NCBI GenBank assembly: GCA_963969365.1
Contig: OZ017760.1
Location: 1 to 64,000, forward strand
DNA length: 64,000 bases
Direction: 5' to 3'
DNA from: Asterochloris sp. CNOR1
Lineage: Eukaryota; Chlorophyta; Trebouxiophyceae; Trebouxiales; Trebouxiaceae
The notes beneath the pieces are model-generated. The model had not been told where the DNA came from, did not search any database, and was given only the letters and a program-made list of their open reading frames with translations. Positions 1 through 64,000 of this stretch are shown piece by piece. The position numbers were made by a program, and so were the translations under genes. How positions within the stretch are numbered: the stretch's first letter is position 1; each line of letters begins with the position of its first letter.

Positions 1-363
1 CCTAAACCCTAAACCCTAAACCCTAACCCTAAACCCTAAACCCTAAACCCTAAACCCTAAACCTAAACCCTAAACCCTAAACCCTAAACCCTAAACCCTA
101 AACCCTAAACCCTAAACCCTAAACCCTAAACCCTAAACCCTAAACCCTAAACCCTAAACCCTAAACCCTAAACCCTAAACCCTAAACCCTAAACCCTAAA
201 CCCTAAACCCTAAACCCCTAAACCCTAAACCCTAAACCCTAAACCCTAAACCCTAAACCCTAACCCCTAAACCCTAAACCCTAACCCTAAACCCTAAACC
301 CTAAACCCTAACCCCCTAAACCCTAAACCCTAAACCCTAAACCATAACCCTAAACCCTAAACC
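1..363. repeat. Telomere, (CCCTAAA)n
   Basis: About fifty tandem copies of the heptamer CCCTAAA start at base 1. Occasional variants (CCCTAA, CCCCTAAA, CCCCCTAAA, CCATAA) become more frequent toward the inner edge, after which unique DNA begins near base 364. The C-rich strand read 5'->3' from the outer end means this is a left chromosome end, with the TTTAGGG strand running outward. This is the Arabidopsis-type telomere repeat known from land plants and many green algae. Degeneration toward the inside is what is expected of the part no longer renewed by telomerase. Confidence 0.98.
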
Positions 364-586
364 CCACCCCCCCAGGTCACACAGGCTGAGGCGCAGTGCA
401 TACAATTACGGGTGCTAGGAACGTGAACTTTTATGATGAATGAAGCAATGCAATGTGCCGCTGATAAGCAATACTCACAAACAAATGGAAGCAAATTCAG
501 AGCCAGACAGTGAAGAGTGGATTGCCAGTACTACAGATGCTAGAGTTCACTCCTTTATGTTTGATACTAGAGTGGCAAGCCTGAAA

Positions 587-2300
587 TCATGCCTTCCCAG
601 CCTTGCGGTGCGAGTTTGTGGCATCAAATTTGCTCAGCACATAATGATACGTGTCCAGCTCCCCGGCGCCGCTAGGCACCTTGGAGCCTGGGCTGGGATG
701 CATGAAGAAGGGAACGCTATAGCGATAGAGGCCCTTTGGACTGTTGTACTGAACCCGGTGGATGGTGCTTTTCAGAGTCTTGTCTGTCCACAGCGAGAGC
801 AAGTCCTGCAACACATCAAAGCTGGTGTTCTAGTGCTGAATGAAGGCCTCAGCATGCAGCAGCATATGTCTACGCAACAACACAACAACACTGAGGCAGG
901 GCGTCTGTGCCAGCATGGATGGTATGATGCTTACCCCTAGGTTGATCACAAAGGCATCAGGGACAACAGGCACAGACTGCCACCCTGCCTCAGTGTGGAT
1001 CTCTAGGCCAGCATCGCCCGGAAGCAGAAGGGTGATGCACCTGCAGCAAATTGAAGCTAATGTTATGCAGCTGATTGAGGGCTCAGCATGCAATACAGCT
1101 TGTGCCCATGCAACAAGACATCAATGTAAGTAGGAGGCGCTTGCCCATAATCAGTATGAGCATCGGTGTTGCCATTCTTGGGTGGGTACTTCAACAGCTT
1201 GAGCATGTAGACTGGGTCCGTGAGGTAGTCCTGCAATCAACGTCTATGCCTTCAGATCAGCTTGGCCTCATCGAAGGCGAGAGCAGTGAAGCAGCTTTGC
1301 TCCTGTGCTTGGAAGGGCATGTCACAGCACAGCCATGGCAAAGGACGCCCATGTGCGACAGGAGCTGCCAAGAATTGGAATAAAACACAATACCAACCAC
1401 CTTCACAAATGTTGTGGGGTCAACATCCTTCATCAGCCCGGTAGCCACCACGGAGGCCATCACATCGGTGCATACTCTTTGGCACTGGCGCATGTAGTCC
1501 TCTACCTACACATGAGGGACGAGGCAGGGCTGGGTGGCTGTGGATAGGAGGTGTTCAGCACTTGGCTGGCAGTATTGCGCTTACGGCGCATGTGCCCATG
1601 TGATTGCTGTAGCATAGCAAGGGCCACGACTTTGCAGATTGGAATTGCGAGATGCACAATTAACTCTCACAAGGTGAGGACCAGACAGGCCTCTGCAACA
1701 CACCTCAGGCAGCACTGCATCCTGACCCTTGGGGACGAGGTTGCCTGGACTGATCAGGTTGTCAGAGCCAAAGAACAGGCCTTCCTTGTTTTATTTGATG
1801 TGTACGCCCTGCAAGGCATTGGCAGAACCCTCGGGTATGGCAGATGCTTAGCTTGAATCTGCAGCGTCCTAGAGGGGTCTTTGCCTAATTGAACACAACA
1901 GGGCAAGTATGCCTCACCTCAGGATCTTGATTGAACTCAGAGTAATCCACACTGCTGAAGTACCCCCTGTGGTTCTTGGAGTTCTTCACATGTACCTGGA
2001 GCTTAGCCTCAGGAGACACGTCAAATAGCTGCTTGGCAATGCCCCAGATCCGGTCTATCTTCTCAGGCGCAATGTGGTGTCCACCGCCAGGCTTGGCATT
2101 TGCCAGGAAGAAGAAGCCTGTCAGAGGGCAATGGGACATGAATTAGCTGTCAAAGACGTTGGGGTCAGGGGTTTATCTGCAAAACACAGAAGCCCCATAC
2201 CATGCTGCAGGCAGGCTGCTCTGAGAGCTTCCAAGTTCTCAGGCGTGGTTGTGTCCCCAATCTGGATGACAGGCAGATCAGAAGCCGCCAGGCCCGGCAT
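587..2300 (-). CDS. 2-oxoglutarate/Fe(II)-dependent dioxygenase, possibly disrupted
   Basis: Exons resolved by phase are 2300-2201, 2117-1918, 1808-1704, 1505-1401, 1040-935 and 805-587; one or two more lie between 1360 and 1140. The start ATG at 2300 opens MPGLAASDLPVIQIGDTTTP, followed across a splice by GFFFLANAKPG and HRGYFSS, the N-terminal (DIOX_N) half of the isopenicillin-N-synthase-like family. The catalytic half shows the H-x-D iron ligands in DAHTDYG, the distal ligand in KSTIHRV and the 2-oxoglutarate arginine in RYSVPFF. Such soluble enzymes couple 2-oxoglutarate decarboxylation to hydroxylation or desaturation of a substrate that cannot be named here. In the exon at 1808-1704 an in-frame TAA precedes NKEGLFFG, just where the family has Lys-Glu-Gly. 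Either a weak alternative acceptor (AACAAG, just before the Glu codon) removes it in the same phase, or the gene is broken. It is the gene closest to the telomere. Confidence 0.85.
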
Positions 2301-3787
2301 GTTGAGCGAAACCCCTGTCTTTTGTGCCCCAATAAGAGTTCGTACTTCGAATTCGCGACTTGCTCGTACTTGTGCGTCTCCACAAGCAGCAACGTCAACT
2401 GGTTCTCCGTTGGAAAAAGTTGAGGGGCCTGAGCAGCAATTGTGGCTAGGTCAATGTTTAGATTCACATGCACTGTTCACCTTACCTCATGGCAGCCTGC
2501 CAAGGGAAGGTGCCTGGGGCACAGAGTACCAGGTGTAGTATAGTGGGGATTGGCCATGTTTGGGATTTTAATGGGACAATGCATGCAGAACAGCCATGTT
2601 ATCCACATGAGGCCAGCTAAGCCTGGACACCATGTTTGCACAGCGTGCAATCATAAGAAGCATACAGTTGTTGCAGAGCCCCCTAGCATTGACATCTGTA
2701 TCAGCAAATGTTGCAGTCCCTGATGTCTGCAGCGTAGTAGAGCAAAGATGCTCAGCCTCTGTCTGAAATCCAGCAAGTGCCGGTCTGATGGGAGTTTTGC
2801 CCAACATCGAGACATTGCACTGCACACGGCTTGCTGTACAGCATGCCTTCCCACAGCGATGACCTGCAGGGCAGACGCCCGACCTTCTTGTGACTCTGGG
2901 CAGCGTCACGAGTGCCCTGCCCTTGCCCCATGTCAGATGCAGAACAGCTTGCGCCTGGAATGCAGGGTTTGGTGAGGTGTCAGACAGCTGCAGCAGGGGC
3001 TGGGCAGCCATCATGTTTTCTGCTCCCCAGCTGAAAGTAGGGGTACAATGGCTGAGCCAGCTGTGTCTTGAGCCCCTCATTATGCGTATACCTGAGAGGA
3101 CGCAAAGCGGCCATCCCTCCTAGCTGGCGGTATCACCTGCAGCCTCTGACAAAGCACAGGCTGTCCCATTTCTGTTCCATCTATAGGTCCCTGAGAGTTC
3201 ATGACTTGCCCAGCCAGCACTCTGAGCGAGCCATTGGGGATGGCTTGGCCAGGCCTGGCCAACAGCCCCTGACAGCAAGCAATGTTGCTGACCATCGGAT
3301 CCCTGCTTGAGGGATGGGCTGGGGAAAAGTATTTGCCTTTCATCGAGCAGTCAAGCTCTTAGGCTGGCTCTTGTCCCATGCCACCTCTGAATTCATTCCT
3401 GGTGAACAAAGCAGACCTCAACACAAACGAAGTCCGGGAGGGTCAGAAGGCCCAAGCCCTGACAAGAACCCTTATCTGACGATTGGGCGTTGTGGGCAGG
3501 CAGCCAATCAAACACTAGTGGTGTCCACCACTGCTGTCCATCAATCCGTTAGAGGTTGCTTTTGGACGGCAGCCTGATCATCCGCTCAGACAGGTTCGGC
3601 CCAAGTGCCAGGTAGGCCGCAATCACAGCCTGCTGTTGCATGTGCTTGATATTACTGCACGTATTCAACGAATGTGCCCACAAGAATGTGCTTTGCCCCC
3701 AGATCTACAGGCCATGCTGGTTTGATGAGGAAGTGCTTGATTGCAGGCTGACAGCATCACAGCAGGCAGCCAGATAGCACAGCTGCA
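2301..3787. other. No gene recognised
   Basis: This is about 1.5 kb upstream of the dioxygenase start. An open stretch on the minus strand (2568-3080) has no recognisable domain, no clean exon borders and Cys/His/Gln-rich composition typical of non-coding frames in this genome. The dioxygenase promoter should lie in the first few hundred bases; no TATA-like element was identified. Confidence 0.5.
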
Positions 3788-6168
3788 TTGCGAATGCTGC
3801 GGCGCCTGACAGGCCCAGCCTCCCGCCTGCCTGGCTACATGGCCTCTGTCATGCAGAACTCTGCAGTGACATACACAAGAATGCAGAGGCTGTCAACAGG
3901 CGTGGCTGACCTGGACAGGAGCGCCGATCGTACAACCAGCAGGCGCCCGCATGCATCTCTCTGGCTGGCGTGCATGCCTTCCTGCGCAGGATTTCAAGGT
4001 CAGTCAGGTGCTGCACTCGCAGCTGTCAATGCAGCGCTATTCCATCCGGAGCTGCGGCCTGAGCACAAGCTGCGCACTTGCCCTTCGGCCAGTCAGGTGC
4101 ACCACGTGCAGGGGTCAATGTAAGCGTTCTGTTTTTTTCTGAAGGCTGAAGCGTTGCCCAGGACTGGGCAGGTTGGTGGCCCCCATCCATCAGTACGCCA
4201 TTATTACAATGTGTAGCTGAGCAGGGGGTCAGCCAAGCACTTTTGTTCTTGTGCTTTGATGACTCACTCTTGCAGAGTTGTGCACCATGAAGCGCAGGAC
4301 ATGCCAGTTGTGCTGACAGACATCCCTGAGACGACATGGCGCCAGGGCAGAAATGTCATTGCTGCTTTCGGAGGCGCTGTCTCACACTCCACGCTGTTGA
4401 CGCCCTGCATTCAGGGCCTGGCTCTAGAGGTTGCCAGTGTACACGACCTCAAAGTCTTCATCTGCACACGCACTGGCAGCCAGGCACCCCCCTGACAGGC
4501 CAAATTCCTGCGCACATGCAGTGGGTTCCCCAAACATTGCAGACTCCCAGGGTCAAGGAGCCAGGTTGCCCTCTACCAAAAGTGCAACATCAGGCTTCAC
4601 TGGTTGTGCAGCTGGACGCTTTCTGCACCACAAGCAGGCCGGCAAACTCACGGCTGCACCAGTCCAGTCATTTGACGTGAGATGCTGGGGCTGTGCAGGT
4701 GGTGGGCACTACCAGCACCACAGGCGCATTTTCTCCACTAGGAGCGAGCGCGGTGGCAGCAGCAGCTCTGGCGCTGGCAGCAGCGAGGGGAAGGCCAGCC
4801 ATGTGGCTGCCAGCTCTGCCTCCACTCCAGCTTTCACCGGTAACAGGGGTGGGCTGCAGCCCTGATGCAAGCAGTGTGCTTGGTCCAGCAATCCTCATCC
4901 TGACAAATGCCTGCTGTGCTGTTGTAGTCTGTCTGAGCTTTGGCCGCGACTGCATCTGTATTATGAAGTGCAGTGCCTGGACGCCTGCAAACGCAGTGTG
5001 CCTGCGCTGTGGCAGCAGCTTGCATGCACGTGTCAGCAACACACCTCACAGGGTGCGCCAAGGGGCATGCAAGCCGAATGTCCGTTTATGCCCTGTGCTG
5101 ACACCGTGCACCTGCTGGTGCAGACAAGGTGCAGCAGCAGAAGGGGCCGCTGGGAAAGCTGCTAGGCATCTTTGGATGTGAGTGCCCTCTGGTTCTGCTC
5201 CATGCTGCCATCCTCTGTGTTGAGAGCAGCTCAGGCTTGGATCATCTGGCAGTCATAATACCAGCAGCAGTCCCCCTTGAGCAGATCTCTGGTGCCTGCA
5301 CCACTGGCAAGGTTCTCCTGCCTTGCCTTTGAGGTTTCCTGCAAGCAGCATGAGGGAATGCTGCACAACAGTGATTCCTTCCTGGGTGTGCAGTGTGCAC
5401 ACAGAGTACACACACACTGGTTTTGGCTCTGTGCAGTGCAACCCCTGGACCAGGAGGACAAACCAAAGGTTGCCTGTGAGTTTGTAACACAGGTGAGTTA
5501 AAGACAAAGTCAGTCTGGTGGCCTGAGGTTGTGTGATGCATATGGGGATGCATGTGGGCCATAAGCTCAATGAAAGTTCTGGTTCTGTGCGTGTGTGACG
5601 CATGTGAGTGGGAGACTTGGTGGCTTGGGTTGCAGCTTGCCTGCTGCCCTGCGGGGCTTGCAGCAGACAGGGGCATGCTCAAGCCCAGGTCTATGCAGCT
5701 TGCGTGCTGCTGTGAAATGTTGTGATGACTGGGAGGGAGGTGAGACAAGGGTGTCAGCGACCCCAAGCAGTCAACTTGTGGCTGACGGCGCCCACCTGTT
5801 TCCGGTTAGAGGGTCACCAGCAACTGGGCAGGGCGCTGTCAGGACCCCCAAAGCTCAGGGCATCTGCTCTGCCTGCCTGATGATTTGTATGGCAACGCTA
5901 CAAGATATCTTGCGGCTGTCGTTCTGAGCTTGACCAGCGACCTGGGGCAGCCTCTCCTAGGCTGGCAGCTGCAGTCAACTCATAAAACGGGCAGTGTGCG
6001 GCAGCCGGGCCCAGGGAAGTGGCTGTAGCATCTGTTTGTCAGTGGCGGCGCACTTTCAGGTCCTGCTGGCAGGGCAGCGGCCAACAGGCAGGGGCGCCAT
6101 GCATCATCCTGTGCCAGTGCAGCTGTCTGCTGCACAACGATGTGAAACCCCCATCCCTGCTGATGCAG
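3788..6168 (+). other. Possible 5' exons of aquaporin or an unrecognised gene
   Basis: Several short segments look as if they could be exons on the plus strand. One opens at 3794 with a basic leader (MLRRLTGPASRLPGYMASVM). One at about 4280-4400 reads PVVLTDIPETTWRQGRN. One at 4699-4840, between TGTGCAG and GTAACA, is Ser/Ala-rich. One at about 5125-5176 ends LGKLLGIFG before a GTGAGT donor. The aquaporin lacks its N-terminus and the first part of its first membrane helix, so at least one coding exon must lie here, but none of these segments contains that helix. No function is assigned. Confidence 0.3.
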
Positions 6169-8669
6169 GCTATCTTCAACTTCATGTCCTGCTCAGCAGT
6201 GGCCATGGCCAAGATGTATGGAGGCAGCAATGCGCTGCTGGTCACAGGCCTCATCATGGTGGCCCACATGGTGAGCTGCCCGGGTAGCCCAGCAGCAGGC
6301 ATCCTGTTGCATCTTGTGGCAGATTGCACCCACATTCAGTAGGCAGCTCTACACTGCACGCTGCTGTGCAAAGTGTACCGTGCTGCATCTCAGCCCACAG
6401 ACTGACTGCCACAGGCGCCAGTCCACTGCACTGTGCACATGCCTATCTATGCCCACATAGGCAGCACAACACTGTCCTGCTTTGGTGAGCACAGCCTGCA
6501 GTCGCCACCTGCAGTCAAGATGTCAGCTGTGCATCCCATCAGCGGCACACCCTGCACAGCGATTGCCAACTACCTGCACATAAGTGAAGTGCTGGATGCT
6601 GTCTGCAACTGCTGCTATAGACACTGCAGGCTCCATCAGCGGCGCCCGCATTTGAATGAATGCCTTCTGAAATCAGGCAGACCGACTACCGGCCATGGTC
6701 TGCAGGTGCTGCTTCCCATTGTGATCTACACGGCAGGCCCCATCAGCGGCGCCCACTTCAACCCCATGGTGACCAGCGTGTTTGTGGCCACGAGGTTGCT
6801 GGTGAGCTCAATCTAGACTTGCCTGCGCCTAAGCTGAACTGGCCTGTTGCCTGTCTGAGCTGATGCCATTGACAGGACCCCCTTTTGGAGGGTGTTTGCT
6901 TGGCCACCAGGGTGCTGGTGAGCTGTGCAGGTCTTGTTTGACGCAGAATGGCTTGCATGGCCTGCTGGTCGGCCACTCAGTTGCCTGCCCGCATGCGCTG
7001 CACCTCAACAGCTGCCAAGCTGTACTTGAGGAGTGTGGCCATCAAGTCGCTCACCAGCTCCTGGTGGGGGAGCCAAGACCTGCACGCATGCTGGGTGGAA
7101 GTGGCCAGCTGGGTCCTGGCCAGGTGCCGGATGTGGGCACTGCAGCTCCTCAAAACCTGCCGACAGCTACGCTCAAGGATGGGCTGAGGCTCCCCACTAG
7201 TGATGTGTGGTGCAGCCTTCTACTGATCCTGTCTTGTGTTGCTGCTATGCCTCACACCATCCCTTCCTGTGCAGAACGCCACCACTGGGGCCTGCTACAT
7301 TGTAGCCCAGTGCTTGGGAGGGATCGTGGGAGCAGCTGGAGCCTACTTCAGCTTGCCAAGTGAGTGCCTGTCGAAACCTTGTAAACCAATGAGTCCTCGG
7401 CTTGTATGCAGCGTGCTGTATGACGCCAGGACTGGCTGAGGAATAATGTCCTCCTACAGCCAGACCATTGAGCATTGACAGTGTTTGGGGGCCCCTCCAA
7501 ATTGAGTGCAGTTTGGTTTGGCCATCCAAGCCTGTTGTCGTGGGGCGATGCCAGCGCTCAGAGAACACAGTGCAGGCTCTGCCTACTCTCCAAGCTTGCT
7601 GTTGTGCTGTCTGCAGCCTCCATGCAGCAGGTGGGTTTTGCTGGTGTTCAGGGAGTACCCATGGACCACACAGTCGCCCAGGTGAGCCACCTGCATCTGT
7701 ACCAAATTAGTTCTGCTCTTTATGAATAGCCATTGGGCCTGCCAGGCGATGACATCAGTGCAGCCAGCCAATCTGCGTTCAGAATAAAAAGGGGAGACCT
7801 TTCTTTGACTGCTGCTGCAGGCTTTCATGGGCGAGATCTTTGCATCATTCTTTTTCATATTTGTGCTCTTTGGCATGGTCATTGACAAAAGGTGGGCCTG
7901 TGCTGAGCTTGAAGGCTCTGCAAAAGGAGATTGACGCGCTCATACTGGCTGCCCGCTGCCGTTGTGGATGTTCTTGTTCAGAGTTGCAAGCCGCGCATCT
8001 CTGATAGACAGGATCTGCGTTTCTCCAGTGTGCAGCTTTCTGTGGTTCTCCTGTGTTTTTCAGAGCTGTGCTTCCCCGCAAGCCCTTGCCTTCTGAGCAC
8101 TGAGCTTAACTTACATGCTGCCCTTGAGAAATGCTGCTGCCACAGTGACCTGCCTGTGCTGGCATGCAGGGGCTGGGGCAAGTTTGGGCCCCTGGCAGTG
8201 GCTCTAGCCATCGCATTTGACATGTGGGTGCTGGGCCCTGTCAGCTCCATGTGCATCAATCCAGCCAGAGCCCTCGGCCCAGCTGTTGTCAGCGGGTGAG
8301 CCTCTGCATGTTCATGGCACTTCTGTACAGGTCTGGGCCCTGCGTTCACGGTGCACCTCCTGCGACCTCGCGGGACACCTCCTTGGGGGATAAGTAATGG
8401 GTTTAAGTGCCAGGAGTGCTGGCAGCAACAGAGGACTTGATGAGCCACAGCTGCGTCAATGGTCCACATGCATAAGCACTTCGGCCTGCACAGCGGGGTG
8501 TGTCCTGTCTGCTCACTGCAGGTACTGGGACCACCACTGGATCTGGTGGACGGCCCCATTCATCGGAGGCTTGACAGCTGGCAAGCTTTACAAAAAGTTC
8601 TGGCTGCCCAAGGAGCAGCTGGCAGGACTGATCCCCAAAAATGTAGCCCGTCACTTGAAGTCGAAGTGA
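6169..8669 (+). CDS. Aquaporin / major intrinsic protein, 5' end unresolved
   Basis: A multi-pass membrane channel for water or small neutral solutes. In-phase exons are 6169-6270, 6706-6801, 7275-7359, 7617-7681, 7821-7891, 8170-8295 and 8522-8669 (TGA), all with TGCAG or GCAG acceptors and GTGAG-like donors except the one after 7891 (GTGGGC). They encode the second helix leading to the first pore loop (GPISGAHFNPM), the third helix (YIVAQCLGGIVGAAGAYFSL), the fourth (GEIFASFFFIFVLFGMV), the fifth and second pore loop (MCINPARALGPAVVSG), the sixth helix and a basic tail. The first pore motif is Asn-Pro-Met rather than Asn-Pro-Ala; the second is canonical NPA followed by Arg, the selectivity-filter arginine. 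The resolved exons give about 230 residues against a family norm of about 250-300, so one or two 5' exons are missing. Substrate cannot be deduced. Confidence 0.9.
6627..6925 (+). repeat. Decayed copies of aquaporin pore-loop exon
   Basis: At 6627-6655 the intron contains GCAGGCTCCATCAGCGGCGC, a near match to the part of the exon at 6706-6801 coding for AGPISGAH, followed by a TGA in that frame. At about 6888-6925 a second piece repeats the end of the same exon (VFVATRLL) with its GTGAGC donor. The two fragments flank the intact exon on both sides, suggesting local tandem duplication followed by decay. They would not contribute to the spliced message. Confidence 0.7.
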
Positions 8670-9590
8670 AACCAGACAGCGCGAAAGTCTTGCCCCAGAA
8701 CGTTTGGAACCACCGTGAAGTCTTCTGAATAGTTGTTTGAATACCCACCTGTGAATTGTGAATTGCGTCCCTCGCCCTGACTTTCATTCCCCTGTGTGTT
8801 GACGCAACGAGATGACTTACAAAGCAAGACTTAGACACGCAGGCTGGAGTTACACTCACTCCTCTGCTTCAGCAAGGCAGCTGGGGCTGATGAATTGCCC
8901 TGCAACTGTCTCGCAAATGCTGCTGATAACACTTCTGAAGTGTCCACCCAGATGTGGATACGCATGCAGAACAAACAGAAAGAGGTTGGGACGGGGGTTG
9001 CCATCAGGCTTGGTGGGGAGGAGCTTGCTGATGCCATCATCCCAAAGGGCAGCTGCCTGCAGCTGCCTGAGCGCAACATGTAATATGGGAAAGGCGATCC
9101 CTTTCCAGAGCCCACGCTTGCCCAGCTGTCCTAGTAATGCTCTGCAGGCAGCAAAGCAAGGGGTAAGACACACCAAAGGCATCTTTGCCATGCGACCAAC
9201 ACCTGGAACTAGTAGCACAGGCTGATGAGCGGCCTGGGGACTGCAGTACTTCTCAGCAGACCTGATGAGCTGCAGGTGTAGCACCGCTGGCAGCAGCACT
9301 CATCACAGGTAGTGCTCTCACTCAGTCCCAAGACCCAGCCCGACATAGAGACCAGACTAAAGCTTAAGAAGCACTGTAGATATGGTGTTGAAGTACGCTT
9401 TAAGCCCTTGTGCATGGCCAGCAAGCACATGTTCAAGCTTGTATGAGCAATCTATCAATCGAGTGGCCAAAGCTGCGTGAGGTACTCCTGACAACAAAGT
9501 CAAAGTTCAGATAGTCACTTGCTCAACAGCCAACTTTGGTAGCTGCAGTTCTCAATCTCTGCCTTGACACCACAGTCACAGCCCAGGTAG
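8670..9590. other. Intergenic, convergent 3' ends
   Basis: About 0.9 kb between the aquaporin stop (plus strand) and the stop of the RGG/GW-rich gene (minus strand). It should hold both 3' untranslated regions. No further gene, RNA or repeat array was recognised. Confidence 0.5.
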
Positions 9591-12500
9591 TCATTCAGGC
9601 GTCAATTCACCTTGGTGGTCTCCCTCTGCAGGCGGCGCCACGAAGAAGCCGGCATCGTGCGCCATCAGCCTGAACTTGGTCCTGCGCCGCCCCCTGGGCC
9701 CCCCACCCCTTCCTCCGCGTGCACCGTCATGGTGGGATTCTTGGCCAGAGCCAGAGCCTGCAGGGCAGTGAACCAGGATCGTGACACAGCAGCAGCAAGC
9801 ACAAGGTGCCAAGCTGCAGGCAGGCGTCACGAGTCGTCCAGCGCAATGTTTCAGCGAGCAAATGAAGGGGCAGAGCAGCAGACAAGAAAAGGGTAAGATT
9901 CCAGCACCCCCAAGGGACCTGAAGCAGTCACCATGTGTGATGCAGCACTGCCTGTAATGCTGGCCATGGATTGCCAGGAGCGCAGACAAGCAGCCCGCTG
10001 CCAGAAGCTCAGAGCAGGCCGCAGCTGCCCTGGCAGGAAGCAGTGGCAGGCTGTGCTGGTTGTGAGCCTCCTGCAGACCAAAAGCTGGGGTTATCAGCAT
10101 TGGCTGAGGCTGGCAGCAGGCAGCATTGACACTGAGCCGCCTGCAGGTGCAAGAGGTGCTGGGGCAACCTCAAAGCAAGGAGCAGTAACAGGCAGCACCA
10201 GAGATGACCCGACCGCACTCCTGTGGGACGCCAAGGCCAGTACCATAAGGCAGGCGACAGCCGCAGGCTGCACCTGTGGGCACCTGCCTGCTGCTGTGCC
10301 ACCTTCACATTAGACCATGAATCATAGCCCTGCAGGGTGGCTGGCCTCAGATCCACTCATAGCGGCAGGCCGGGACCAGAACGGTGCAATACAGCTGCAG
10401 CTGCCATATCCCCTCCCTGAAGCCCTCTGCAAAGTGCTCAATCAAAGCAGGTGCAGGCTACAAAATTGCTGGCACCTGCAGGTTGACACAGTTCCTCTAT
10501 TTGCAGCGTGCTGAGGCTGACGATGGGAGCCTGACAACACGAGACTTGCCAGCAGCTCACCATCACAGCCACAGCAGTCATTGGAGTTGCAGCGAGCCCC
10601 GGGGTCGCCTGGGCCATGCCGGTCTCTCAATATGCGCCTAGGCTCAATTGCATCCTTGGCCCACACGAGCACATCACAAGCTGTGCCTGACATCTCACCC
10701 TTGGAGCTGCTGCAGAACCCGGCAAAGCATCTCAGTCCTGCCTATCAGCCAAGTGCCATTATCACACCTGCCGGTGGCTGACTGCGTGCAAACAAAAGCA
10801 TCGCCCAGCAGCTCACCATCAGAGCCACCGTGGTCGATGGAGTTGTTGCGGCCCCCAGCATTGCCCAAGCTGCGCTTGTCGCTCAAGTTGCGCTTGCCGT
10901 CTGTAGACTCGTGAGACGATCGCTGGCGCTGTGGGTCCTTGGCAGCTGCGTCTATGCTGGGGAAGTCCTCCAAATTTATCTTGACTGCAGGGGTGTCCCT
11001 CTACAGGCACAGGCAACATGTCTGAGAGGAGCTTGAGAGCCCCAGCGCTCTGTGCAAAGCTCAGAATGGGGCAACGTCGCTGGTCTAGATGCAGACAGGG
11101 AACATGGATGCCTAGCTTGAGCGTGCTGGGGTTGGAGCGATCTTGCTTGGCTGCCTGCAGGTAGAACATTTGGGTGTCTAGAAAGCGGCTCTCTGTGCAG
11201 CAGCAGGTCAGGGCAACGTTGCTTCTCTGCATGCAGGCAGTAAGGGTGGATTTTTAAGAGAGGCCCTCTGTCCAGGCTCAGGTCAGGGCAGCGTTGCCTC
11301 TCTGCATGCAGGCAGTGAACGCTGGGACCCTTTGATGGCCTGAGACCTCAGCACCTGAGCATTCATGCTTGGTGTGGAGGTCCTTTGGGGTTCAGATCAG
11401 TGAGAGGGCCGTCTCTCGATCAGAGCCAGCAGTAGGGTTTGTCATGCTCTGCGACGCAGTGGGGGGGCCCCAGAGGAAATGGGTTCTTAATGACGTCCAA
11501 GCATTGCAATGACGTTCAGCACCCTATGTGCCACCCAACACAGGTCTGAGAGATTAATCAGGAAGGACACGCACCTCAGCTGTGGCCCCACCCCCACGCG
11601 CCACCCCTCCAAAGGCATCGTGCCGCTGCTCCAGCTGGAGCTGGCGCTCGCGCTGCTCCTCTCTAAATATCAGATTCTCGCTCTCCTGCAGGGACAGTAA
11701 AGACAGGACATCAATAGCTGCAGGCAGCGTGAAACTGCTCAAGCTGGGTGTTCAAGAGTCACACTCTCCTGGAGGGCAGCGATGCAAAACTTGCCAGCAG
11801 CAGCACTTTGCCAAAGCATCTGGCACCAGTACAGTCGCTCTTGCAAGGGCAGCCTCTCAAGGCAGCTGTGTCAGCAGCTAAGGCTGCTCCTCCTGGGACA
11901 CAAGATCTCATCTGCCAACCCGCATCAACTGCCCAAGCTACCGTTCACAGCGCAGCAGGTAGCCTCCACAGAGCACCAAGCTGAGGGGGGCTTGTGGCAG
12001 CTATTTGCAGGTGCGCGACAGGCTCGGCCTCCGCATCAAGCTGCCCACCGTAACACCTGCTGGACAGCAGAAGGCCCGTCCCCAGGCTTGCAGCCCATTT
12101 CATGTCTCGCAGGAAGCTGGCATGTTTAAAAACCCGTCTCGGGGCCCCTTTCCCCCTTGACTGTGAGCTCCGTTTGCTGGCCCGACAGATGCGCAGCAGG
12201 AGGGTGAATGTGGCATGTACCCCAAGTATATTATTCCATATGTCCACCCCCAACCTGAAGGCGCGCACATCAAGCTCTGCATTCCATCTCTGCTGCCTGG
12301 TAGGGCGCCAGCAGGCAGCCAGCATGTTGATGACATCTTTGTGGTGCCCCCACCTGCAGGCGGGCGGCGAGCTCTGCGTCCTTCTTGTGCTGTCTGGCAT
12401 CACGCTCGCGGAGGGCTGGCCGCTGAGTTGGCTGCGCCTGCCTCAGCCCCAGCTCTTCCTCCTGCAGGGAAGCACAGGCATTTCACAAACGAGATCTTGC

Positions 12501-15500
12501 GATGTAGTCTTTGAGTGCCAAAGCCCTTTGAGGTGGCTGCAGGGTGAAGCAATGCATCATTAGACACACAGTCAGAGGCCTCAGCCTTGCTCTACCACCT
12601 GCACACGAGCGCAGGCATGTCACAGGCAGCGTTATTCAATGACAACTGGAACGTCAGAAGCGCTGGTTGGTGCCAGCTGCTGAAGTGACATTTGACTTCT
12701 GAACAGATGCAGAAAAATCTTCCATGTCTGACCTGCAGCTGGCGCGCCAACCTCTCATCCTCAGCGGCCTGCCTGGCACGGCGCTCGACGTCTGCGCTGC
12801 GCCCCTGGCGCCTGCGCTGGTCTTCCTCCAGCTGGAAGGCATTTGCCAGGGCAGCATCAGCCGCTGCCAGGGGGTCTGCAAGTAGCAGCACTGACTGAAG
12901 GGCAGAGCCCTGCAGCTGCAATGTAGTTGCTTTGGCTAAAGGTTTCACTCCGCGCTGATCATCGTGCTGGAAGGCACAGGCCAGGGCAGCCCTGGCAGCG
13001 GCATGGGAGTCTGCAAGCAGCATGCAGCCACTGGTGGGCACAGCTCTGCTACAGCACCGCAGTGAACTTGGCTTGAGCCTGTGCTGTTCCTCCTTCTTAT
13101 GGAAGGCGTGGGCCAGGGCATAGGGTTGCAGGACAGCAAGCGGTTGACATTGACATGATCTGCGTGAAGTGCTTGTGTGGAGGCCGCGCTGTCAGGGGCA
13201 CAGGTAGCACCAGCCGCAGCTTGTGCTCCTAGAGTGTGAGCCACCACAAGCAAACGCAGTGTTGCCAGCGTATAACCAGTCAGGGCAGGCAGACACTGAA
13301 CCTACCCTCGCCCCTTTCGTAAGCCTCTGCCAGGGCCTTGGCATACGCCTCGTCTCGGCTGGTGTCAGGGCGGGCCATGTACCTGGCGTGCAGCTGCTCA
13401 TTGGTCACCGCACTTTGCTGAGCAGCTGCCAGCGCCTGCAGTAGGAAGGGCCTCAGTCAGCCACACTTGCTGGCCCATGGCATGAGATGCAGCAGACTCA
13501 GGGAGTTAGCACCTGCAGCAGACCACTGCACTTGCCAACATGTGGCAAGGGGTGCAGCAGGCCATGGAGAGCCTGCAGCGCAACTGCTCAAAGTCTGTCA
13601 CCCATCACCCAGTGTAGGACAGTGCAAAACATGCAGAGGGGAATGAGGCCATGAAAGGCTGAAGCAGATTCCACCTTAGTGCTGATATTGCCACCTGTGG
13701 CTGTTCACATGCAGGCAGCAAGGTCAAGTCACTTGGCAGGACTGTCAAATCCTGCAAACACACCAGGCCAGCCTGCTGCTGCCATCTGTGGCCGACCCTT
13801 GCAGCTGCCAGCTCTGAACAGCCTCCAGCCAGAACATGTTTGGTGCCCACCCCTCTCGCAAACGAGGTGACATTCCCTATGAAATCATCAGGAGCACACC
13901 TGCTCCTGCCGAGCTCTGGCCGCCCGCAGATCTGCTGCATGCTGCTCCTGTCGACTGCCAGGAGCCAGTCCTGGGCCGGCAGCTGGTGGGGTGAGCTGCT
14001 GCTGAGTGTGACCCTGGGACGGCACATGCTGCTGGGGCAGCTGCTGCTGAGCGTACAGCTGCTGGGGCGGCGGCTGACGCTGAGCATACGGGGGCAGCTG
14101 CTGTTGCTGGGGCGGTGGCTGCTGTTGCGTGTGCCCCTGCTGTGACGGCTGCTGCCCCAGCGGCTGGGCCTGATAGGAGGCTGTGTAGCCTGACCAGTCC
14201 TGCAAAAGTAGGGCCAGGATGCTCAGCTGTGCACTGCACCCCTAGCACTGCAGAAGTTTCCCTGCAGGAAGCACAGCAGAGTGCAACTCAAAGAGTGCAA
14301 ATGCTTCAGCCTTGGCTTGAGGGATGTGCTATTGTAGCCATGCTGTTGGGCAAGGATGCACGGCGCAAAATACACAGGCACACCTGTGCCCAGAAGGCAG
14401 CAGGCTTGGCTCATGTCATTCAGGGAGGGGCCCGTGACAGTGAGGCAAAGCAATGTTCTGGGCCTGCCTGGGTGTCAGGGGCTTGAGGTGGCGGCTGCTG
14501 CACCAAAGTGGCACCAGCAGGCATTGCAGGAGCTGCTGCAGCATCACGAGGCCGGGGCTTTTGCAGCTGCTGGGGAACAGCAGCGCCGCCTGTGCTCTGC
14601 AGGGGCTGCCGTGTGGGTGTGGCATAGCTGATGGCAGGAGCCGGACTCTCCTGCTGCTGCTGGCGCCGTGGGGGAGTGTCATAGGTGGTGGCAGGGGCTG
14701 GGCTGTCCTGCTGGTGCTGCTGCCCTGGGGCCGCAGCATGGGGAGGATTGGCGATAGGGGGAGCGGTGCTCTCCTGCTGCTGCTGCTGCTGGTGCTCCCT
14801 TGGGGCCGCAGCATAGGCCGTGGCAGCAGGTGGCCCACCGATCTCCTGCTGCTGCAGCTGCTGCTGCCGCTGGTGTTGTGTGTCGTAGGCCATGGCGGCG
14901 GTGGAAGCGGCACTCTCTTGCTGCTGCAGCTGCTGGTGCCGCCGGTGGGGTGCGACATAAGCCGCAGCGCCGGGGCCACCTTGTGTGCGTGCCCGGTCGG
15001 TGGCATCATCTGGCAGTGGGGTCCAGGCGAGCGCTGTCTGGCCCGGCCTCTGCTGAGCACCCGGGTGTTGTGCTGCTGGAGGCTGGCCGCTGGACTGGTA
15101 TGTTGCTTCTGGAGGCGGGGCCTGCCTGGGGGGGCCAGATCCTGGAGGCGGGGCCTGCCCCTGCTGCAGGTACGGGGCCTCTGGGGCAAGGGACTGAGCC
15201 TGAATCTGCTGGCAGCTGCGAGCTCCAGGGCGGGGGGTGCGGGCAGCATGACCTTGGCCGTGCGGCGCTCCGTACGGAGCCTCCGGGACCTGCGTATGGG
15301 GAGCGAGGATGGGGACTTCCTGGCTCCCCTTGGGGATGTGCAGAGGAGCGGGCAGCATGCGATTGGGCTGGCTGGTTTGCAGGGTGCTGGACAGCAGGGC
15401 GGTGAGGTTGGGCATTCTATGCTGGGGTGAAGTGCACCTCAGCCTGCCCTTGCTGGTGGACAGTATGGGCTGGCCCCTGGTGGCTGGCCCCAGGGTGCTG

Positions 15501-18500
15501 AGCACGGAGATGCTGCGCATCAGCGTGCCAGACACCCTGCAGCCTGGCATCAAGGGCTGCGCCATGATTTCTCGTGCATGCAACCCTCAGGGTTCTTGGT
15601 GCCAGGAGCCTCAGAGTGGGCGTCACTACAGGCTTGGCTCCCCCGGGCCCCTACAGGCTGAAGGGTGGGCCTGCCATGTGGGTGGTGGGCAGCCTGTCTG
15701 GGCTGCAGCGGCAGCTCGTGACCCTAAGCATGCAAGGTGGCACGCGAGGACTGAACTTGACTTGCCTGGCCGGCCTGCTGCCACTCCTGGATTCTGGCAT
15801 AGTCAGCTGCTCTGTAGGTCGCAAACCCTGGGTGACCCTGGTAAGTTGGACGGCGAGGCTGGGCTGGTGGCGGGTGCTGCCCAGGGAAGCCAGATTGGGC
15901 CTGCTGGTAGGCGGCCTGCAGGTGCAGCTGACTGCGTTGATGATGAACATGGCAGCAGCCTGCATGTGACTGCTGGCTGGTGGTGCCGGGGCTGGCGGCG
16001 AGGCTTACGGTAAGTCACATGCAGATGCTCAACATGCCTGCGCTGAGCACAAGTGGGCCCGGTAGCAAGTAAGCGGCAGTTGCGCCCAAGCTTGCCCTGC
16101 TTCGGCGCACGCGGAGCCAGCTGGGCTTCAGCAAAAGCAGAGGCGTGCTTCCGGTGGTCATGTGGATGGCATACTGCAGCGCAAGCCACCTCCTCTTCCC
16201 GCTGCTGTGGAGCAGCTGAGGTTCCTTTCATGTCGCTGGCCGCACTCAGGGCATGCAGGCAGCTTGACCACATTTGTAGGCATGCAGCCTCAGCACAGAC
16301 ACACCAGACATACAGGGTACATGAACCCAAGAGCAGCACAGCCTCATCTCCCTTTGGCTGCTTGACGTGACTGAGCCAGGGCTGGGCAGACTAGTCCTGC
16401 CTATCCAGCACAGCATTCCTCAGGGACAGCAGCGTTGCACCTGCTGGGGCTCTCGCTGGCTTGGCCAGGAATGGGCGAATTCAATTTGACCCTCCGAAAT
16501 GCAAAATGAGTGCGCAGCATCCCCAACAGAGCCGCCACTGCAGCTGTGGGGCCTCTGGCTGCATGGTCTGGCTGGCCGCAGATGAGCAGGCTCACATGAC
16601 TTCTGCAGCACATGCAACGGGACTGCCCACACCCCACCATGTGCAACCCTGCCTCGCCTGTCGGGTGTGGCCATCACCAACTTTGAGGCACACAGCTATG
16701 GAGGATGACCTAGATGCTTCGCCATCATGAAGATGAGAGTGCCTTTTGTCAATTGCTTATCATATTTGCTGTGTTCAATTCAGGCATTTTGCTGTGAGCG
16801 TCTCAGGCAGCTCCCCAGCACTGTCACACCCTGATTCAGGAGGCAAACCCAGGCCTGCACCTGCTGGACCTCTTGCAGCCTCGCACCCACCTGCCTGGCA
16901 AGGTCGTCCTGCGCAGATGCAAAGTCTCCCTGCCTTCTCTGCGCAGCCTCCTGAGGGTGAATTATGCTTTCAATGGCCACCTCCTGCTCCAGCCACTGCT
17001 GCTGCTGCTCAATAGATCCTGCAGTGCAGGCAAGGAAGACTGCAGCCCCACCTGAGCAGGAGGCTGCCTCCAGCTCCCAAAGGTTGGCAGCTGTGGGGGG
17101 GCTTGCGGCCCAGGGACACACTAAATCTGCCGCGTATGCCCAGCATTCACATCCTGCCAAGGTGCAGTCCACTTTCAGGTCTTAATGCCGGCGCAACCTC
17201 ACCTGCTGCAGAAGCCGCCTCCAGCTTTGCCAGGTTGGCAGCTGTAGGCGGCTGTGGCCCAGGAGATGCTTCACTGGAGGGGGCCCCCACAAGCTCCTCC
17301 TGGCGCCAGTGGCCTGCAGCTGACTGTGCAGCATTGTCTGCTTCCCAGCCGTCATAAGCAGCCGTGTGGGCCATATGCTGAGCAGCTGGCTCACCCCAGC
17401 CGCCACCAGCAGCGGGTGTCTGCTGGGGCTGTCGCTGCGCTGGCTGAGCAGCAGCAAGGGGGGAGGCAGGCTCATCCCAGCCGCTGCCACCGGCAGCAGG
17501 CAGCTGCGCATCCTGCCAACTGCGCTGGACAGCAGACTGGTGGGGCGGCTGAGCGAGCTTGGGGGAGTCCCAGCCGCTGCCATCAGCACCAGCAGCAGCA
17601 GGCACTGCAGGCCGGTGCGGGGCAGCCTGGGCTGCACCAGGAGCACCCTCAAACTCCTCTGCATCCCAGGTGCTCTCTTGCGGTGCAGCGTAAGCTGGCT
17701 GCCCATTCAGCCATTCACTGGTGGCCGGCCTGGCTGCAGCAGGTGCAGGCGGCTCCACTGCACCCCAGTCTTGCTGAGCAGTATGGGCAGGAACCCCTGT
17801 CTGCCAGCCGCCACGGCGGGGAGGCTGACGGGGGGCGGGCGCGTCGTCCTGCTCATACACGGCGCCAGCCGCCAGCCGCTGTTGCTTGCCCCACGCGTGG
17901 GGCTCAGGGGCTGGCAGCGCTGTCTGCTGCTGCCGCTGCTGGGCCGGGGCAGCAGGTGCCTGCCCCGCGAGGTCGCCTGTGTATGGGTCTATTGCAGCTG
18001 CAGCTGGTGGCCACCCAGCGCGAGCAGCAGGTGCTTGCCCAAGGGGGGCACCTGTGTCCCAGCCACTGCCAGCTGCCGCTGCAGCAGCAGGAGGCTCTAA
18101 AATGGTCCAAGCCTCCTGGCCTGGCGTTTGAGCTGGGCTGATGTCATCGTCTGACCACCCACCGCCGTCTCCACCGATGGGCGGCTGTGCAACAGCAGGG
18201 GCAGGCTGATCGTCCCAGCATGAGACTGCTTGTGGTGCAGCCGCAGCCCCTGCAAACTTTGTTGGTTGCGGAGGGCCCTGCAATAAAGGAAGGGTATCAC
18301 AAGTCTGGGCCGGCAGCTCATAGGTCATCATTCCTGGCGCGGTGCTGGTTTGCAGCTGTACAGACATGAAGTGCAGTTGTTGCTTGGGGTGCAATCGAGC
18401 CCAGTGCATTGCAGTGGCAGCATTGAGTGCTTGAACAGGGCAAGCGCCATTTCCAGTCTGCTGCAGCTGCTTGCTCTTGGTGCCTCATGCGCCGTGCAGC

Positions 18501-19907
18501 AGTCCCACTGCAGAGCAACTGAAAATATTGGGGGCGGCGCTTGGTAAACTGCAGCTCATGGTACAAGCACTTTGGGCAGCTTGGAAACTTCAGCTTTCTT
18601 CTGCCCAGCCACAGCATCACCTGTATTGCAGGAAGCGGCTGCCATGCAAGACTTGAGCTGCCGCACTCCGCAGACCTGGTAGGGCAGAGAGAGCGCCGTG
18701 ACACGTACTTGCGTCCAGTAATGCTGGCAAAAGCATGCTGTGCCACATACCTTGCACTCTCCCATCCAATGCTGGTCTCAGCTTAAATGAGCTGCTGCAC
18801 AGGCGCTTAGTTATCCAGCAGCCTGGAGGGTACTCTGCGTCGGACATGCCGGCAACATCTTTCTGTTAGATTCACACAGTTTCACATGTCATCCAGCAGT
18901 CTGCCTCACCTTGTGATTAAACTTGGGAGGTGGGCGGATCCTTTCAGGGGCAGCCAGGGCCCCTGTCTCTGTCACGTTGAAGTCGGTGGCCTTGCGTGCA
19001 GCTTGTACACCTGCAGGAACAGCGCTTCTGTGTCGAAACCAGCCTTCAGGCTGTTGCTGCATCCCAGAGAGAAACTGCCGCCAGAGACTGTGGAGGGCCA
19101 ATCTTCACAGCTGTTGTGGACTCACAGCTGTGAGGAAGCCAGCACCACGTTGTCTTCTTTGTGTGCCAGATTGTTCCTGTGCCAGCTTGGTTACATGCAG
19201 GACATGTTTCCATGTAGGGGCAACACAAGCAGAGCAGGCAGCGCTTGCTTGACTTCTCAGCCCGTGAGGGGCTTAAGCCATGACATGCACGCGAAGCACT
19301 GCAGCCGGCAGCTCACCACCTGACGCTGCCGGAGTGACCAGTGCGCCCCAGCCATCGGTGCTGCCAGCAAACCCGCTGACAGGTGAAACGTCCACGGCCG
19401 CTCCAGCAGCACCCCTGCTCTTGCCACCGGCACCTCTGCAATCATGGACAGACTCTGCGGACTTCAAAGTGAGAATTCAGGCAAATGTCAGTCACACAGC
19501 TTAGCATGAAGCAAAAGTGAAACAAGCTCGGAATTCATGCCAGCTACTTATGCTGACAGGTCACACACCTCCCTCTGCCCACCTGACACTATCACGTTCC
19601 TCAGTGCAAGCAACAACAAGCTGTACTCCATTTGATGGGTTCACCCTCCCTCCTGGGCCTGGCAGGAGCTGTAAGCTGGCTTATTCCCACTACGCAAGAG
19701 TGCCTGCTGATGGCTCGCTCATGCAACAGCAACTGCCACCCAACCTTTAAATCTAGTACCTGCCACCTTGACCTCTGTCGCGGCCGCGGACACGACCTCC
19801 GCCCCTGCCGGTGCGCGCCTGCAGCTGCGCAGCTCGCTGGCCCTGGGACTTGCGCTGCTGACGCTGCCACATGTCCTCTGTTACGGTCACGCGGCTGGTG
19901 TCCACAC
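9591..19907 (-). CDS. Large RGG-, Trp/Gly- and Gln/Pro-rich protein, probable RNA-binding protein
   Basis: Fourteen exons were resolved: 19907-19760, 19435-19317, 19010-18910, 18277-17203, 17018-16891, 15915-15766, 15421-14468, 14199-13900, 13435-13306, 12875-12733, 12461-12354, 11685-11575, 10984-10817 and 9757-9591 (TGA). Every join is in phase except 11685-11575 to 10984, where a small exon is missing. The true start lies upstream of 19907. The order of segments is an RGG box (RGGGRVRGRDRGQGG), an RPPPKFNHK linker, a 358-residue Trp-rich block, Gln-rich helix-like segments, repeated Tyr-Asp/Gln-Gln-Gln units, a charged coiled-coil-like region, VKINLEDFPSIDAAA, and a second RGG box ending GPRGRRRTKFRLMAHD. 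RGG boxes with low-complexity Gln and Trp-Gly segments are typical of RNA-granule and mRNP proteins; that role is inferred from composition, and no named family was recognised. Two introns appear to use GC donors (after 15766 and 14468). Confidence 0.7.
10570..10665 (-). repeat. Decayed copy of the exon at 10984-10817
   Basis: Read on the minus strand, this intronic piece repeats the end of the upstream exon: a Gly/Asn/Asp-rich stretch, the GGCTCTGATG / GGCTGTGATG motif and the same GTGAGCTGCTGG donor sequence. The exon at 10984 joins the last exon at 9757 in phase without it (phase 1 to phase 1), so it is best read as a broken duplicate in the intron. Confidence 0.65.
12945..13135 (-). repeat. 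Two decayed copies of the exon at 12875-12733
   Basis: The exon at 12875 begins PLAAADAALANAFQLEEDQR. Just upstream in the same intron are two diverged copies: one near 12945-13020 (HAAARAALACAFQHDDQR) and one near 13075-13135 (YALAHAFHKKEEQHR), each behind a TGCAG-like acceptor or its remnant. The exon at 13435-13306 joins 12875 directly in phase (GAG G|AC), so the copies are not required. They could also be used as alternative exons, since a readable helix-like protein motif survives in both. Confidence 0.7.
14468..15421 (-). repeat. Gln/Pro-rich exon with six tandem protein repeats
   Basis: Within this 318-codon exon of the RGG/GW gene, roughly bases 14620-14960 encode about six copies of a 17-22 residue unit of the type Tyr-Asp-Thr-x-x-Arg-(x)-Gln-Gln-Gln-Gln-Glu-Ser-(Ala/Pro)n. 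The Gln runs come from CAG trinucleotide tracts, so slippage as well as unequal exchange may have expanded them. Long open frames on the opposite strand here are a consequence of the CAG/CTG periodicity, not genes. Confidence 0.75.
17053..17100 (-). repeat. Decayed copy of the 3' end of the GW exon
   Basis: The end of the exon at 18277-17203 reads TAANLAKLEAASAAG before its GTGAGG donor. About 120 bases downstream in the intron TAANLWELEAASCSG recurs before GTGGGG. The GW exon joins 17018-16891 directly in phase (phase 1), so this second copy is an intronic echo or an alternative 3' end of the exon. Confidence 0.65.
17203..18277 (-). other. Trp/Gly-rich (GW/WG) exon
   Basis: A single exon of 358 codons within the RGG/GW gene. 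It holds about sixteen tryptophans, each set in a short Gly/Ser/Asp/Pro-rich context such as GSGWDTGAP, GGGWSDDD, QDWGAVEPP, GSGWDSPK, GGGWGEPA and YDGWEADN. Spacing is about 15-30 residues, separated by Ala/Gln/Pro linkers. Scattered GW/WG dipeptides in disordered sequence are the hallmark of Argonaute-hook proteins (GW182, NRPE1, SPT5L). Whether that function applies here is an inference; disordered Trp repeats also occur in unrelated scaffold proteins. Confidence 0.75.
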
Positions 19908-22228
19908 CTGCAGGGAACATCATGAACTGTGGTGTGTGCAGCAACTAGAGCACAAGAGGCTCATGTAGATAGGGATCAGGCCTGACAGGGTCAACTGTGG
20001 CTGGTTGAAAGGTCAGAGACAGTCATCCTTGGTGTCTAAGCGGCCGCTGTCCATGCCTGCAAGGAACAAGTGCGTCACCACCACAGCAACCTAGATTTCT
20101 GTGAGGGACAGGACCACAGGCTGCTTTGATGGTGACAAACTTTGGTGCCTGGGCTTGTGAGTGATGGATAGAGCTCAAACAAGGGCTGACAGGCCCCATA
20201 GCAACCCAGCTGCAGCAGGGGACATGCACCGGCCTGCAAACTGGGCCATGCAGATACATGGTGGTGCACCAGCAGTGATGCGACAAAGATGCAGCGAGGG
20301 GCACAGTGCCTCTTTTGCCTGACGCAGCTTCTGGATCGCAGAACAGTTGTCCTTGCTTCTTGGGCACCAAGGCCTGAACAATCTTTACAAATGAAGCCAC
20401 AAGCAGCATCAGTTCTCAGATGTTGCAGAATGGTGACCACAAAGCCCTGACAGCAGTCAATGCAGCCACTAATCGAACAACACATCCATGGCAAGACTGA
20501 TGTGATATGATTTACTGCTGTTCCATGGGAAGGGGCACTGTGCAGCTGACAATATTCGCCACAGGAAAAGCCTGCAATAGCAATTGGCTGCAGAGCTAGA
20601 GCACTCTGCATGTCAGGCCATGGTGCCACAACTACTGCAGACACACATCAACACCCAGGCTGGCATTGCCACCAATGATGAGGGCATCAGCAGCAGAGTT
20701 AGAGTGTAAGGCATCAGGTTTCAATATGTCTGGCCTGCTCTGAGCGAGTGCGTCTTTGGCAGAAGCTGTTACTAATAGCGCCCTTGCTGCACTACTTGAA
20801 CAGCCTGTGCCGAATATGCACTTTTGAGCAGAAACACCAGCTGCTGGCCTGCACATCTTGCACACCAGATATTTGCCCTGCCTCTCGGTCTGCAGCATGA
20901 CTGCCCCGGCCCAGATGGCTTCGCGAATGTGCAGATGTTATGAGAACCACCAGCTATACACGATCACCTCGGCAAAGCAGCCTTGCCGCCTGACATTTGG
21001 CAAAGCAGCGCATCAGACATCATTGACATTGCGTGGGACAGCAGGTGCCCTCTTCCTGCAGTGCGCCGTCTGCTGAAGCTACACAGCCTGAGTTTTGAAG
21101 CCCAGGCAAACTTGCCCTCTGATGGCTGCTCAACAGTGCCAGCAGCGCAACACCTTTCATGTGACCGTGCAGCCATTCACCTGACTTGAGCGTGGCAATG
21201 GCAATACATGGCAAGGGCCAGGATGCCCGCCGGCCAAAGCTTTTTGAGCAGCAGAAACTGGCCCCGGCAGCGTACTGACCACTTAGCAAGCTCAGAACAA
21301 CTGCTGAGGTCTGACATCAGCGTGGCAATATGCAGCAGGAGCCGGGCGGCCTGCTGGCCAACGACTGTTGGGCAGCAGACACTCACCCGGCAGTGTGCTG
21401 ACCGCTTGATCAGCTCAGCATGACTCACAAGCGCTGATAACCATTGCCCAGATCCGGCACTGCATAGTGTGGCAGGGTAGGCTTCCGCGGAATATTGAGA
21501 TGGCAGCCTCACTGTTGTTGATAAGTACAGGGTTCCAACAGAGAAGGCAGAGTGGCAGGGTAGGCTGCCGGTCGAACTGCTTCCTCTGCATCTTCTGCAT
21601 CTTGAAAATGGCAGCGCAAGGCAGGGGGGAGTTCCCAATGGCCAGCACATACTGGACAACACGAGCCGCCCACCTGCGCAAGACATGCTGCCTACAGTGC
21701 ATTTCTGACGAGTCTTGCCAGTTGTGCAGATCTGTTGTACAGCATCTTTGCCAGCTTAGATGCTCACACCACAAGGTTGTGTGTGCAGTCCACAACTCAC
21801 CAAGCCTGGCATCCCGATGCCTGGCATCCCATGCACAGGCCATGTATATGTACACACACGTATACGCCCTACAGGCAAGCTTGCAGCCATCAACCTGACG
21901 GCCCTTGCTGCGCCCACCTCAGCTGGCGGCTTCTGCTCAAGACTCCCAATCCTGATGTTCCCACTGCCATGCAGCAGGCTGAAGATCCCACCAACCATGC
22001 AGCAGGGAAGCCCCATACGGCGGACTGCCTCCTCTATAGCCAATAAGAGCCCTCCTCTTTGCATGGCCATCATGCATGGACTTCCCCAGGCCACACAGCT
22101 GGCAGCGCAGCCTTCACTGTTGACGCCTCTCCACCCACCTGCCCAGTGCCATGCAGCAAGCCCATGCCTCCCACCTACCTGCCCTAAAAATTTCAAAGGC
22201 CATGCAGCAGGCCCAGGGTCAATCCCAC
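19908..22228. other. Region between the XRN and RGG/GW genes, content uncertain
   Basis: This must hold the last exon(s) and 3' UTR of the exoribonuclease and the 5' end and promoter of the RGG/GW gene. A piece at 20026-20063 resembles the start of the exon at 19907 (minus strand GMDSGRLDTKDD against GVDTSRVTVTED) and looks like another exon echo. Around 21205-21430 a segment of about 115 bases beginning TGGCAATA is duplicated with heavy decay, and GTGGCAGGGTAGGCT recurs at about 21470 and 21550. A minus-strand segment at about 21560-21700 (RRWAARVVQYVLAIGNSPLP) could be coding but has no proven junctions. Confidence 0.4.
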
Positions 22229-25200
22229 CTGACAGCAGGCAAGCCTCAAAGGGCGGCGCAGGTGCCCCGGCCAGGTCAAAGTCAACCGCCACCAGCGCCC
22301 CGCTGGCCTGCCCGTGCCACGCGGCTGCAGGGCTGCGCATGAGGGCTGCCGCGTTCAGCTCGTCAGAGGCGTCCGGGGGAAGAGGGGGGCTCAGGCTGCC
22401 CGCGTGCAGCAGAGACAGCACGCTTGCAAAGCGGACCTCTGCAGTGCAGGGCAGATGGGAGTGGTGGTCAGAGGAAAGATGGTGCGTAGGGCTGCCTGTG
22501 TGACAAGGGTTCCTCAAGAAGTGGAACGCTGGAAGAGCGCCCGTCTGCATGTAGGGCACAGACAGAAGCAACAATGGGGCGTTTGGCTGTCCCTGAACAC
22601 CAGAGATAGGCTGCTGGCACAGCGTATGTCAGCAGCACAGTTTACACGGGGTGAATGATGAGAAGCGCATCAAACATGCAGCAGGTTGATATTTGCTGCC
22701 AAAATGCACAAGATACAGCTTGCGTGCAAGCGGACCTCTGCATCAAGGCACAGCATGCTGTCAGACAGAGGCAAAAGCACCAGCACCTAGATCATCCGCG
22801 GGCGTGCACCTGAGATCGCAAGCTGGTACGGCTGCCCGGCTTCAAGAGCAGCTGCTTGCCTATGGCATGACCAGGCCCATAAGCATGATGCACCTCGGCA
22901 CATCAGCCAGTAAGGCCAAGGAGGATAGGCTTTGGAGGGGCAGGCCACGTTTCTCTGCCCTGCATGACCTGCAGGTCTGCCCCTCTCCTGTCTCCTGCTT
23001 GGACGAGAAGTCGCACACTGCAGCAGCTGTGCAGGCGCCAGAAGGCACACATCCAAGATTCAGCCAGCGGAACCACGCAGGACCCCGCAGCCTCCATTCA
23101 TGCCCTCACCTAGACGCATGTGCAGATGCTCAGGTTGAGCAGGCTTTCCTTCTGGCCCCCTGCTTGCGACTCCAGGCAGCCAGGCCCTAAGGGTTGCTTT
23201 CAACTGACGGAGGCTGCCCCAGTTCTACAGGTAGAGCAGGACTGTTGGGACGCAACCTGCAGATTGGCTTCACACAAACCCCACACACCTGCACTGGCTT
23301 GGGAGGCGCCTGCTCAAGCTCTCCAGCCTATGCTGGCAAGGTTGGCCGAGCAATAAGAGTACTTCCTTGCCTGGAAGCACTTTCAGATCGCTGGGCAAAG
23401 CAGGCCCCTCATCAAGCTCGTCAGATGCTTAGGCGGAGAAGACCCCTGTTGCTGCTGTACAGGGCTTTCCCCACCTGGGCTAACTTCAGATGCTCAGGCA
23501 AAGCAGGCCCCTCACCAAGCTCGTCAGGGGATGGGGCCTGCCTCTGCGGTACAAAGCTTCATCACCTGGGGCTGAGTCAGATGCTCAGGCAAGGCAGTCC
23601 CCTTTTGTGGCTTCTCGGGATGAGGGCTGCCTCTGCCGCTGAGAGCTTGCTCACCTGGGGGCAAGTCTAGGTGCTCAGGTGGAGGAGTCTCCCGTTCTGG
23701 CTCCTCAGGGTTCGGGTCTGCCCTGGGTCCGTGCTGCCGCACCCGCCCAATGCCGTGCTGTATGGCGCTCTGCGCAATGCGTGCCAGGATCGACTTGCGG
23801 CTGCAGTACCTAAAAGAGCAGGCCGCTTGTCAGCTGCCATGAATCAGAGCATGAACGTCACAGGTTTACTGTGACAGGCCAGGTGCCGCACACCCAGCTG
23901 CTACAGCACCTGCAGGACGACCTGAGCTGTCATCACGAGTTTGTGCTGAGGAATGGCACTTGAAGGCTGCTGACCAGACAGGCCTTCCATACTGTGCGCT
24001 GCCCGCCAGGATCTCAGCATCAAAGGCTGCTTCTTGCAGGATTTCCCCTGTGGGTCACATATTATCAGCAGCCCAATGCAACCCCCTTCCCATCGACTTC
24101 CTCTGCGGCATGGTGACCTGGACTTTCTGGATGGACTGGTTAGTTAGAGAGCGACACACACGCACGAGTGTTCCGCGGTTGTCAGCGACGTGGGTGTTCG
24201 GAACCAGCAGCCGGGTCGCTGGCCGTCCACCACTAGTTCCGCACAGAACATCAGAGCGGCGGGCGCTGTTCTGGCTGTTTGTTCTGAGAGCAAGCGCCAT
24301 CGGCAAGAGCAAGTACAACACGCCCGCCCAGGTTCAGCCACACAGGGCTCTCTCTCAAAGCTGGTCTGCAGAGACGGCAGCAGGCAGTGCTCACTGGGGT
24401 TCCTCCTCCGGAGTGCTGCCCTCTGCAGCCTCAGGGCCCGCCTCTTCCAGCTGGGACCACCCAGCAGCGCCCCAGCCTGGCTGCTGCTGGGGCTCTGTGC
24501 ACTCCCCTGCGCCCAGCACTGCCATGCCTGAGTCAAAGCCTGCCACGCCAGGAGCGTCCGAGCCCTCTGACACAATTGCCTTGCTTCTGGACTGCACGCT
24601 GACTGCCACCAGGCTGCCTGAGGGGCTGCGTCTGCTGGCGGGGCCATCCTGCCGGGGGGTGGCGGGCTCGCTGCCACCGCCAGAAGCACTGTCAGTGCCC
24701 CCAAGCGCAGCAGCCGCAGCGCCACTGGCCTTAGCGGCAGTGTCATGGCCCTCAGCAGCAGCAGTGCCACTGTCAACAGCAGCATTGCCACTGGCAGCAG
24801 CGTCAGCAAATTCCCCACCCTCCTGAGCAGCAGCCTCAGCCCCGGTCTTGATCCTGAGCAGCCGAGCATCCCTGCTGTGGTTGGTGCCTGCCGTACCGGG
24901 CTCGTTCAGCCCCTCGCCAGCACCTGGGCTGACATTGCCTGCCTCAGCCAGCGAAACATGTTCAGCAGCCTGCCCGCCCTGACTGCCGGACCTCTCCTGA
25001 CGGCCAGCGGCAGGGGCTGCGGCCTCAGCAGCTGCCTGAGATGTTGGGCTGCCCGACTCACCATGGTCCCTGCAAGCAACAGCAGTTTTGGTGTGAGACA
25101 GGCCTGGCCAGCAAAAGTGGCATGGGCCATGCCAGCTGGGCTTGGGCCGCCTTATGTAGCCAGCCAGGCTCGTCAGCCTTTCTGTTGGTGATGTAATCCT

Positions 25201-28200
25201 GGCCTTCTGGGGGAGGCGCCAGGCAGCCCTCTGAAATGGCCATCATCAAAATTGCACCTTGCTGTTGGTGATGTACCCTTGACCTCCTAGGGGAGGCGCC
25301 CGGCACCCCTGTGAAAATGGCCATCTTGCTCCCCCACATCTGCTGCAGGGCAGCGGCTCCTGTGCCCCTGCATGTTCTCTTGCTTGCACACCGCAACCAA
25401 ACCTGTGCTGCGCCGCAGAGCCCAAAGCTGACAGCCAGGCCATGGCTCGTCCACCACTGCGCTCCTGCTCAGCGCTGCCGTCCCTGACCAGCGCCTGTGC
25501 TCTGTCAGCAACTGCGCTGCCCTGCTGCCTGCTGGCACCGCTCAGAGCAAGTGTGACTTCACAGCAAGCATGTGCTTCCCAGCATGCACCGACCCTGCCT
25601 GACCCCAAAACCTCTGACTTGTGCCCATCAGCCCAGTTCCTACAAGCAGCTGTGGCCTCTGAGCCACATTGCAGCCATTCTTGTCTTCATTGCTGTGCGC
25701 AGCCCAAGAAAGATCGGCACGAAACCCCTATGGTGCCCTGGAGTTTGAAAGCACTCACCATCCCTTTTCCTCGCCAGTCGGCTCTGCCTCCTGCTCTGCG
25801 TCGCTGCCATGTCCTGGTAGCGCTTGAGCAGAGGCAATGCCCTGAGGGTTTCTGGCCTTGTTGATGACCTCCTGGGCCTGCAGGGCCACTTCCTCGCGGC
25901 TGAGGGTGCCGGTGCCCACAGCTGTGGCAAGGCCAGCCCCCGGGTGGTCGCTGTGCATGAGCAGCATGCCGCCGTGGAATTTGTTGCGCTCCTGCAGGGC
26001 AGAAAACTCAGGACTTGTCAGACATGGCCACCTGAAAGGCGTGCAGACTATCAGTTTCACCCGCATAGAGACTACAGGAGCTGCGCTGCTGCACATGCCA
26101 GACAATAAATATGACATGCACGGAGATTGCAGCAGCTGCAATGCAAGCCGACTCACATGGTCACGCTGGCCTATCTCCTGTCCATCTGGGTCTGGCTGCT
26201 GCGCCGCTGTGGCAAGAGACTTGACCTCCGCAAAGGGCAACTTGACCACTGCCTGCAAAACAAGTGGGAGCACAGTGACACCCGACACCATGTAACAAGC
26301 CAATGGCATCTCAAAGTGCAGACCAGGGCAGAAGGAGGGGGAAGTGGTGGCTTGGCCAGAGCGAGCTGGCAGCAGTGCACATTACAAAGACATCTGTGCT
26401 GACCCCTGCGCAACCTGTCCTTCGAGCAGACTGCAACCCACCGTGTGTGCCCATTTCTTGCCGGACATATCAATGAGCGGCCCTACGTCGCCGGGGAACA
26501 TGTCTGCCAGTGCGGCTGACACGCCAACTTGCGACAGTGGCCCGGACGTCGTTTGGGTTGCCAGGATCAGACCAGCTAGCTTGGGAGGCAGGGCCAGCTT
26601 CACACTGCAACAGCAGCACGGGCACAGGTCACAACCCGATGACAGAGGCAGCACTGCAGACCAAACAAGTGGGCTTGGATGAATCAGATGAGCTTCTGGC
26701 TGCAGCAGTGGGGCCAACATTGCCTGCACGTGGAGTGACCGCAGTGATTTCACACAAGATGGGAGGCAGGCCAACTTTTCCTGATGATCAAGAAGCGATG
26801 CCAAGGGTCGTGAGTTCCTCAATGACACAGGCAGCAGGGCGGATCATGTTGGCGGCAGCAGCGACCTGACAAGGCTGTGTAGCTGTTGGTAAGCAGCACC
26901 AATGGCCCACTGCTGCCACTGAATAAAACCTAGGCCAAACCTCCACCTTGCAACATGGGTGATGAACCCTAAGCCTCCACCTGGCGGGCGGTAGCACGGC
27001 CATCAGCTGCACCAGCGGCCTGACAGGGCCATGTGGCGGCGCCCAGCTGCCAGGCACGCTGTCGTCCTCCTCTCCGATGTCTGGGGCCTCCTTGGCCGTG
27101 ATGCCCTTGGTCTTGGCAACCGTGGTTGCATGCTTGGCCAGGTCTGACACCAGGGGGGCATAGTAGAAGGGGTAGAACCTGCAGGCGACAAGTTTGACGT
27201 GGGGGCTGGCATACTTCAGCAGCACATGTTGTGACTATGTTGCTTGTGGTCTGGTACAGAGGTTTGCAGCGGAGCCACAAGTGATGTGAAGTGCCCTGGG
27301 TGGGTCATGCAGGACCAGAACAGGAGATGATGCTCATGCTGGGGCAGATCATGCAACCGCAGGCCTGGCAGACGGCAAATAGCGAGCATTTTGGTGACAA
27401 GAGACTTTTGGGCCACGACCACTTCAAATATGCGTGCCGCAGAGCACGTGCAGATGCAGGTGCAGTTCAATTGGCTGAGCCAGCAAAGAGCATTTCAGTC
27501 AGGCCCTGCCTCAGTAGCGCCCACCTGAGGAACCTCCTGACCCCTTGCAGAAGATGGATAGCATCACTGGGCTGCAGCCTTTGCACTATGAACAAGTCCA
27601 CTCAGCCGTTAAGAGCCACTGTGATGAGGTGAGAACCTTTCAGTCATACTCTGCACCCCTTTTTCTGATCCAGGTGATTTGTTGTTGTGCAAGCCCTACA
27701 TTGACAAATTGGGCTGCTGTGCCTAGCTTGAGTGCTTGTACTATTGAGCCCTGCCAGCCCATGCCAAACACTGCAATGCCTCACGAGTCTAAGCGCCGAT
27801 AGCCCGACCCCTTGATGTAGCGCTGTGATCTGCGTCGCTGCACTGAAGCGCCACCACAGACCAGGTCCGCCTCTGTGGTCTGCCCAAATGCTATCAGTCC
27901 CCAGTGCCACGCAGCGCACCGCGCCAGCCCCTGGTGCAATGTTGTGCTCTGCGTGGCTGCACTCAATGCCATCGCTCTCATGACTCACCAGTCCCAGACG
28001 GCACCCAGCCCCGGCCCCTGGTCCAGTGCGTGCCGCCGCAGCTTCCTGTTGCCCCCTGAGCAGGTCTTCTCCAGGGCTTTGACAGCCTCCAGGTGGGCAG
28101 AGGTCACCTGCAGGAGGTGGCCCACCTGTCAGCAGCCACAGTCATGAATAGTAACTGTGGGTGCCCACAGCTTGACCGTGGGCGGGACTGGCTTGCAGGA

Positions 28201-31200
28201 CAGTGACGTGTTGTGACAGCTGCACATGACAACAACGCACTGGCAAGACTGCTGCAGCCGCAACGTGGGCAGCAGCCGCTTGAAACAGGGGCGGCGGCCA
28301 ATGGGTACTGCCCATTGGCCAGTACCACAGTGACATGTGTTCTTCTGCACAGCAGTTGGTGGACGTCTCGAGCGTGAGTGGGGAGAAGCGGTGCAGGCCT
28401 TGCCACTGGCCATGACTTCCTCTTGTATTGACTGTCCCAAAAGCAGGGGGCTCTGAGCACAGATCAACAATACAGCTTTTGGTGCATCTGCATCAGAGCC
28501 ATGCACCGTCATGGCAGCTGCTGTCAGACAAGCAGCGTCCAGGGATGTGCTTGGTGCCATGTTCTGGCAGGGGGGCGTCAACAACAACAAGCAGCAGCAC
28601 AGCAAGCCTTACTGCAACTGGAGCTGTGCCATGGCAGTAGTAGGACAGCACCCAGGTCAGTCCCTGAGCATAGGCCTGCGAAACCTTGCGGGCTGTTTTT
28701 TCAACACCTTCGCCTGCATGAGAAGGGGGGGGAGTGGCTACGGCTCTGGCAGGTCGCAGAGACAAGAGATGTCACGCTGCATGCAGCAGCATGGTGGTCC
28801 AGCCACCCCTCTGGCTGCCTGTCAACACCCTTGCCTGCATGAGAAGGAGACTACTATGCTGTTTGCTCACACCCTTTTGATTGCACAGGCACAGGACCAG
28901 AGTAAGGGCTCAGCAAACCAGATAGAGCTGCACAGGTGGTGCACGGTGCAGTCTAGTGGCTATGTTCTGCATGGAACTGCCATTCTGATAGGCCCCTGCC
29001 CGCATGAGCAAGGGCCCAGGAGCACGCACAAGGCATGCATAGAATGCCTGCAAACCCTATGACATGGCTTCTCAAAAGCCCCTGCCTATAGGGCTGGGGA
29101 CAGTGGCAGGACAAGCCTCCTCCTCCTCCTCTACCGCCTCAAAGGTAAGCCCAGCCCCCTGGCAGCATGTTCATCACCACTAGCATGGCATGCTCCTGTG
29201 TGACGGTCGCCTGGACAGCTCAGCAAAGTTGATGCCAAGCCCAGCAAGGACTGCCCCATGCATTGCAGCATCACAGCAGCCAGAGTGCGCCCTGACCCAG
29301 CAGACATCAACTCAAAGCAATCATCGACCTGGGCCTCCGCTGCAGTTGCAACAGCACCACCAACAAGCTCGTGGGGCCTAAGCCTGCCGCAACAGAATTG
29401 CAATGTGCAAGGTACGAGTCTGCCCTTTAACCTCATCCTGCTGTCCCAATGCCTATGTCGCTGCAGCTCAGCGTGAGACAGACACTCACAATCGCACCTG
29501 CACTTGCCCCAAAGCGCTGCTCGTACCACCTGGCCCGGTAGCCCGGCAGGGACAGCCTGACGGGGTCCGCGTCTGCGCCAGCAGCGATCTGCATTGCCAG
29601 GCGCGCCCTCACGCGGGCAGCCAGCTCCTTGCGCAGCTCTGCGGGGGCCGCTCCCCTGAGGTCCACCTGGCGCTGCTGCTCCTGTGTGGGCAGGTCTGCA
29701 GCCAGGCAAAATCGGATTTCTTGTATTGTGAGCTAGCCCTTCATGCGTATCAAGCCTTGTTTGTTGGTGTGACTGGATGCTTGCAACACACTTGCTTGGG
29801 CGAGGGCAGAAGAGGCATCTGCGCTTTGCAGCTGCAAAGCGCAATTTCTCCTCTTGCCACTGCCTAAGCAAGCGGCCAGGCTTTGCAGCCACAACTCTGC
29901 CCTGTTGGTGTCCAGCCAAGATGTCTGCAGGTGGTGTTGGGGAGTTCACTCTTGTAACAAAGTGTTCATTTTTCTATTCCCCTCAGGTGCCTACAATCTT
30001 GCGTGAAGGCCAAGCGTTTCTGTAAATTGGCACTGCTGAGCATGCTTTAGCAAGCTTGCATGCAACAGCAGAAAGAGAGGTCGAGGACTGAGATTCAGAG
30101 CTTTGTGGCTCATGCTATGCCCCGTGAGCGTCTCTGTGAGATGTCTGCAGGCAGCAGGTGAGGCGGGGAGGAGTTGGGTGGTATGTCGCAATAGTTCCAA
30201 ACCAAGTCACCAGCATTTCTGGCAGCAGCACGGCGGAACTAACTGCGGAATATGCAAAGCAGTGGCTTTGCACATTCAGCACATGTCACACAGTGCTGCT
30301 CTCTGAAGCACCCATGCTAGCGCCTGCAAACATGCTCAAGAGCACAGCGCACATGCGGTGTTCACATTTCAGCTGTGCTGTCTAGCACTATCAACTCTCT
30401 CCTGCTTGCCCCTCCATCCAGTTGGAACTCAGGCACTGCTGGCCTGAAGCTTTCTTAGATGCCTGATCAGATGTAGTTTTGGCCAGCCATATGTGTACAG
30501 GAAATCAGCAATGGACATTCTTGAGCCCGCAAGTAGTTCCTGCATCACTTGAGCATGTCCCAGCTTGCAAGGTGATTTCAAAGCAACATGACAACCATGA
30601 CAACACAGCAAAGAGTCGGGCCAGGTAAGGGAGCCACCGCTCAGCATGCACACATGGCATTGATGGTCCTGTGTGCATGCGCATAACAGCATTCGGTGTT
30701 GCACAACACCGGAAGCTACAGCCCTCACATGGTCATGGAAGCCTTGTGTGGCATGGCTTCTTCATCAAGCCTGTACGCACAGTTCAGCCATGCGGCCCCA
30801 GGAGTGCCAGACAAACGAATTGCTCAAAGGCAGCAGAAACCTGTGCTGCTGCAGGCTCTGTAGTAAGATCAGCTTATGCCAGACAGACATGTGCTCTGGC
30901 AGTAGGGGCTGCACTCTGCACTACACAAGGGGCCTCTCACCCTGAGACTGGATATGCATGATGACTTGCTGCCAAGACCTGATGTGGCCCAGCCAGAAGG
31001 ATCTAAGCAGACATGCTGGCATCCAGAAAGGGCTCTGAGGGCAGACTGCAGGTACAGCTCTGCAACAGGTCGGGTCTGCAGTTTTGCCCATGGGCCCCCC
31101 TGTAGAACGCATGCACATCTGACACTGAAGTCACATCAGCGAACACGCAACAGGAAAGGGCTCTGGTGCTTGGGGCTTCACTCTGCACTGCACACGCAAC

Positions 31201-34200
31201 ACTGCTTCGAAGGGCACCCTTCAAATCAGGGTCTCTTGTGCACTGCAGAGTGCAGTCCTCATCACCAGAGCCCTTTTCTCCACACCCACGCTCGCATCAG
31301 AAGGGGCCCTGAGGGCAAACGTGCAAATTTAGCTCTGCAACAGGTCCCACACTGCACTGCTGCCCTGAGGACCCCTTTGGATCGCATGCACAACTGCTGT
31401 ACGCTACAACCCATTCAGCACTACGGGCTGCCAGGGTTGACTGGCTGGCGCTAGCACCACAAGCTGTTGTGCCTGCTGATGTTGATCTGTGCTGATGCGA
31501 ACGTTGAGGCAAGTTCAGCATATATGTAAAGGACAAGAGCTCTAGCACTAGGGGCTGCACTCTGCACTGCACCAGAGGACCCTTGGACTCCCATTAGGAG
31601 AAGACGCAGACATGCTCCACTTCAAAAGGAGCCCTGAGGGCAAAAGTGCAGCAATAGCTCTGCGATAGGTCTATATCTGGCACAAATTGACATCATGTCT
31701 GCTTTGGAACGCGTGCACATCTGACCCTGAAGCAAGATTAGCTTACACGTGGCAGACAAGGGCTCTGGTAACAGGGGCTGCACTCTGCCCTGTACAAGAG
31801 ACCTCAAAGACCCTGGATTCTGATATGAACATTGAATGGCCGCAATGAAAAGAAGGTGCGGCTCAGCCAGCAGGATCTAGGCAGATATGCTTGCATTCAG
31901 AAGGGGCCCTGAGGGCAGACTGCAGCACTAGTCCTGCAACTGTGTGCAACAGACCTAGTACTTCTGTGCTGCCCCAAGGACCCCTTTGTAGAGTGTGCCG
32001 ATCCGCCGTACTCTTCGACCTCCATGCAGTGCTTTGCGCTGCTCGGGCTGACTGGGTGGCATGCTGTTGTGCCTGGCTGGTGTTGACCACAGCAGCTCAT
32101 CTTCATAGTGCAGGGTGCAGCACCAAGCACCACATGCTTCTTCCTGCTGTTTCAAGCTGTATCCTTCTGCAGGACTGTGAGCCCTGCTAGCCCAGCGTTC
32201 TTGGCCACACACACCCTCACCTTTGCTACTCATCCCTGACAATGCCTTCATGCATCGCCCAGAAGTCTGTCTCAGGATCTGCCTCAGGTCAGAGTCAGCT
32301 GCAGCTGCTGCTGACACAAGGCTCAATGCATTTGCAGCTGCAGAACAGGCTTGCAATATGCACCTTGCCAAGCTGGACAGCATAGGGCAAACATGCGCCA
32401 CACAACACTCCATGGATGAGGTGGGCGCATGTGTGCGTACAGCACATCTCTGCAGCCTTTCTGTGCAGCTTGACCAAGCAGGCGGCTTTGGCAAGCCTGC
32501 CACATAAGAGAGGCCCCTGAAGCTGCAAGTACATGGCAAGACATGTTTGCAAGTGGTTCTCAACCCCTGACAAAGAACTCCTGGCTTCCCAGACGGGTGA
32601 ATGCTCTTGATTGCGCTGTCACCCATCGAGGAAGCCAGGAGTTCTGACTGCAGCCATCTGGCTTCCCACAGTGATCAGCAGCTCGATCTCCCACACCAAG
32701 CTACTAATGCAGCATGGTGTGGCAGACCCGTCTGTTGAGCAAGCCAACTCAGCTCCGCGTGGCAGCAAGTCTTGAGCAGCAAGAAACGGTGGCAATGCTG
32801 GGCTCTGAGATGTCTCTGACCAGCACATGGCCATTGCCCAGCGCTTGTGCTCAGAGGTGGAGCCACTTGGCGACAGGCTTGAGCAAGACAACGACATGCT
32901 TTGCGCATGCCATCACCATGCTAGCTGTGCGGCAAATTGTTGAAACTGTGTACTGCATGAGTACAACCCTGCAAGTCCTGCAGTAGCTACTTTAGAACAT
33001 CTGCTGCACAGCTAGCTTGGTGATGGCTTGCACAAGGACATGCTTGCATTTGGAAGGGGCCCTGAGGGCGAACTGCAGGTCTAGCCCTGAAGCACGGGCC
33101 CAAGGACCCCTGTGTAACACATGCACATCTGCTGTGCTCAACAACCCCAGGCAGCGCAAAGCGGGGCCTGACTGGATGGCGTAAGAAACGCATGCTGTTG
33201 TGCAAGCAGCCAGATGGCTGGCCAGCACACCCATGCGTGGCAGCAAGTCTTGAGCAGCAAGGAATTTCGTCCATGCTGGGCTCTGGATGCTCTCTGACCC
33301 TGCACATGGCAGCCAACTGACTTCTCCCAGGGATCAGCAGATTGCTCTCCCGCCAAGCAGCACTGGAAGCTTAGTGTGGGAGATGAGCTTCTGATGAATG
33401 GAGGTAGCCAGATAGCAAGCCAGTCCTCACCCACGCCTGGCATTAACCCTTGAGCAGCAAGAAGCAATGGCCGTGCTGGGATCTGGAATCTCTGACCCAG
33501 CTCACGGCACTTGTCCAGCATCTGCGCTGAGAGGTGGATCGGCACAGCAACAGGCTGGAGCAGCACCGCAACATGCTACTGCAGCACTCACTTGTGCTAC
33601 ATGCACTGCACGACCAGCATGGTGCGGCAGATGTCGCAAAGTGATTAGTGCACAAGCACAAGGATGTCTCGCTCAAGGCGCGCCGGTGGCATAGTTATGA
33701 CCCATGAGCAGCAGCCCAAGAACCACTTCCCTGGGCGCGTGTCTGAGAGCTTGCACATGCAAGCCTCTGGGGCACAGCCTCGTCCTGAGCTCACATGACA
33801 TGAGTCTCTGGAGCATTGCAACAAGCTGGGGGGGTCTGTAAATTCGTACAACTCGTGCATAAATACATCATCATGATGGCTTCTGAGCTCTGGCGTTATG
33901 CATCTGTCCTTGACATGACTGGATGTCCTTGTGCAGCAAAGCAAAGAGCATATTACCCACACTCATTGCTCCAGAGAGGCCTGCCCCAGGAAATGTGTTA
34001 GGAGCCAGCTTGAAGACCAACATGCTGACCTGAAAAACACACCTCCACTGATATCACTGGCAGATGTGTTCTTCAAGTCCACCATGTTGGTGGCCTTTGA
34101 GCTGGCTCAGGAGCCACATGCAGCAAAGCAAGGAGCCATCTAGCCCACAGTCATTGCTCAATGAGAGGCCTGCACCAGCTGTGCAACACAGTCTGCCTGC

Positions 34201-37200
34201 TGGCCCCTCGCTCTCACCACTGTCATACAACGTCTGGAGAGAGCAAGGGCCGGCCACTGTTTGGCTGGCACTCCTTGCAAGGCGCCACATACAAGAGCAG
34301 AAAGGAAGTGGAGCAGCTCAGATGCCATCAGTCAACCAGAGGCAACTCCCATGGAGTACCATTGGTGCCCCGTGACCGTAGTGGTTCCCCTGCCTGCTGC
34401 AGCGTGCAGAAGGGAAGCCCCCACCAAGACAGGCCAATGGCGTAAATGTCATTCATGAGGCAGCTCAGCAGGTCGTAGAAGGCCACTGTGGCGCAGCCCA
34501 ACCTTTAGCCCGAAAGTTGCACCCCTCGGACAGCCTATGGAAAAAGAAGTTAGTACTGTTGACGTCACCTGCATTCTCTGACTGCTGTAGCACAACGAGG
34601 TGCTCAAGGGAGCTGCATCTCTGCATTGCACACTAGCATGCTGAGGGCAGGGCAACACCCCTGCCCCCAGCAGACACTGTGCAACGCAGAGCTGCACCTC
34701 TCCTTATCAGGGCCTTCACTTTCCCTCCGCAGACAAGGTGCAATGCACGTCTCTGCGCCATGCACTCTCTGTCATCCTGTGATGTTCTGAGGAGTCAAGA
34801 CAGACTGCTCAAAGCAAGCTCTCCCCTGAGCGTGCTGCATCATGAAGCAGGGCAAGGCTTCTGACACCGCTGAGAACACAAGTATATCACTCCAGTATCT
34901 CAGGCCCCCAGCCTGCAGGAATGCACCAGATGCCCACGCCCTGCTGCACAGCTGTTGCCTGATGCAGCACGCATCAGGAAAATAGTTGAACAGCAGAACT
35001 AAGGCACAGTTCAAGGTTGTGAGAGCTGGAGGCACCAAGACAGTATGGCCACCACTGATGTGTAGCACCAAGCTTGGTGCTACAAATGAGTGCAGACCTC
35101 CTCTGCACTCCAACCTGTAGGTGTCATTGCCCCTTCATGCAATTGCACATGAGTGTCGAGTGAGTAGCCCTGCAGAAGACGGGTATCTTGATGAGAACCA
35201 CATGTGATGCAAATAACCTTGCTCACCAACACATACCTGATGGACATCACACAAGAAATTTTACAATAAATCCCGGTGTGATCATCATGTATTGTTATTC
35301 AGAGCCCAATTGCACCACCTGATCTGCCTCAGCAAGATACCCAGCTTCATCATGATGAAGCTGTCTGCCGCAATTACAGCTCCCTTCAGTGCTGCAACAT
35401 CAACTGATTTCCCTGCTGGGACAATTTTGCCATGTAGCAGTTGCCACCTGTAGCTGAAAAATGCACCTGGACCATCTATGGCACCCCCTTGCTTGCCTGC
35501 TGGGCCCATGTACCTGCTTGAGCTCCTCAAACAGCTACTTGGCACCCAATAGCAACTCATCGCTGAGGCTTGGCCCACATCAGCAGATGCCAGGCCCACA
35601 TCAGCAAGGCGCTCTCACCACTCTCGAACACCCCAGCAGCTTGCTCTGTACGCTATGCATCACCTGGTCACCTGCGCACCCCCTTCCAGCTGCCAGCCCT
35701 ATGAGGCTGTGCCTCACAAAGACTTTGGACGATGCTGCCCCTGAACTTGGTGTACCATACATAGAGTACAACCCTGACCCACCTGCCAGACCCATAAGGG
35801 CATCGTCCAGGGCCTCTGCCCCTAGCTCCCCCACGCTGACCCACTGGTTGAAGCCGTCAGGGCCTCTGAAGCTGCCGGCTTCGTCGGCCGCGGCCTCTGC
35901 CTGCTTCTGGTCATACTCCCGGCGAGCCTCCCAGGCCTTCTGAGTCTGCAGGGCAATAGGGCAGACACTTAAGATTAACTGAAGAGCGTGCATCGCAGAT
36001 GACAAGTATGACCAACAGGCTTGACCCAGCAGGTGTCAGTGTCAGGTAAAGTGAGCTTGCCAGGCGGCTTGGGGGCTGCAGGTGTGGCTTGAGGGCTGGA
36101 AAATGGTGAAGGAGCCTCTGCAGGCAGGAACTGTCAACAGGTACGAGGTCATAACTGTGCTTTGTGTACAGATGGCCTCCTTCAGGGGCATGCGACTCTG
36201 CTGTGCGCAGCGGGGTGCAGCAGAGAGACTTGCACAAAGCATGTGGCAACGTCCCACCCTGCAACACATTGAAATGCAGAGTCAACAGCAGGGATGCTAG
36301 CTGATGAGCAAAATCCTGTTTGTCCCATGGTCAGCTGCTTAGCGTTTCAAATGCTCTGCCAAAGTTCTCGATTGCATCTGCTGGTGCTCACAGTGTTCTG
36401 GTTTGCTGGTCCAACACCTCACAGGATGGCAGGCGGCTGCCTGGCAGGCAGCTGTCTAGAGCCTTGCTTCTCCATTTTGCTCAGGGCCCGTTGCAGTCAG
36501 CGGGGCAAACATGAACAGGCAGCAGGCTGTGGGCCTCGCTCAGAGTCATTGAGCCATCATGTGAGCAGGAGGCAGGGGCTGCACAAAACAGAGTCGTGGG
36601 CAGGGGTCCTCACTGCTCTGCGCTGAAAGGAGGCCTCCTCATCTCGTGCCAGGGTTGCCAGGATGGTCTTGAACCTGTCGGGGTCGATGCTGCTGCCACT
36701 GCTGATGGTGCGCCCCATACCCGGCAGCAGGTCTTTGTAGACCTGCAGCAAAAAGTAGTAGAAGTCAGCTAGCTTGCCTGGGCCGCTGGCCATCAGACAG
36801 GACAGCTGGTGGTCAGCCACCCAGATCCCATGCAGGGAGAGACGAGGAGCTGCTAACAGGCATGCTGCACAAGCACCGCAACGCTGTTTGACAGCTGCAA
36901 AAACGGCAACTCTGACCACGACCACTGCCTGTGTACAGGGACTGCCTACTTGGCAATACAAGTTCTGCCGTCCCTGCTGTCGACCAACCCTCATGGGTCG
37001 GTAACACAGCCAGGTGGGAGGATGCTGCGCTATGGGTGCATCAGCACGGTGTTCTAGGGCTGTGAGGGCTCTCCAGAGGCAGCAGGGTACCAGAGAGATG
37101 CAGGATGACAAAACAGATAAAGTGGGAGCGCACAGTTTGGGGCACGCCACAACGCAGACAGATCCACACTCAGAAGCAGCAGAGGCAGAGGGCAGATCAC

Positions 37201-40200
37201 AAAGACGGTGTGAATGTGTCCCACCAACAGAAGTCGTAAGCATGCATGTGACACAGCTGAGCTTCCGCATGCCAGCCACCAACCCTCAGGGCATCAATGC
37301 ATGCCTTGGGCATGCCCGGTCCCAAGTCAGCTTTTCAATGGGCCCCATCTTGGCAGACTGTCCAGGTCTGAGGGGACTTGGCGTCGTCTGAAGCGCAGCT
37401 GAACCAACAAACCGGCCACCAACAGCAGCCCCACCTTCAGCAGGGTGTCCAGGCCTGAGGGGCGGTCGTAGATCTCCAGGCTGGGGATGTTGGGCAAGAA
37501 GTCGTTGCCGGCCTGCAGACGCAATGGTGGGGGTCATGTCACAGTGTTGGATGCTGAGCAGGGTGCATGCTGGGGATTTTCACTCTTGCTTGCCGCTATA
37601 TAAGACTTGGGATGTGCCTGCAGGTGCAATGAGAGGGGGTCAGGTAACAGTCTGATCACATCATGATATTTTGGAGACGTCCCAGCATGCCAGGTGTCAT
37701 GAGCCACCTGCAGAGAGGAATTGAATGACGACACTTTATGGCTGGCAGTGCCCATGTGAGCAGATTGACTTATCTCTGATGGACAAGCTAACGTGACACA
37801 GCTGTCAGGTCCAGGTCAAGAACACCAGCAGCCATGTCAGCACACTTGGTACCTGTGCCATCAGGCAGCCTCAAGGCGTGTTGCACAGGCAGTGTGGCTT
37901 TGGCAGCCCAGACTCATTGAAGAAGGATGAAAGCTTCCACTCGTGTCTCCAGAACATGGCGCTGAGGGTAGCACTACGTTGCATGTGAGACTCAGCTGGC
38001 CCTATGGCCAATGGAGCCTCTCAGGCAACTCTACACTGTCCTAGCAAGTTTCAGGGCCCTGAAAGATGCTAGATGGCAGGGCAGCACAGCTTGGATGCAT
38101 CTCTGCTTTCACAAAGATACATTGCCATAGCCAAGTTGAACAGTGAATAATGAGACAGCACACCATTGTTATGGTGTGCATGGTGTGCTGCTGCATCTAC
38201 TCAGGCTGCACCACAAATGGACGGTGATATCCTGCACAGTGCTATAAGGCCCAATGGTTCACCAGAGGCTGACCAGGGACATTCCTGCCACTGTTGGACT
38301 TTGGAGCTTTGGTGCAGCCCCACCTGGTCCTTCCTGAGAGTGCAGTGAGCCATTGCAGCTGCCAAGCAGGTTGAGGGCATCGAGCTTCTTGCCCTTGACC
38401 TAGGTAGAGGGCAATGAGCTTCTTGCCCCTGACCTGTTGAGGCGGCTTCAGTATCTTCGGGCAGCTTGCTGGCAGACCGCATGCCACACGTCTGAACGCT
38501 GCTCAGAGGCCCCCGTGCTACCATCAGCCTGCCTGTCAGGTTTGATACCCTGTAAAGACTTGATACCCTGTAATGGAATGTTGAAAGCATGGTTTTTGAG
38601 CAGGAATCTAACACTGCGTTGTGCTTAGGGACCCTGTGGCAAACTGCAGCGATCTAGAAGTGGTGACATTCACTTTGTGACAGTTAGCACTTTTAGGACG
38701 CTGCAATGCGTCAGAGGCCTTCCCCGCACACAATGCTTTCAGCAGCAGATTGTTGCCGGACACTACAGCAAACCTGCAGTCGCCTGGAGGCCATGACGTC
38801 GGCTGCATGTCGGCATGTTGGCATACAGTACAGCAAAGCAGTCAGCAGCTCCACACAGAGGCACCAGGCACTGCAGAGCAGCTCACCGCTTTGCTTGGTG
38901 TGTGTGTGCAGAGCAGCCAAGTGGATTGCTGAGCCCTGACTGCACCTAGGTAGCAAGCAGAGGGGGCCAGCACAGGACTCACAGTAGGGATTGCCATGAC
39001 CATGATGCATAGTGAACCTCAGAAAGAACACTAAGTTCTGACCTGACACACATCCATGCTGTACCATGACATGACCGCCATGCACTGCCCAGGGCTGCAA
39101 GGTCACAGCACAGTGCGGTACAAGACTTAAGGCCCAGGCATACACCAGAGGCTGAGCAGGGACATTCCTGCCACTGCAGGACTTCGGTGCATTGGTGGAG
39201 CCCGTCCAGGTTGCCCATAAAAGTGCAGTGAGACATAACAGCTGCCAGAAAGGTCAAGGGCAAGAGGCGCTTCTTGCCCTTGACCTGTCTGGTAACAGTC
39301 ATGTTCGCCAGATCTCATGACACACGTCTGCATGCTGCTCAGAGTCTACAGTGCCAGCATCTGGCTGACAGTCAGGCTTAGCACCCATGCTGTGATGTTG
39401 AAGAGTGATGTTTGAGCAGGAAGCTGACACCGCAACCCTAAAGAGTTGACAAAAAGTATGCCTTTAGTGGCCTTGAGGCCATGACCTGAGCTGTATACCA
39501 ACATGCTGCATACAGTACGGCAAAGCAGTTTGCTATCAAGCTCTGAAGAGCAGCCAACTGCTTTTCTGAGCCCTGACTGCATCTTGGCATCACAGCAGAG
39601 AGGGCACCTGAGGGCTGCGCGGCCAATCCCAACCAACAGACCAGGTGTACCACTTTTGCGAGGCAGCCAGTGCAACACCAAACTGGTGTTGACATGGGCC
39701 ATCCCTTTGGCTTAATGCCAGCATGTTGGCATACAGTACAGCAGAGCAGTTGTCTGCTGTGCACACACAGCACAGGCACTGCAGAGCAGCCCACTGCTTT
39801 GCTTGGTCTATGTGTGAGAGCAGCCAACTGCTTTGCTGAGCCCTGACTGCGACTTAGCACCAAAGCAGAGAGGGCCACCACAGGTCCCACAGCAGGGACT
39901 GCCATGACCATGATGAAGGGTGAACCATAGACAGCACACCAAGTAATGAGCACTCCAACTAATGAACAAGCGCTCACAAACTCCTGCTATACCCTAAATG
40001 ACCGCTATACGCTGCCCAGTGCTGTGAGGCCCAGTGGTTCACCAGAGGCTGGGCAGGGACATCCCTGCCACTGCTGGACTGCAGTCCAGTGGTGCAGCGC
40101 GTCCTGGGTTGTGACCAAAGTGCAGTGAGGTATAGCAGCTGCCAGACAAGTCAAGGGCAAGAGGTGCTTCTTGCTGGCTTGTGTGGCAGGACTGCCATGT

Positions 40201-43200
40201 CTCAAGCAGCTCGCTGGCAGATCTCATACCACATATCTGAACGCTGCTCAGAGGCCCCACTGCTAGCATCAGCCTGCCCGTCAGGCTTGACATCCTGTGA
40301 TGGACTGTTGAAACGTGACAGTTGAGCAGGAAGCTGACGCTGCAACCCAAGTAGTTGACAATCTGAAACGCTGCAATGCACCAGACATGGTTCCCAGTCA
40401 CAATGCTTGTAGCAGCAAGGTGTTGCGGGCACACTCCAGCAAGCCTTTAGTGGCCTGCCATGACTCAAGTTGCATGCCAACATGTTGCATACAGTACAGC
40501 TAGCAGTAGGCTGCTGAGTGAGCTTGGTCTGTGTGTACTCTCAGAGCAAGCTCTGAAGAGCAGCCAACTGCTTTGCTGAGCCCTGACCGCATCTTGGCAC
40601 CAAAACACAGAGGGCACCTGAGGGCTGCACTGCCAATGCCAACAAATGGAACAGATGGCGTATATCTACAGGGTGGCTACTGCAGCTGTGGTCAGACATG
40701 CAGCATTCAAGGAATACCCATGAGGCCCCAGAGCTAGAGAGGCTTCCACTGCCATTCCCAGTCTTCAAGGGAGCCACTTGCAGCCTGCACATTGGTGGGC
40801 GGTGCGGAGATCAGGTAACATGGCCTTCCCTCACCCTCATCACCGGTGCAGGTCTAGGAGAGTCCCTGTCTGAGACCAACTGGTTACCAATGCGACAGGT
40901 GCCCACATGGTGCCCAGTGAGCTGCTACTTGACTGCCATCTTGCCTCTTGCCAGGTTGAACACAGCGCAGGTTAACACATGCCTTAGCTGCACAATGCAA
41001 GCCTGTTCGCAAAGCAGGTCCAGGTCCAACACTGCTTTGCAGAAGGCATGCGTTGTGCAGCTTTGGCATGTCACCTGAAAGGGCACATCTGCAATGTGGA
41101 AAGACGTGTGCTGACACTGACATTTGAGACGTGTGCTGACACCATCAGCTCCATTGCGTCTTGCTGTCTCCTGTGATGAAGAGATAAGATGCTATGGAGT
41201 TGAGTGGTGTCACGTCACCTGAGCAGGTCACCTGAGCAAAAGAGGAGGCCTTCGGTGGCCTGGAGGCTCATGACATCAATATCATGCTGACACACAGACC
41301 ATGCACTGCCAAACAGCCACCTGAAAAATCCAGCTCCAGTGCTGCTTTGCACTGGCCTGCATAAGGCAGTTGTGGCTTGTCGCCTGACAGGGCAGATTTT
41401 CATTGCCTAGAGACATGTGCTGACGCAGAACCTGACACCTTACAACTCCATTCGTGCCGTCTTTTGTGATGGAAACGGCAAGACGCTATGGAGTCGAGTG
41501 GTGTCCTGTCACCTGAGCAGGTCACCTGAGCAGGAGGGACTACTGGTGCTAAAGCAGCACCCCACTAACTCGTTACGCTTGAGCGTGCAGGGAGTCCAAG
41601 CGCGGACTGCCTGGCGCAGCATCTCAGAACTGGGGGGCCCTGGGCTGCAGTCTTGGCCGCAGCCTCGCCAGATGCAAGAGCGCTGTGCGGGTTAGGTCCC
41701 AGCAGGTGGCAGCCCTGACACATTCAGGCTGCGTCGAGGCTTTGAGGTATTGCCACTCCTGACAAGTCGAAACGGACATGTGAGGGGTGGTGCGGCTTTG
41801 CGTGTATCACGCACATGACTGTGTGAGCACAGCAGCATGGCATGGACGTCAGGCTAACGTGCATCTGCCTGACAATTATTGCATGCTGATGCGACTGCTG
41901 TGCTCACACAGTCATGCATGCACCACCTGACCTGGCATGGTCCAGCCAGAGGAGCAGGCAGGGGTTCCCGACTTGTCTCTTCAAAGTCCCCAGCAGGCAA
42001 CTGAGACTTGTGGACTGCAGGCAGTGTGGAGTCCCAACAAAGCAGACTGGAGGTTGAGCGGCAGAAGCAGAGCTCAAGGCGCATGTCTGACGCTCCCAGT
42101 CTCTGCAATATGCTCCCAGTCTCTGCCGTATATGCTCCCAGCCTTTGAAACGAGACCTCTACGACAGCCGCAACATGCTCTGGTACTTGTACTGAGCCCC
42201 TACCACCAGATTCCATTGTCAGAGGCCACGACAGCTTGCAGCAGCTGAGCAGTAGCTTGGCCCCGCTGCAGGCAAAGCACCCAGCCCTAGTGTGGGTGCC
42301 CTTTCCTCTGAAAGCAGACAGCAGCAAGGCAAGGACTGACTGATCTCTAAGATGCCAGCATACCATAGGTCCCCCCTCCACCAATGGTGGAAAGACCCAA
42401 ACAGACAGATAGACACGATTGACTTGACTGCAGTCGATTGCCCATCAAGGGAGGTACGTCTTGAGCTGGTCAAAGGTCTTACAAGGACGCAATACCCTTC
42501 TCCTCCCCCTGATGCGACCAGCAGCAGAATCCGCAGTCCCCTGCTTGACCTGCTGTGAAGTCAAGAAAGGGACATGCCTGAAGAGACAGGAGGAAAGGTT
42601 CCATCATTTTGCCATGCATACTCCCCTCCAAAAGCCCAGGCCCAGCCATGCTCACCAGAAAGGTCAGCAGCACAAAGTCCTGCAGGATGGCCTCGAACTC
42701 AAGACTGTTCTTCTTCTTGCCCACGCGGCCGCCCGCTGGCTGTGTGGCAGAGGGGAGGCACTCGTCCCCAAAGGTGTTGACCCCCCAGTCCTGGTCAAAG
42801 TTGCCGGCAAAGACGGGGGAGGACGGCTCCAGCACGTCCCTGAACTCATGCTTCAGGTACTCTCGTAGGACTCCTATGTTCAGGAAGCACAGGGGCTGCG
42901 CTGCGGCCTGCAGGCAGCAGGAGAACCAGTCTTAACCCAGGCTGTAGGTGTTGTAGGACAAAAACACTGCAGCCTGCAAGGAAAGTCTTCAGCAGATCTG
43001 AGGAAGTGTCCCTGGTATTCATGCAGAGCTCACACCTTCAGGAGGCACAGAAGCTGAGCGGCACATGATAGGAACTACTGGGTTAGGTTTCAGGATGTAG
43101 GGGGAGGCGCATCCCAGCTTGCCATACCTGTGCAGGACTTGCGCAGATTGCGTGCAAGGTTGTCATGCTGCACTGCTTCCTGCATCGTCCAGAAGCAACA

Positions 43201-46200
43201 GCAGATTGTCTGTATGTAAGCCGAAGATACCTGCAGCCAGGCAGCTCTGCCTGCAGCCAGCTAGATGCAGTGCAGCAGACCTCACTCTGCGCAAGCAGCA
43301 GGCACTGCTGTCTGCCTTCCAGCAGCAATGCCTGGACGCTTCCCTGTGCGGTGCAGCAGACTTAGGCCCAAGCATGGCCTTGGTGCAGAGCACACTTGGT
43401 GATCACCCACGTGGTCAGGAAACACCATTGTCCACGAAAATATGGAGTCAGAGTCAAACAGGACGTCAGCCCCCATCTCTGCAACAAACGCCTTCAGCAG
43501 GCTGTGTGCTGCATGCACATCTGCGCAGCATGCCACAGCCCCGTGCAGGCCTTTCAGCGGCGCCTTGTAGGGTACAGCGACTTTGCGCGGCCCACATTTT
43601 AAGGCATGACTCACTGCCGACCAGGTGGCTGAGTTGACGTCGGCACCCGTCTCTGTGATGTGTGCTTCCAGGGAGGTCACCTCGCGCAGGATGCGGAAGT
43701 GGGGCTCCCGCGTCAGCAGGCCCAGAAGGATCAAGTCTGCGTCCTGCAGCCACCACAACAAACAAGCATATGACTGGTTACACTGTACAGGTGCAAGGCA
43801 GCAAGCCACCTGAATCCGCTTTGCATTTGCATTTGTTGCATGCGCGCGAATGGTGAGGGGATGTCAGTGACAGACAGGCTCTGCAGACTGAGGTCTTGAG
43901 GGCAAGAAGCGATGAAGTTCTGTCAGCCTGAACAGCTCAGGGCAGTGTCAGGCAGGCAGGCAGGCTGTACGGCAGGTCGTGGGTTGGCAGGCTGGCAATC
44001 TGTAAGGTTGGGCTTGAGCTGTGTGAATCCATTCTGTCTGGCTGCCAACATTTCACGGCATGTCAGCCACTAAGAGCTTGGCACCCTGGGCCCAGATTCA
44101 CGCCCAGACGAGTCCCCGCCACCCCCCACCTGGCCATAGATGATGTGGCGGGTGTTGGGGTCGTACTCTGGGCGTGTGCGCTGCTGCCGAATGAAGCGCA
44201 TGATCTTGTGTTCCCCTTCGCCGGGCTCGTTGGCGTCAGATACGATGATCTGCAGAATGCAGAGTCAGGCAGGTTGAGACCAAGTCAGAGTTTGTGCGCT
44301 GTCCTGCGTCAGGCCTGCTGGCAGGCAATCGACCTGCCGTGCAGGGAATGGCAGGGGTTGCAGGTTTGATGCCTGCAGCACAGACCTTGTGCCCAGGCCT
44401 GGCCTGCAACGATCTTGATTGACAGGACAAGCCTGGTGTGCTCAACTCCCCACCCCTGCACATGACCCTGGCCACCCACCGAGAGGTGCCTCCAACCCTC
44501 GTCGTTGACCAGCTTGATCGCAAAGAAGCGGCGCATCTCTGTGGCCAGGCGGGCCATGAACTCGGTGCCTGGAGTGATGATGTTGCTGTCAAAGTCGGGC
44601 AGGGCAGGGATGTCCAGCTTCCCGCCAGCCTGCCCCTCCATCTCGCGCCGTACCTGTGGGCAACAGAAGGCAAGGGTCCAAGAACAGCTTGGAAGGTGAG
44701 GGAAAGGGTGAATTTAGAGCACCTATTCTGCCCCTGCGTCTCCCCGCGTTTGCCACACCTGTGGACACCAGATAAGTTGTGGCGACGGCAGGTCTTTCCG
44801 CAGCCTGCTCGCCTGCTGCTGTATCACCCACAGCACCTGCAAGAGCCAGGCAGCAGTCTCACCTCTCAAGTGCCAAGTTGCGGCTGCCAGACCCATCTGC
44901 TGGGAGCCGCCACCCATTGAGGCCTCCTGATCCTTCCTCATTGCCTCACCATGGGGAATGCATATGCACCAGTGCAGATGCCTGAGACCTTAGAAGGGCA
45001 GCTGCGCTCACAGCATGCCACAGGCCCCCCTGCCAGACCAATCTGCTGCCACCTGCCAGACTGATAGGTTGCAGGACGCCCCTCACCGTGGCCTCCAAGC
45101 TCTTCCGCTGTGCTTCGAGGTGGGCAGCCATGAAACGCCGCGTCCGCTGCTGCGCCATCTTGGCCAGGGGGGCCACCCCGTCGATCGCCATCATCACCAG
45201 CCTCTGAGGCCTGCACAGCAGCCATGAATGCAGCACAGTCAGTGATGACTCCATAAAGCCAGCTCAAGGAGAGGTACAAAACATTTGGGCCAGGCATTAC
45301 CAGCAGCTTGGGCCTGCAGGGCAGTTATGTGCAGCGCACTCAAAAGCAGCAGCCACAGCCATGTCATGCATGCAGCAGTCTCAGCGCCAAGCAGAGCGCC
45401 AAGAGGCAAGCTAGCCGAACTTGGGTCAAGTACATGGCTGCTCGAAAAGGCCTCTGGGGCCTGCAATGCGTCCATGCATGCAGCAAAGTTAATAGCGACC
45501 ATCAAGCTCCCAGCAGACGTGGGCAATGGTTGAGGTGAGCCCCACCAGCAAAGAGGTCTGCAGGGCAGTAGTCTTGCCATGTGTTTCAGATCAGCCCAAG
45601 CAGAGGTGGGTCTCCCTTGAGCCGTCACCACATTGCCAGGCCTGCCGGCCCCAGGGCAGCCATGCGCAGCAGACCCAGCGGCAGCAGCCACTTACGTAGT
45701 TCAAGCCAGCTCAAACGCCTTATTGAGCAACGTATGACCACCCATGGGGACCCAATTGCGGCAGAGTGTGACAACCTGAGTATGTCGAAGCAGGGCATGC
45801 TGGCTGCCTGCAGCACTAGCCGTTGTGGCCTGCAGGTGCACAAGGCAGGGCCTCTGCATGCCCCAAACATGCAGTACATGACCGCCGACGTGGCTTGCCG
45901 AAGACTGCAACTAGGCGCCCAGTCAGTATTCACGCAGCTTAGAGCAAAAGGGCCCTGCTGACCAGCCCACGTGTAGAATCCTGAGAGGGGGGTCCAGGCA
46001 GGCCTCTATCAGACCAGTTCCCACTGCTTAGAGTCATGCAGCAGGCCTGCCTGCATGTGGGCTCGGGGCAGCCTCATGACTCAGGTAGCTGCTATGGACC
46101 CCGCTGGCCCACCTGCCCATTTGAAAGAGGGCTGTCAGGAAGCGATATTGTCTCAGCAGGCCCAGCACTGACAAATCGAGCAGAGCCACCCTGCTGGTCA

Positions 46201-46858
46201 GCCCACCTGCAGACTTTGAAGAGGCGCTCCAAGTAGGCGTGCATCTCCTCAAACATCTCCCCTTCTGAGGTGAAGGCCTCATCTCGCCAGGCTGGGTGAG
46301 TGCAGGCGTGGATGATATGGTTGGCATCTGCAGGCACCAGGCAACCATTCTCAGCTGGTCACTTGCTGGTGCAACAGCCCAAAGGCCAGCAACCGCCAGA
46401 AGCTGTGTGAGATACCTGTATGGGGCAGCAATGTAGAACCACATTCAACCCATGAGAGGCCACCACTCACAGTTCATCTGCCTGTCAGCTGAGGGTGACA
46501 CAAGCCCAAGTAGCAACCAAGCAGAGATCAGCTTAAAGCCCACATGCAGCCCCAACATCTGATGAGCAGTGCTAAAAAGGCAGCAGCTAATCGTGTCTCA
46601 GAACCCACAAACCCAGGTCAGCCACCAGCAGCTCTGCGTTTGAGGTGGGTGCAGGAACGCAGCAGAGATGCACCAGCATGGATCCTGCCAAGAAGGTAGG
46701 CCTGGCTGCTTGGCAGGGCTGCAGGGCAGCTGCTCACCAATGTAGAGGTTGTCGCAGGCCTGCTCATCATCCCTGAGCCCATCCTCAGCTCTGTCAATCT
46801 GCTGCACAATGAGCGGGTATTTGCGGCGCAGCCAGGCAAACAGCCCTGGCACCCCCAT
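22229..46858 (-). CDS. XRN-family 5'-3' exoribonuclease
   Basis: Exons: 46858-46738, 46327-46207, 45210-45087, 44653-44480, 44249-44130, 43743-43681, 42907-42656, 37512-37435, 36742-36614, 35945-35783, 29695-29498, 28713-28613, 28107-27989, 27178-26981, 26604-26442, 26252-26157, 25991-25759, 25069-24395, 23809-23655 and 22438-22229. All joins keep phase. The enzyme degrades 5'-monophosphate RNA processively. The start [17 protein letters not shown] is diagnostic. Catalytic-core acidic motifs are all present: [66 protein letters not shown] and [14 protein letters not shown]. The second conserved region shows [34 protein letters not shown] and KLPFAEVK. After that comes an Ala/Ser/Glu-rich tail. 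The last resolved exon does not contain a stop. Alternatively reading through the 25069 exon ends at a TGA at 24391, giving 1043 residues. No CCHC zinc knuckle was seen between DADL and the next block. Confidence 0.93.
22715..22745 (-). repeat. Echo of XRN exon 22438 acceptor
   Basis: GCAAGCGGACCTCTGCA on the plus strand repeats the acceptor and first codons of the exon at 22438-22229 (GCAAAGCGGACCTCTGCAG at 22426-22444), about 290 bases upstream in the minus-strand gene. The rest of the copy is not recognisable. Confidence 0.5.
23370..23650 (-). repeat. Four decayed copies of the 3' end of XRN exon 23809-23655
   Basis: The exon's 3' end and donor read on the plus strand as GCTCACCTGGGGGCAAGTCT then AGGTGCTCAGGTGGAGGAGT. 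Diverged versions (CACCTGGG..., CAGATGCTCAGGCAAAGCAG, AAGCTCGTCAG) recur near 23565, 23480, 23425 and 23385, each about 45-90 bases apart and all in the intron 3' of the exon. This is a small decayed tandem array seeded by an exon end plus its splice donor. Confidence 0.7.
25181..25340. repeat. 80-bp tandem duplication in an XRN intron
   Basis: Two copies, starting with GTTGGTGATGTA at 25184 and 25264, share GTTGGTGATGTA, CCT(T/C)CT(G/A)GGGGAGGCGCC and AAATGGCCATC. They lie in the 689-bp intron between 25758 and 25070. No coding content was recognised. Confidence 0.8.
28820..28855 (-). repeat. Echo of XRN exon 28713 acceptor
   Basis: The sequence around the acceptor of exon 28713-28613 (TCAACACCTTCGCCTGCATGAG on the plus strand, 28701-28722) recurs as TCAACACCCTTGCCTGCATGAG at 28823-28844, about 120 bases upstream in the intron. 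A weaker match (CCTGCCCGCATGAG) is near 28995. Confidence 0.6.
30890..33085. repeat. Tandem ~280-bp repeats in the 6.1-kb XRN intron
   Basis: A block containing AAGGGGCCCTGAGGGC(A)GACTGCAG, CTCTGCAACAGGTC, GACCCCTTTGTA and AGGGGCTGCACTCTGCACT is repeated. Its key motif sits near 31022, 31297, 31625, 31898 and 33053, giving spacings of about 274, 328 and 273 bases, plus an isolated copy 1.15 kb further on. All lie in the intron 35782-29696 of the exoribonuclease gene. Copies differ by many substitutions, so the array is old. Confidence 0.75.
32760..33605 (+). repeat. Duplicated segment with coiled-coil-like plus-strand reading frame relics
   Basis: Three diverged copies begin with CTTGAGCAGCAAGAA or similar at about 32770, 33250 and 33450. 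Copy one translates on the plus strand as [19 protein letters not shown], and copy three as LVQHLR[18 protein letters not shown], i.e. a heptad-like coiled-coil stretch with a stop. This looks like decayed coding sequence antisense to the host gene. Its source gene is not in the window as far as could be seen. Confidence 0.45.
38160..40760. repeat. Three tandem ~890-bp repeats in the 5.1-kb XRN intron
   Basis: The motif CCAGAGGCTGACCAGGGACATTCCTGCCACTG recurs near 38260, 39145 and 40042. GCTGGCAGA(C/T)C(G/T)CATNCCACA with CTGAACGCTGCTCAGAG recurs near 38470, 39315 and 40212, and GCATACAGTACAGCAAAGCAG recurs near 38822, 39507, 39728 and 40487. The unit is therefore about 885-895 bases, present three times, with extra internal duplications (for example GAGCTTCTTGCCC twice in copy one). 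It fills half of the intron 42655-37513 between the exons ending VLLTFL and starting AGNDFLP. Confidence 0.85.
41080..41570. repeat. Two ~290-bp repeats in the same XRN intron
   Basis: CTATGGAGT(T/C)GAGTGGTGTC followed by GTCACCTGAGCAGGTCACCTGAGCA occurs at about 41190 and 41483, and (C/T)TGACAC...CTCCATT(G)CGTC precedes each. The duplicated GTCACCTGAGCAG inside each copy shows a further level of tandem repetition. Confidence 0.8.
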
Positions 46859-48291
46859 TGACACAGATTCGGTGCCTGCTTAGCACAGGGCAGTGTGGAT
46901 CCTTTCAGAGATCACTCTCTTACTGGCCGAGAAGGGAGCCATGCTTTTGGAAACGGTTGATGTACTACATCAACTCAGATCGCAGATGGACTGCAGGCAG
47001 TCATGCTGTGAACAGCGTTCATGTCTTGCTCTTCGAGGTTTCAGAAAGGGGGAAAGAAATCTAAATTCATGCACACAGGCATTGCCTGCTTGGAGGCCAC
47101 GATCAGTCCGATTCACTATGTCCACTGCAGGCCCTTGTGATCAACAAGTATTCCCGTCCAGACATTGCTCTGATGGAGGCAGAGCGAGTATTGCTGACCC
47201 ACCAATGTCCGGCATGTTGTCAAGCCCTGCTCATGTTCTGCACCTTTGTGTCTGTGGCTGCTCGGCAGGAGGACCTTGGCAGCGCCACAGCGTGCTTGAT
47301 AGTGTAATGATCACCCATAAGGCAAGATGGCGCCAGCATTGAGGGCAGAGAAGCCTCCCTGAGAGGGCCCAAGGCAGAGCTATTGCGGCTACGCCAGTGA
47401 GGTTTCCCCTGAGGCACAGCTACACGCTCAGGCGTGGGCATGACCGGCAGCCTGCTGCTGCTGCGATGACTGGACAGCAACGGCGGCATGTGGGTTGAGG
47501 ATGCCTGTGCTCAGGGCAGCTGCTGTGCGCCTGCAGTGGGAGGTGATGACCAGGTAGTGCTGCTATGTGCGATTGGATGCTCTGAGGGACCAGGTTATCC
47601 ATGTTTTGCAGTGTCCATGGGGACACTCACAGTTTTACAAGGGCGCACAAGCAGCACCCTCCCTGCCTTTGGCTTCCTGACAATGCTGCAAGTTCAGAGC
47701 AGATGTTCTGCTGTATCAGAGGCAACAGCAAGCACCCCTGCCTGTCTGCTGCCGAGCTGAGGCAATGCAGCAGACATGACTCATCTGATTTTGCTCAGAA
47801 TAGCAATGCCTGCAGGCGTTGCTGCTAAGGTACTGCATGTCATCAAAAATTGGGTTATCTTCGTGACTTAAATCCTGAACAAAGACTTGCAAATGCTGTG
47901 AACTCTTAGGCATGCCTGGTTTCAGCCCAAAAGTGTTGAATGTAATTTTCATCTAAGGAAGAAGCTTCTTCAAGTAGGCTTAAGCTAAAAAATTTCAGCA
48001 AATCTGGGCAAAAGCGTGCAGCTCTTTGTTCATCCAGGGATACAAGCGTAAAGTTGGAGGAGTTCAGTCACAAGCCTCATTGAGCAGCACCTCATCCTGC
48101 TGACTAACATGTGCAGAGACAAGTGCTGTGGTAGTTCACACACTTCAAGAAAACATGAGCAAGACTTCAGAGTGCAAGACTTGAAGGAAGGGTGGGGACA
48201 AACAGGCCTGGGCAGATGATAGCCCAGGGGCCCCACAAATGCAAGTATCACTGTCCCAGACTTGGAGGCAAGTACTTGAAGACTCGTGTGC
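46859..48291. other. Intergenic, XRN promoter region
   Basis: About 1.4 kb between the stop of the amino acid permease (48292) and the start of the exoribonuclease (46858), both on the minus strand. It should contain the permease 3' UTR and the exoribonuclease promoter and 5' UTR. No additional gene or RNA was recognised. Confidence 0.5.
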
Positions 48292-51200
48292 TCAGCCAGA
48301 GATGTTGGCAAACACCTGGTAGTTGACAGCATCAACCACAATGTAGCGTACGGAAGCAATACTGGCTGCAAAGGTCACAAGTAGGAAGATGACCAGCAGC
48401 ACGGCATGGAGCACATTGACAACCAGAGGGAGCTTGTGCCGCTTGAGCTGCAGGAATGAGGGAGTTATTCAGGTGGTGCCTGTCCCAGTATTACAGCGTT
48501 GCTGATAAGCAGTCCAGCCATGTAAAGTGGGCTCTGGCTGCCTGGCACAAGAGTGCATTGGCAGTGCTGGAGGCTGCTCACCTTCAGTGAGAGTGCCAGA
48601 GGGAAGCAGACCATGAGTGGCAGGGCTGTCATGGACCCCACCAAGCTCACAAAATCACCTGTAGCGATGCAGTAGTTCAAGTGACATTGAGCACTGCAAC
48701 ATCTGACACAGGAGCAACTCAGCTAGGGCAAGCAGAAGCAACAGCACTGGAAAAGGCCTCACCAAAGTAGGGCAACAGACAGGCCACAAAGGCTGAACCA
48801 ATGACGTAGACACCACGGACGAACATGCGGATCAAAACATTGCGTGGGGCCCAGTCACCCCCCTTGATGTCACCTATGGGGGTTTCGATGCCCTCAAAAA
48901 CGGGGCAAGCGAAGAACTGCAGGCAGCAGGCAGGCTCTCAGCATGGGCAGCATGGTTGGCAGATATGGTGGCAGGGAAGCACAGCTTGCGCAGCTTGGGG
49001 GAGGCAGGACGCTGCAAGAAAACAAGCTGGCTGCTGCACACAGCATGGCCTCACATGAAGGGATGTCATGGTCTGGACGGCAGCAGCACAGTAAGCCATT
49101 GCCACAGCCCAGTGCGGACCAGTCAACGAGTCCAGCAGAGAGGGTGTGAGGTTGTTACCATATGCCCAATAGCCTGCAGCATGACTCCACAGTTAGCCTA
49201 CACCAATTGTAGCTTTGGCATATGTGAACAGCGGGCCACCTCAACCAGTTGTAGCTCTGGCATCTGGAGCAACAGGATTGCATACTGTGCCACCATGCTC
49301 CCAGCTGATGCTAAAACCTGGCCCCTGACCTCACAGCATGTGCCTTTTTACAAACGAGGTTGCAGAAGAGGCAATGCAGCTTTACAGTGGCCTCCAGCAA
49401 GTTGACTCTCCCGTAGCTTGCCCAACCTGAGCATTGCCACAGAGCTTTTTCAGGAGGCACCTTGCAACACAAGTCAGCACAGACACAGCCCCAGGTGCTT
49501 CCCCCACACTCTATGTGCAACACACCCGGGGATGCACAAAGAACAAGACCCGCTTTGGAGATACCCACATGCTTCACAACAGCCTGCTGAACTGCAGTCT
49601 GAGCTGATGCAGGGGAAACGGCACTGCATCTCAGGCAAAGTTGTGCCCCACTAGCACCAGTGAAATGTGCCTGGAGTCTGTGACCACATCAGATTGTAGG
49701 ACTCACCAACATACATGATGATGGTGTAGCCGCCTACACCAAGGATGTAGACAAATGGCAGAGTGATGCGGGTGAAGTTCCACACAGCTGGGGGCTTCAC
49801 TGTTGACTGCAGGGCAGCATACCAAGGAGTGTTGAGTTGGGGACACAACAAGGGAGATTGCCTGGCAACCATCTGAAACAAGCTACCACAAAGCTACAGC
49901 CATGGTGCAGAGGCAGGTGGGCAGGTGCCCACAAGCCAGGCTTGGCTCCCGCATCGGCTTTGAAAGGCACAGGTGGGCCAGCATAGGGCTGCTACCACTT
50001 ACCTGAAGCTCTGGCAGGACCACAGCGTTGCACGTGAACCCAATTGTTCCTGCACAGGGCAGCAATGGCAGTGGGCTTCACATACAAGCCCTGCTGCAGG
50101 AATGCATCCCATGAGACAGGCTTCTGATCTGGGAGAGGCAGCAGGCACGGCGTTTAATGACAGATGTCTCAGCCACCAGGTCACATGCCAGCTTGATGAT
50201 AGTGTGAGAGGGGCCGCCTCACCCAGTGCACCCAGAGCATCAAAAACAATGGTCCCCCGGGTGCCAAGAATGCTGTAGTCCCGCGGCGGGCTGTTCCTGC
50301 CTGCAGGCGCGGAGGGGCAGCTTGATCGCGCGACTGTGAAGCTTGTTGCCTAAGCAGTGCACAGGCAACGCTCTGGCGGGCATGTGTTGACAGGAGCAGA
50401 AGAGATGGGGCCATTGTGTGGCCAGTTGCATGGCAATTGCGCAATGCGTATACGTAGGGGTGGGTGGCATCAGCAACGTTGCCACGGAGCATGCCAGTGC
50501 CGCAGCAAGCAGGAAGGTAGCAGATGTAAAAGGCGGCAAGCAAGAAGCTCAGATAGTAACAGACCCAGCAGGCAATGCCTGCTCTGGCCTGACGTCACCC
50601 TAGTCACCCCATTGTATTTTATTCTACAGCTCAGCGGCGCTTAGTACCACATACTCAACAAAGCATTACACAAGCCCGGGCAAGTGACGTCACCAGGCAT
50701 GCTCACCATCTTTGATTGAGATGCCCAGAGCTGTCAACAGGAAGGTCAGGATGAGGAACAGTGAGAAGCAGCTGTAGGCCCTCATCGCGTGCAGGTGGGC
50801 GACCACGCAGGCAAACACCCAGTAGGCCACGGCAAAGACGATGATCCAGTAAGGCAGCTTCATCTTCTGGGAGGGGTCATAGAGATCATGCACGCCCTGC
50901 AGGGATCATTATCCATGGCTGATGTGGGGTGCTGTCAGACAGGCACTAAGGTCCGGGAAGGTCAGCATTAGCTGTGGACATGCAGCAATTGCCGCAGCAG
51001 CCTCATGAGCTCAGAGCAGCGCACAGTGAGCGGCTGCGAGAAAGTTTGGTGACGCACCCACAGCATGATGGAGGTGGGACAGGAACAACCAGTCAACTGA
51101 ATGGGTGCCTGGCTCGCACTGCACACAACAGTCTTTGGCACAGGCCCAGACATGCCTTGCAGGTGAGGATTCATCGGGCAGAGTACATGAGTTTGTGTGT

Positions 51201-53432
51201 TTGCCCAGGCGGCTGGTCCATCAGGGGGGCGCTGCGGTTGCGGCATGTGCTACATCTTCAAATGCCAGAACCAACAGCAGCGCGCTGAGGGGAGGATAGC
51301 AGTCACACTCACCTTGAGGGACTGCCCCGCAAAGATGAACAGTCCCACGTTGGCGGCCAGCAGATTGAGCCACTGCAGCACCCAGACGCCCCAGAAACCA
51401 GGTGTCCCTGCACAGGTGTTCAGGGTTCAATGTCTAGCTGGGCATGTGCATATCTGGAGAGCTACTGCAGCAGCTAGGCGCCCCAGGAGCCAGGTGTTCC
51501 TGCACAGGGGCTTAAGGATCAATCAGGACCTGACTTGGCACGTGCTGGGCCTCCTTTACGCAGGCAAGCTCTGCCAACATGTTTAGCTCCGCATGGAAGC
51601 AGGTTTCGCTGCACAGAGCAGGACCTGGCTGGCCCGTGCTGGGCCTCCTTCATGCAGGCATGGGAAGGGCTCAACTGAGGCTGCAGGCAAGCGTACAGCC
51701 CGGCGCTGGGTATGTTTTTGAAAATGCACAGGTGACATCTGCATTTGCGAGCATGAGCAATGCTGCAGCAGATAAGACTGTATGGCAGAGATGATCAGCT
51801 CTGCACAGATGCATCTCTTGACCCCACATGCAGTACAGAAATGCAGCCTGTCTTGCCATACACAGCCGCTGCCAGCCCACATGCAGGCATAGCAACAGCC
51901 AAAACACACAGGCGCCAGCTGCACGCATACAGGCAGAGCAGCAGCCAACAGACACAACGCACACCTGCAGACAGATCACAGCCAAAACATACTGCCCCCA
52001 TTTGCATGCATGCAGGCGGAGAAACAGTCGAACACAGTCTGACAACAGCCCTCAGGCTGAACTTCTGCTCTGCCAGTGCACTTGACGCCAGCACCTGTGC
52101 AGAGCAAGTGCAAGCCACACCCAAAGAAGGAGGACAGGCACAGCAAGACAGGGCTGACTAAGGAGGAGCGCCCCAGGTTTCTGAAGAGTGCGTTGCTGGC
52201 TCTGCGAGAGTCCAGCTACAAGTTTGCAGGCGATGACGCACCAAAGCCAGATCTCGCCAGGTCCCTGAAGCGGATGTTGCGGCGCCCGTTTAGCATGTGG
52301 AAGCGGGCCAGCAGCGTGTTGGTGTAGAAGCTGAGGAATGTGATGAAGAAGTATGCCACAGAGCCTCCAGCCCAGCCAAGGAAGCTGAGAACATAGAAGG
52401 GGTCTGCAGGCGCAGCAGAAAGGTGGATCTGCAGCAGCAGGTCTGTTGTTCATGAGGTCTGTCAGCAGTGAGCCGCCTCATAGGGCTGCAAGGCAGTGCG
52501 ACAGAGCACCAGCACAGGAAGCTTCAAGGGTCTGAGGTGATCTTGACGATATGCATTGCAAGATAGCTTGGGGCTCTGGCTAGATTCTGCCACTCAAAAC
52601 TGAGCTACTGTACCAGTGGGCTGCATAAGGGATGTGGGGAGACCAATGGGAGTGATCTTGGGTGTGGTTGTGGGTGTTGATGTACTTCATGCGGGTGTAA
52701 CTTCCACATGTGAGGGCATATGCAGTACTAGGCGGTGCCTTACGCCCACAGTGCACATCAGTCAGCGAGCAACAAGAAAGCGCCAACTAGCACTGCAACA
52801 AGATGCCAAGCAGGCGTGCCAAAACGATGCCGAGCACATGTCCTGACATGCCATGCTGATGCATACTCACAGCCAAGGACCAGGGCATTGTCCAAGCCCT
52901 GAACATAGTGTATTCCGGCCCACCATGGCGAGTCTGCAGCAGCAGCAGACAGGCTTGGCGACAGCCATGCAGGAGAGATGGCCTACATTCCAGCAGTTAC
53001 ACATGCAGTGCCACACTGTGTGCCAAACGCTGCCAGCCGTCTCTCTGACAGTGTGCTGTTCCTGCCCAGATGCAGTGCAGCTCTGCTGAGCACGGTGCCA
53101 CAGGGAGCACAAGTAGCCGCTACACTGAGAAATGCCTGGTTTTGTGAAGTGTGCTGGCGCTTTCATCAGCAGGGAGACATCAGCACCGGAACCTGTGAGC
53201 AAGCCTTGCAAAGAGCACTAAGGCCGCCAGACTGCTGCAGCACATGACTCAGTGCAGTGCGCGGTAGAGTAAGCCCATCTTGCAGGGCAGACAAACCTTT
53301 TCCAATCACATGGAGCGTGCTAGCATCCGCATCTGCAGACAGCTGGGCTTCGTCCTCCACAAATTCCTTGTCCAGCTTTGTGCCCCCGCGTGCAGAGTCC
53401 TCCAAAGGCACTTCTGGGTCATATCCTTTCAT
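48292..53432 (-). CDS. Amino acid permease, AAAP (amino acid/auxin permease) family
   Basis: A complete model with 12 exons: 53432-53297, 52933-52871, 52403-52242, 51407-51313, 50896-50707, 50300-50223, 50049-50003, 49806-49707, 49173-49055, 48916-48763, 48658-48582 and 48447-48292. All phases match, giving 458 residues, normal for the family. The protein couples amino acid uptake to protons at a membrane. An acidic cytosolic N-terminus of about 45 residues precedes DSPWWAGIHYVQGLDNAL, then LSFLGWAGGSVAYFF (first helices) and RFRDLARSGFG. The hallmark GTIGFTCNAVVLPELQ is followed by GVGGYTIIMYVGYWAYGNNL, then FFACPVFEGIE, FGDFVSLVGSM and a last helix in LLVIFLLVTFAASIASV. Substrate (proline, neutral amino acids, auxin) cannot be told from sequence alone. 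It lies divergently from the quinone oxidoreductase with the tRNase Z relic in between. Confidence 0.94.
51420..51665 (-). repeat. Echoes of permease exon 4 and its acceptor
   Basis: The start of exon 51407-51313 with its acceptor reads on the plus strand GCCCCAGAAACCAGGTGTCC then CTGCACAGG. The same pattern, GCCCCAGGAGCCAGGTGTTCCTGCACAGG, occurs at 51480-51509 in the upstream intron. Further upstream GTGCTGGGCCTCCTTNANGCAGGCA is duplicated at about 51543 and 51636, with GGACCTG(A/G)CT repeated before each. The exon before (52242) joins 51407 in phase, so these are not needed. Confidence 0.65.
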
Positions 53433-53619
53433 GCTTCAGGCGTACTTGAGACCTCAGCAGACAGACTGCAGAGCCATGCCCTGGTGTGGATCACTCGATT
53501 GGACCGCAGTCAAAAGTCTGCTGTCAAGCCAGCAGCTCCCCCAGGTTTGGTATAGGCGAGCACTTGGCTGCAGATCGAAACCCCAAGATGCGGGGAAATG
53601 ATGTAAAATATGTGACCTA

Positions 53620-54780
53620 TTCAGTATCGTTCTGGGTGGAGTGCCACTCAGCCGCGGCGCACTGCTGGCAATCGCTGCACTGATCTGGCTGCACCTCAGA
53701 CCACACACACCAGGAGGGCTCCAGTTCGACTGCTGACCGTGACTGGCAGAGCCTATGCATGGTTGGAGGCCATGACGTTCAAGGGATCGCCGTTGCTGGC
53801 TAGGCACATCATTCACCAAGGACAGAAGCGGTCAACAAACTAAAAGGCAACTTGCACATGGAGGGCCACAGCATCAGTGATGCTGTTGCGTGTTACAAGA
53901 TGCATATACAAGTTTCCTCTGCTCATAGCCAAACTGGTTGCCCCGCACCAACCGCCCATCTCAGGGACAGCTTTGACACCTGCCTGGTCTGGGAGAGCAG
54001 CTGAACAGAGCTGCAGGCAGCAGCTGCCACCGGGAAGTGCCTCCAGGCAGAAGAGCCACTATCTGCTTTCCTGCACAGCAGCCCAGCCCTGGTGCTGCAG
54101 CAAGCAGAACCAGCGGCATGAGCAGCTGTGTAGGGCAGACGAAGCAGAGCAGGCACACCTGCCCAGGCGGAGCCATACATGTGAAGGTACATGCAAGGCG
54201 CCATGCTTCACCTCAAGCCCTCACCGTATCCTTCTCCAAGACCCTCACCACCAGGAACACCTTCAGCACCACCCTGTAACATTGAGGGGTCCCACAGCAT
54301 TGTGCTGCCCACCACAGACACAGTGGTGTACGTCAGCAGTGTGGCCCCACCTCGATGCGTTCCAGCAGACCAGCAAGCTTCAGAACATGAGCTTCCCACA
54401 GGTGCGGGGGACACTGTTATGCCCCTCGAGGTTCATCCTGGTAGGTCACCCACGCTTCAAGTCCGCCAGCATGCAACCATGCTGCCCCTGCTGCTGCACG
54501 AGACCATTGGGCTGCCCGGCGCAGGCGTGATCTTCAATACAGGGAGGTGCTCCCAGCACTGCGTGCCCAGCACAGAGTCTGGCAGCGAGTGCCATATCCC
54601 TTTCGCTGCAGGGGACCAGCATCCTGCTGCCCAGCGCAGTGGCAGCATTGACACTGGGAGGTGCCCCCATCGCAGTGGACTGTGTCGAAGTGTTGCCATC
54701 AGTGCTGATCTCCTACTGCTGCAGGCAACATCCTTGGCCCTTCTGCTTCTTTCATGTACCACAGCGGCACCCTTTACTTG
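53620..54780 (+). pseudogene. Decayed duplicate of the 5' half of the tRNase Z gene
   Basis: Bases 53737-53803 match exon 1 of the tRNase Z gene (60749-60817) in order: ATGGTTGG(A/C)GGCCATG(A/T), then CAAGGGATCGCCGTTGCTGGCTAGGCA against GAGGGCATCTCCATTGCTGGCCAGGCA. The copy has a TAG at the last codon. Upstream (CTGGCTGCANCTCA) and downstream (CATGG(A/C)GGGCCACA(G/T)CATCA) sequence also matches. At 54290-54345, 54483-54580 and 54615-54700 are three diverged versions of exon 2 (ATTGTGCTGCCC, TTCAATACAGGGAGGTGCTCCCAGC, GACACTGGGAGGTGCCCCCA). No downstream tRNase Z exon was found. This is a partial, non-functional segmental duplicate. Confidence 0.7.
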
Positions 54781-55239
54781 AGGCTTCACCAAATTTGCAG
54801 TCCTGATTTTTAAGACATAGGCTGTGGATCTCAAGGTTCTGAATCTGTGGCACCACAACAAGAATCAATCAAACATCAACATTGTGGTGCAGCAGCAGCA
54901 TTTGCCACTAGCCTGACCTTGGTTCACAGCCTTGAGAGCCACTCACATACTGTCACCACCTGACTGGAGGAAGCAGCAAGTGTCAAAGGTGAAGCCTGCC
55001 TCTGTACCTTGCTCTGCACGCCTATGGCATCTGCAGTCAGTGCTACGTGGTCCACAGCTCCCTTTACCTTGAAGCAGCTCACATGTTGAAATGCTTATGT
55101 TGAAATGCTGCCTAGGGATAGAGCAGCATGCTCTTGCAACCACACTATGCACCAGGTCATATCAGCATGAGCTTTGTTGAGACGGGCAGATCATGTCAGC
55201 TTCTGATCAGATCAACCTGACCCTCCATCAGCCCTGCAG
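54781..55239. other. Upstream region of the quinone oxidoreductase
   Basis: About 460 bases between the tRNase Z relic and the oxidoreductase start codon. They should include its promoter and 5' UTR. No clear element was identified. Confidence 0.4.
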
Positions 55240-58200
55240 ATGAAGGCCATCACAGTCTCAGAGGGGAAGCTGGTGTACCAAGAGGACGTGGCCAAGCCTC
55301 AACCCCAAGCTGGACAAGTGCTGATCAACGTGAAGGCGGCAGGTCAGGCTTCCTGCCGTCAGTGTTTCTGAAACGAAGGCTGCCCAAGACAGCCACAGCC
55401 TGGAGTGTGCTGCCCTCAGCTTACGTCAGCCGTCTTCACCTTGTCTACACAGTGCTCGTCCGCAGCACAGCCCAGCTCACAACTGGACTGTGTGCTGCAG
55501 GGCTGAACGCGCCCGACATACTGCAAGCTGCTGGAAGCTATCCACCCCCGCTTGGTGAGAATGGATGCTGACATCAGCCACGCGGCCGGCCGCTGCCCTG
55601 ACGCCGAACTGTGCTCCCTGTTGCTGCGCTGGCACCCAGGGCCGCTGGAACTTGTTCGTGGGCCATGTCTTGCAAAGCTGGGGCACTTTCCTTCCCCGCA
55701 GCTTCACCCCTGGCGGCTCAAAAAGGAGTCCTGCTCAGCTGCAGGCGCCTCAGACATCCTGGGCCTGGAGTGTGCGGGCATCGTCGAGGATGTGGGAGAG
55801 GGGGTGACTCGCATCCAAAAGGGGGACCGTGTGTGTGCGCTGCTTGATGGCGGAGGTGAGGAAAGGCAAGGCCGTTCAGACACTGATGTTATCTGGCAGT
55901 GCTGGTCTCAGCAGAGATCGTGAAGCTTTCTGTGAGGCTCACTTGTTGATCCAGTCTGACGCCTGTCGTCAGACATCACCTCTCTGTCAGGGGCAGCTTC
56001 TGAGCACTCCATTGAAGCCTCTGTTCCTGAATGCATCCCAGCTCGGCATGACTCAAGCTGTTGAGGGGTCTGTCTGGAACCCTGAGGATAGGATGGACTC
56101 GAAGAATTCTGCTGCAGGTTACGCAGAATATGCTGTCGCCTCGGAGGGCTTTGTCATGAAGATCCCGGACTCACTGAGCTTTGAGAGCGCAGCTGCCATT
56201 CCTGAGGTTGGTGCTCAGGACCGCAAGATTGCTCTGCGCGGGCTTCTCAGTCCTGCACGTGCCTTGCTTCAGTTGCCTGTGCCACCATGCGCAGACGCTG
56301 AGCTGCGTTCAGCACCAAGCTGCTTGATGCAGTGTCCAACACTGCTGCTGACAGAGTGTGCCTGGTGCCGGCTGCTGGGGCTCATCCGCTGTTCGCTTAA
56401 GAGGCTGACCCTGCTGCTGCCCACCTGCCTGCAGACCTTCATCACCTGCTACCTTGAGATCGTCATCCTGGGGCAGCTGAGGGAGGGCCAGTCAGTGCTC
56501 ATCCATGGAGCGGCTGGCGGCATCGGTGCGCCTGCACTCTGGCTGTCCCCTGTGGGGTGCCTTGACTGTGGGTGCCTCTCCCAGCACGTGCTGCACCCTG
56601 CCTCCTCACCAAGGGACTGCGCTGCACTGTGCTGCACCCTGCCTCTTTTGCACAAAACTGCGCTGCACTGTGCTGGCCTGGGCTCTGTATTCCCAGCTGA
56701 GAGTGCAAGGCAGTCTGTGGCATGGCAGGCCGCAGCGGCTCCAGCTGCGGTTGAAGCTTGCTTCCTCTGGGCAAGCTGAACTCTTGTTGCCCTGCGGGCT
56801 CAGCCGGCTGCAGCCTGTACCGCTGTCTGCTGCATGTCCACCAGTTAAGCCATGCTCCTGGCCCCCGCAGGCTCAGCAGCCATCCAGATCGCCAAAGTCA
56901 TCGGTGCCAAGATCTTCGTCACCGCCAGCAGCGCTGACAAACTGGCCTTCTGCCAGAAGCTTGGGGCTGATGTCCTGATCAACTACCGGGAGCAGGACTT
57001 TGCGGAAGTAGTGGTGAAGCAGGCCAACCCCGACGCAACGCTACAGGTAGGGTGCTGCAGGTGTGCAATGGCAGGGCGGCTATGTCGTACACCTGAAAGT
57101 CTCGTGCGGTACTGAATTTGCCTCACTGCAAGCTGCCAAACTGCGCGTACCTGCCCCACGTCAGCCACTGTGACTCCTACTGTTCCTTGCACACATGCAG
57201 TCGATGCTTGTCACCCCTCGAGCCTGCCTGACAGCTTGACCTGGGACTGCACGACGCGCAGCCAGCCTGACAGTCTGTGCTGAGAGGCCCCTGTCTGATG
57301 ACCTGGTTGCAGTCAGTGCCATTCGGGCCCAAGCCTGCCCCAGGCGCCAACATGATTGTGGACCCAGTCGGGGGCTGCCACCTGAAGAAGAACATTGACT
57401 GCCTGACAGTTGAAGGGAAGCTGATGCTCATCGGTCTTCCTGGGGGCACCAAGGCGGAGCTGGACTTGGCAACAGTGAGGCCTCTTCCCTTGTCGTGCTG
57501 CAGCTGGCATCATGAGCCTGGGCTGGGACAGAGCTTGACACTCATCGTCAAGGCGCTGGAGCAAATGCTCTGGGAAGCTGCCCACTGCTGCAGCCTTCTG
57601 GCCGTGATCATCACTGGTGCAAGCGTGAAAGCTAGCGTGGGTGTGGTCAGGGCTGGAAGCAGGATTGTATGCAGCAGATGTCTGTGTTGTGCTGTGCTGG
57701 TGCGCTTGACTCCCCTTGTGCACATCCTGCTACAGGTGCTGCAGAAGCGGCTGCAGATCATTGGCAGCACGCTGCGTGCGCGCCCCAAGCCACAGAAGGC
57801 TGAGATTGTCCAGAGCTTCTGGGAGTTTGCTGAGCCCCATGTGGCGGCCGGCCGGATTCGGCCACTGCTGGACCGGACGTACCCACTGAAGGAGGTGCAG
57901 TTCTGCCCTGAAGGGATGTCTTGCTGTGTTGCCCTGTAGTCGCAGAGCTCTTTGCCTGCCATGACTCTCTGCAAACCCAGGAGCTGCATGGCGACAGAGG
58001 CGCAGCTGGAGTTGGTACTGCCTGATCCCTGCATACTATCGCAGCTGATATCGCTGTGACCCAGGAAAGCAGGCACAACTACGGGTAGCAAGGCGTAATG
58101 ACTGCCGATTGGTGCATTCTAGTCTTGGAGCTGATCTGCAGGGAGTCCCCAGTGCCGTGCGAGGCAGAGCTGTCATGCTGGCAAACACTTCTTGCCACGC

Positions 58201-58333
58201 CCACCAAGACGGCCTCACTGCTGCTGCTTCCCGGTTCCTCTGCTGCCACCAGTGTGCCCTGCTGCAGGCTTCACAGGCACACCAGCGCATGATTGCCAAG
58301 CTCAACTCTGGAAACATCATTCTGACAGTCTGA
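55240..58333 (+). CDS. NAD(P)H quinone oxidoreductase, PIG3-like MDR superfamily
   Basis: A complete model with 9 exons: 55240-55342, 55501-55554, 55745-55855, 56118-56206, 56435-56525, 56871-57046, 57313-57474, 57736-57894 and 58268-58333. Phases match throughout, giving 336 residues, the usual size. The enzyme transfers hydride from NADPH to quinones and belongs to the zinc-free medium-chain dehydrogenases. The N-terminal catalytic domain shows NAPDILQAAGSYPPP, then GASDILGLECAG, with GDRVCALLDGGGYAEYAV. The Rossmann nucleotide-binding loop is HGAAGGIGSAAIQIAK, followed by KLGADVLINYREQDF, VDPVGG and LIGLPGG. The C-terminus has RARPKPQKAEIV, LLDRTYPL and HQRMIAKLNSGNIIL, the usual MDR ending. 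A short insertion (SVPFGPKPAPGA) at the start of exon 7 is unusual, but the junction is the only in-phase one seen. Plastid, mitochondrial or cytosolic location is not evident, since no leader precedes the domain. Confidence 0.95.
56585..56690. repeat. 41-bp tandem repeat in a quinone oxidoreductase intron
   Basis: GTGCTGCACCCTGCCTC at 56588 recurs at 56629, and (A/T)CTGCGCTGCACTGTGCTG follows each. It lies in the intron between 56525 and 56871. Confidence 0.7.
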
Positions 58334-58377
58334 TGTAGCGTTGCCTGCACAGTCTGCCAGCAGATGTCTGCCCGGCC

Positions 58378-58475
58378 ATTGCCCCCGCCTCACCAAAGCA
58401 CAAGCTCAACTCCAGAAATGTTAGTCTCCCAGTCGTTTACAGCCTGCACAGCTTGCCAGTAGGCGTCTGCCTGGC
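58378..58475 (+). repeat. Decayed copy of the last oxidoreductase exon and 3' flank
   Basis: Bases 58290-58375 (GCCAAGCTCAACTCTGGAAA, then GTTGCCTGCACAGTCTGCCA and GATGTCTGCCCGGC) are repeated at about 58395-58475 as CACAAGCTCAACTCCAGAAA, CAGCCTGCACAGCTTGCCA and GCGTCTGCCTGGC. The copy starts inside the coding end and runs into the 3' UTR, directly downstream of the gene. Confidence 0.75.
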
Positions 58476-58786
58476 AAGTGCCTTCTGCCAAGGCACAGAT
58501 GTATTGTGGGAATTTCTGCATTTCAAGCTTCGGTAACCGCATGCATAACTGCTATAATTTGTTTGCTTTTTCACATGTGGTGAGACATTGTAGATGTGCA
58601 ATATGGCTCCTGGCAGACCTTGCCCAGAAGGTGCTTGGCATCACCAAAATGTTATGTGGACATCTTCCCTGATTGGTGGTTCACAACAGCAGCAGAATGG
58701 CCGCAGCTGCAGGCATATTAAAGTGCATCAGGCAAAGCCTGGACGGTCTCCATGCCTGAAGCCTTAGCAGTGCCCCTGGTCTTGAG

Positions 58787-59341
58787 GCCTTGAGCCATCA
58801 CAACTCTGTCAATACTACACAGCTTCTGATTGGGGGTGTGCCAGATGCTCCACCTGAGCATGCCACCTCATCAATTGCGAGGTGAGCAATTGAAAGGTTG
58901 CTGGAGATATCTAGCGCTGCTCACCTTGCGCCATCGCAACTCTGTCAAAATACTACACAGCTTCTGATTGGGGGTGTGCCAGATGCTCCACCTGAGCATG
59001 CCACCTCATCAATTGCGGGGTGAGCAATTGAAAGGTTGCTGGAGATATCTTGCGCTGCTCACCTTGCGCCATCACAACTCTGTCCAAATACTACACAGCT
59101 TCTGTTTGGGGGTGTGCCAGATGCTCCACCTGAGCATGCCACCTCATCAATTGCGAGGTGAGCAATTGAAAGGTTGCTGGAGATATCTTGCGCTGCTCAC
59201 CTTGCGCCATCACAACTCTGTCCAAATACTACACAGCTTCTGTTTGGGGGTGTGCCAGATGCTCCACCTGAGCATGCCACCTCATCAATTGCGAGGTGAG
59301 CAATTGAAAGGTTGCTGGAGATATCTAGCGCTGCTCACCTT
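58787..59341. repeat. 138-bp satellite, four copies
   Basis: The landmark GGGGGTGTGCCAGATGCTCC starts at 58832, 58970, 59108 and 59246, an exact period of 138 bases. Copies two to four differ at only a few positions; the first has a diverged left edge. Each unit contains the near-palindrome CAATTGCGAGGTGAGCAATTG. As 138 is divisible by three, the plus strand is open across copies two to four as a repeated 46-residue frame (HLSMPPHQLRGEQLKGCWRY in each), which closes the frame only after 59630. No start, promoter or splice evidence supports translation. Confidence 0.95.
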
Positions 59342-59429
59342 GCCTATTGAGGAGTTGCGCCATATGGCATGCATGCCTGACAGGCGTGCATTGCAGCAAC
59401 AGTCTCAAGCGTGCATCAGCTGCAGCACC

Positions 59430-60640
59430 TGGGGCAGCCAGATGCTCTTGTATGGCCCGGCCACAGGCAGGGCCTGGCAAGCGCACTGTAATCTCTTCAG
59501 AGCCACCCTGCCTGCAGACCAAGCAATTGCCCCACCCGCACGCGGAATCAGCTTGCTTGCTGACCGCCTCTGCCAGGTCCCTCATAGCTTCCATGTCACT
59601 GCAGGCCTCTGGCAGCAGCATCTTCACTAACTCCACAAAAACAGGCTTGGAGCCAACCCGAACAGGCCTGCAACTGCAGTGGAGAGAGTACAGTCGAATG
59701 TCAAAGTAGAGCTGTTCTGGGCTGCCTGAATTGTGGAAAGAGGTATGCCATGATATCACATTATGACATTGTAGTCCATGGCTGGCCTGCCCAGTGACCC
59801 AAAGACATGCGAAGTCCCCTCACCTGGCACTGTCAGTATGGCCGTCTTGACGGTAGACATGGGCCACAAGGGCCTCTTTGAGGTCGCCCTTGGTGACATA
59901 TATGTTGCCATTGGCACCATTGCCAAGCAGCCACTTGCAAGTGGAGCCACTCATGCTGACTGCTGCCTGAGCCAAGGCAAGGCTCTTCAAGGCCTCCAAT
60001 ACTGGCCCAGATGGTACCAGACTGAGCAACCATTGCACCTCAGACAAGGCCCCAGACATGGCAGCTTTACGAAGCGGCCCGGCAATACGGGTTCTGTAAG
60101 AAGCAGCAGCATCAGCTGCAAGGTTCACTCTACTGCACAGAGCATTTGTCTTGCCAGATCTCGTCCTGGTCTGGAACACTGTCGGCTCTGTGTATGTCCA
60201 TAGAGCGCAGAGCCTGCCTCCATGATAATGACTAACACTGCAGAAACACAGCAGCATCTTTGAGAAGGCTGCTGACGGACGGGAGAAACCCATGCATGCG
60301 AGCTTCACCTCGTTACATGCTCACGATTGGCATAAATGCCGCTGTCAACCCCTTGCCGCATCCATGCTGCACATGCTGCACATGCTGCACATGCTGCATA
60401 AAGCTCTGCCTTGAATCTCAGTGCCCCTCGTGAGCAAAGGAGTTGCCAAGCAGGGGGCACCGCCTGGGTCAATCCAGTGCTGGGCCTGCAATGCTGCCTA
60501 AGCTGACAGTCATCTCATCAATCAATACACTCATGCTGGAAGTCGTCCTTGAGGGGGTTAAAGCCTCATCGAGCCGTTTGCAGCTGAATGCCTTTCTAAC
60601 GTCACGTTGACCGTCTGATGACTGCGAAAACAGAGTGCCA
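59430..60640 (-). CDS. Candidate gene with weak protein-kinase glycine-loop resemblance
   Basis: Possible exons are about 60640-60484 (after a CAG acceptor, SSDGQRDVRKAFSCKRLDEA), 60093-59824 between TTACAG and GTGAGG, and about 59690-59440 (VRVGSKPVFVELVKMLLPEA). The middle one contains CKWLLGNGANGNIYVTKGDL followed by a VAH-x-Y element. This recalls a kinase G-x-G-x-x-G-x-x-Y loop and the following strand, but the invariant lysine is not where expected. Gene start, end and phase between the three pieces were not proven. It would be divergent from the tRNase Z gene with only about 110 bases between them. It may equally be a decayed gene. Confidence 0.3.
60364..60400. repeat. 9-bp microsatellite (ATGCTGCAC)n
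   Basis: Four tandem copies of ATGCTGCAC, the last slightly changed. No function is apparent. Confidence 0.9.
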
Positions 60641-60748
60641 CAAATTATCAATTGCATTCTTCTGCAGATGCACTTGAGCCTACAGTGTAGGCACCTGGCT
60701 GCATCTCATATTTCACACAGCAGGAGCGCTCGATCTCGGCTGGTGACC

Positions 60749-63700
60749 ATGGCTGGGAAAGCTTCCAAATTGATGGTTGGCGGCCATGTAGTTGAGGGCA
60801 TCTCCATTGCTGGCCAGGCAAGCTTTTCAGAGCATCCACCAAATTGCATGGCGGGCCACATCATCAGGCCCGTCACTCACAAACTCATGCAGCCCACTGC
60901 TTGGCTGGACCTTGACACACAGCAGCCAGTTTGGGAATGCCAGCACACGCTGCACAGCAATCTCAGACACTCAGAAAATCTTTTCTTGTGCCTGCAGGAA
61001 TTTTCATTGTGCTGCCTCAACAGACTTTGTGGGATGCATACAGGATGCATCTTATGCCTCTGGACTCTGGAGCCTCAGCATTCAAGCACGCTCAAGTAGG
61101 CTTGCTACATGCTGGTGCAGGTGACCATAGCGCAGATTGATTTTGCACACGCCTCAAGCAATGAGGCTGTACCAGCCTCCCCTGAGGTGCTGCAGGAGAC
61201 CAGCATCATGCTGCCCAGCAAAGACATGTTGGTGCATGGCAGCAGTGTGCCCCCACCCAATCTTATTTCAGCAGAACTTCATTTTCAAGCACATGTGCTC
61301 CTACAGGTGCAAGAGAAACTGTCGCCGCCACTGAGGGTTCCTTCCAGCAGGTCACAAAAGCTACAGATTCGCCAGCTTGCAATCACACTTTCCCCTGATG
61401 CTGCACCAGACCATTGTGCTGACCGCTGCAGGCATGGTTCGATGCAGGGAAGTGCCCCTAGCCAGCTGGCTTGTTGTCACAGAGCCTTGCGATTTCCTCA
61501 TCCCTTTTGCAGCAGGAGACGGGGAGGTGCTCCCAGCGGAGCGTGTACAGCCAAGGGTCGAGTCTTGCAGCAAGTACCTCTACCCTTTTGCTGCAGGAGA
61601 CCAGCCTTGTGCTCAAGCACTGTGCTGACAAGTGCAGTGGTGGTGTTGGTGCCCCCAGCCAGCTGGCGTCTTGTCACAGAGCCTTGCAGCATGTACCTCG
61701 ACCTTACTGGCTGCAACCTTATTGCTGCAGGAGACCAGCATCGTGCTGCCCAGCGCAAACGTGGTATTCGACACAGGGAGATGCCCCCAGCGCAGCGTGT
61801 TTGCACACAACGTGCTCATCACGCACTGCCACCTGGACCACCTGGGGGGACTGCCACACCACATTGCCAGCAGGTTGGTATTTTTGTGCAGTGCTGCACT
61901 GGCAGTGGAAGAGCTGGGGCAAAACAGGGCCCTTGTGAGATTCACGTGCCCCTCTGCCAGCGAGTGGGGCTTGACAAGGTCAGCTTGAAGTTGTGGCAGG
62001 AACAGCAGGAGAGCCTTGCCTGCGCGAGCACATGGCAGGCAGATCCAGGGATGGCAGTGTGACCCAATGCCTGGATCAGCCAGTCAAGTCCGAGCAGTCA
62101 TGTGGCCAGCAGGTGCTGTTTTGAGGCGATGAGGCTGCAGTGCTCACTTGGAGGCAGCATGAGCATTGGCAGCATGTGCTGGGCTGCAGCCAGGCCCAAT
62201 GGCTGTCTTCATGCAGATGCACAAGCAGCCACACAGGACTTTGACCTGCCCAGCATGCTGCCTCAGACCAAGGGCCGGCATGTCTTCGTCAAAAAGTGCC
62301 TGTGGCTGCCCTGCAGGCAGATGCAAAAGCTGCCTCCCACGCAGGCCTTTGTGCCACCCAGTATGCTGGCCCAGACGGAGGCCCTCTTGGCAGCATATCG
62401 CGCTTTTGAGCACAATGACATGCCCTGCGATGTCCACGGGATCGCGATCGGCGAGGACCGCCGCATAGGTGAGGCGCCTTTGCCATGCATGCATTTGGCT
62501 GGGAGTCAGGCGTCCCCAGCAGCCATGAGTTCCGTGCCAAGGCAGCCAGAGGCTACACAGCTTGCAATATGTGCATCTGATGGTCCCAGTTAATTGTCCT
62601 CAGAAGCCCACCACATGTCCACTCTGCTGTCAGCATGTCCAAGTCTTAGTCTAAAGGGCTCTTCTCCCGACAGTCAGATCCTTGCCATTGTATCCTCTTT
62701 TGTGCGCAGGCAGCTGGACGGTGCGCTTTGTTGCCTTGTCTCCTCACCAGGCTGCCTGCTGCCTGCTGTTTCCTTAGCACCAGAGCTTCTCCTGACAGCT
62801 GGACTTTCTCAGCAATGTCTCCTCTGATGTGCACAGGCAGCTGCATGTTGCGCCCCTTTGCCACCTGTCGCAAAGTGCAATTCCAGGGCTGCCTGCTATC
62901 CTTCAGACGCCACACCCTCTACCTTCAGTCAGACCTCCCCTCTGATGTGCGCAGGCAGCTGGACGGTGCGCCCCTTTGCGACCTGCCACACAGTGGCCTC
63001 CCAGGGGTACCTGCTGTCCTCCAAGCGCCAGAAGCTCAAGCCTGAGTGGCAGGGGCGCCCAGGCGCGGAGATCAAGGGGGCCAAGCTCGCCGGTGAGGTG
63101 CGCACACTGTCTGGAGGTGGCTACGGTCTGCACCCTGTGAGGGGGTTTCTGGTGTAAAGGTCAGGCTGGAGGCTGGGTGCTTAGTGCTGGGGCTAAGCTC
63201 TCGGACTGCTGTGTGTTGCATGTGCACATACACAGTCACTTTAGCTGCCCCTAGGCGGCGGCTAAGCTTGTCACTGAGTTGCCATGTGCTAACCCTGACA
63301 GTGCCTGCTTCTGAAGTGTGTTCAATGGCCTTGTGCAGCATGTTGTCGCATCCTGGGGTCATAGGTGCCCTTCTCTCAGAGATGAGTGCAGCCAGGCTTG
63401 CAGATTGGGCACACTGCAGGGTACACACATTGTCAAGATGGCTTCAGCCACGTCCACCCGAGCCAGGTAGCAGGGGTGGTGGTAGTTGCCGATGTGCTCA
63501 CGTCACAAATTTGCCTTGGCTTCTGAGGCGGCCGCCCTGTCCCTTGACAAGGTACAGGTTGCCCTCACAAGTCAAAACGTCACACTCTGCCTTGCAGCAG
63601 ATCACCCAAGAGATTTGTAGCAACAGGGTTCGTCTGCATCCTTGACTTTGTGCCTTCACCATTATCTGCCTTCTGGTTGCTGTGCAGGAGATCACCCAGG

Positions 63701-63846
63701 AGGTCACTGTCCCAGAGATCGCCTTCACCGGCGACACCACCACCGACTGGATCTCCATGCCGGGGAATGAGGAGGTTCTGAAAGCCAAGCTGCTGATCAT
63801 GGAGCTCACCTTCCTGGACGACGCAGTCAGCGCCGAGCATGCCAGG
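60749..63846 (+). CDS. tRNase Z, short form (plant TRZ1-like), truncated by window end
   Basis: This endonuclease removes the 3' trailer of precursor tRNAs. Resolved exons are 60749-60817, 61731-61873, 62317-62468, 62955-63097 and 63688-63846, in phase, giving 222 residues; the C-terminus continues beyond the window. The start MAGKASKLMVGGHVVEGISI fits the plant short form. Exon 2 carries FDTGRCPQRS and the metallo-beta-lactamase zinc motif ITHCHLDHLGGLPHHIASR. Exon 4 carries VRPFATCHTVASQGYLLSSK (the PFxTxHxxxSxGY block) and KLKPEWQGRPGAEIK. Exon 5 carries VPEIAFTGDTTTDWI with the metal-ligand aspartate and LLIMELTFLDD. Intron 1 has a GC donor (CAG|GCAAGC). The family's plant members are cytosolic (TRZ1) or plastidial (TRZ2); no leader is seen here, which suggests cytosol. 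Confidence 0.93.
61190..61665 (+). repeat. Four decayed copies of tRNase Z exon 2 start
   Basis: Intron 1 contains CTGCAGGAGACCAGCATCATGCTGCCCAGC at 61189-61218 and the motif CTGCACCAGACCATTGTGCTG at 61399-61419. A third piece at about 61509-61545 reads GCAGGAGACGGGGAGGTGCTCCCAGCGGAGCGTG, and CTGCAGGAGACCAGCCTTGTGCT is at 61592-61614. The true exon 2 at 61731 begins GAGACCAGCATCGTGCTGCCCAGC behind CTGCAG. A longer unit with AGCCAGCTGGC(T/G)T(C/G)TTGTCACAGAG at 61457 and 61662 gives a period of about 205 bases. Only the last copy keeps the zinc motif. Confidence 0.85.
62215..62290 (+). repeat. Decayed copy of tRNase Z exon 3
   Basis: GCAGATGCACAAGCAGCCACAC through GACCTGCCCAGCATGCTGCCTCAGACC (about 62213-62271) parallels the exon 3 start GCAGATGCAAAAGCTGCCTCCCACG through GTGCCACCCAGTATGCTGGCCCAGACG (62317-62378). 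Translated it reads DFDLPSMLPQT beside AFVPPSMLAQT. It lies about 100 bases upstream of the real exon. Confidence 0.8.
62705..62920 (+). repeat. Two decayed copies of tRNase Z exon 4
   Basis: Exon 4 starts GCAGCTGGACGGTGCGCCCC behind TGTGCGCAG at 62955. The same acceptor and start occur at 62709 (GCAGGCAGCTGGACGGTGCGCTTTG) and at 62833 (ACAGGCAGCTGCATGTTGCGCCCC). The spacing is about 122 bases and each copy is preceded by (C/T)CTCTNNTGTGC. The second copy still reads LRPFATCRKVQFQGCLLSFR, but the first is frameshifted after a few codons. Confidence 0.9.
63595..63640 (+). repeat. Decayed copy of tRNase Z exon 5 start
   Basis: GCAGATCACCCAAGAGATTTGTAGCAACAGGG at about 63597 parallels GCAGGAGATCACCCAGGAGGTCACTGTCCCAGAG at the acceptor of exon 5 (63688), about 90 bases upstream of the intact exon. 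Confidence 0.65.
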
Positions 63847-63965
63847 GTGATCCCCAGCAGGGTTGTATGCATGCAGCGCCAAGCATGCCAGGGTCAGCCC
63901 CAGTAGGGTTCTGTGCATGCAGCGCCGAGCATGCCAGGGTGAGCCCCAGCAGGTTCCTATGCATG
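63826..63965 (+). repeat. 46-bp minisatellite spanning the exon 5 donor
   Basis: GCATGCCAGGGTGATCCCCAGCAGGGTTGTATGCATGCAGCGCC is repeated three times with GCCAGGGT at 63841, 63887 and 63933. The first copy includes the last codons of exon 5 and its GTGATC donor, so the donor is triplicated (second copy GGTCAG, third GGTGAG). Confidence 0.9.
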
Positions 63966-64000
63966 CAGCCCTACAGGTCAAGCCAGGGTTGCACTGAAGC

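Follow-up and report, generated by a model that had tools for sequence, protein, structure and literature searches.

Worn copies of exon edges in adjoining algal introns are probably traces of local tandem duplication

The window that we analyzed (the whole 64-kb stretch of DNA) contains models for aquaporin, XRN, and metallo-beta-lactamase genes, which are confirmed by Pfam (MIP for aquaporin and Lactamase_B_2 for metallo-beta-lactamase), as well as an RGG/GW-type gene and an amino-acid permease. Echoes, by which we mean worn partial copies of an exon edge, with its splice site, within the adjoining intron, occur in the aquaporin, XRN, RGG/GW-type, and metallo-beta-lactamase genes (Table 1). 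A first-pass annotation had placed them in the permease as well, but the permease has none at a score of at least 26, which 15 of the window's 77 edges reach. The strongest of these are the two aquaporin echoes (6621-6647 and 6889-6924), the metallo-beta-lactamase echo at 62818-62905, and the echo at 10549-10600. The exon models are predictions by a purpose-built gene finder; we used its second run and dropped the first, which was over-split into tiny exons.

Table 1. Echoes, repeats, and intact exons in the window
Feature	Position	Strand	Details
Upstream echo of aquaporin exon 6706-6801 start	6621..6647	+	Intact copy 6728-6754, 25/27, lag 107
Aquaporin exon, echoes either side	6706..6801	+	Gene model; Pfam MIP
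Downstream echo of aquaporin exon 6706-6801 end, with donor	6889..6924	+	Intact copy 6775-6808, 31/34
Echo, donor end of predicted exon 10817-11000 (RGG/GW-type gene)	10549..10600	-	Intact copy 10805-10855, 43/51
Echo, acceptor edge 12875 of predicted exon 12733-12875	12952..13022	-	Intact copy 12814-12887, 55/71; second repeat 13077-13120
Echo, acceptor edge 22438 of predicted exon 22229-22438	22705..22742	-	Intact copy 22405-22443, 32/38
Repeat array, lag ~91-103, reaching donor edge 23655 of predicted exon 23655-23800	23382..23660	-	
Echo, donor edge 37435 of predicted exon, XRN_M-bearing model	37342..37375	-	Intact copy 37428-37462, 29/34; absent from first-pass list
Long XRN intron region (inferred from flanking exons); nested local repeats, lags ~900 and 300 bp	38245..41532	-	
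Echo, acceptor edge 45210 of XRN_N exon	45450..45480	-	Intact copy 45200-45230, 25/31; absent from first-pass list
Echo, donor edge 46207 of XRN_N exon	45953..45977	-	Intact copy 46189-46213, 21/25; absent from first-pass list
Echo, start of metallo-beta-lactamase exon 61731-61873 with TGCAG acceptor	61188..61219	+	Intact copy 61723-61754, 31/32, lag 535
More echoes of exon 61731-61873 start (61399-61462, 61516-61546, 61582-61613)	61399..61613	+	
Metallo-beta-lactamase (tRNase Z-like) exon, the intact copy	61731..61873	+	Gene model; Pfam Lactamase_B_2
Echo, start of exon 62317-62468	62200..62276	+	Intact copy 62303-62384, 60/77
Second echo, start of exon 62955-63097	62694..62726	+	31/33 to 62939-62971
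Echo, start of exon 62955-63097 with acceptor	62818..62905	+	Intact copy 62936-63023, 71/88
Echo, start of exon 63688-63846	63593..63612	+	Intact copy 63683-63702, 18/20
46-bp tandem array, 3.1 copies, exon 63688-63846 end across donor into intron	63828..63969	+	Duplication still head to tail

The echo positions that had been proposed earlier were treated as 24 points (ranges were split), and we searched for a partner of the 70-base window at each point within 900 bp. Seventeen of the 24 have a direct partner with a score of at least 30, as do 15.7% of 300 random positions in the window (inverted control, 2.0%); the other seven (12945, 13075, 17053, 20030, 23370, 23450, and 61405) score below 30. 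Six of these seven touch longer repeats: 12814-12913/12952-13049 and 12810-12853/13077-13120 near 12945 and 13075, 17042-17114/17193-17263 near 17053, 23382-23631/23485-23722 near 23370 and 23450, and 61399-61462, at a lag of 329, near 61405. The exception is 20030, which scores 25, touches no longer repeat, and is unsupported. Sometimes the best partner is another echo instead of the exon, as for 61660 (with 61452-61490) and 63887 (with 63922-63967). The point in the permease, 51480, does lie in a true repeat (51367-51431/51459-51523), but with only 6 exon bases it is no clear exon echo. Points 28820 and 17053 also lie in true repeats but lack a reliable exon edge in the models.

We examined the window and three further samples of the genome, including blocks A and B. 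At 73 of 472 predicted exon edges, the facing intron holds a copy of the edge no more than 600 bp away (score of at least 30), while about 0.8 would be expected from the introns of other genes and none of the 472 edges has an inverted copy in the same test. When 45-bp exon edges were compared with the near and the far intron, there were 59 matches to the near intron and one to the far intron (score of at least 24, n = 338). In the window and in all three other samples, decayed direct copies of the facing exon edge are, as had been claimed for the window, far more common than chance allows. Whole internal exons behave alike: 36 of 225 predicted ones match their own introns with a score of at least 30 (inverted control, 1), and 57 of the 225 outscore all 20 of their foreign-intron controls (10.7 expected). 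For an exon set that is independent of the gene finder, we took 26 segments, from 20 loci in other parts of the genome, that were defined by Pfam kinase matches alone. Their mean score was 28.6 against their own intron, 21.2 against the inverted sequence, and 21.9 against other loci, and 7 of the 26 outscored all 38 controls (0.67 expected). Comparing exons with their own and with random introns, which the first-pass annotation had proposed as a check, thus gave higher scores for own introns in three tests, and its reading of duplication and decay was not refuted.

The repeats are direct, local, and specific to one side of the exon. In two 100-kb blocks, local repeats at lags of 60-400 (score of at least 36) are direct rather than inverted by 17:0 and 53:0. 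Non-redundant pairs with a score of at least 34 include 164 direct ones (lag up to 600) and 30 inverted ones (lags reaching about 1500). Among 76 exon-intron pairs, the repeat crosses the edge that faces the echo in 62 and the far edge in one, and it is internal to the exon in 13; the numbers expected from random placement are 22.8, 20.3, and 33.0, respectively. The proposal that small direct duplications recur locally, with decay of the copy, is supported by these tests of orientation, range, and edge.

Most copies are worn: just 15 of 123 pairs are at least 92% identical. The intron part of the duplicated unit retains gapped similarity (P < 0.05) in only 18 of 58 echoes, where about 3 would be expected (one of the 18 lacks a usable exon mapping), a low share that weighs against tandem duplication of whole units; such units are clearly head to tail at 63828-63969 and 58788-59343. 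In the other echoes, the intron part of the unit has decayed or never existed. Because identity is down to background some 25 bp inside the intron, we considered a short copy-and-paste of exon edges. We set this aside: simulated old whole-unit duplications give equally short islands, and 18 of 58 echoes keep similarity in the intron part.

Introns with echoes are also longer, with a median of 486, versus 319 for those without (capped at 600). This agrees with the proposed link between echoes and long introns, and it fits with growth by duplication. The further proposal that echoes are a source of new introns is unsupported, within the limits of a test of intron ends: across 331 introns, there was no register similarity between the two ends (mean own/random scores of 11.27/11.05 and 11.72/11.38), and at a score of at least 24 we found 0 and 2 own matches versus 0.3 and 0.0 expected. 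Intron ends thus lack the in-register homology with exon ends that intron gain by duplication (the Rogers/AGGT model) would leave.

We put the probability that ordinary local tandem duplication plus purifying selection explains the echoes at about 70%; they fit this account more closely than one of copying targeted to splice sites. Small local tandem duplications, with lags of mostly 60-300 bp, would arise across the genome. Those within exons would persist mainly when they keep the reading frame, and those within introns would be nearly neutral. A unit that straddles one exon edge would be tolerated, as splicing could pick the copy that leaves the protein unchanged. The unused copy, which we infer that splicing ignores, would then be a spare piece of exon with a splice site in the intron, upstream of the acceptor or downstream of the donor. 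Decay would affect this spare copy as well as the unit's intron portion, while the intact exon copy, presumably the original, would be held by selection; successive rounds would lengthen the intron. Exon-to-echo similarity would outlive intron-to-intron similarity because selection keeps the intact copy, and tandem duplication with coding constraint would by itself yield anchoring at edges.

The lags can be compared with this account. For repeats within the same exon, the lag is a multiple of three in nine out of ten (three of the ten are from one array). Among non-redundant pairs, lags with remainders of 0, 1, and 2 number 18, 20, and 24 for junction pairs and 12, 17, and 13 for intron pairs. 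We used these counts because the raw ones (72, 35, and 39 for non-exonic repeats; 25, 5, and 8 in block B alone) are biased by coding stretches that were probably missed, at 13.9-18.3 kb of the window and in part of block B. The stretch in the window behaves like missed coding sequence, as all 12 of its lags are divisible by three. In a rough fit, junction lags predicted from intron lags have a median of 108 (from the gene map) or 335 (from a cruder formula), and the observed median is 148.

The main rival is that duplication is seeded at splice junctions, which had been proposed for the window. Edges would then be true hot spots, for instance through shared short motifs (TGCAG or CAG/GTGAG), R-loops, or template switching. 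An excess at edges is present. Real edges have echoes at 3.2 times the rate of placebo intron windows (15.5% versus 4.9%), and 16.0% of exon segments have local copies, compared with 8.9% of intron segments. Junction pairs at lags of 100-300 are 2.3-3.1 times as common as a uniform ratio implies (three times at lags of 160-300), and block B has 38 junction pairs versus 13 intron-internal pairs, where the uniform ratio is 0.71. However, block A shows the opposite (10 versus 23), and overall, junction-straddling and intron-internal pairs are nearly equal (62 versus 61, with six of the 61 in a probably coding stretch). Also, coding edges without splice sites (starts and stops) have echoes in 2 of 22 cases, a small sample (score of at least 30; inverted, 0). 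Much depends on the age of the duplications. Whole-unit duplications simulated at 0.2-0.5 substitutions per site reproduce how junction echoes are distributed in identity and length, and pairs with one conserved copy are 2.1 times (ages of 0.1-0.4) to 6.3 times (0.2-0.5) as detectable, which is enough for the excess. If ages are spread evenly from zero, this advantage is only 1.35-1.55, and about a two-fold excess would be left for seeding. No single age range among those simulated fits everything: ages of 0.2-0.5 predict a junction-to-intron excess of 6.3, which is above that observed, and intron pairs that are far too short relative to lag, while with ages from zero, many pairs should be young and full-length, unlike those observed. 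The observed pairs are also more junction-centered (62 of 75 reach the junction) than the simulated ones (74/147 for ages of 0.2-0.5, 192/308 for 0.1-0.4, and 187/247 for 0-0.6). If the duplications are old, the edge excess can be explained without seeding; the simulations with ages from zero shift the odds slightly toward it. Given the simulations at ages of 0.1-0.5 and the intron-internal counts, we set seeding aside as the lead explanation and keep it as an unlikely rival. Slightly less likely still are true hot spots specific to this lineage, in which a co-transcriptional or motif-driven process would repeatedly place copies of the 20-90 bp at an exon edge within the facing intron, at a distance of 80-300 bp, and so supply ready-made splice sites and drive intron growth across the genome.

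It is improbable that the echoes are functional, as alternative or decoy splice sites or as alternative exon ends under selection. Alignments that run across the junction show AG retained in 24 of 30 pairs and GT in 19 of 22, and an edge can have up to three echoes (score of at least 26), or four at exon 61731. But if the alignment is anchored on exon bases alone, AG survives in just 12 of 21 pairs and GT in 9 of 22 (exon identity, 0.84-0.85), which is about neutral or below, so selection for echo splice sites is unsupported. Mismatches by codon position (18%, 16%, and 24%) show a weak third-position excess, below the expectation for two coding copies, and neither junction nor intron lags prefer multiples of three. 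In these tests of codon-position mismatch and splice-site retention, there was no sign that the copies are conserved alternative exons, and within the limits of the tests, the suggestion that echoes supply alternative exons is unsupported. Least probable of all is an artefact of gene prediction or base composition, with introns that are misread exons or low-complexity sequence. Some predicted tiny exons do coincide with echoes, and the lags in the 13.9-18.3 kb stretch and among the raw repeats of block B lean toward coding. However, the result is the same for the Pfam-defined kinase exons, there are almost no copies in reverse complements or foreign introns, and the aquaporin, XRN, and metallo-beta-lactamase models are Pfam-confirmed.

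If local tandem duplication with selection is the correct reading, then echoes are a clean and countable trace of possible intron growth in a compact algal genome, where about one in six sampled exon edges still shows a duplication across it. The near-to-far ratio of 59:1 serves as a built-in control for which one genome is enough, so it can be applied to any annotated genome, and such counts could compare the share of intron length owed to local duplication among genomes. Echoes are also a standing stock of spare splice sites beside real ones, and how the spliceosome ignores them is directly testable.

Among the best 10-25 matches listed for each query of mostly open literature, we found no description of exon-edge echoes as a genome-wide pattern. 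In introner elements, one element with splice sites is dispersed over many introns; here, edges match their own intron (73, versus about 0.8 expected from other genes' introns). Duplicated or mutually exclusive exons are exon copies in neighboring introns, whereas echoes are of exon edges only, and the copy shows no sign of coding constraint. Internal gene duplication is reportedly widespread in eukaryotes (as described by Gao and Lynch in 2009); echoes likewise reflect widespread duplication within genes, but they are partial, anchored at one edge, apparently non-coding, and decayed. Messer and Arndt are said to have described short insertions as local tandem duplications in 2007. Such insertions are also treated as local tandem duplications in PMC2374710; those repeats are direct and local, as here, but our units range in length from tens to hundreds of bases, are mostly old, and are seen via their effect at exon edges. 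Introns have also been described as arising when a stretch with exon sequence and splice signals is duplicated in tandem, and in a potato case from this group of papers, tandem duplication copies the intron-exon structure (PMC4974935, PMC3443670, and PMC2891723). The duplicated stretch includes exon sequence and splice signals in both situations, but there a new intron results, while here existing introns seem only to lengthen.

In the Asterochloris sp. CNOR1 genome, introns contain echoes, that is, decayed direct copies of the exon edge that the intron faces. These exceed chance by four controls, which use kinase segments, internal exons, exon edges, and near and far introns. The kinase control has 26 segments defined by Pfam matches alone, from 20 loci near the top of 131 matches; it leaves out the first match, which has no intron inside, and matches with stops. 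The mean best score was 28.6 against the segments' own flanks (800 bp or more), 21.2 for the inverted (reverse-complement) control, and 21.9 against other loci, and 7 of the 26 segments scored above all 38 controls.

Gene models came from a simple hidden Markov gene finder. Kinase and XRN segments defined by Pfam served as its seed, and it was retrained on 264 kb together with the 20 kinase loci; all of its exons are predictions. An earlier version over-split the sequence and was discarded. The 529 predicted exons have a median length of 121 bp (introns, 304 bp), with the donor consensus CAG/GTGAGC and the acceptor consensus TGCAG/G. All eight models in the window match Pfam families: aquaporin (MIP), XRN_N, XRN_M (two models), amino-acid transporter, zinc dehydrogenase, metallo-beta-lactamase, and 2OG-Fe(II) oxygenase. 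An RGG/GW-type gene and the end of XRN are fused in one model. The window, at 57% GC, is the end of contig C15 and opens with a CCCTAAA telomere array; the genome has 56.38 Mb in 21 contigs. Its size, GC content, and richness in introns agree with what PMC6652019 gives for the lichen alga Asterochloris glomerata: 56 Mb, 56-62% GC over most of the genome, and about nine introns per gene.

Features of the window and their positions
Feature	Position	Strand	Remark
2OG-Fe(II) oxygenase gene	587-2139		at most 250 bp from the telomere array
Stretch of the Q/GW/RGG-rich gene	13900-18300		probably missed coding sequence
XRN-type exonuclease	26000-46858	minus	apparently one gene, ~20 kb
XRN_M	~26-29 kb	minus	Pfam; placed by exon order
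XRN_M	34.9-38.3 kb	minus	Pfam on predicted models
XRN_N	43.6-46.9 kb	minus	Pfam on predicted models
Nested repeats	30.8-33.6 and 38.2-41.5 kb		within long stretches between XRN exons in predicted models
138-bp array	58788-59343		four head-to-tail copies, 97% identity

For 225 predicted internal exons, 36 matched their own introns at a score of at least 30 (16.0%) and 1 did so inverted (0.4%); 57 topped all 20 foreign-intron controls (10.7 expected). The edge test covered 472 edges (243 acceptor and 229 donor) of exons of at least 45 bp with a coding score of at least 8 and a facing intron of at least 100 bp. At a score of at least 30, 73 edges matched the facing intron (about 0.8 expected; inverted, 0): 12 of 77 in the window, 12 of 132 and 33 of 162 in two 100-kb blocks elsewhere in the genome (A, C1:1000001-1100000, and B, C3:1000001-1100000), and 16 of 101 at the kinase loci. 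At the looser score of 26, 78 of the 472 edges had a single echo, 13 had two, and 5 had three, 96 edges in all. Finally, 338 edge segments of 45 bp, from exons of 110-400 bp, gave 59 matches to the near intron versus 1 to the far intron at a score of at least 24, and 26 versus 0 at 30. Thus, as the first-pass annotation had proposed, exons resemble their own introns more than foreign ones in the kinase, internal-exon, and edge controls. Non-coding segments also echo, though less than exons: at the same score of at least 30, an echo was present for 8.9% of intron segments and 10.9% of intergenic segments (800 of each), with inverted rates of 1.0% and 4.9%, respectively.

Local repeats are mostly direct. 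Comparing the window to itself gave 72 direct versus 7 inverted repeats (score at least 36, within 3.2 kb); at lags (distances between copies) of 60-400, block A had 17 direct repeats, block B had 53, and neither had any inverted. At a score of at least 34, the window and both blocks held 164 non-redundant direct pairs (lag up to 600) versus 30 inverted pairs (lag up to ~1500). Detectable direct repeats cover 5-10% of intron bases at that score and 6-13% at 28 or more; inverted repeats cover 0.1-0.8% and 0.8-1.4%. The long introns of the apparent single XRN-type gene contain nested local repeats. The 138-bp array, between the zinc dehydrogenase and metallo-beta-lactamase genes, is a young duplication, unlike the mostly old others. 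Of 24 points checked along the echo coordinates of the first-pass annotation, 17 have a partner at a score of at least 30 and 6 touch longer repeats, while 20030 found no support; 51480, 28820, and 17053 are real repeats that the predicted models connect weakly, or not clearly, with an exon edge.

Among 76 exon-intron pairs (window, A, and B), 62 span the echo-facing edge (33 acceptor and 29 donor), 1 spans the far edge, and 13 are exon-internal, versus 22.8, 20.3, and 33.0 for random placement of the exon arm. This pattern is the expected residue of head-to-tail duplication across an exon edge; pasting of copies from arbitrary parts of an exon would not produce it. At the pair lag, identity is high from ~18 bp into the intron to 40-50 bp into the exon, and is at background beyond ~25 bp into the intron. 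With gaps allowed, the intron part was similar in 18 of 58 echoes at p<0.05 (about 3 expected), counting one (edge 23655, lag 91) that has no usable exon mapping and for which the whole unit was counted.

Are junctions hot spots for duplication? Echoes are 3.2 times as frequent for real edges as for placebo intron windows (15.5% vs. 4.9%; 1.7 times in the window, 3.2 in A, and 5.1 in B). Uniform placement on the gene map predicts junction to intron-internal ratios of 0.49, 0.58, and 0.71, respectively; we observed 14:25, 10:23, and 38:13, with 6 of the window's 25 intron-internal pairs in a probably coding stretch. The blocks differ in echo frequency, and their ratios are opposite. By lag, the observed/uniform ratio was 0.6 (20-60), 1.3 (60-100), 2.3 (100-160), 3.1 (160-300), and 0.9 (300-600). 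In simulations of whole-unit duplication with substitutions and indels, conserving one copy raised detectability 2.1 times for ages of 0.1-0.4 substitutions per site and 6.3 times for 0.2-0.5, but only 1.35-1.55 times if ages were even from zero. A hot spot is therefore not required, provided that the duplications are old; seeding at junctions may still contribute as much as about two-fold. The echo effect extends to coding edges without a splice site, albeit in small numbers: 1 of 10 starts and 1 of 12 stops at a score of at least 30, both in A (inverted, 0).

Old ages fit the junction pairs in part. Across four falling identity bands, ages of 0.2-0.5 gave 12/27/51/61 pairs with median lengths of 28/36/46/54, and we observed 7/15/18/22 with 38/36/44/57; given this resemblance, short, fairly identical islands are expected from old duplications. 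If ages started from zero, young full-length pairs should be numerous, but only 15 of 123 observed pairs reach 92% identity. The fit is incomplete: intron-internal pairs span 0.11-0.24 of the lag in simulation (0.2-0.5) versus 0.31-0.80 observed, and 62 of 75 observed pairs reach the junction, more often than simulated (74/147 for 0.2-0.5, 192/308 for 0.1-0.4, and 187/247 for 0-0.6).

As a test of whether selection acts as the filter, lags were sorted by their remainder modulo three. For 9 of 10 repeats within an exon (score at least 28) the lag was a multiple of three, although three of the ten come from a single array at 24.7 kb, and the periodicity of codons may contribute. Remainders modulo three were 18/20/24 for junction lags and 12/17/13 for non-redundant intron lags of at least 60, leaving out the Q/GW/RGG-rich stretch. 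That stretch is probably missed coding sequence, since each of its 12 local repeats modelled as non-exonic has a lag that is a multiple of three. Pairs aligned across the junction, which are biased toward retained splice sites, kept AG in 24 of 30 cases and GT in 19 of 22 (10 of 62 were unalignable there). Exon-anchored alignment of 68 edges (score at least 26), 43 of which come within 8 bp of the edge and 25 of which do not, gave 12 of 21 for AG and 9 of 22 for GT, with exon identity of 0.84-0.85. This exon-anchored retention and the mismatch rates by codon position (18, 16, and 24%) are both consistent with a copy that is neutral next to an exon under constraint.

Facing introns with an echo are longer than those lacking one (p ~1.5e-10), with medians of 486 and 319 bp when lengths are capped at 600. 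An echo is present in 4% of introns of 100-300 bp, rising to 34% at the cap. This association does not establish cause, as greater length in itself offers an echo more space. The further suggestion that such duplications give birth to introns found no sign in a register test of 331 introns.

None of the literature matches listed on the subject counts, across a genome, duplications that straddle exon edges and decay in introns, with a near/far control. It is already known that short insertions arise mainly by local tandem duplication (PMC2374710) and that tandem duplication can give rise to new introns (PMC4974935, PMC3443670, PMC2891723).
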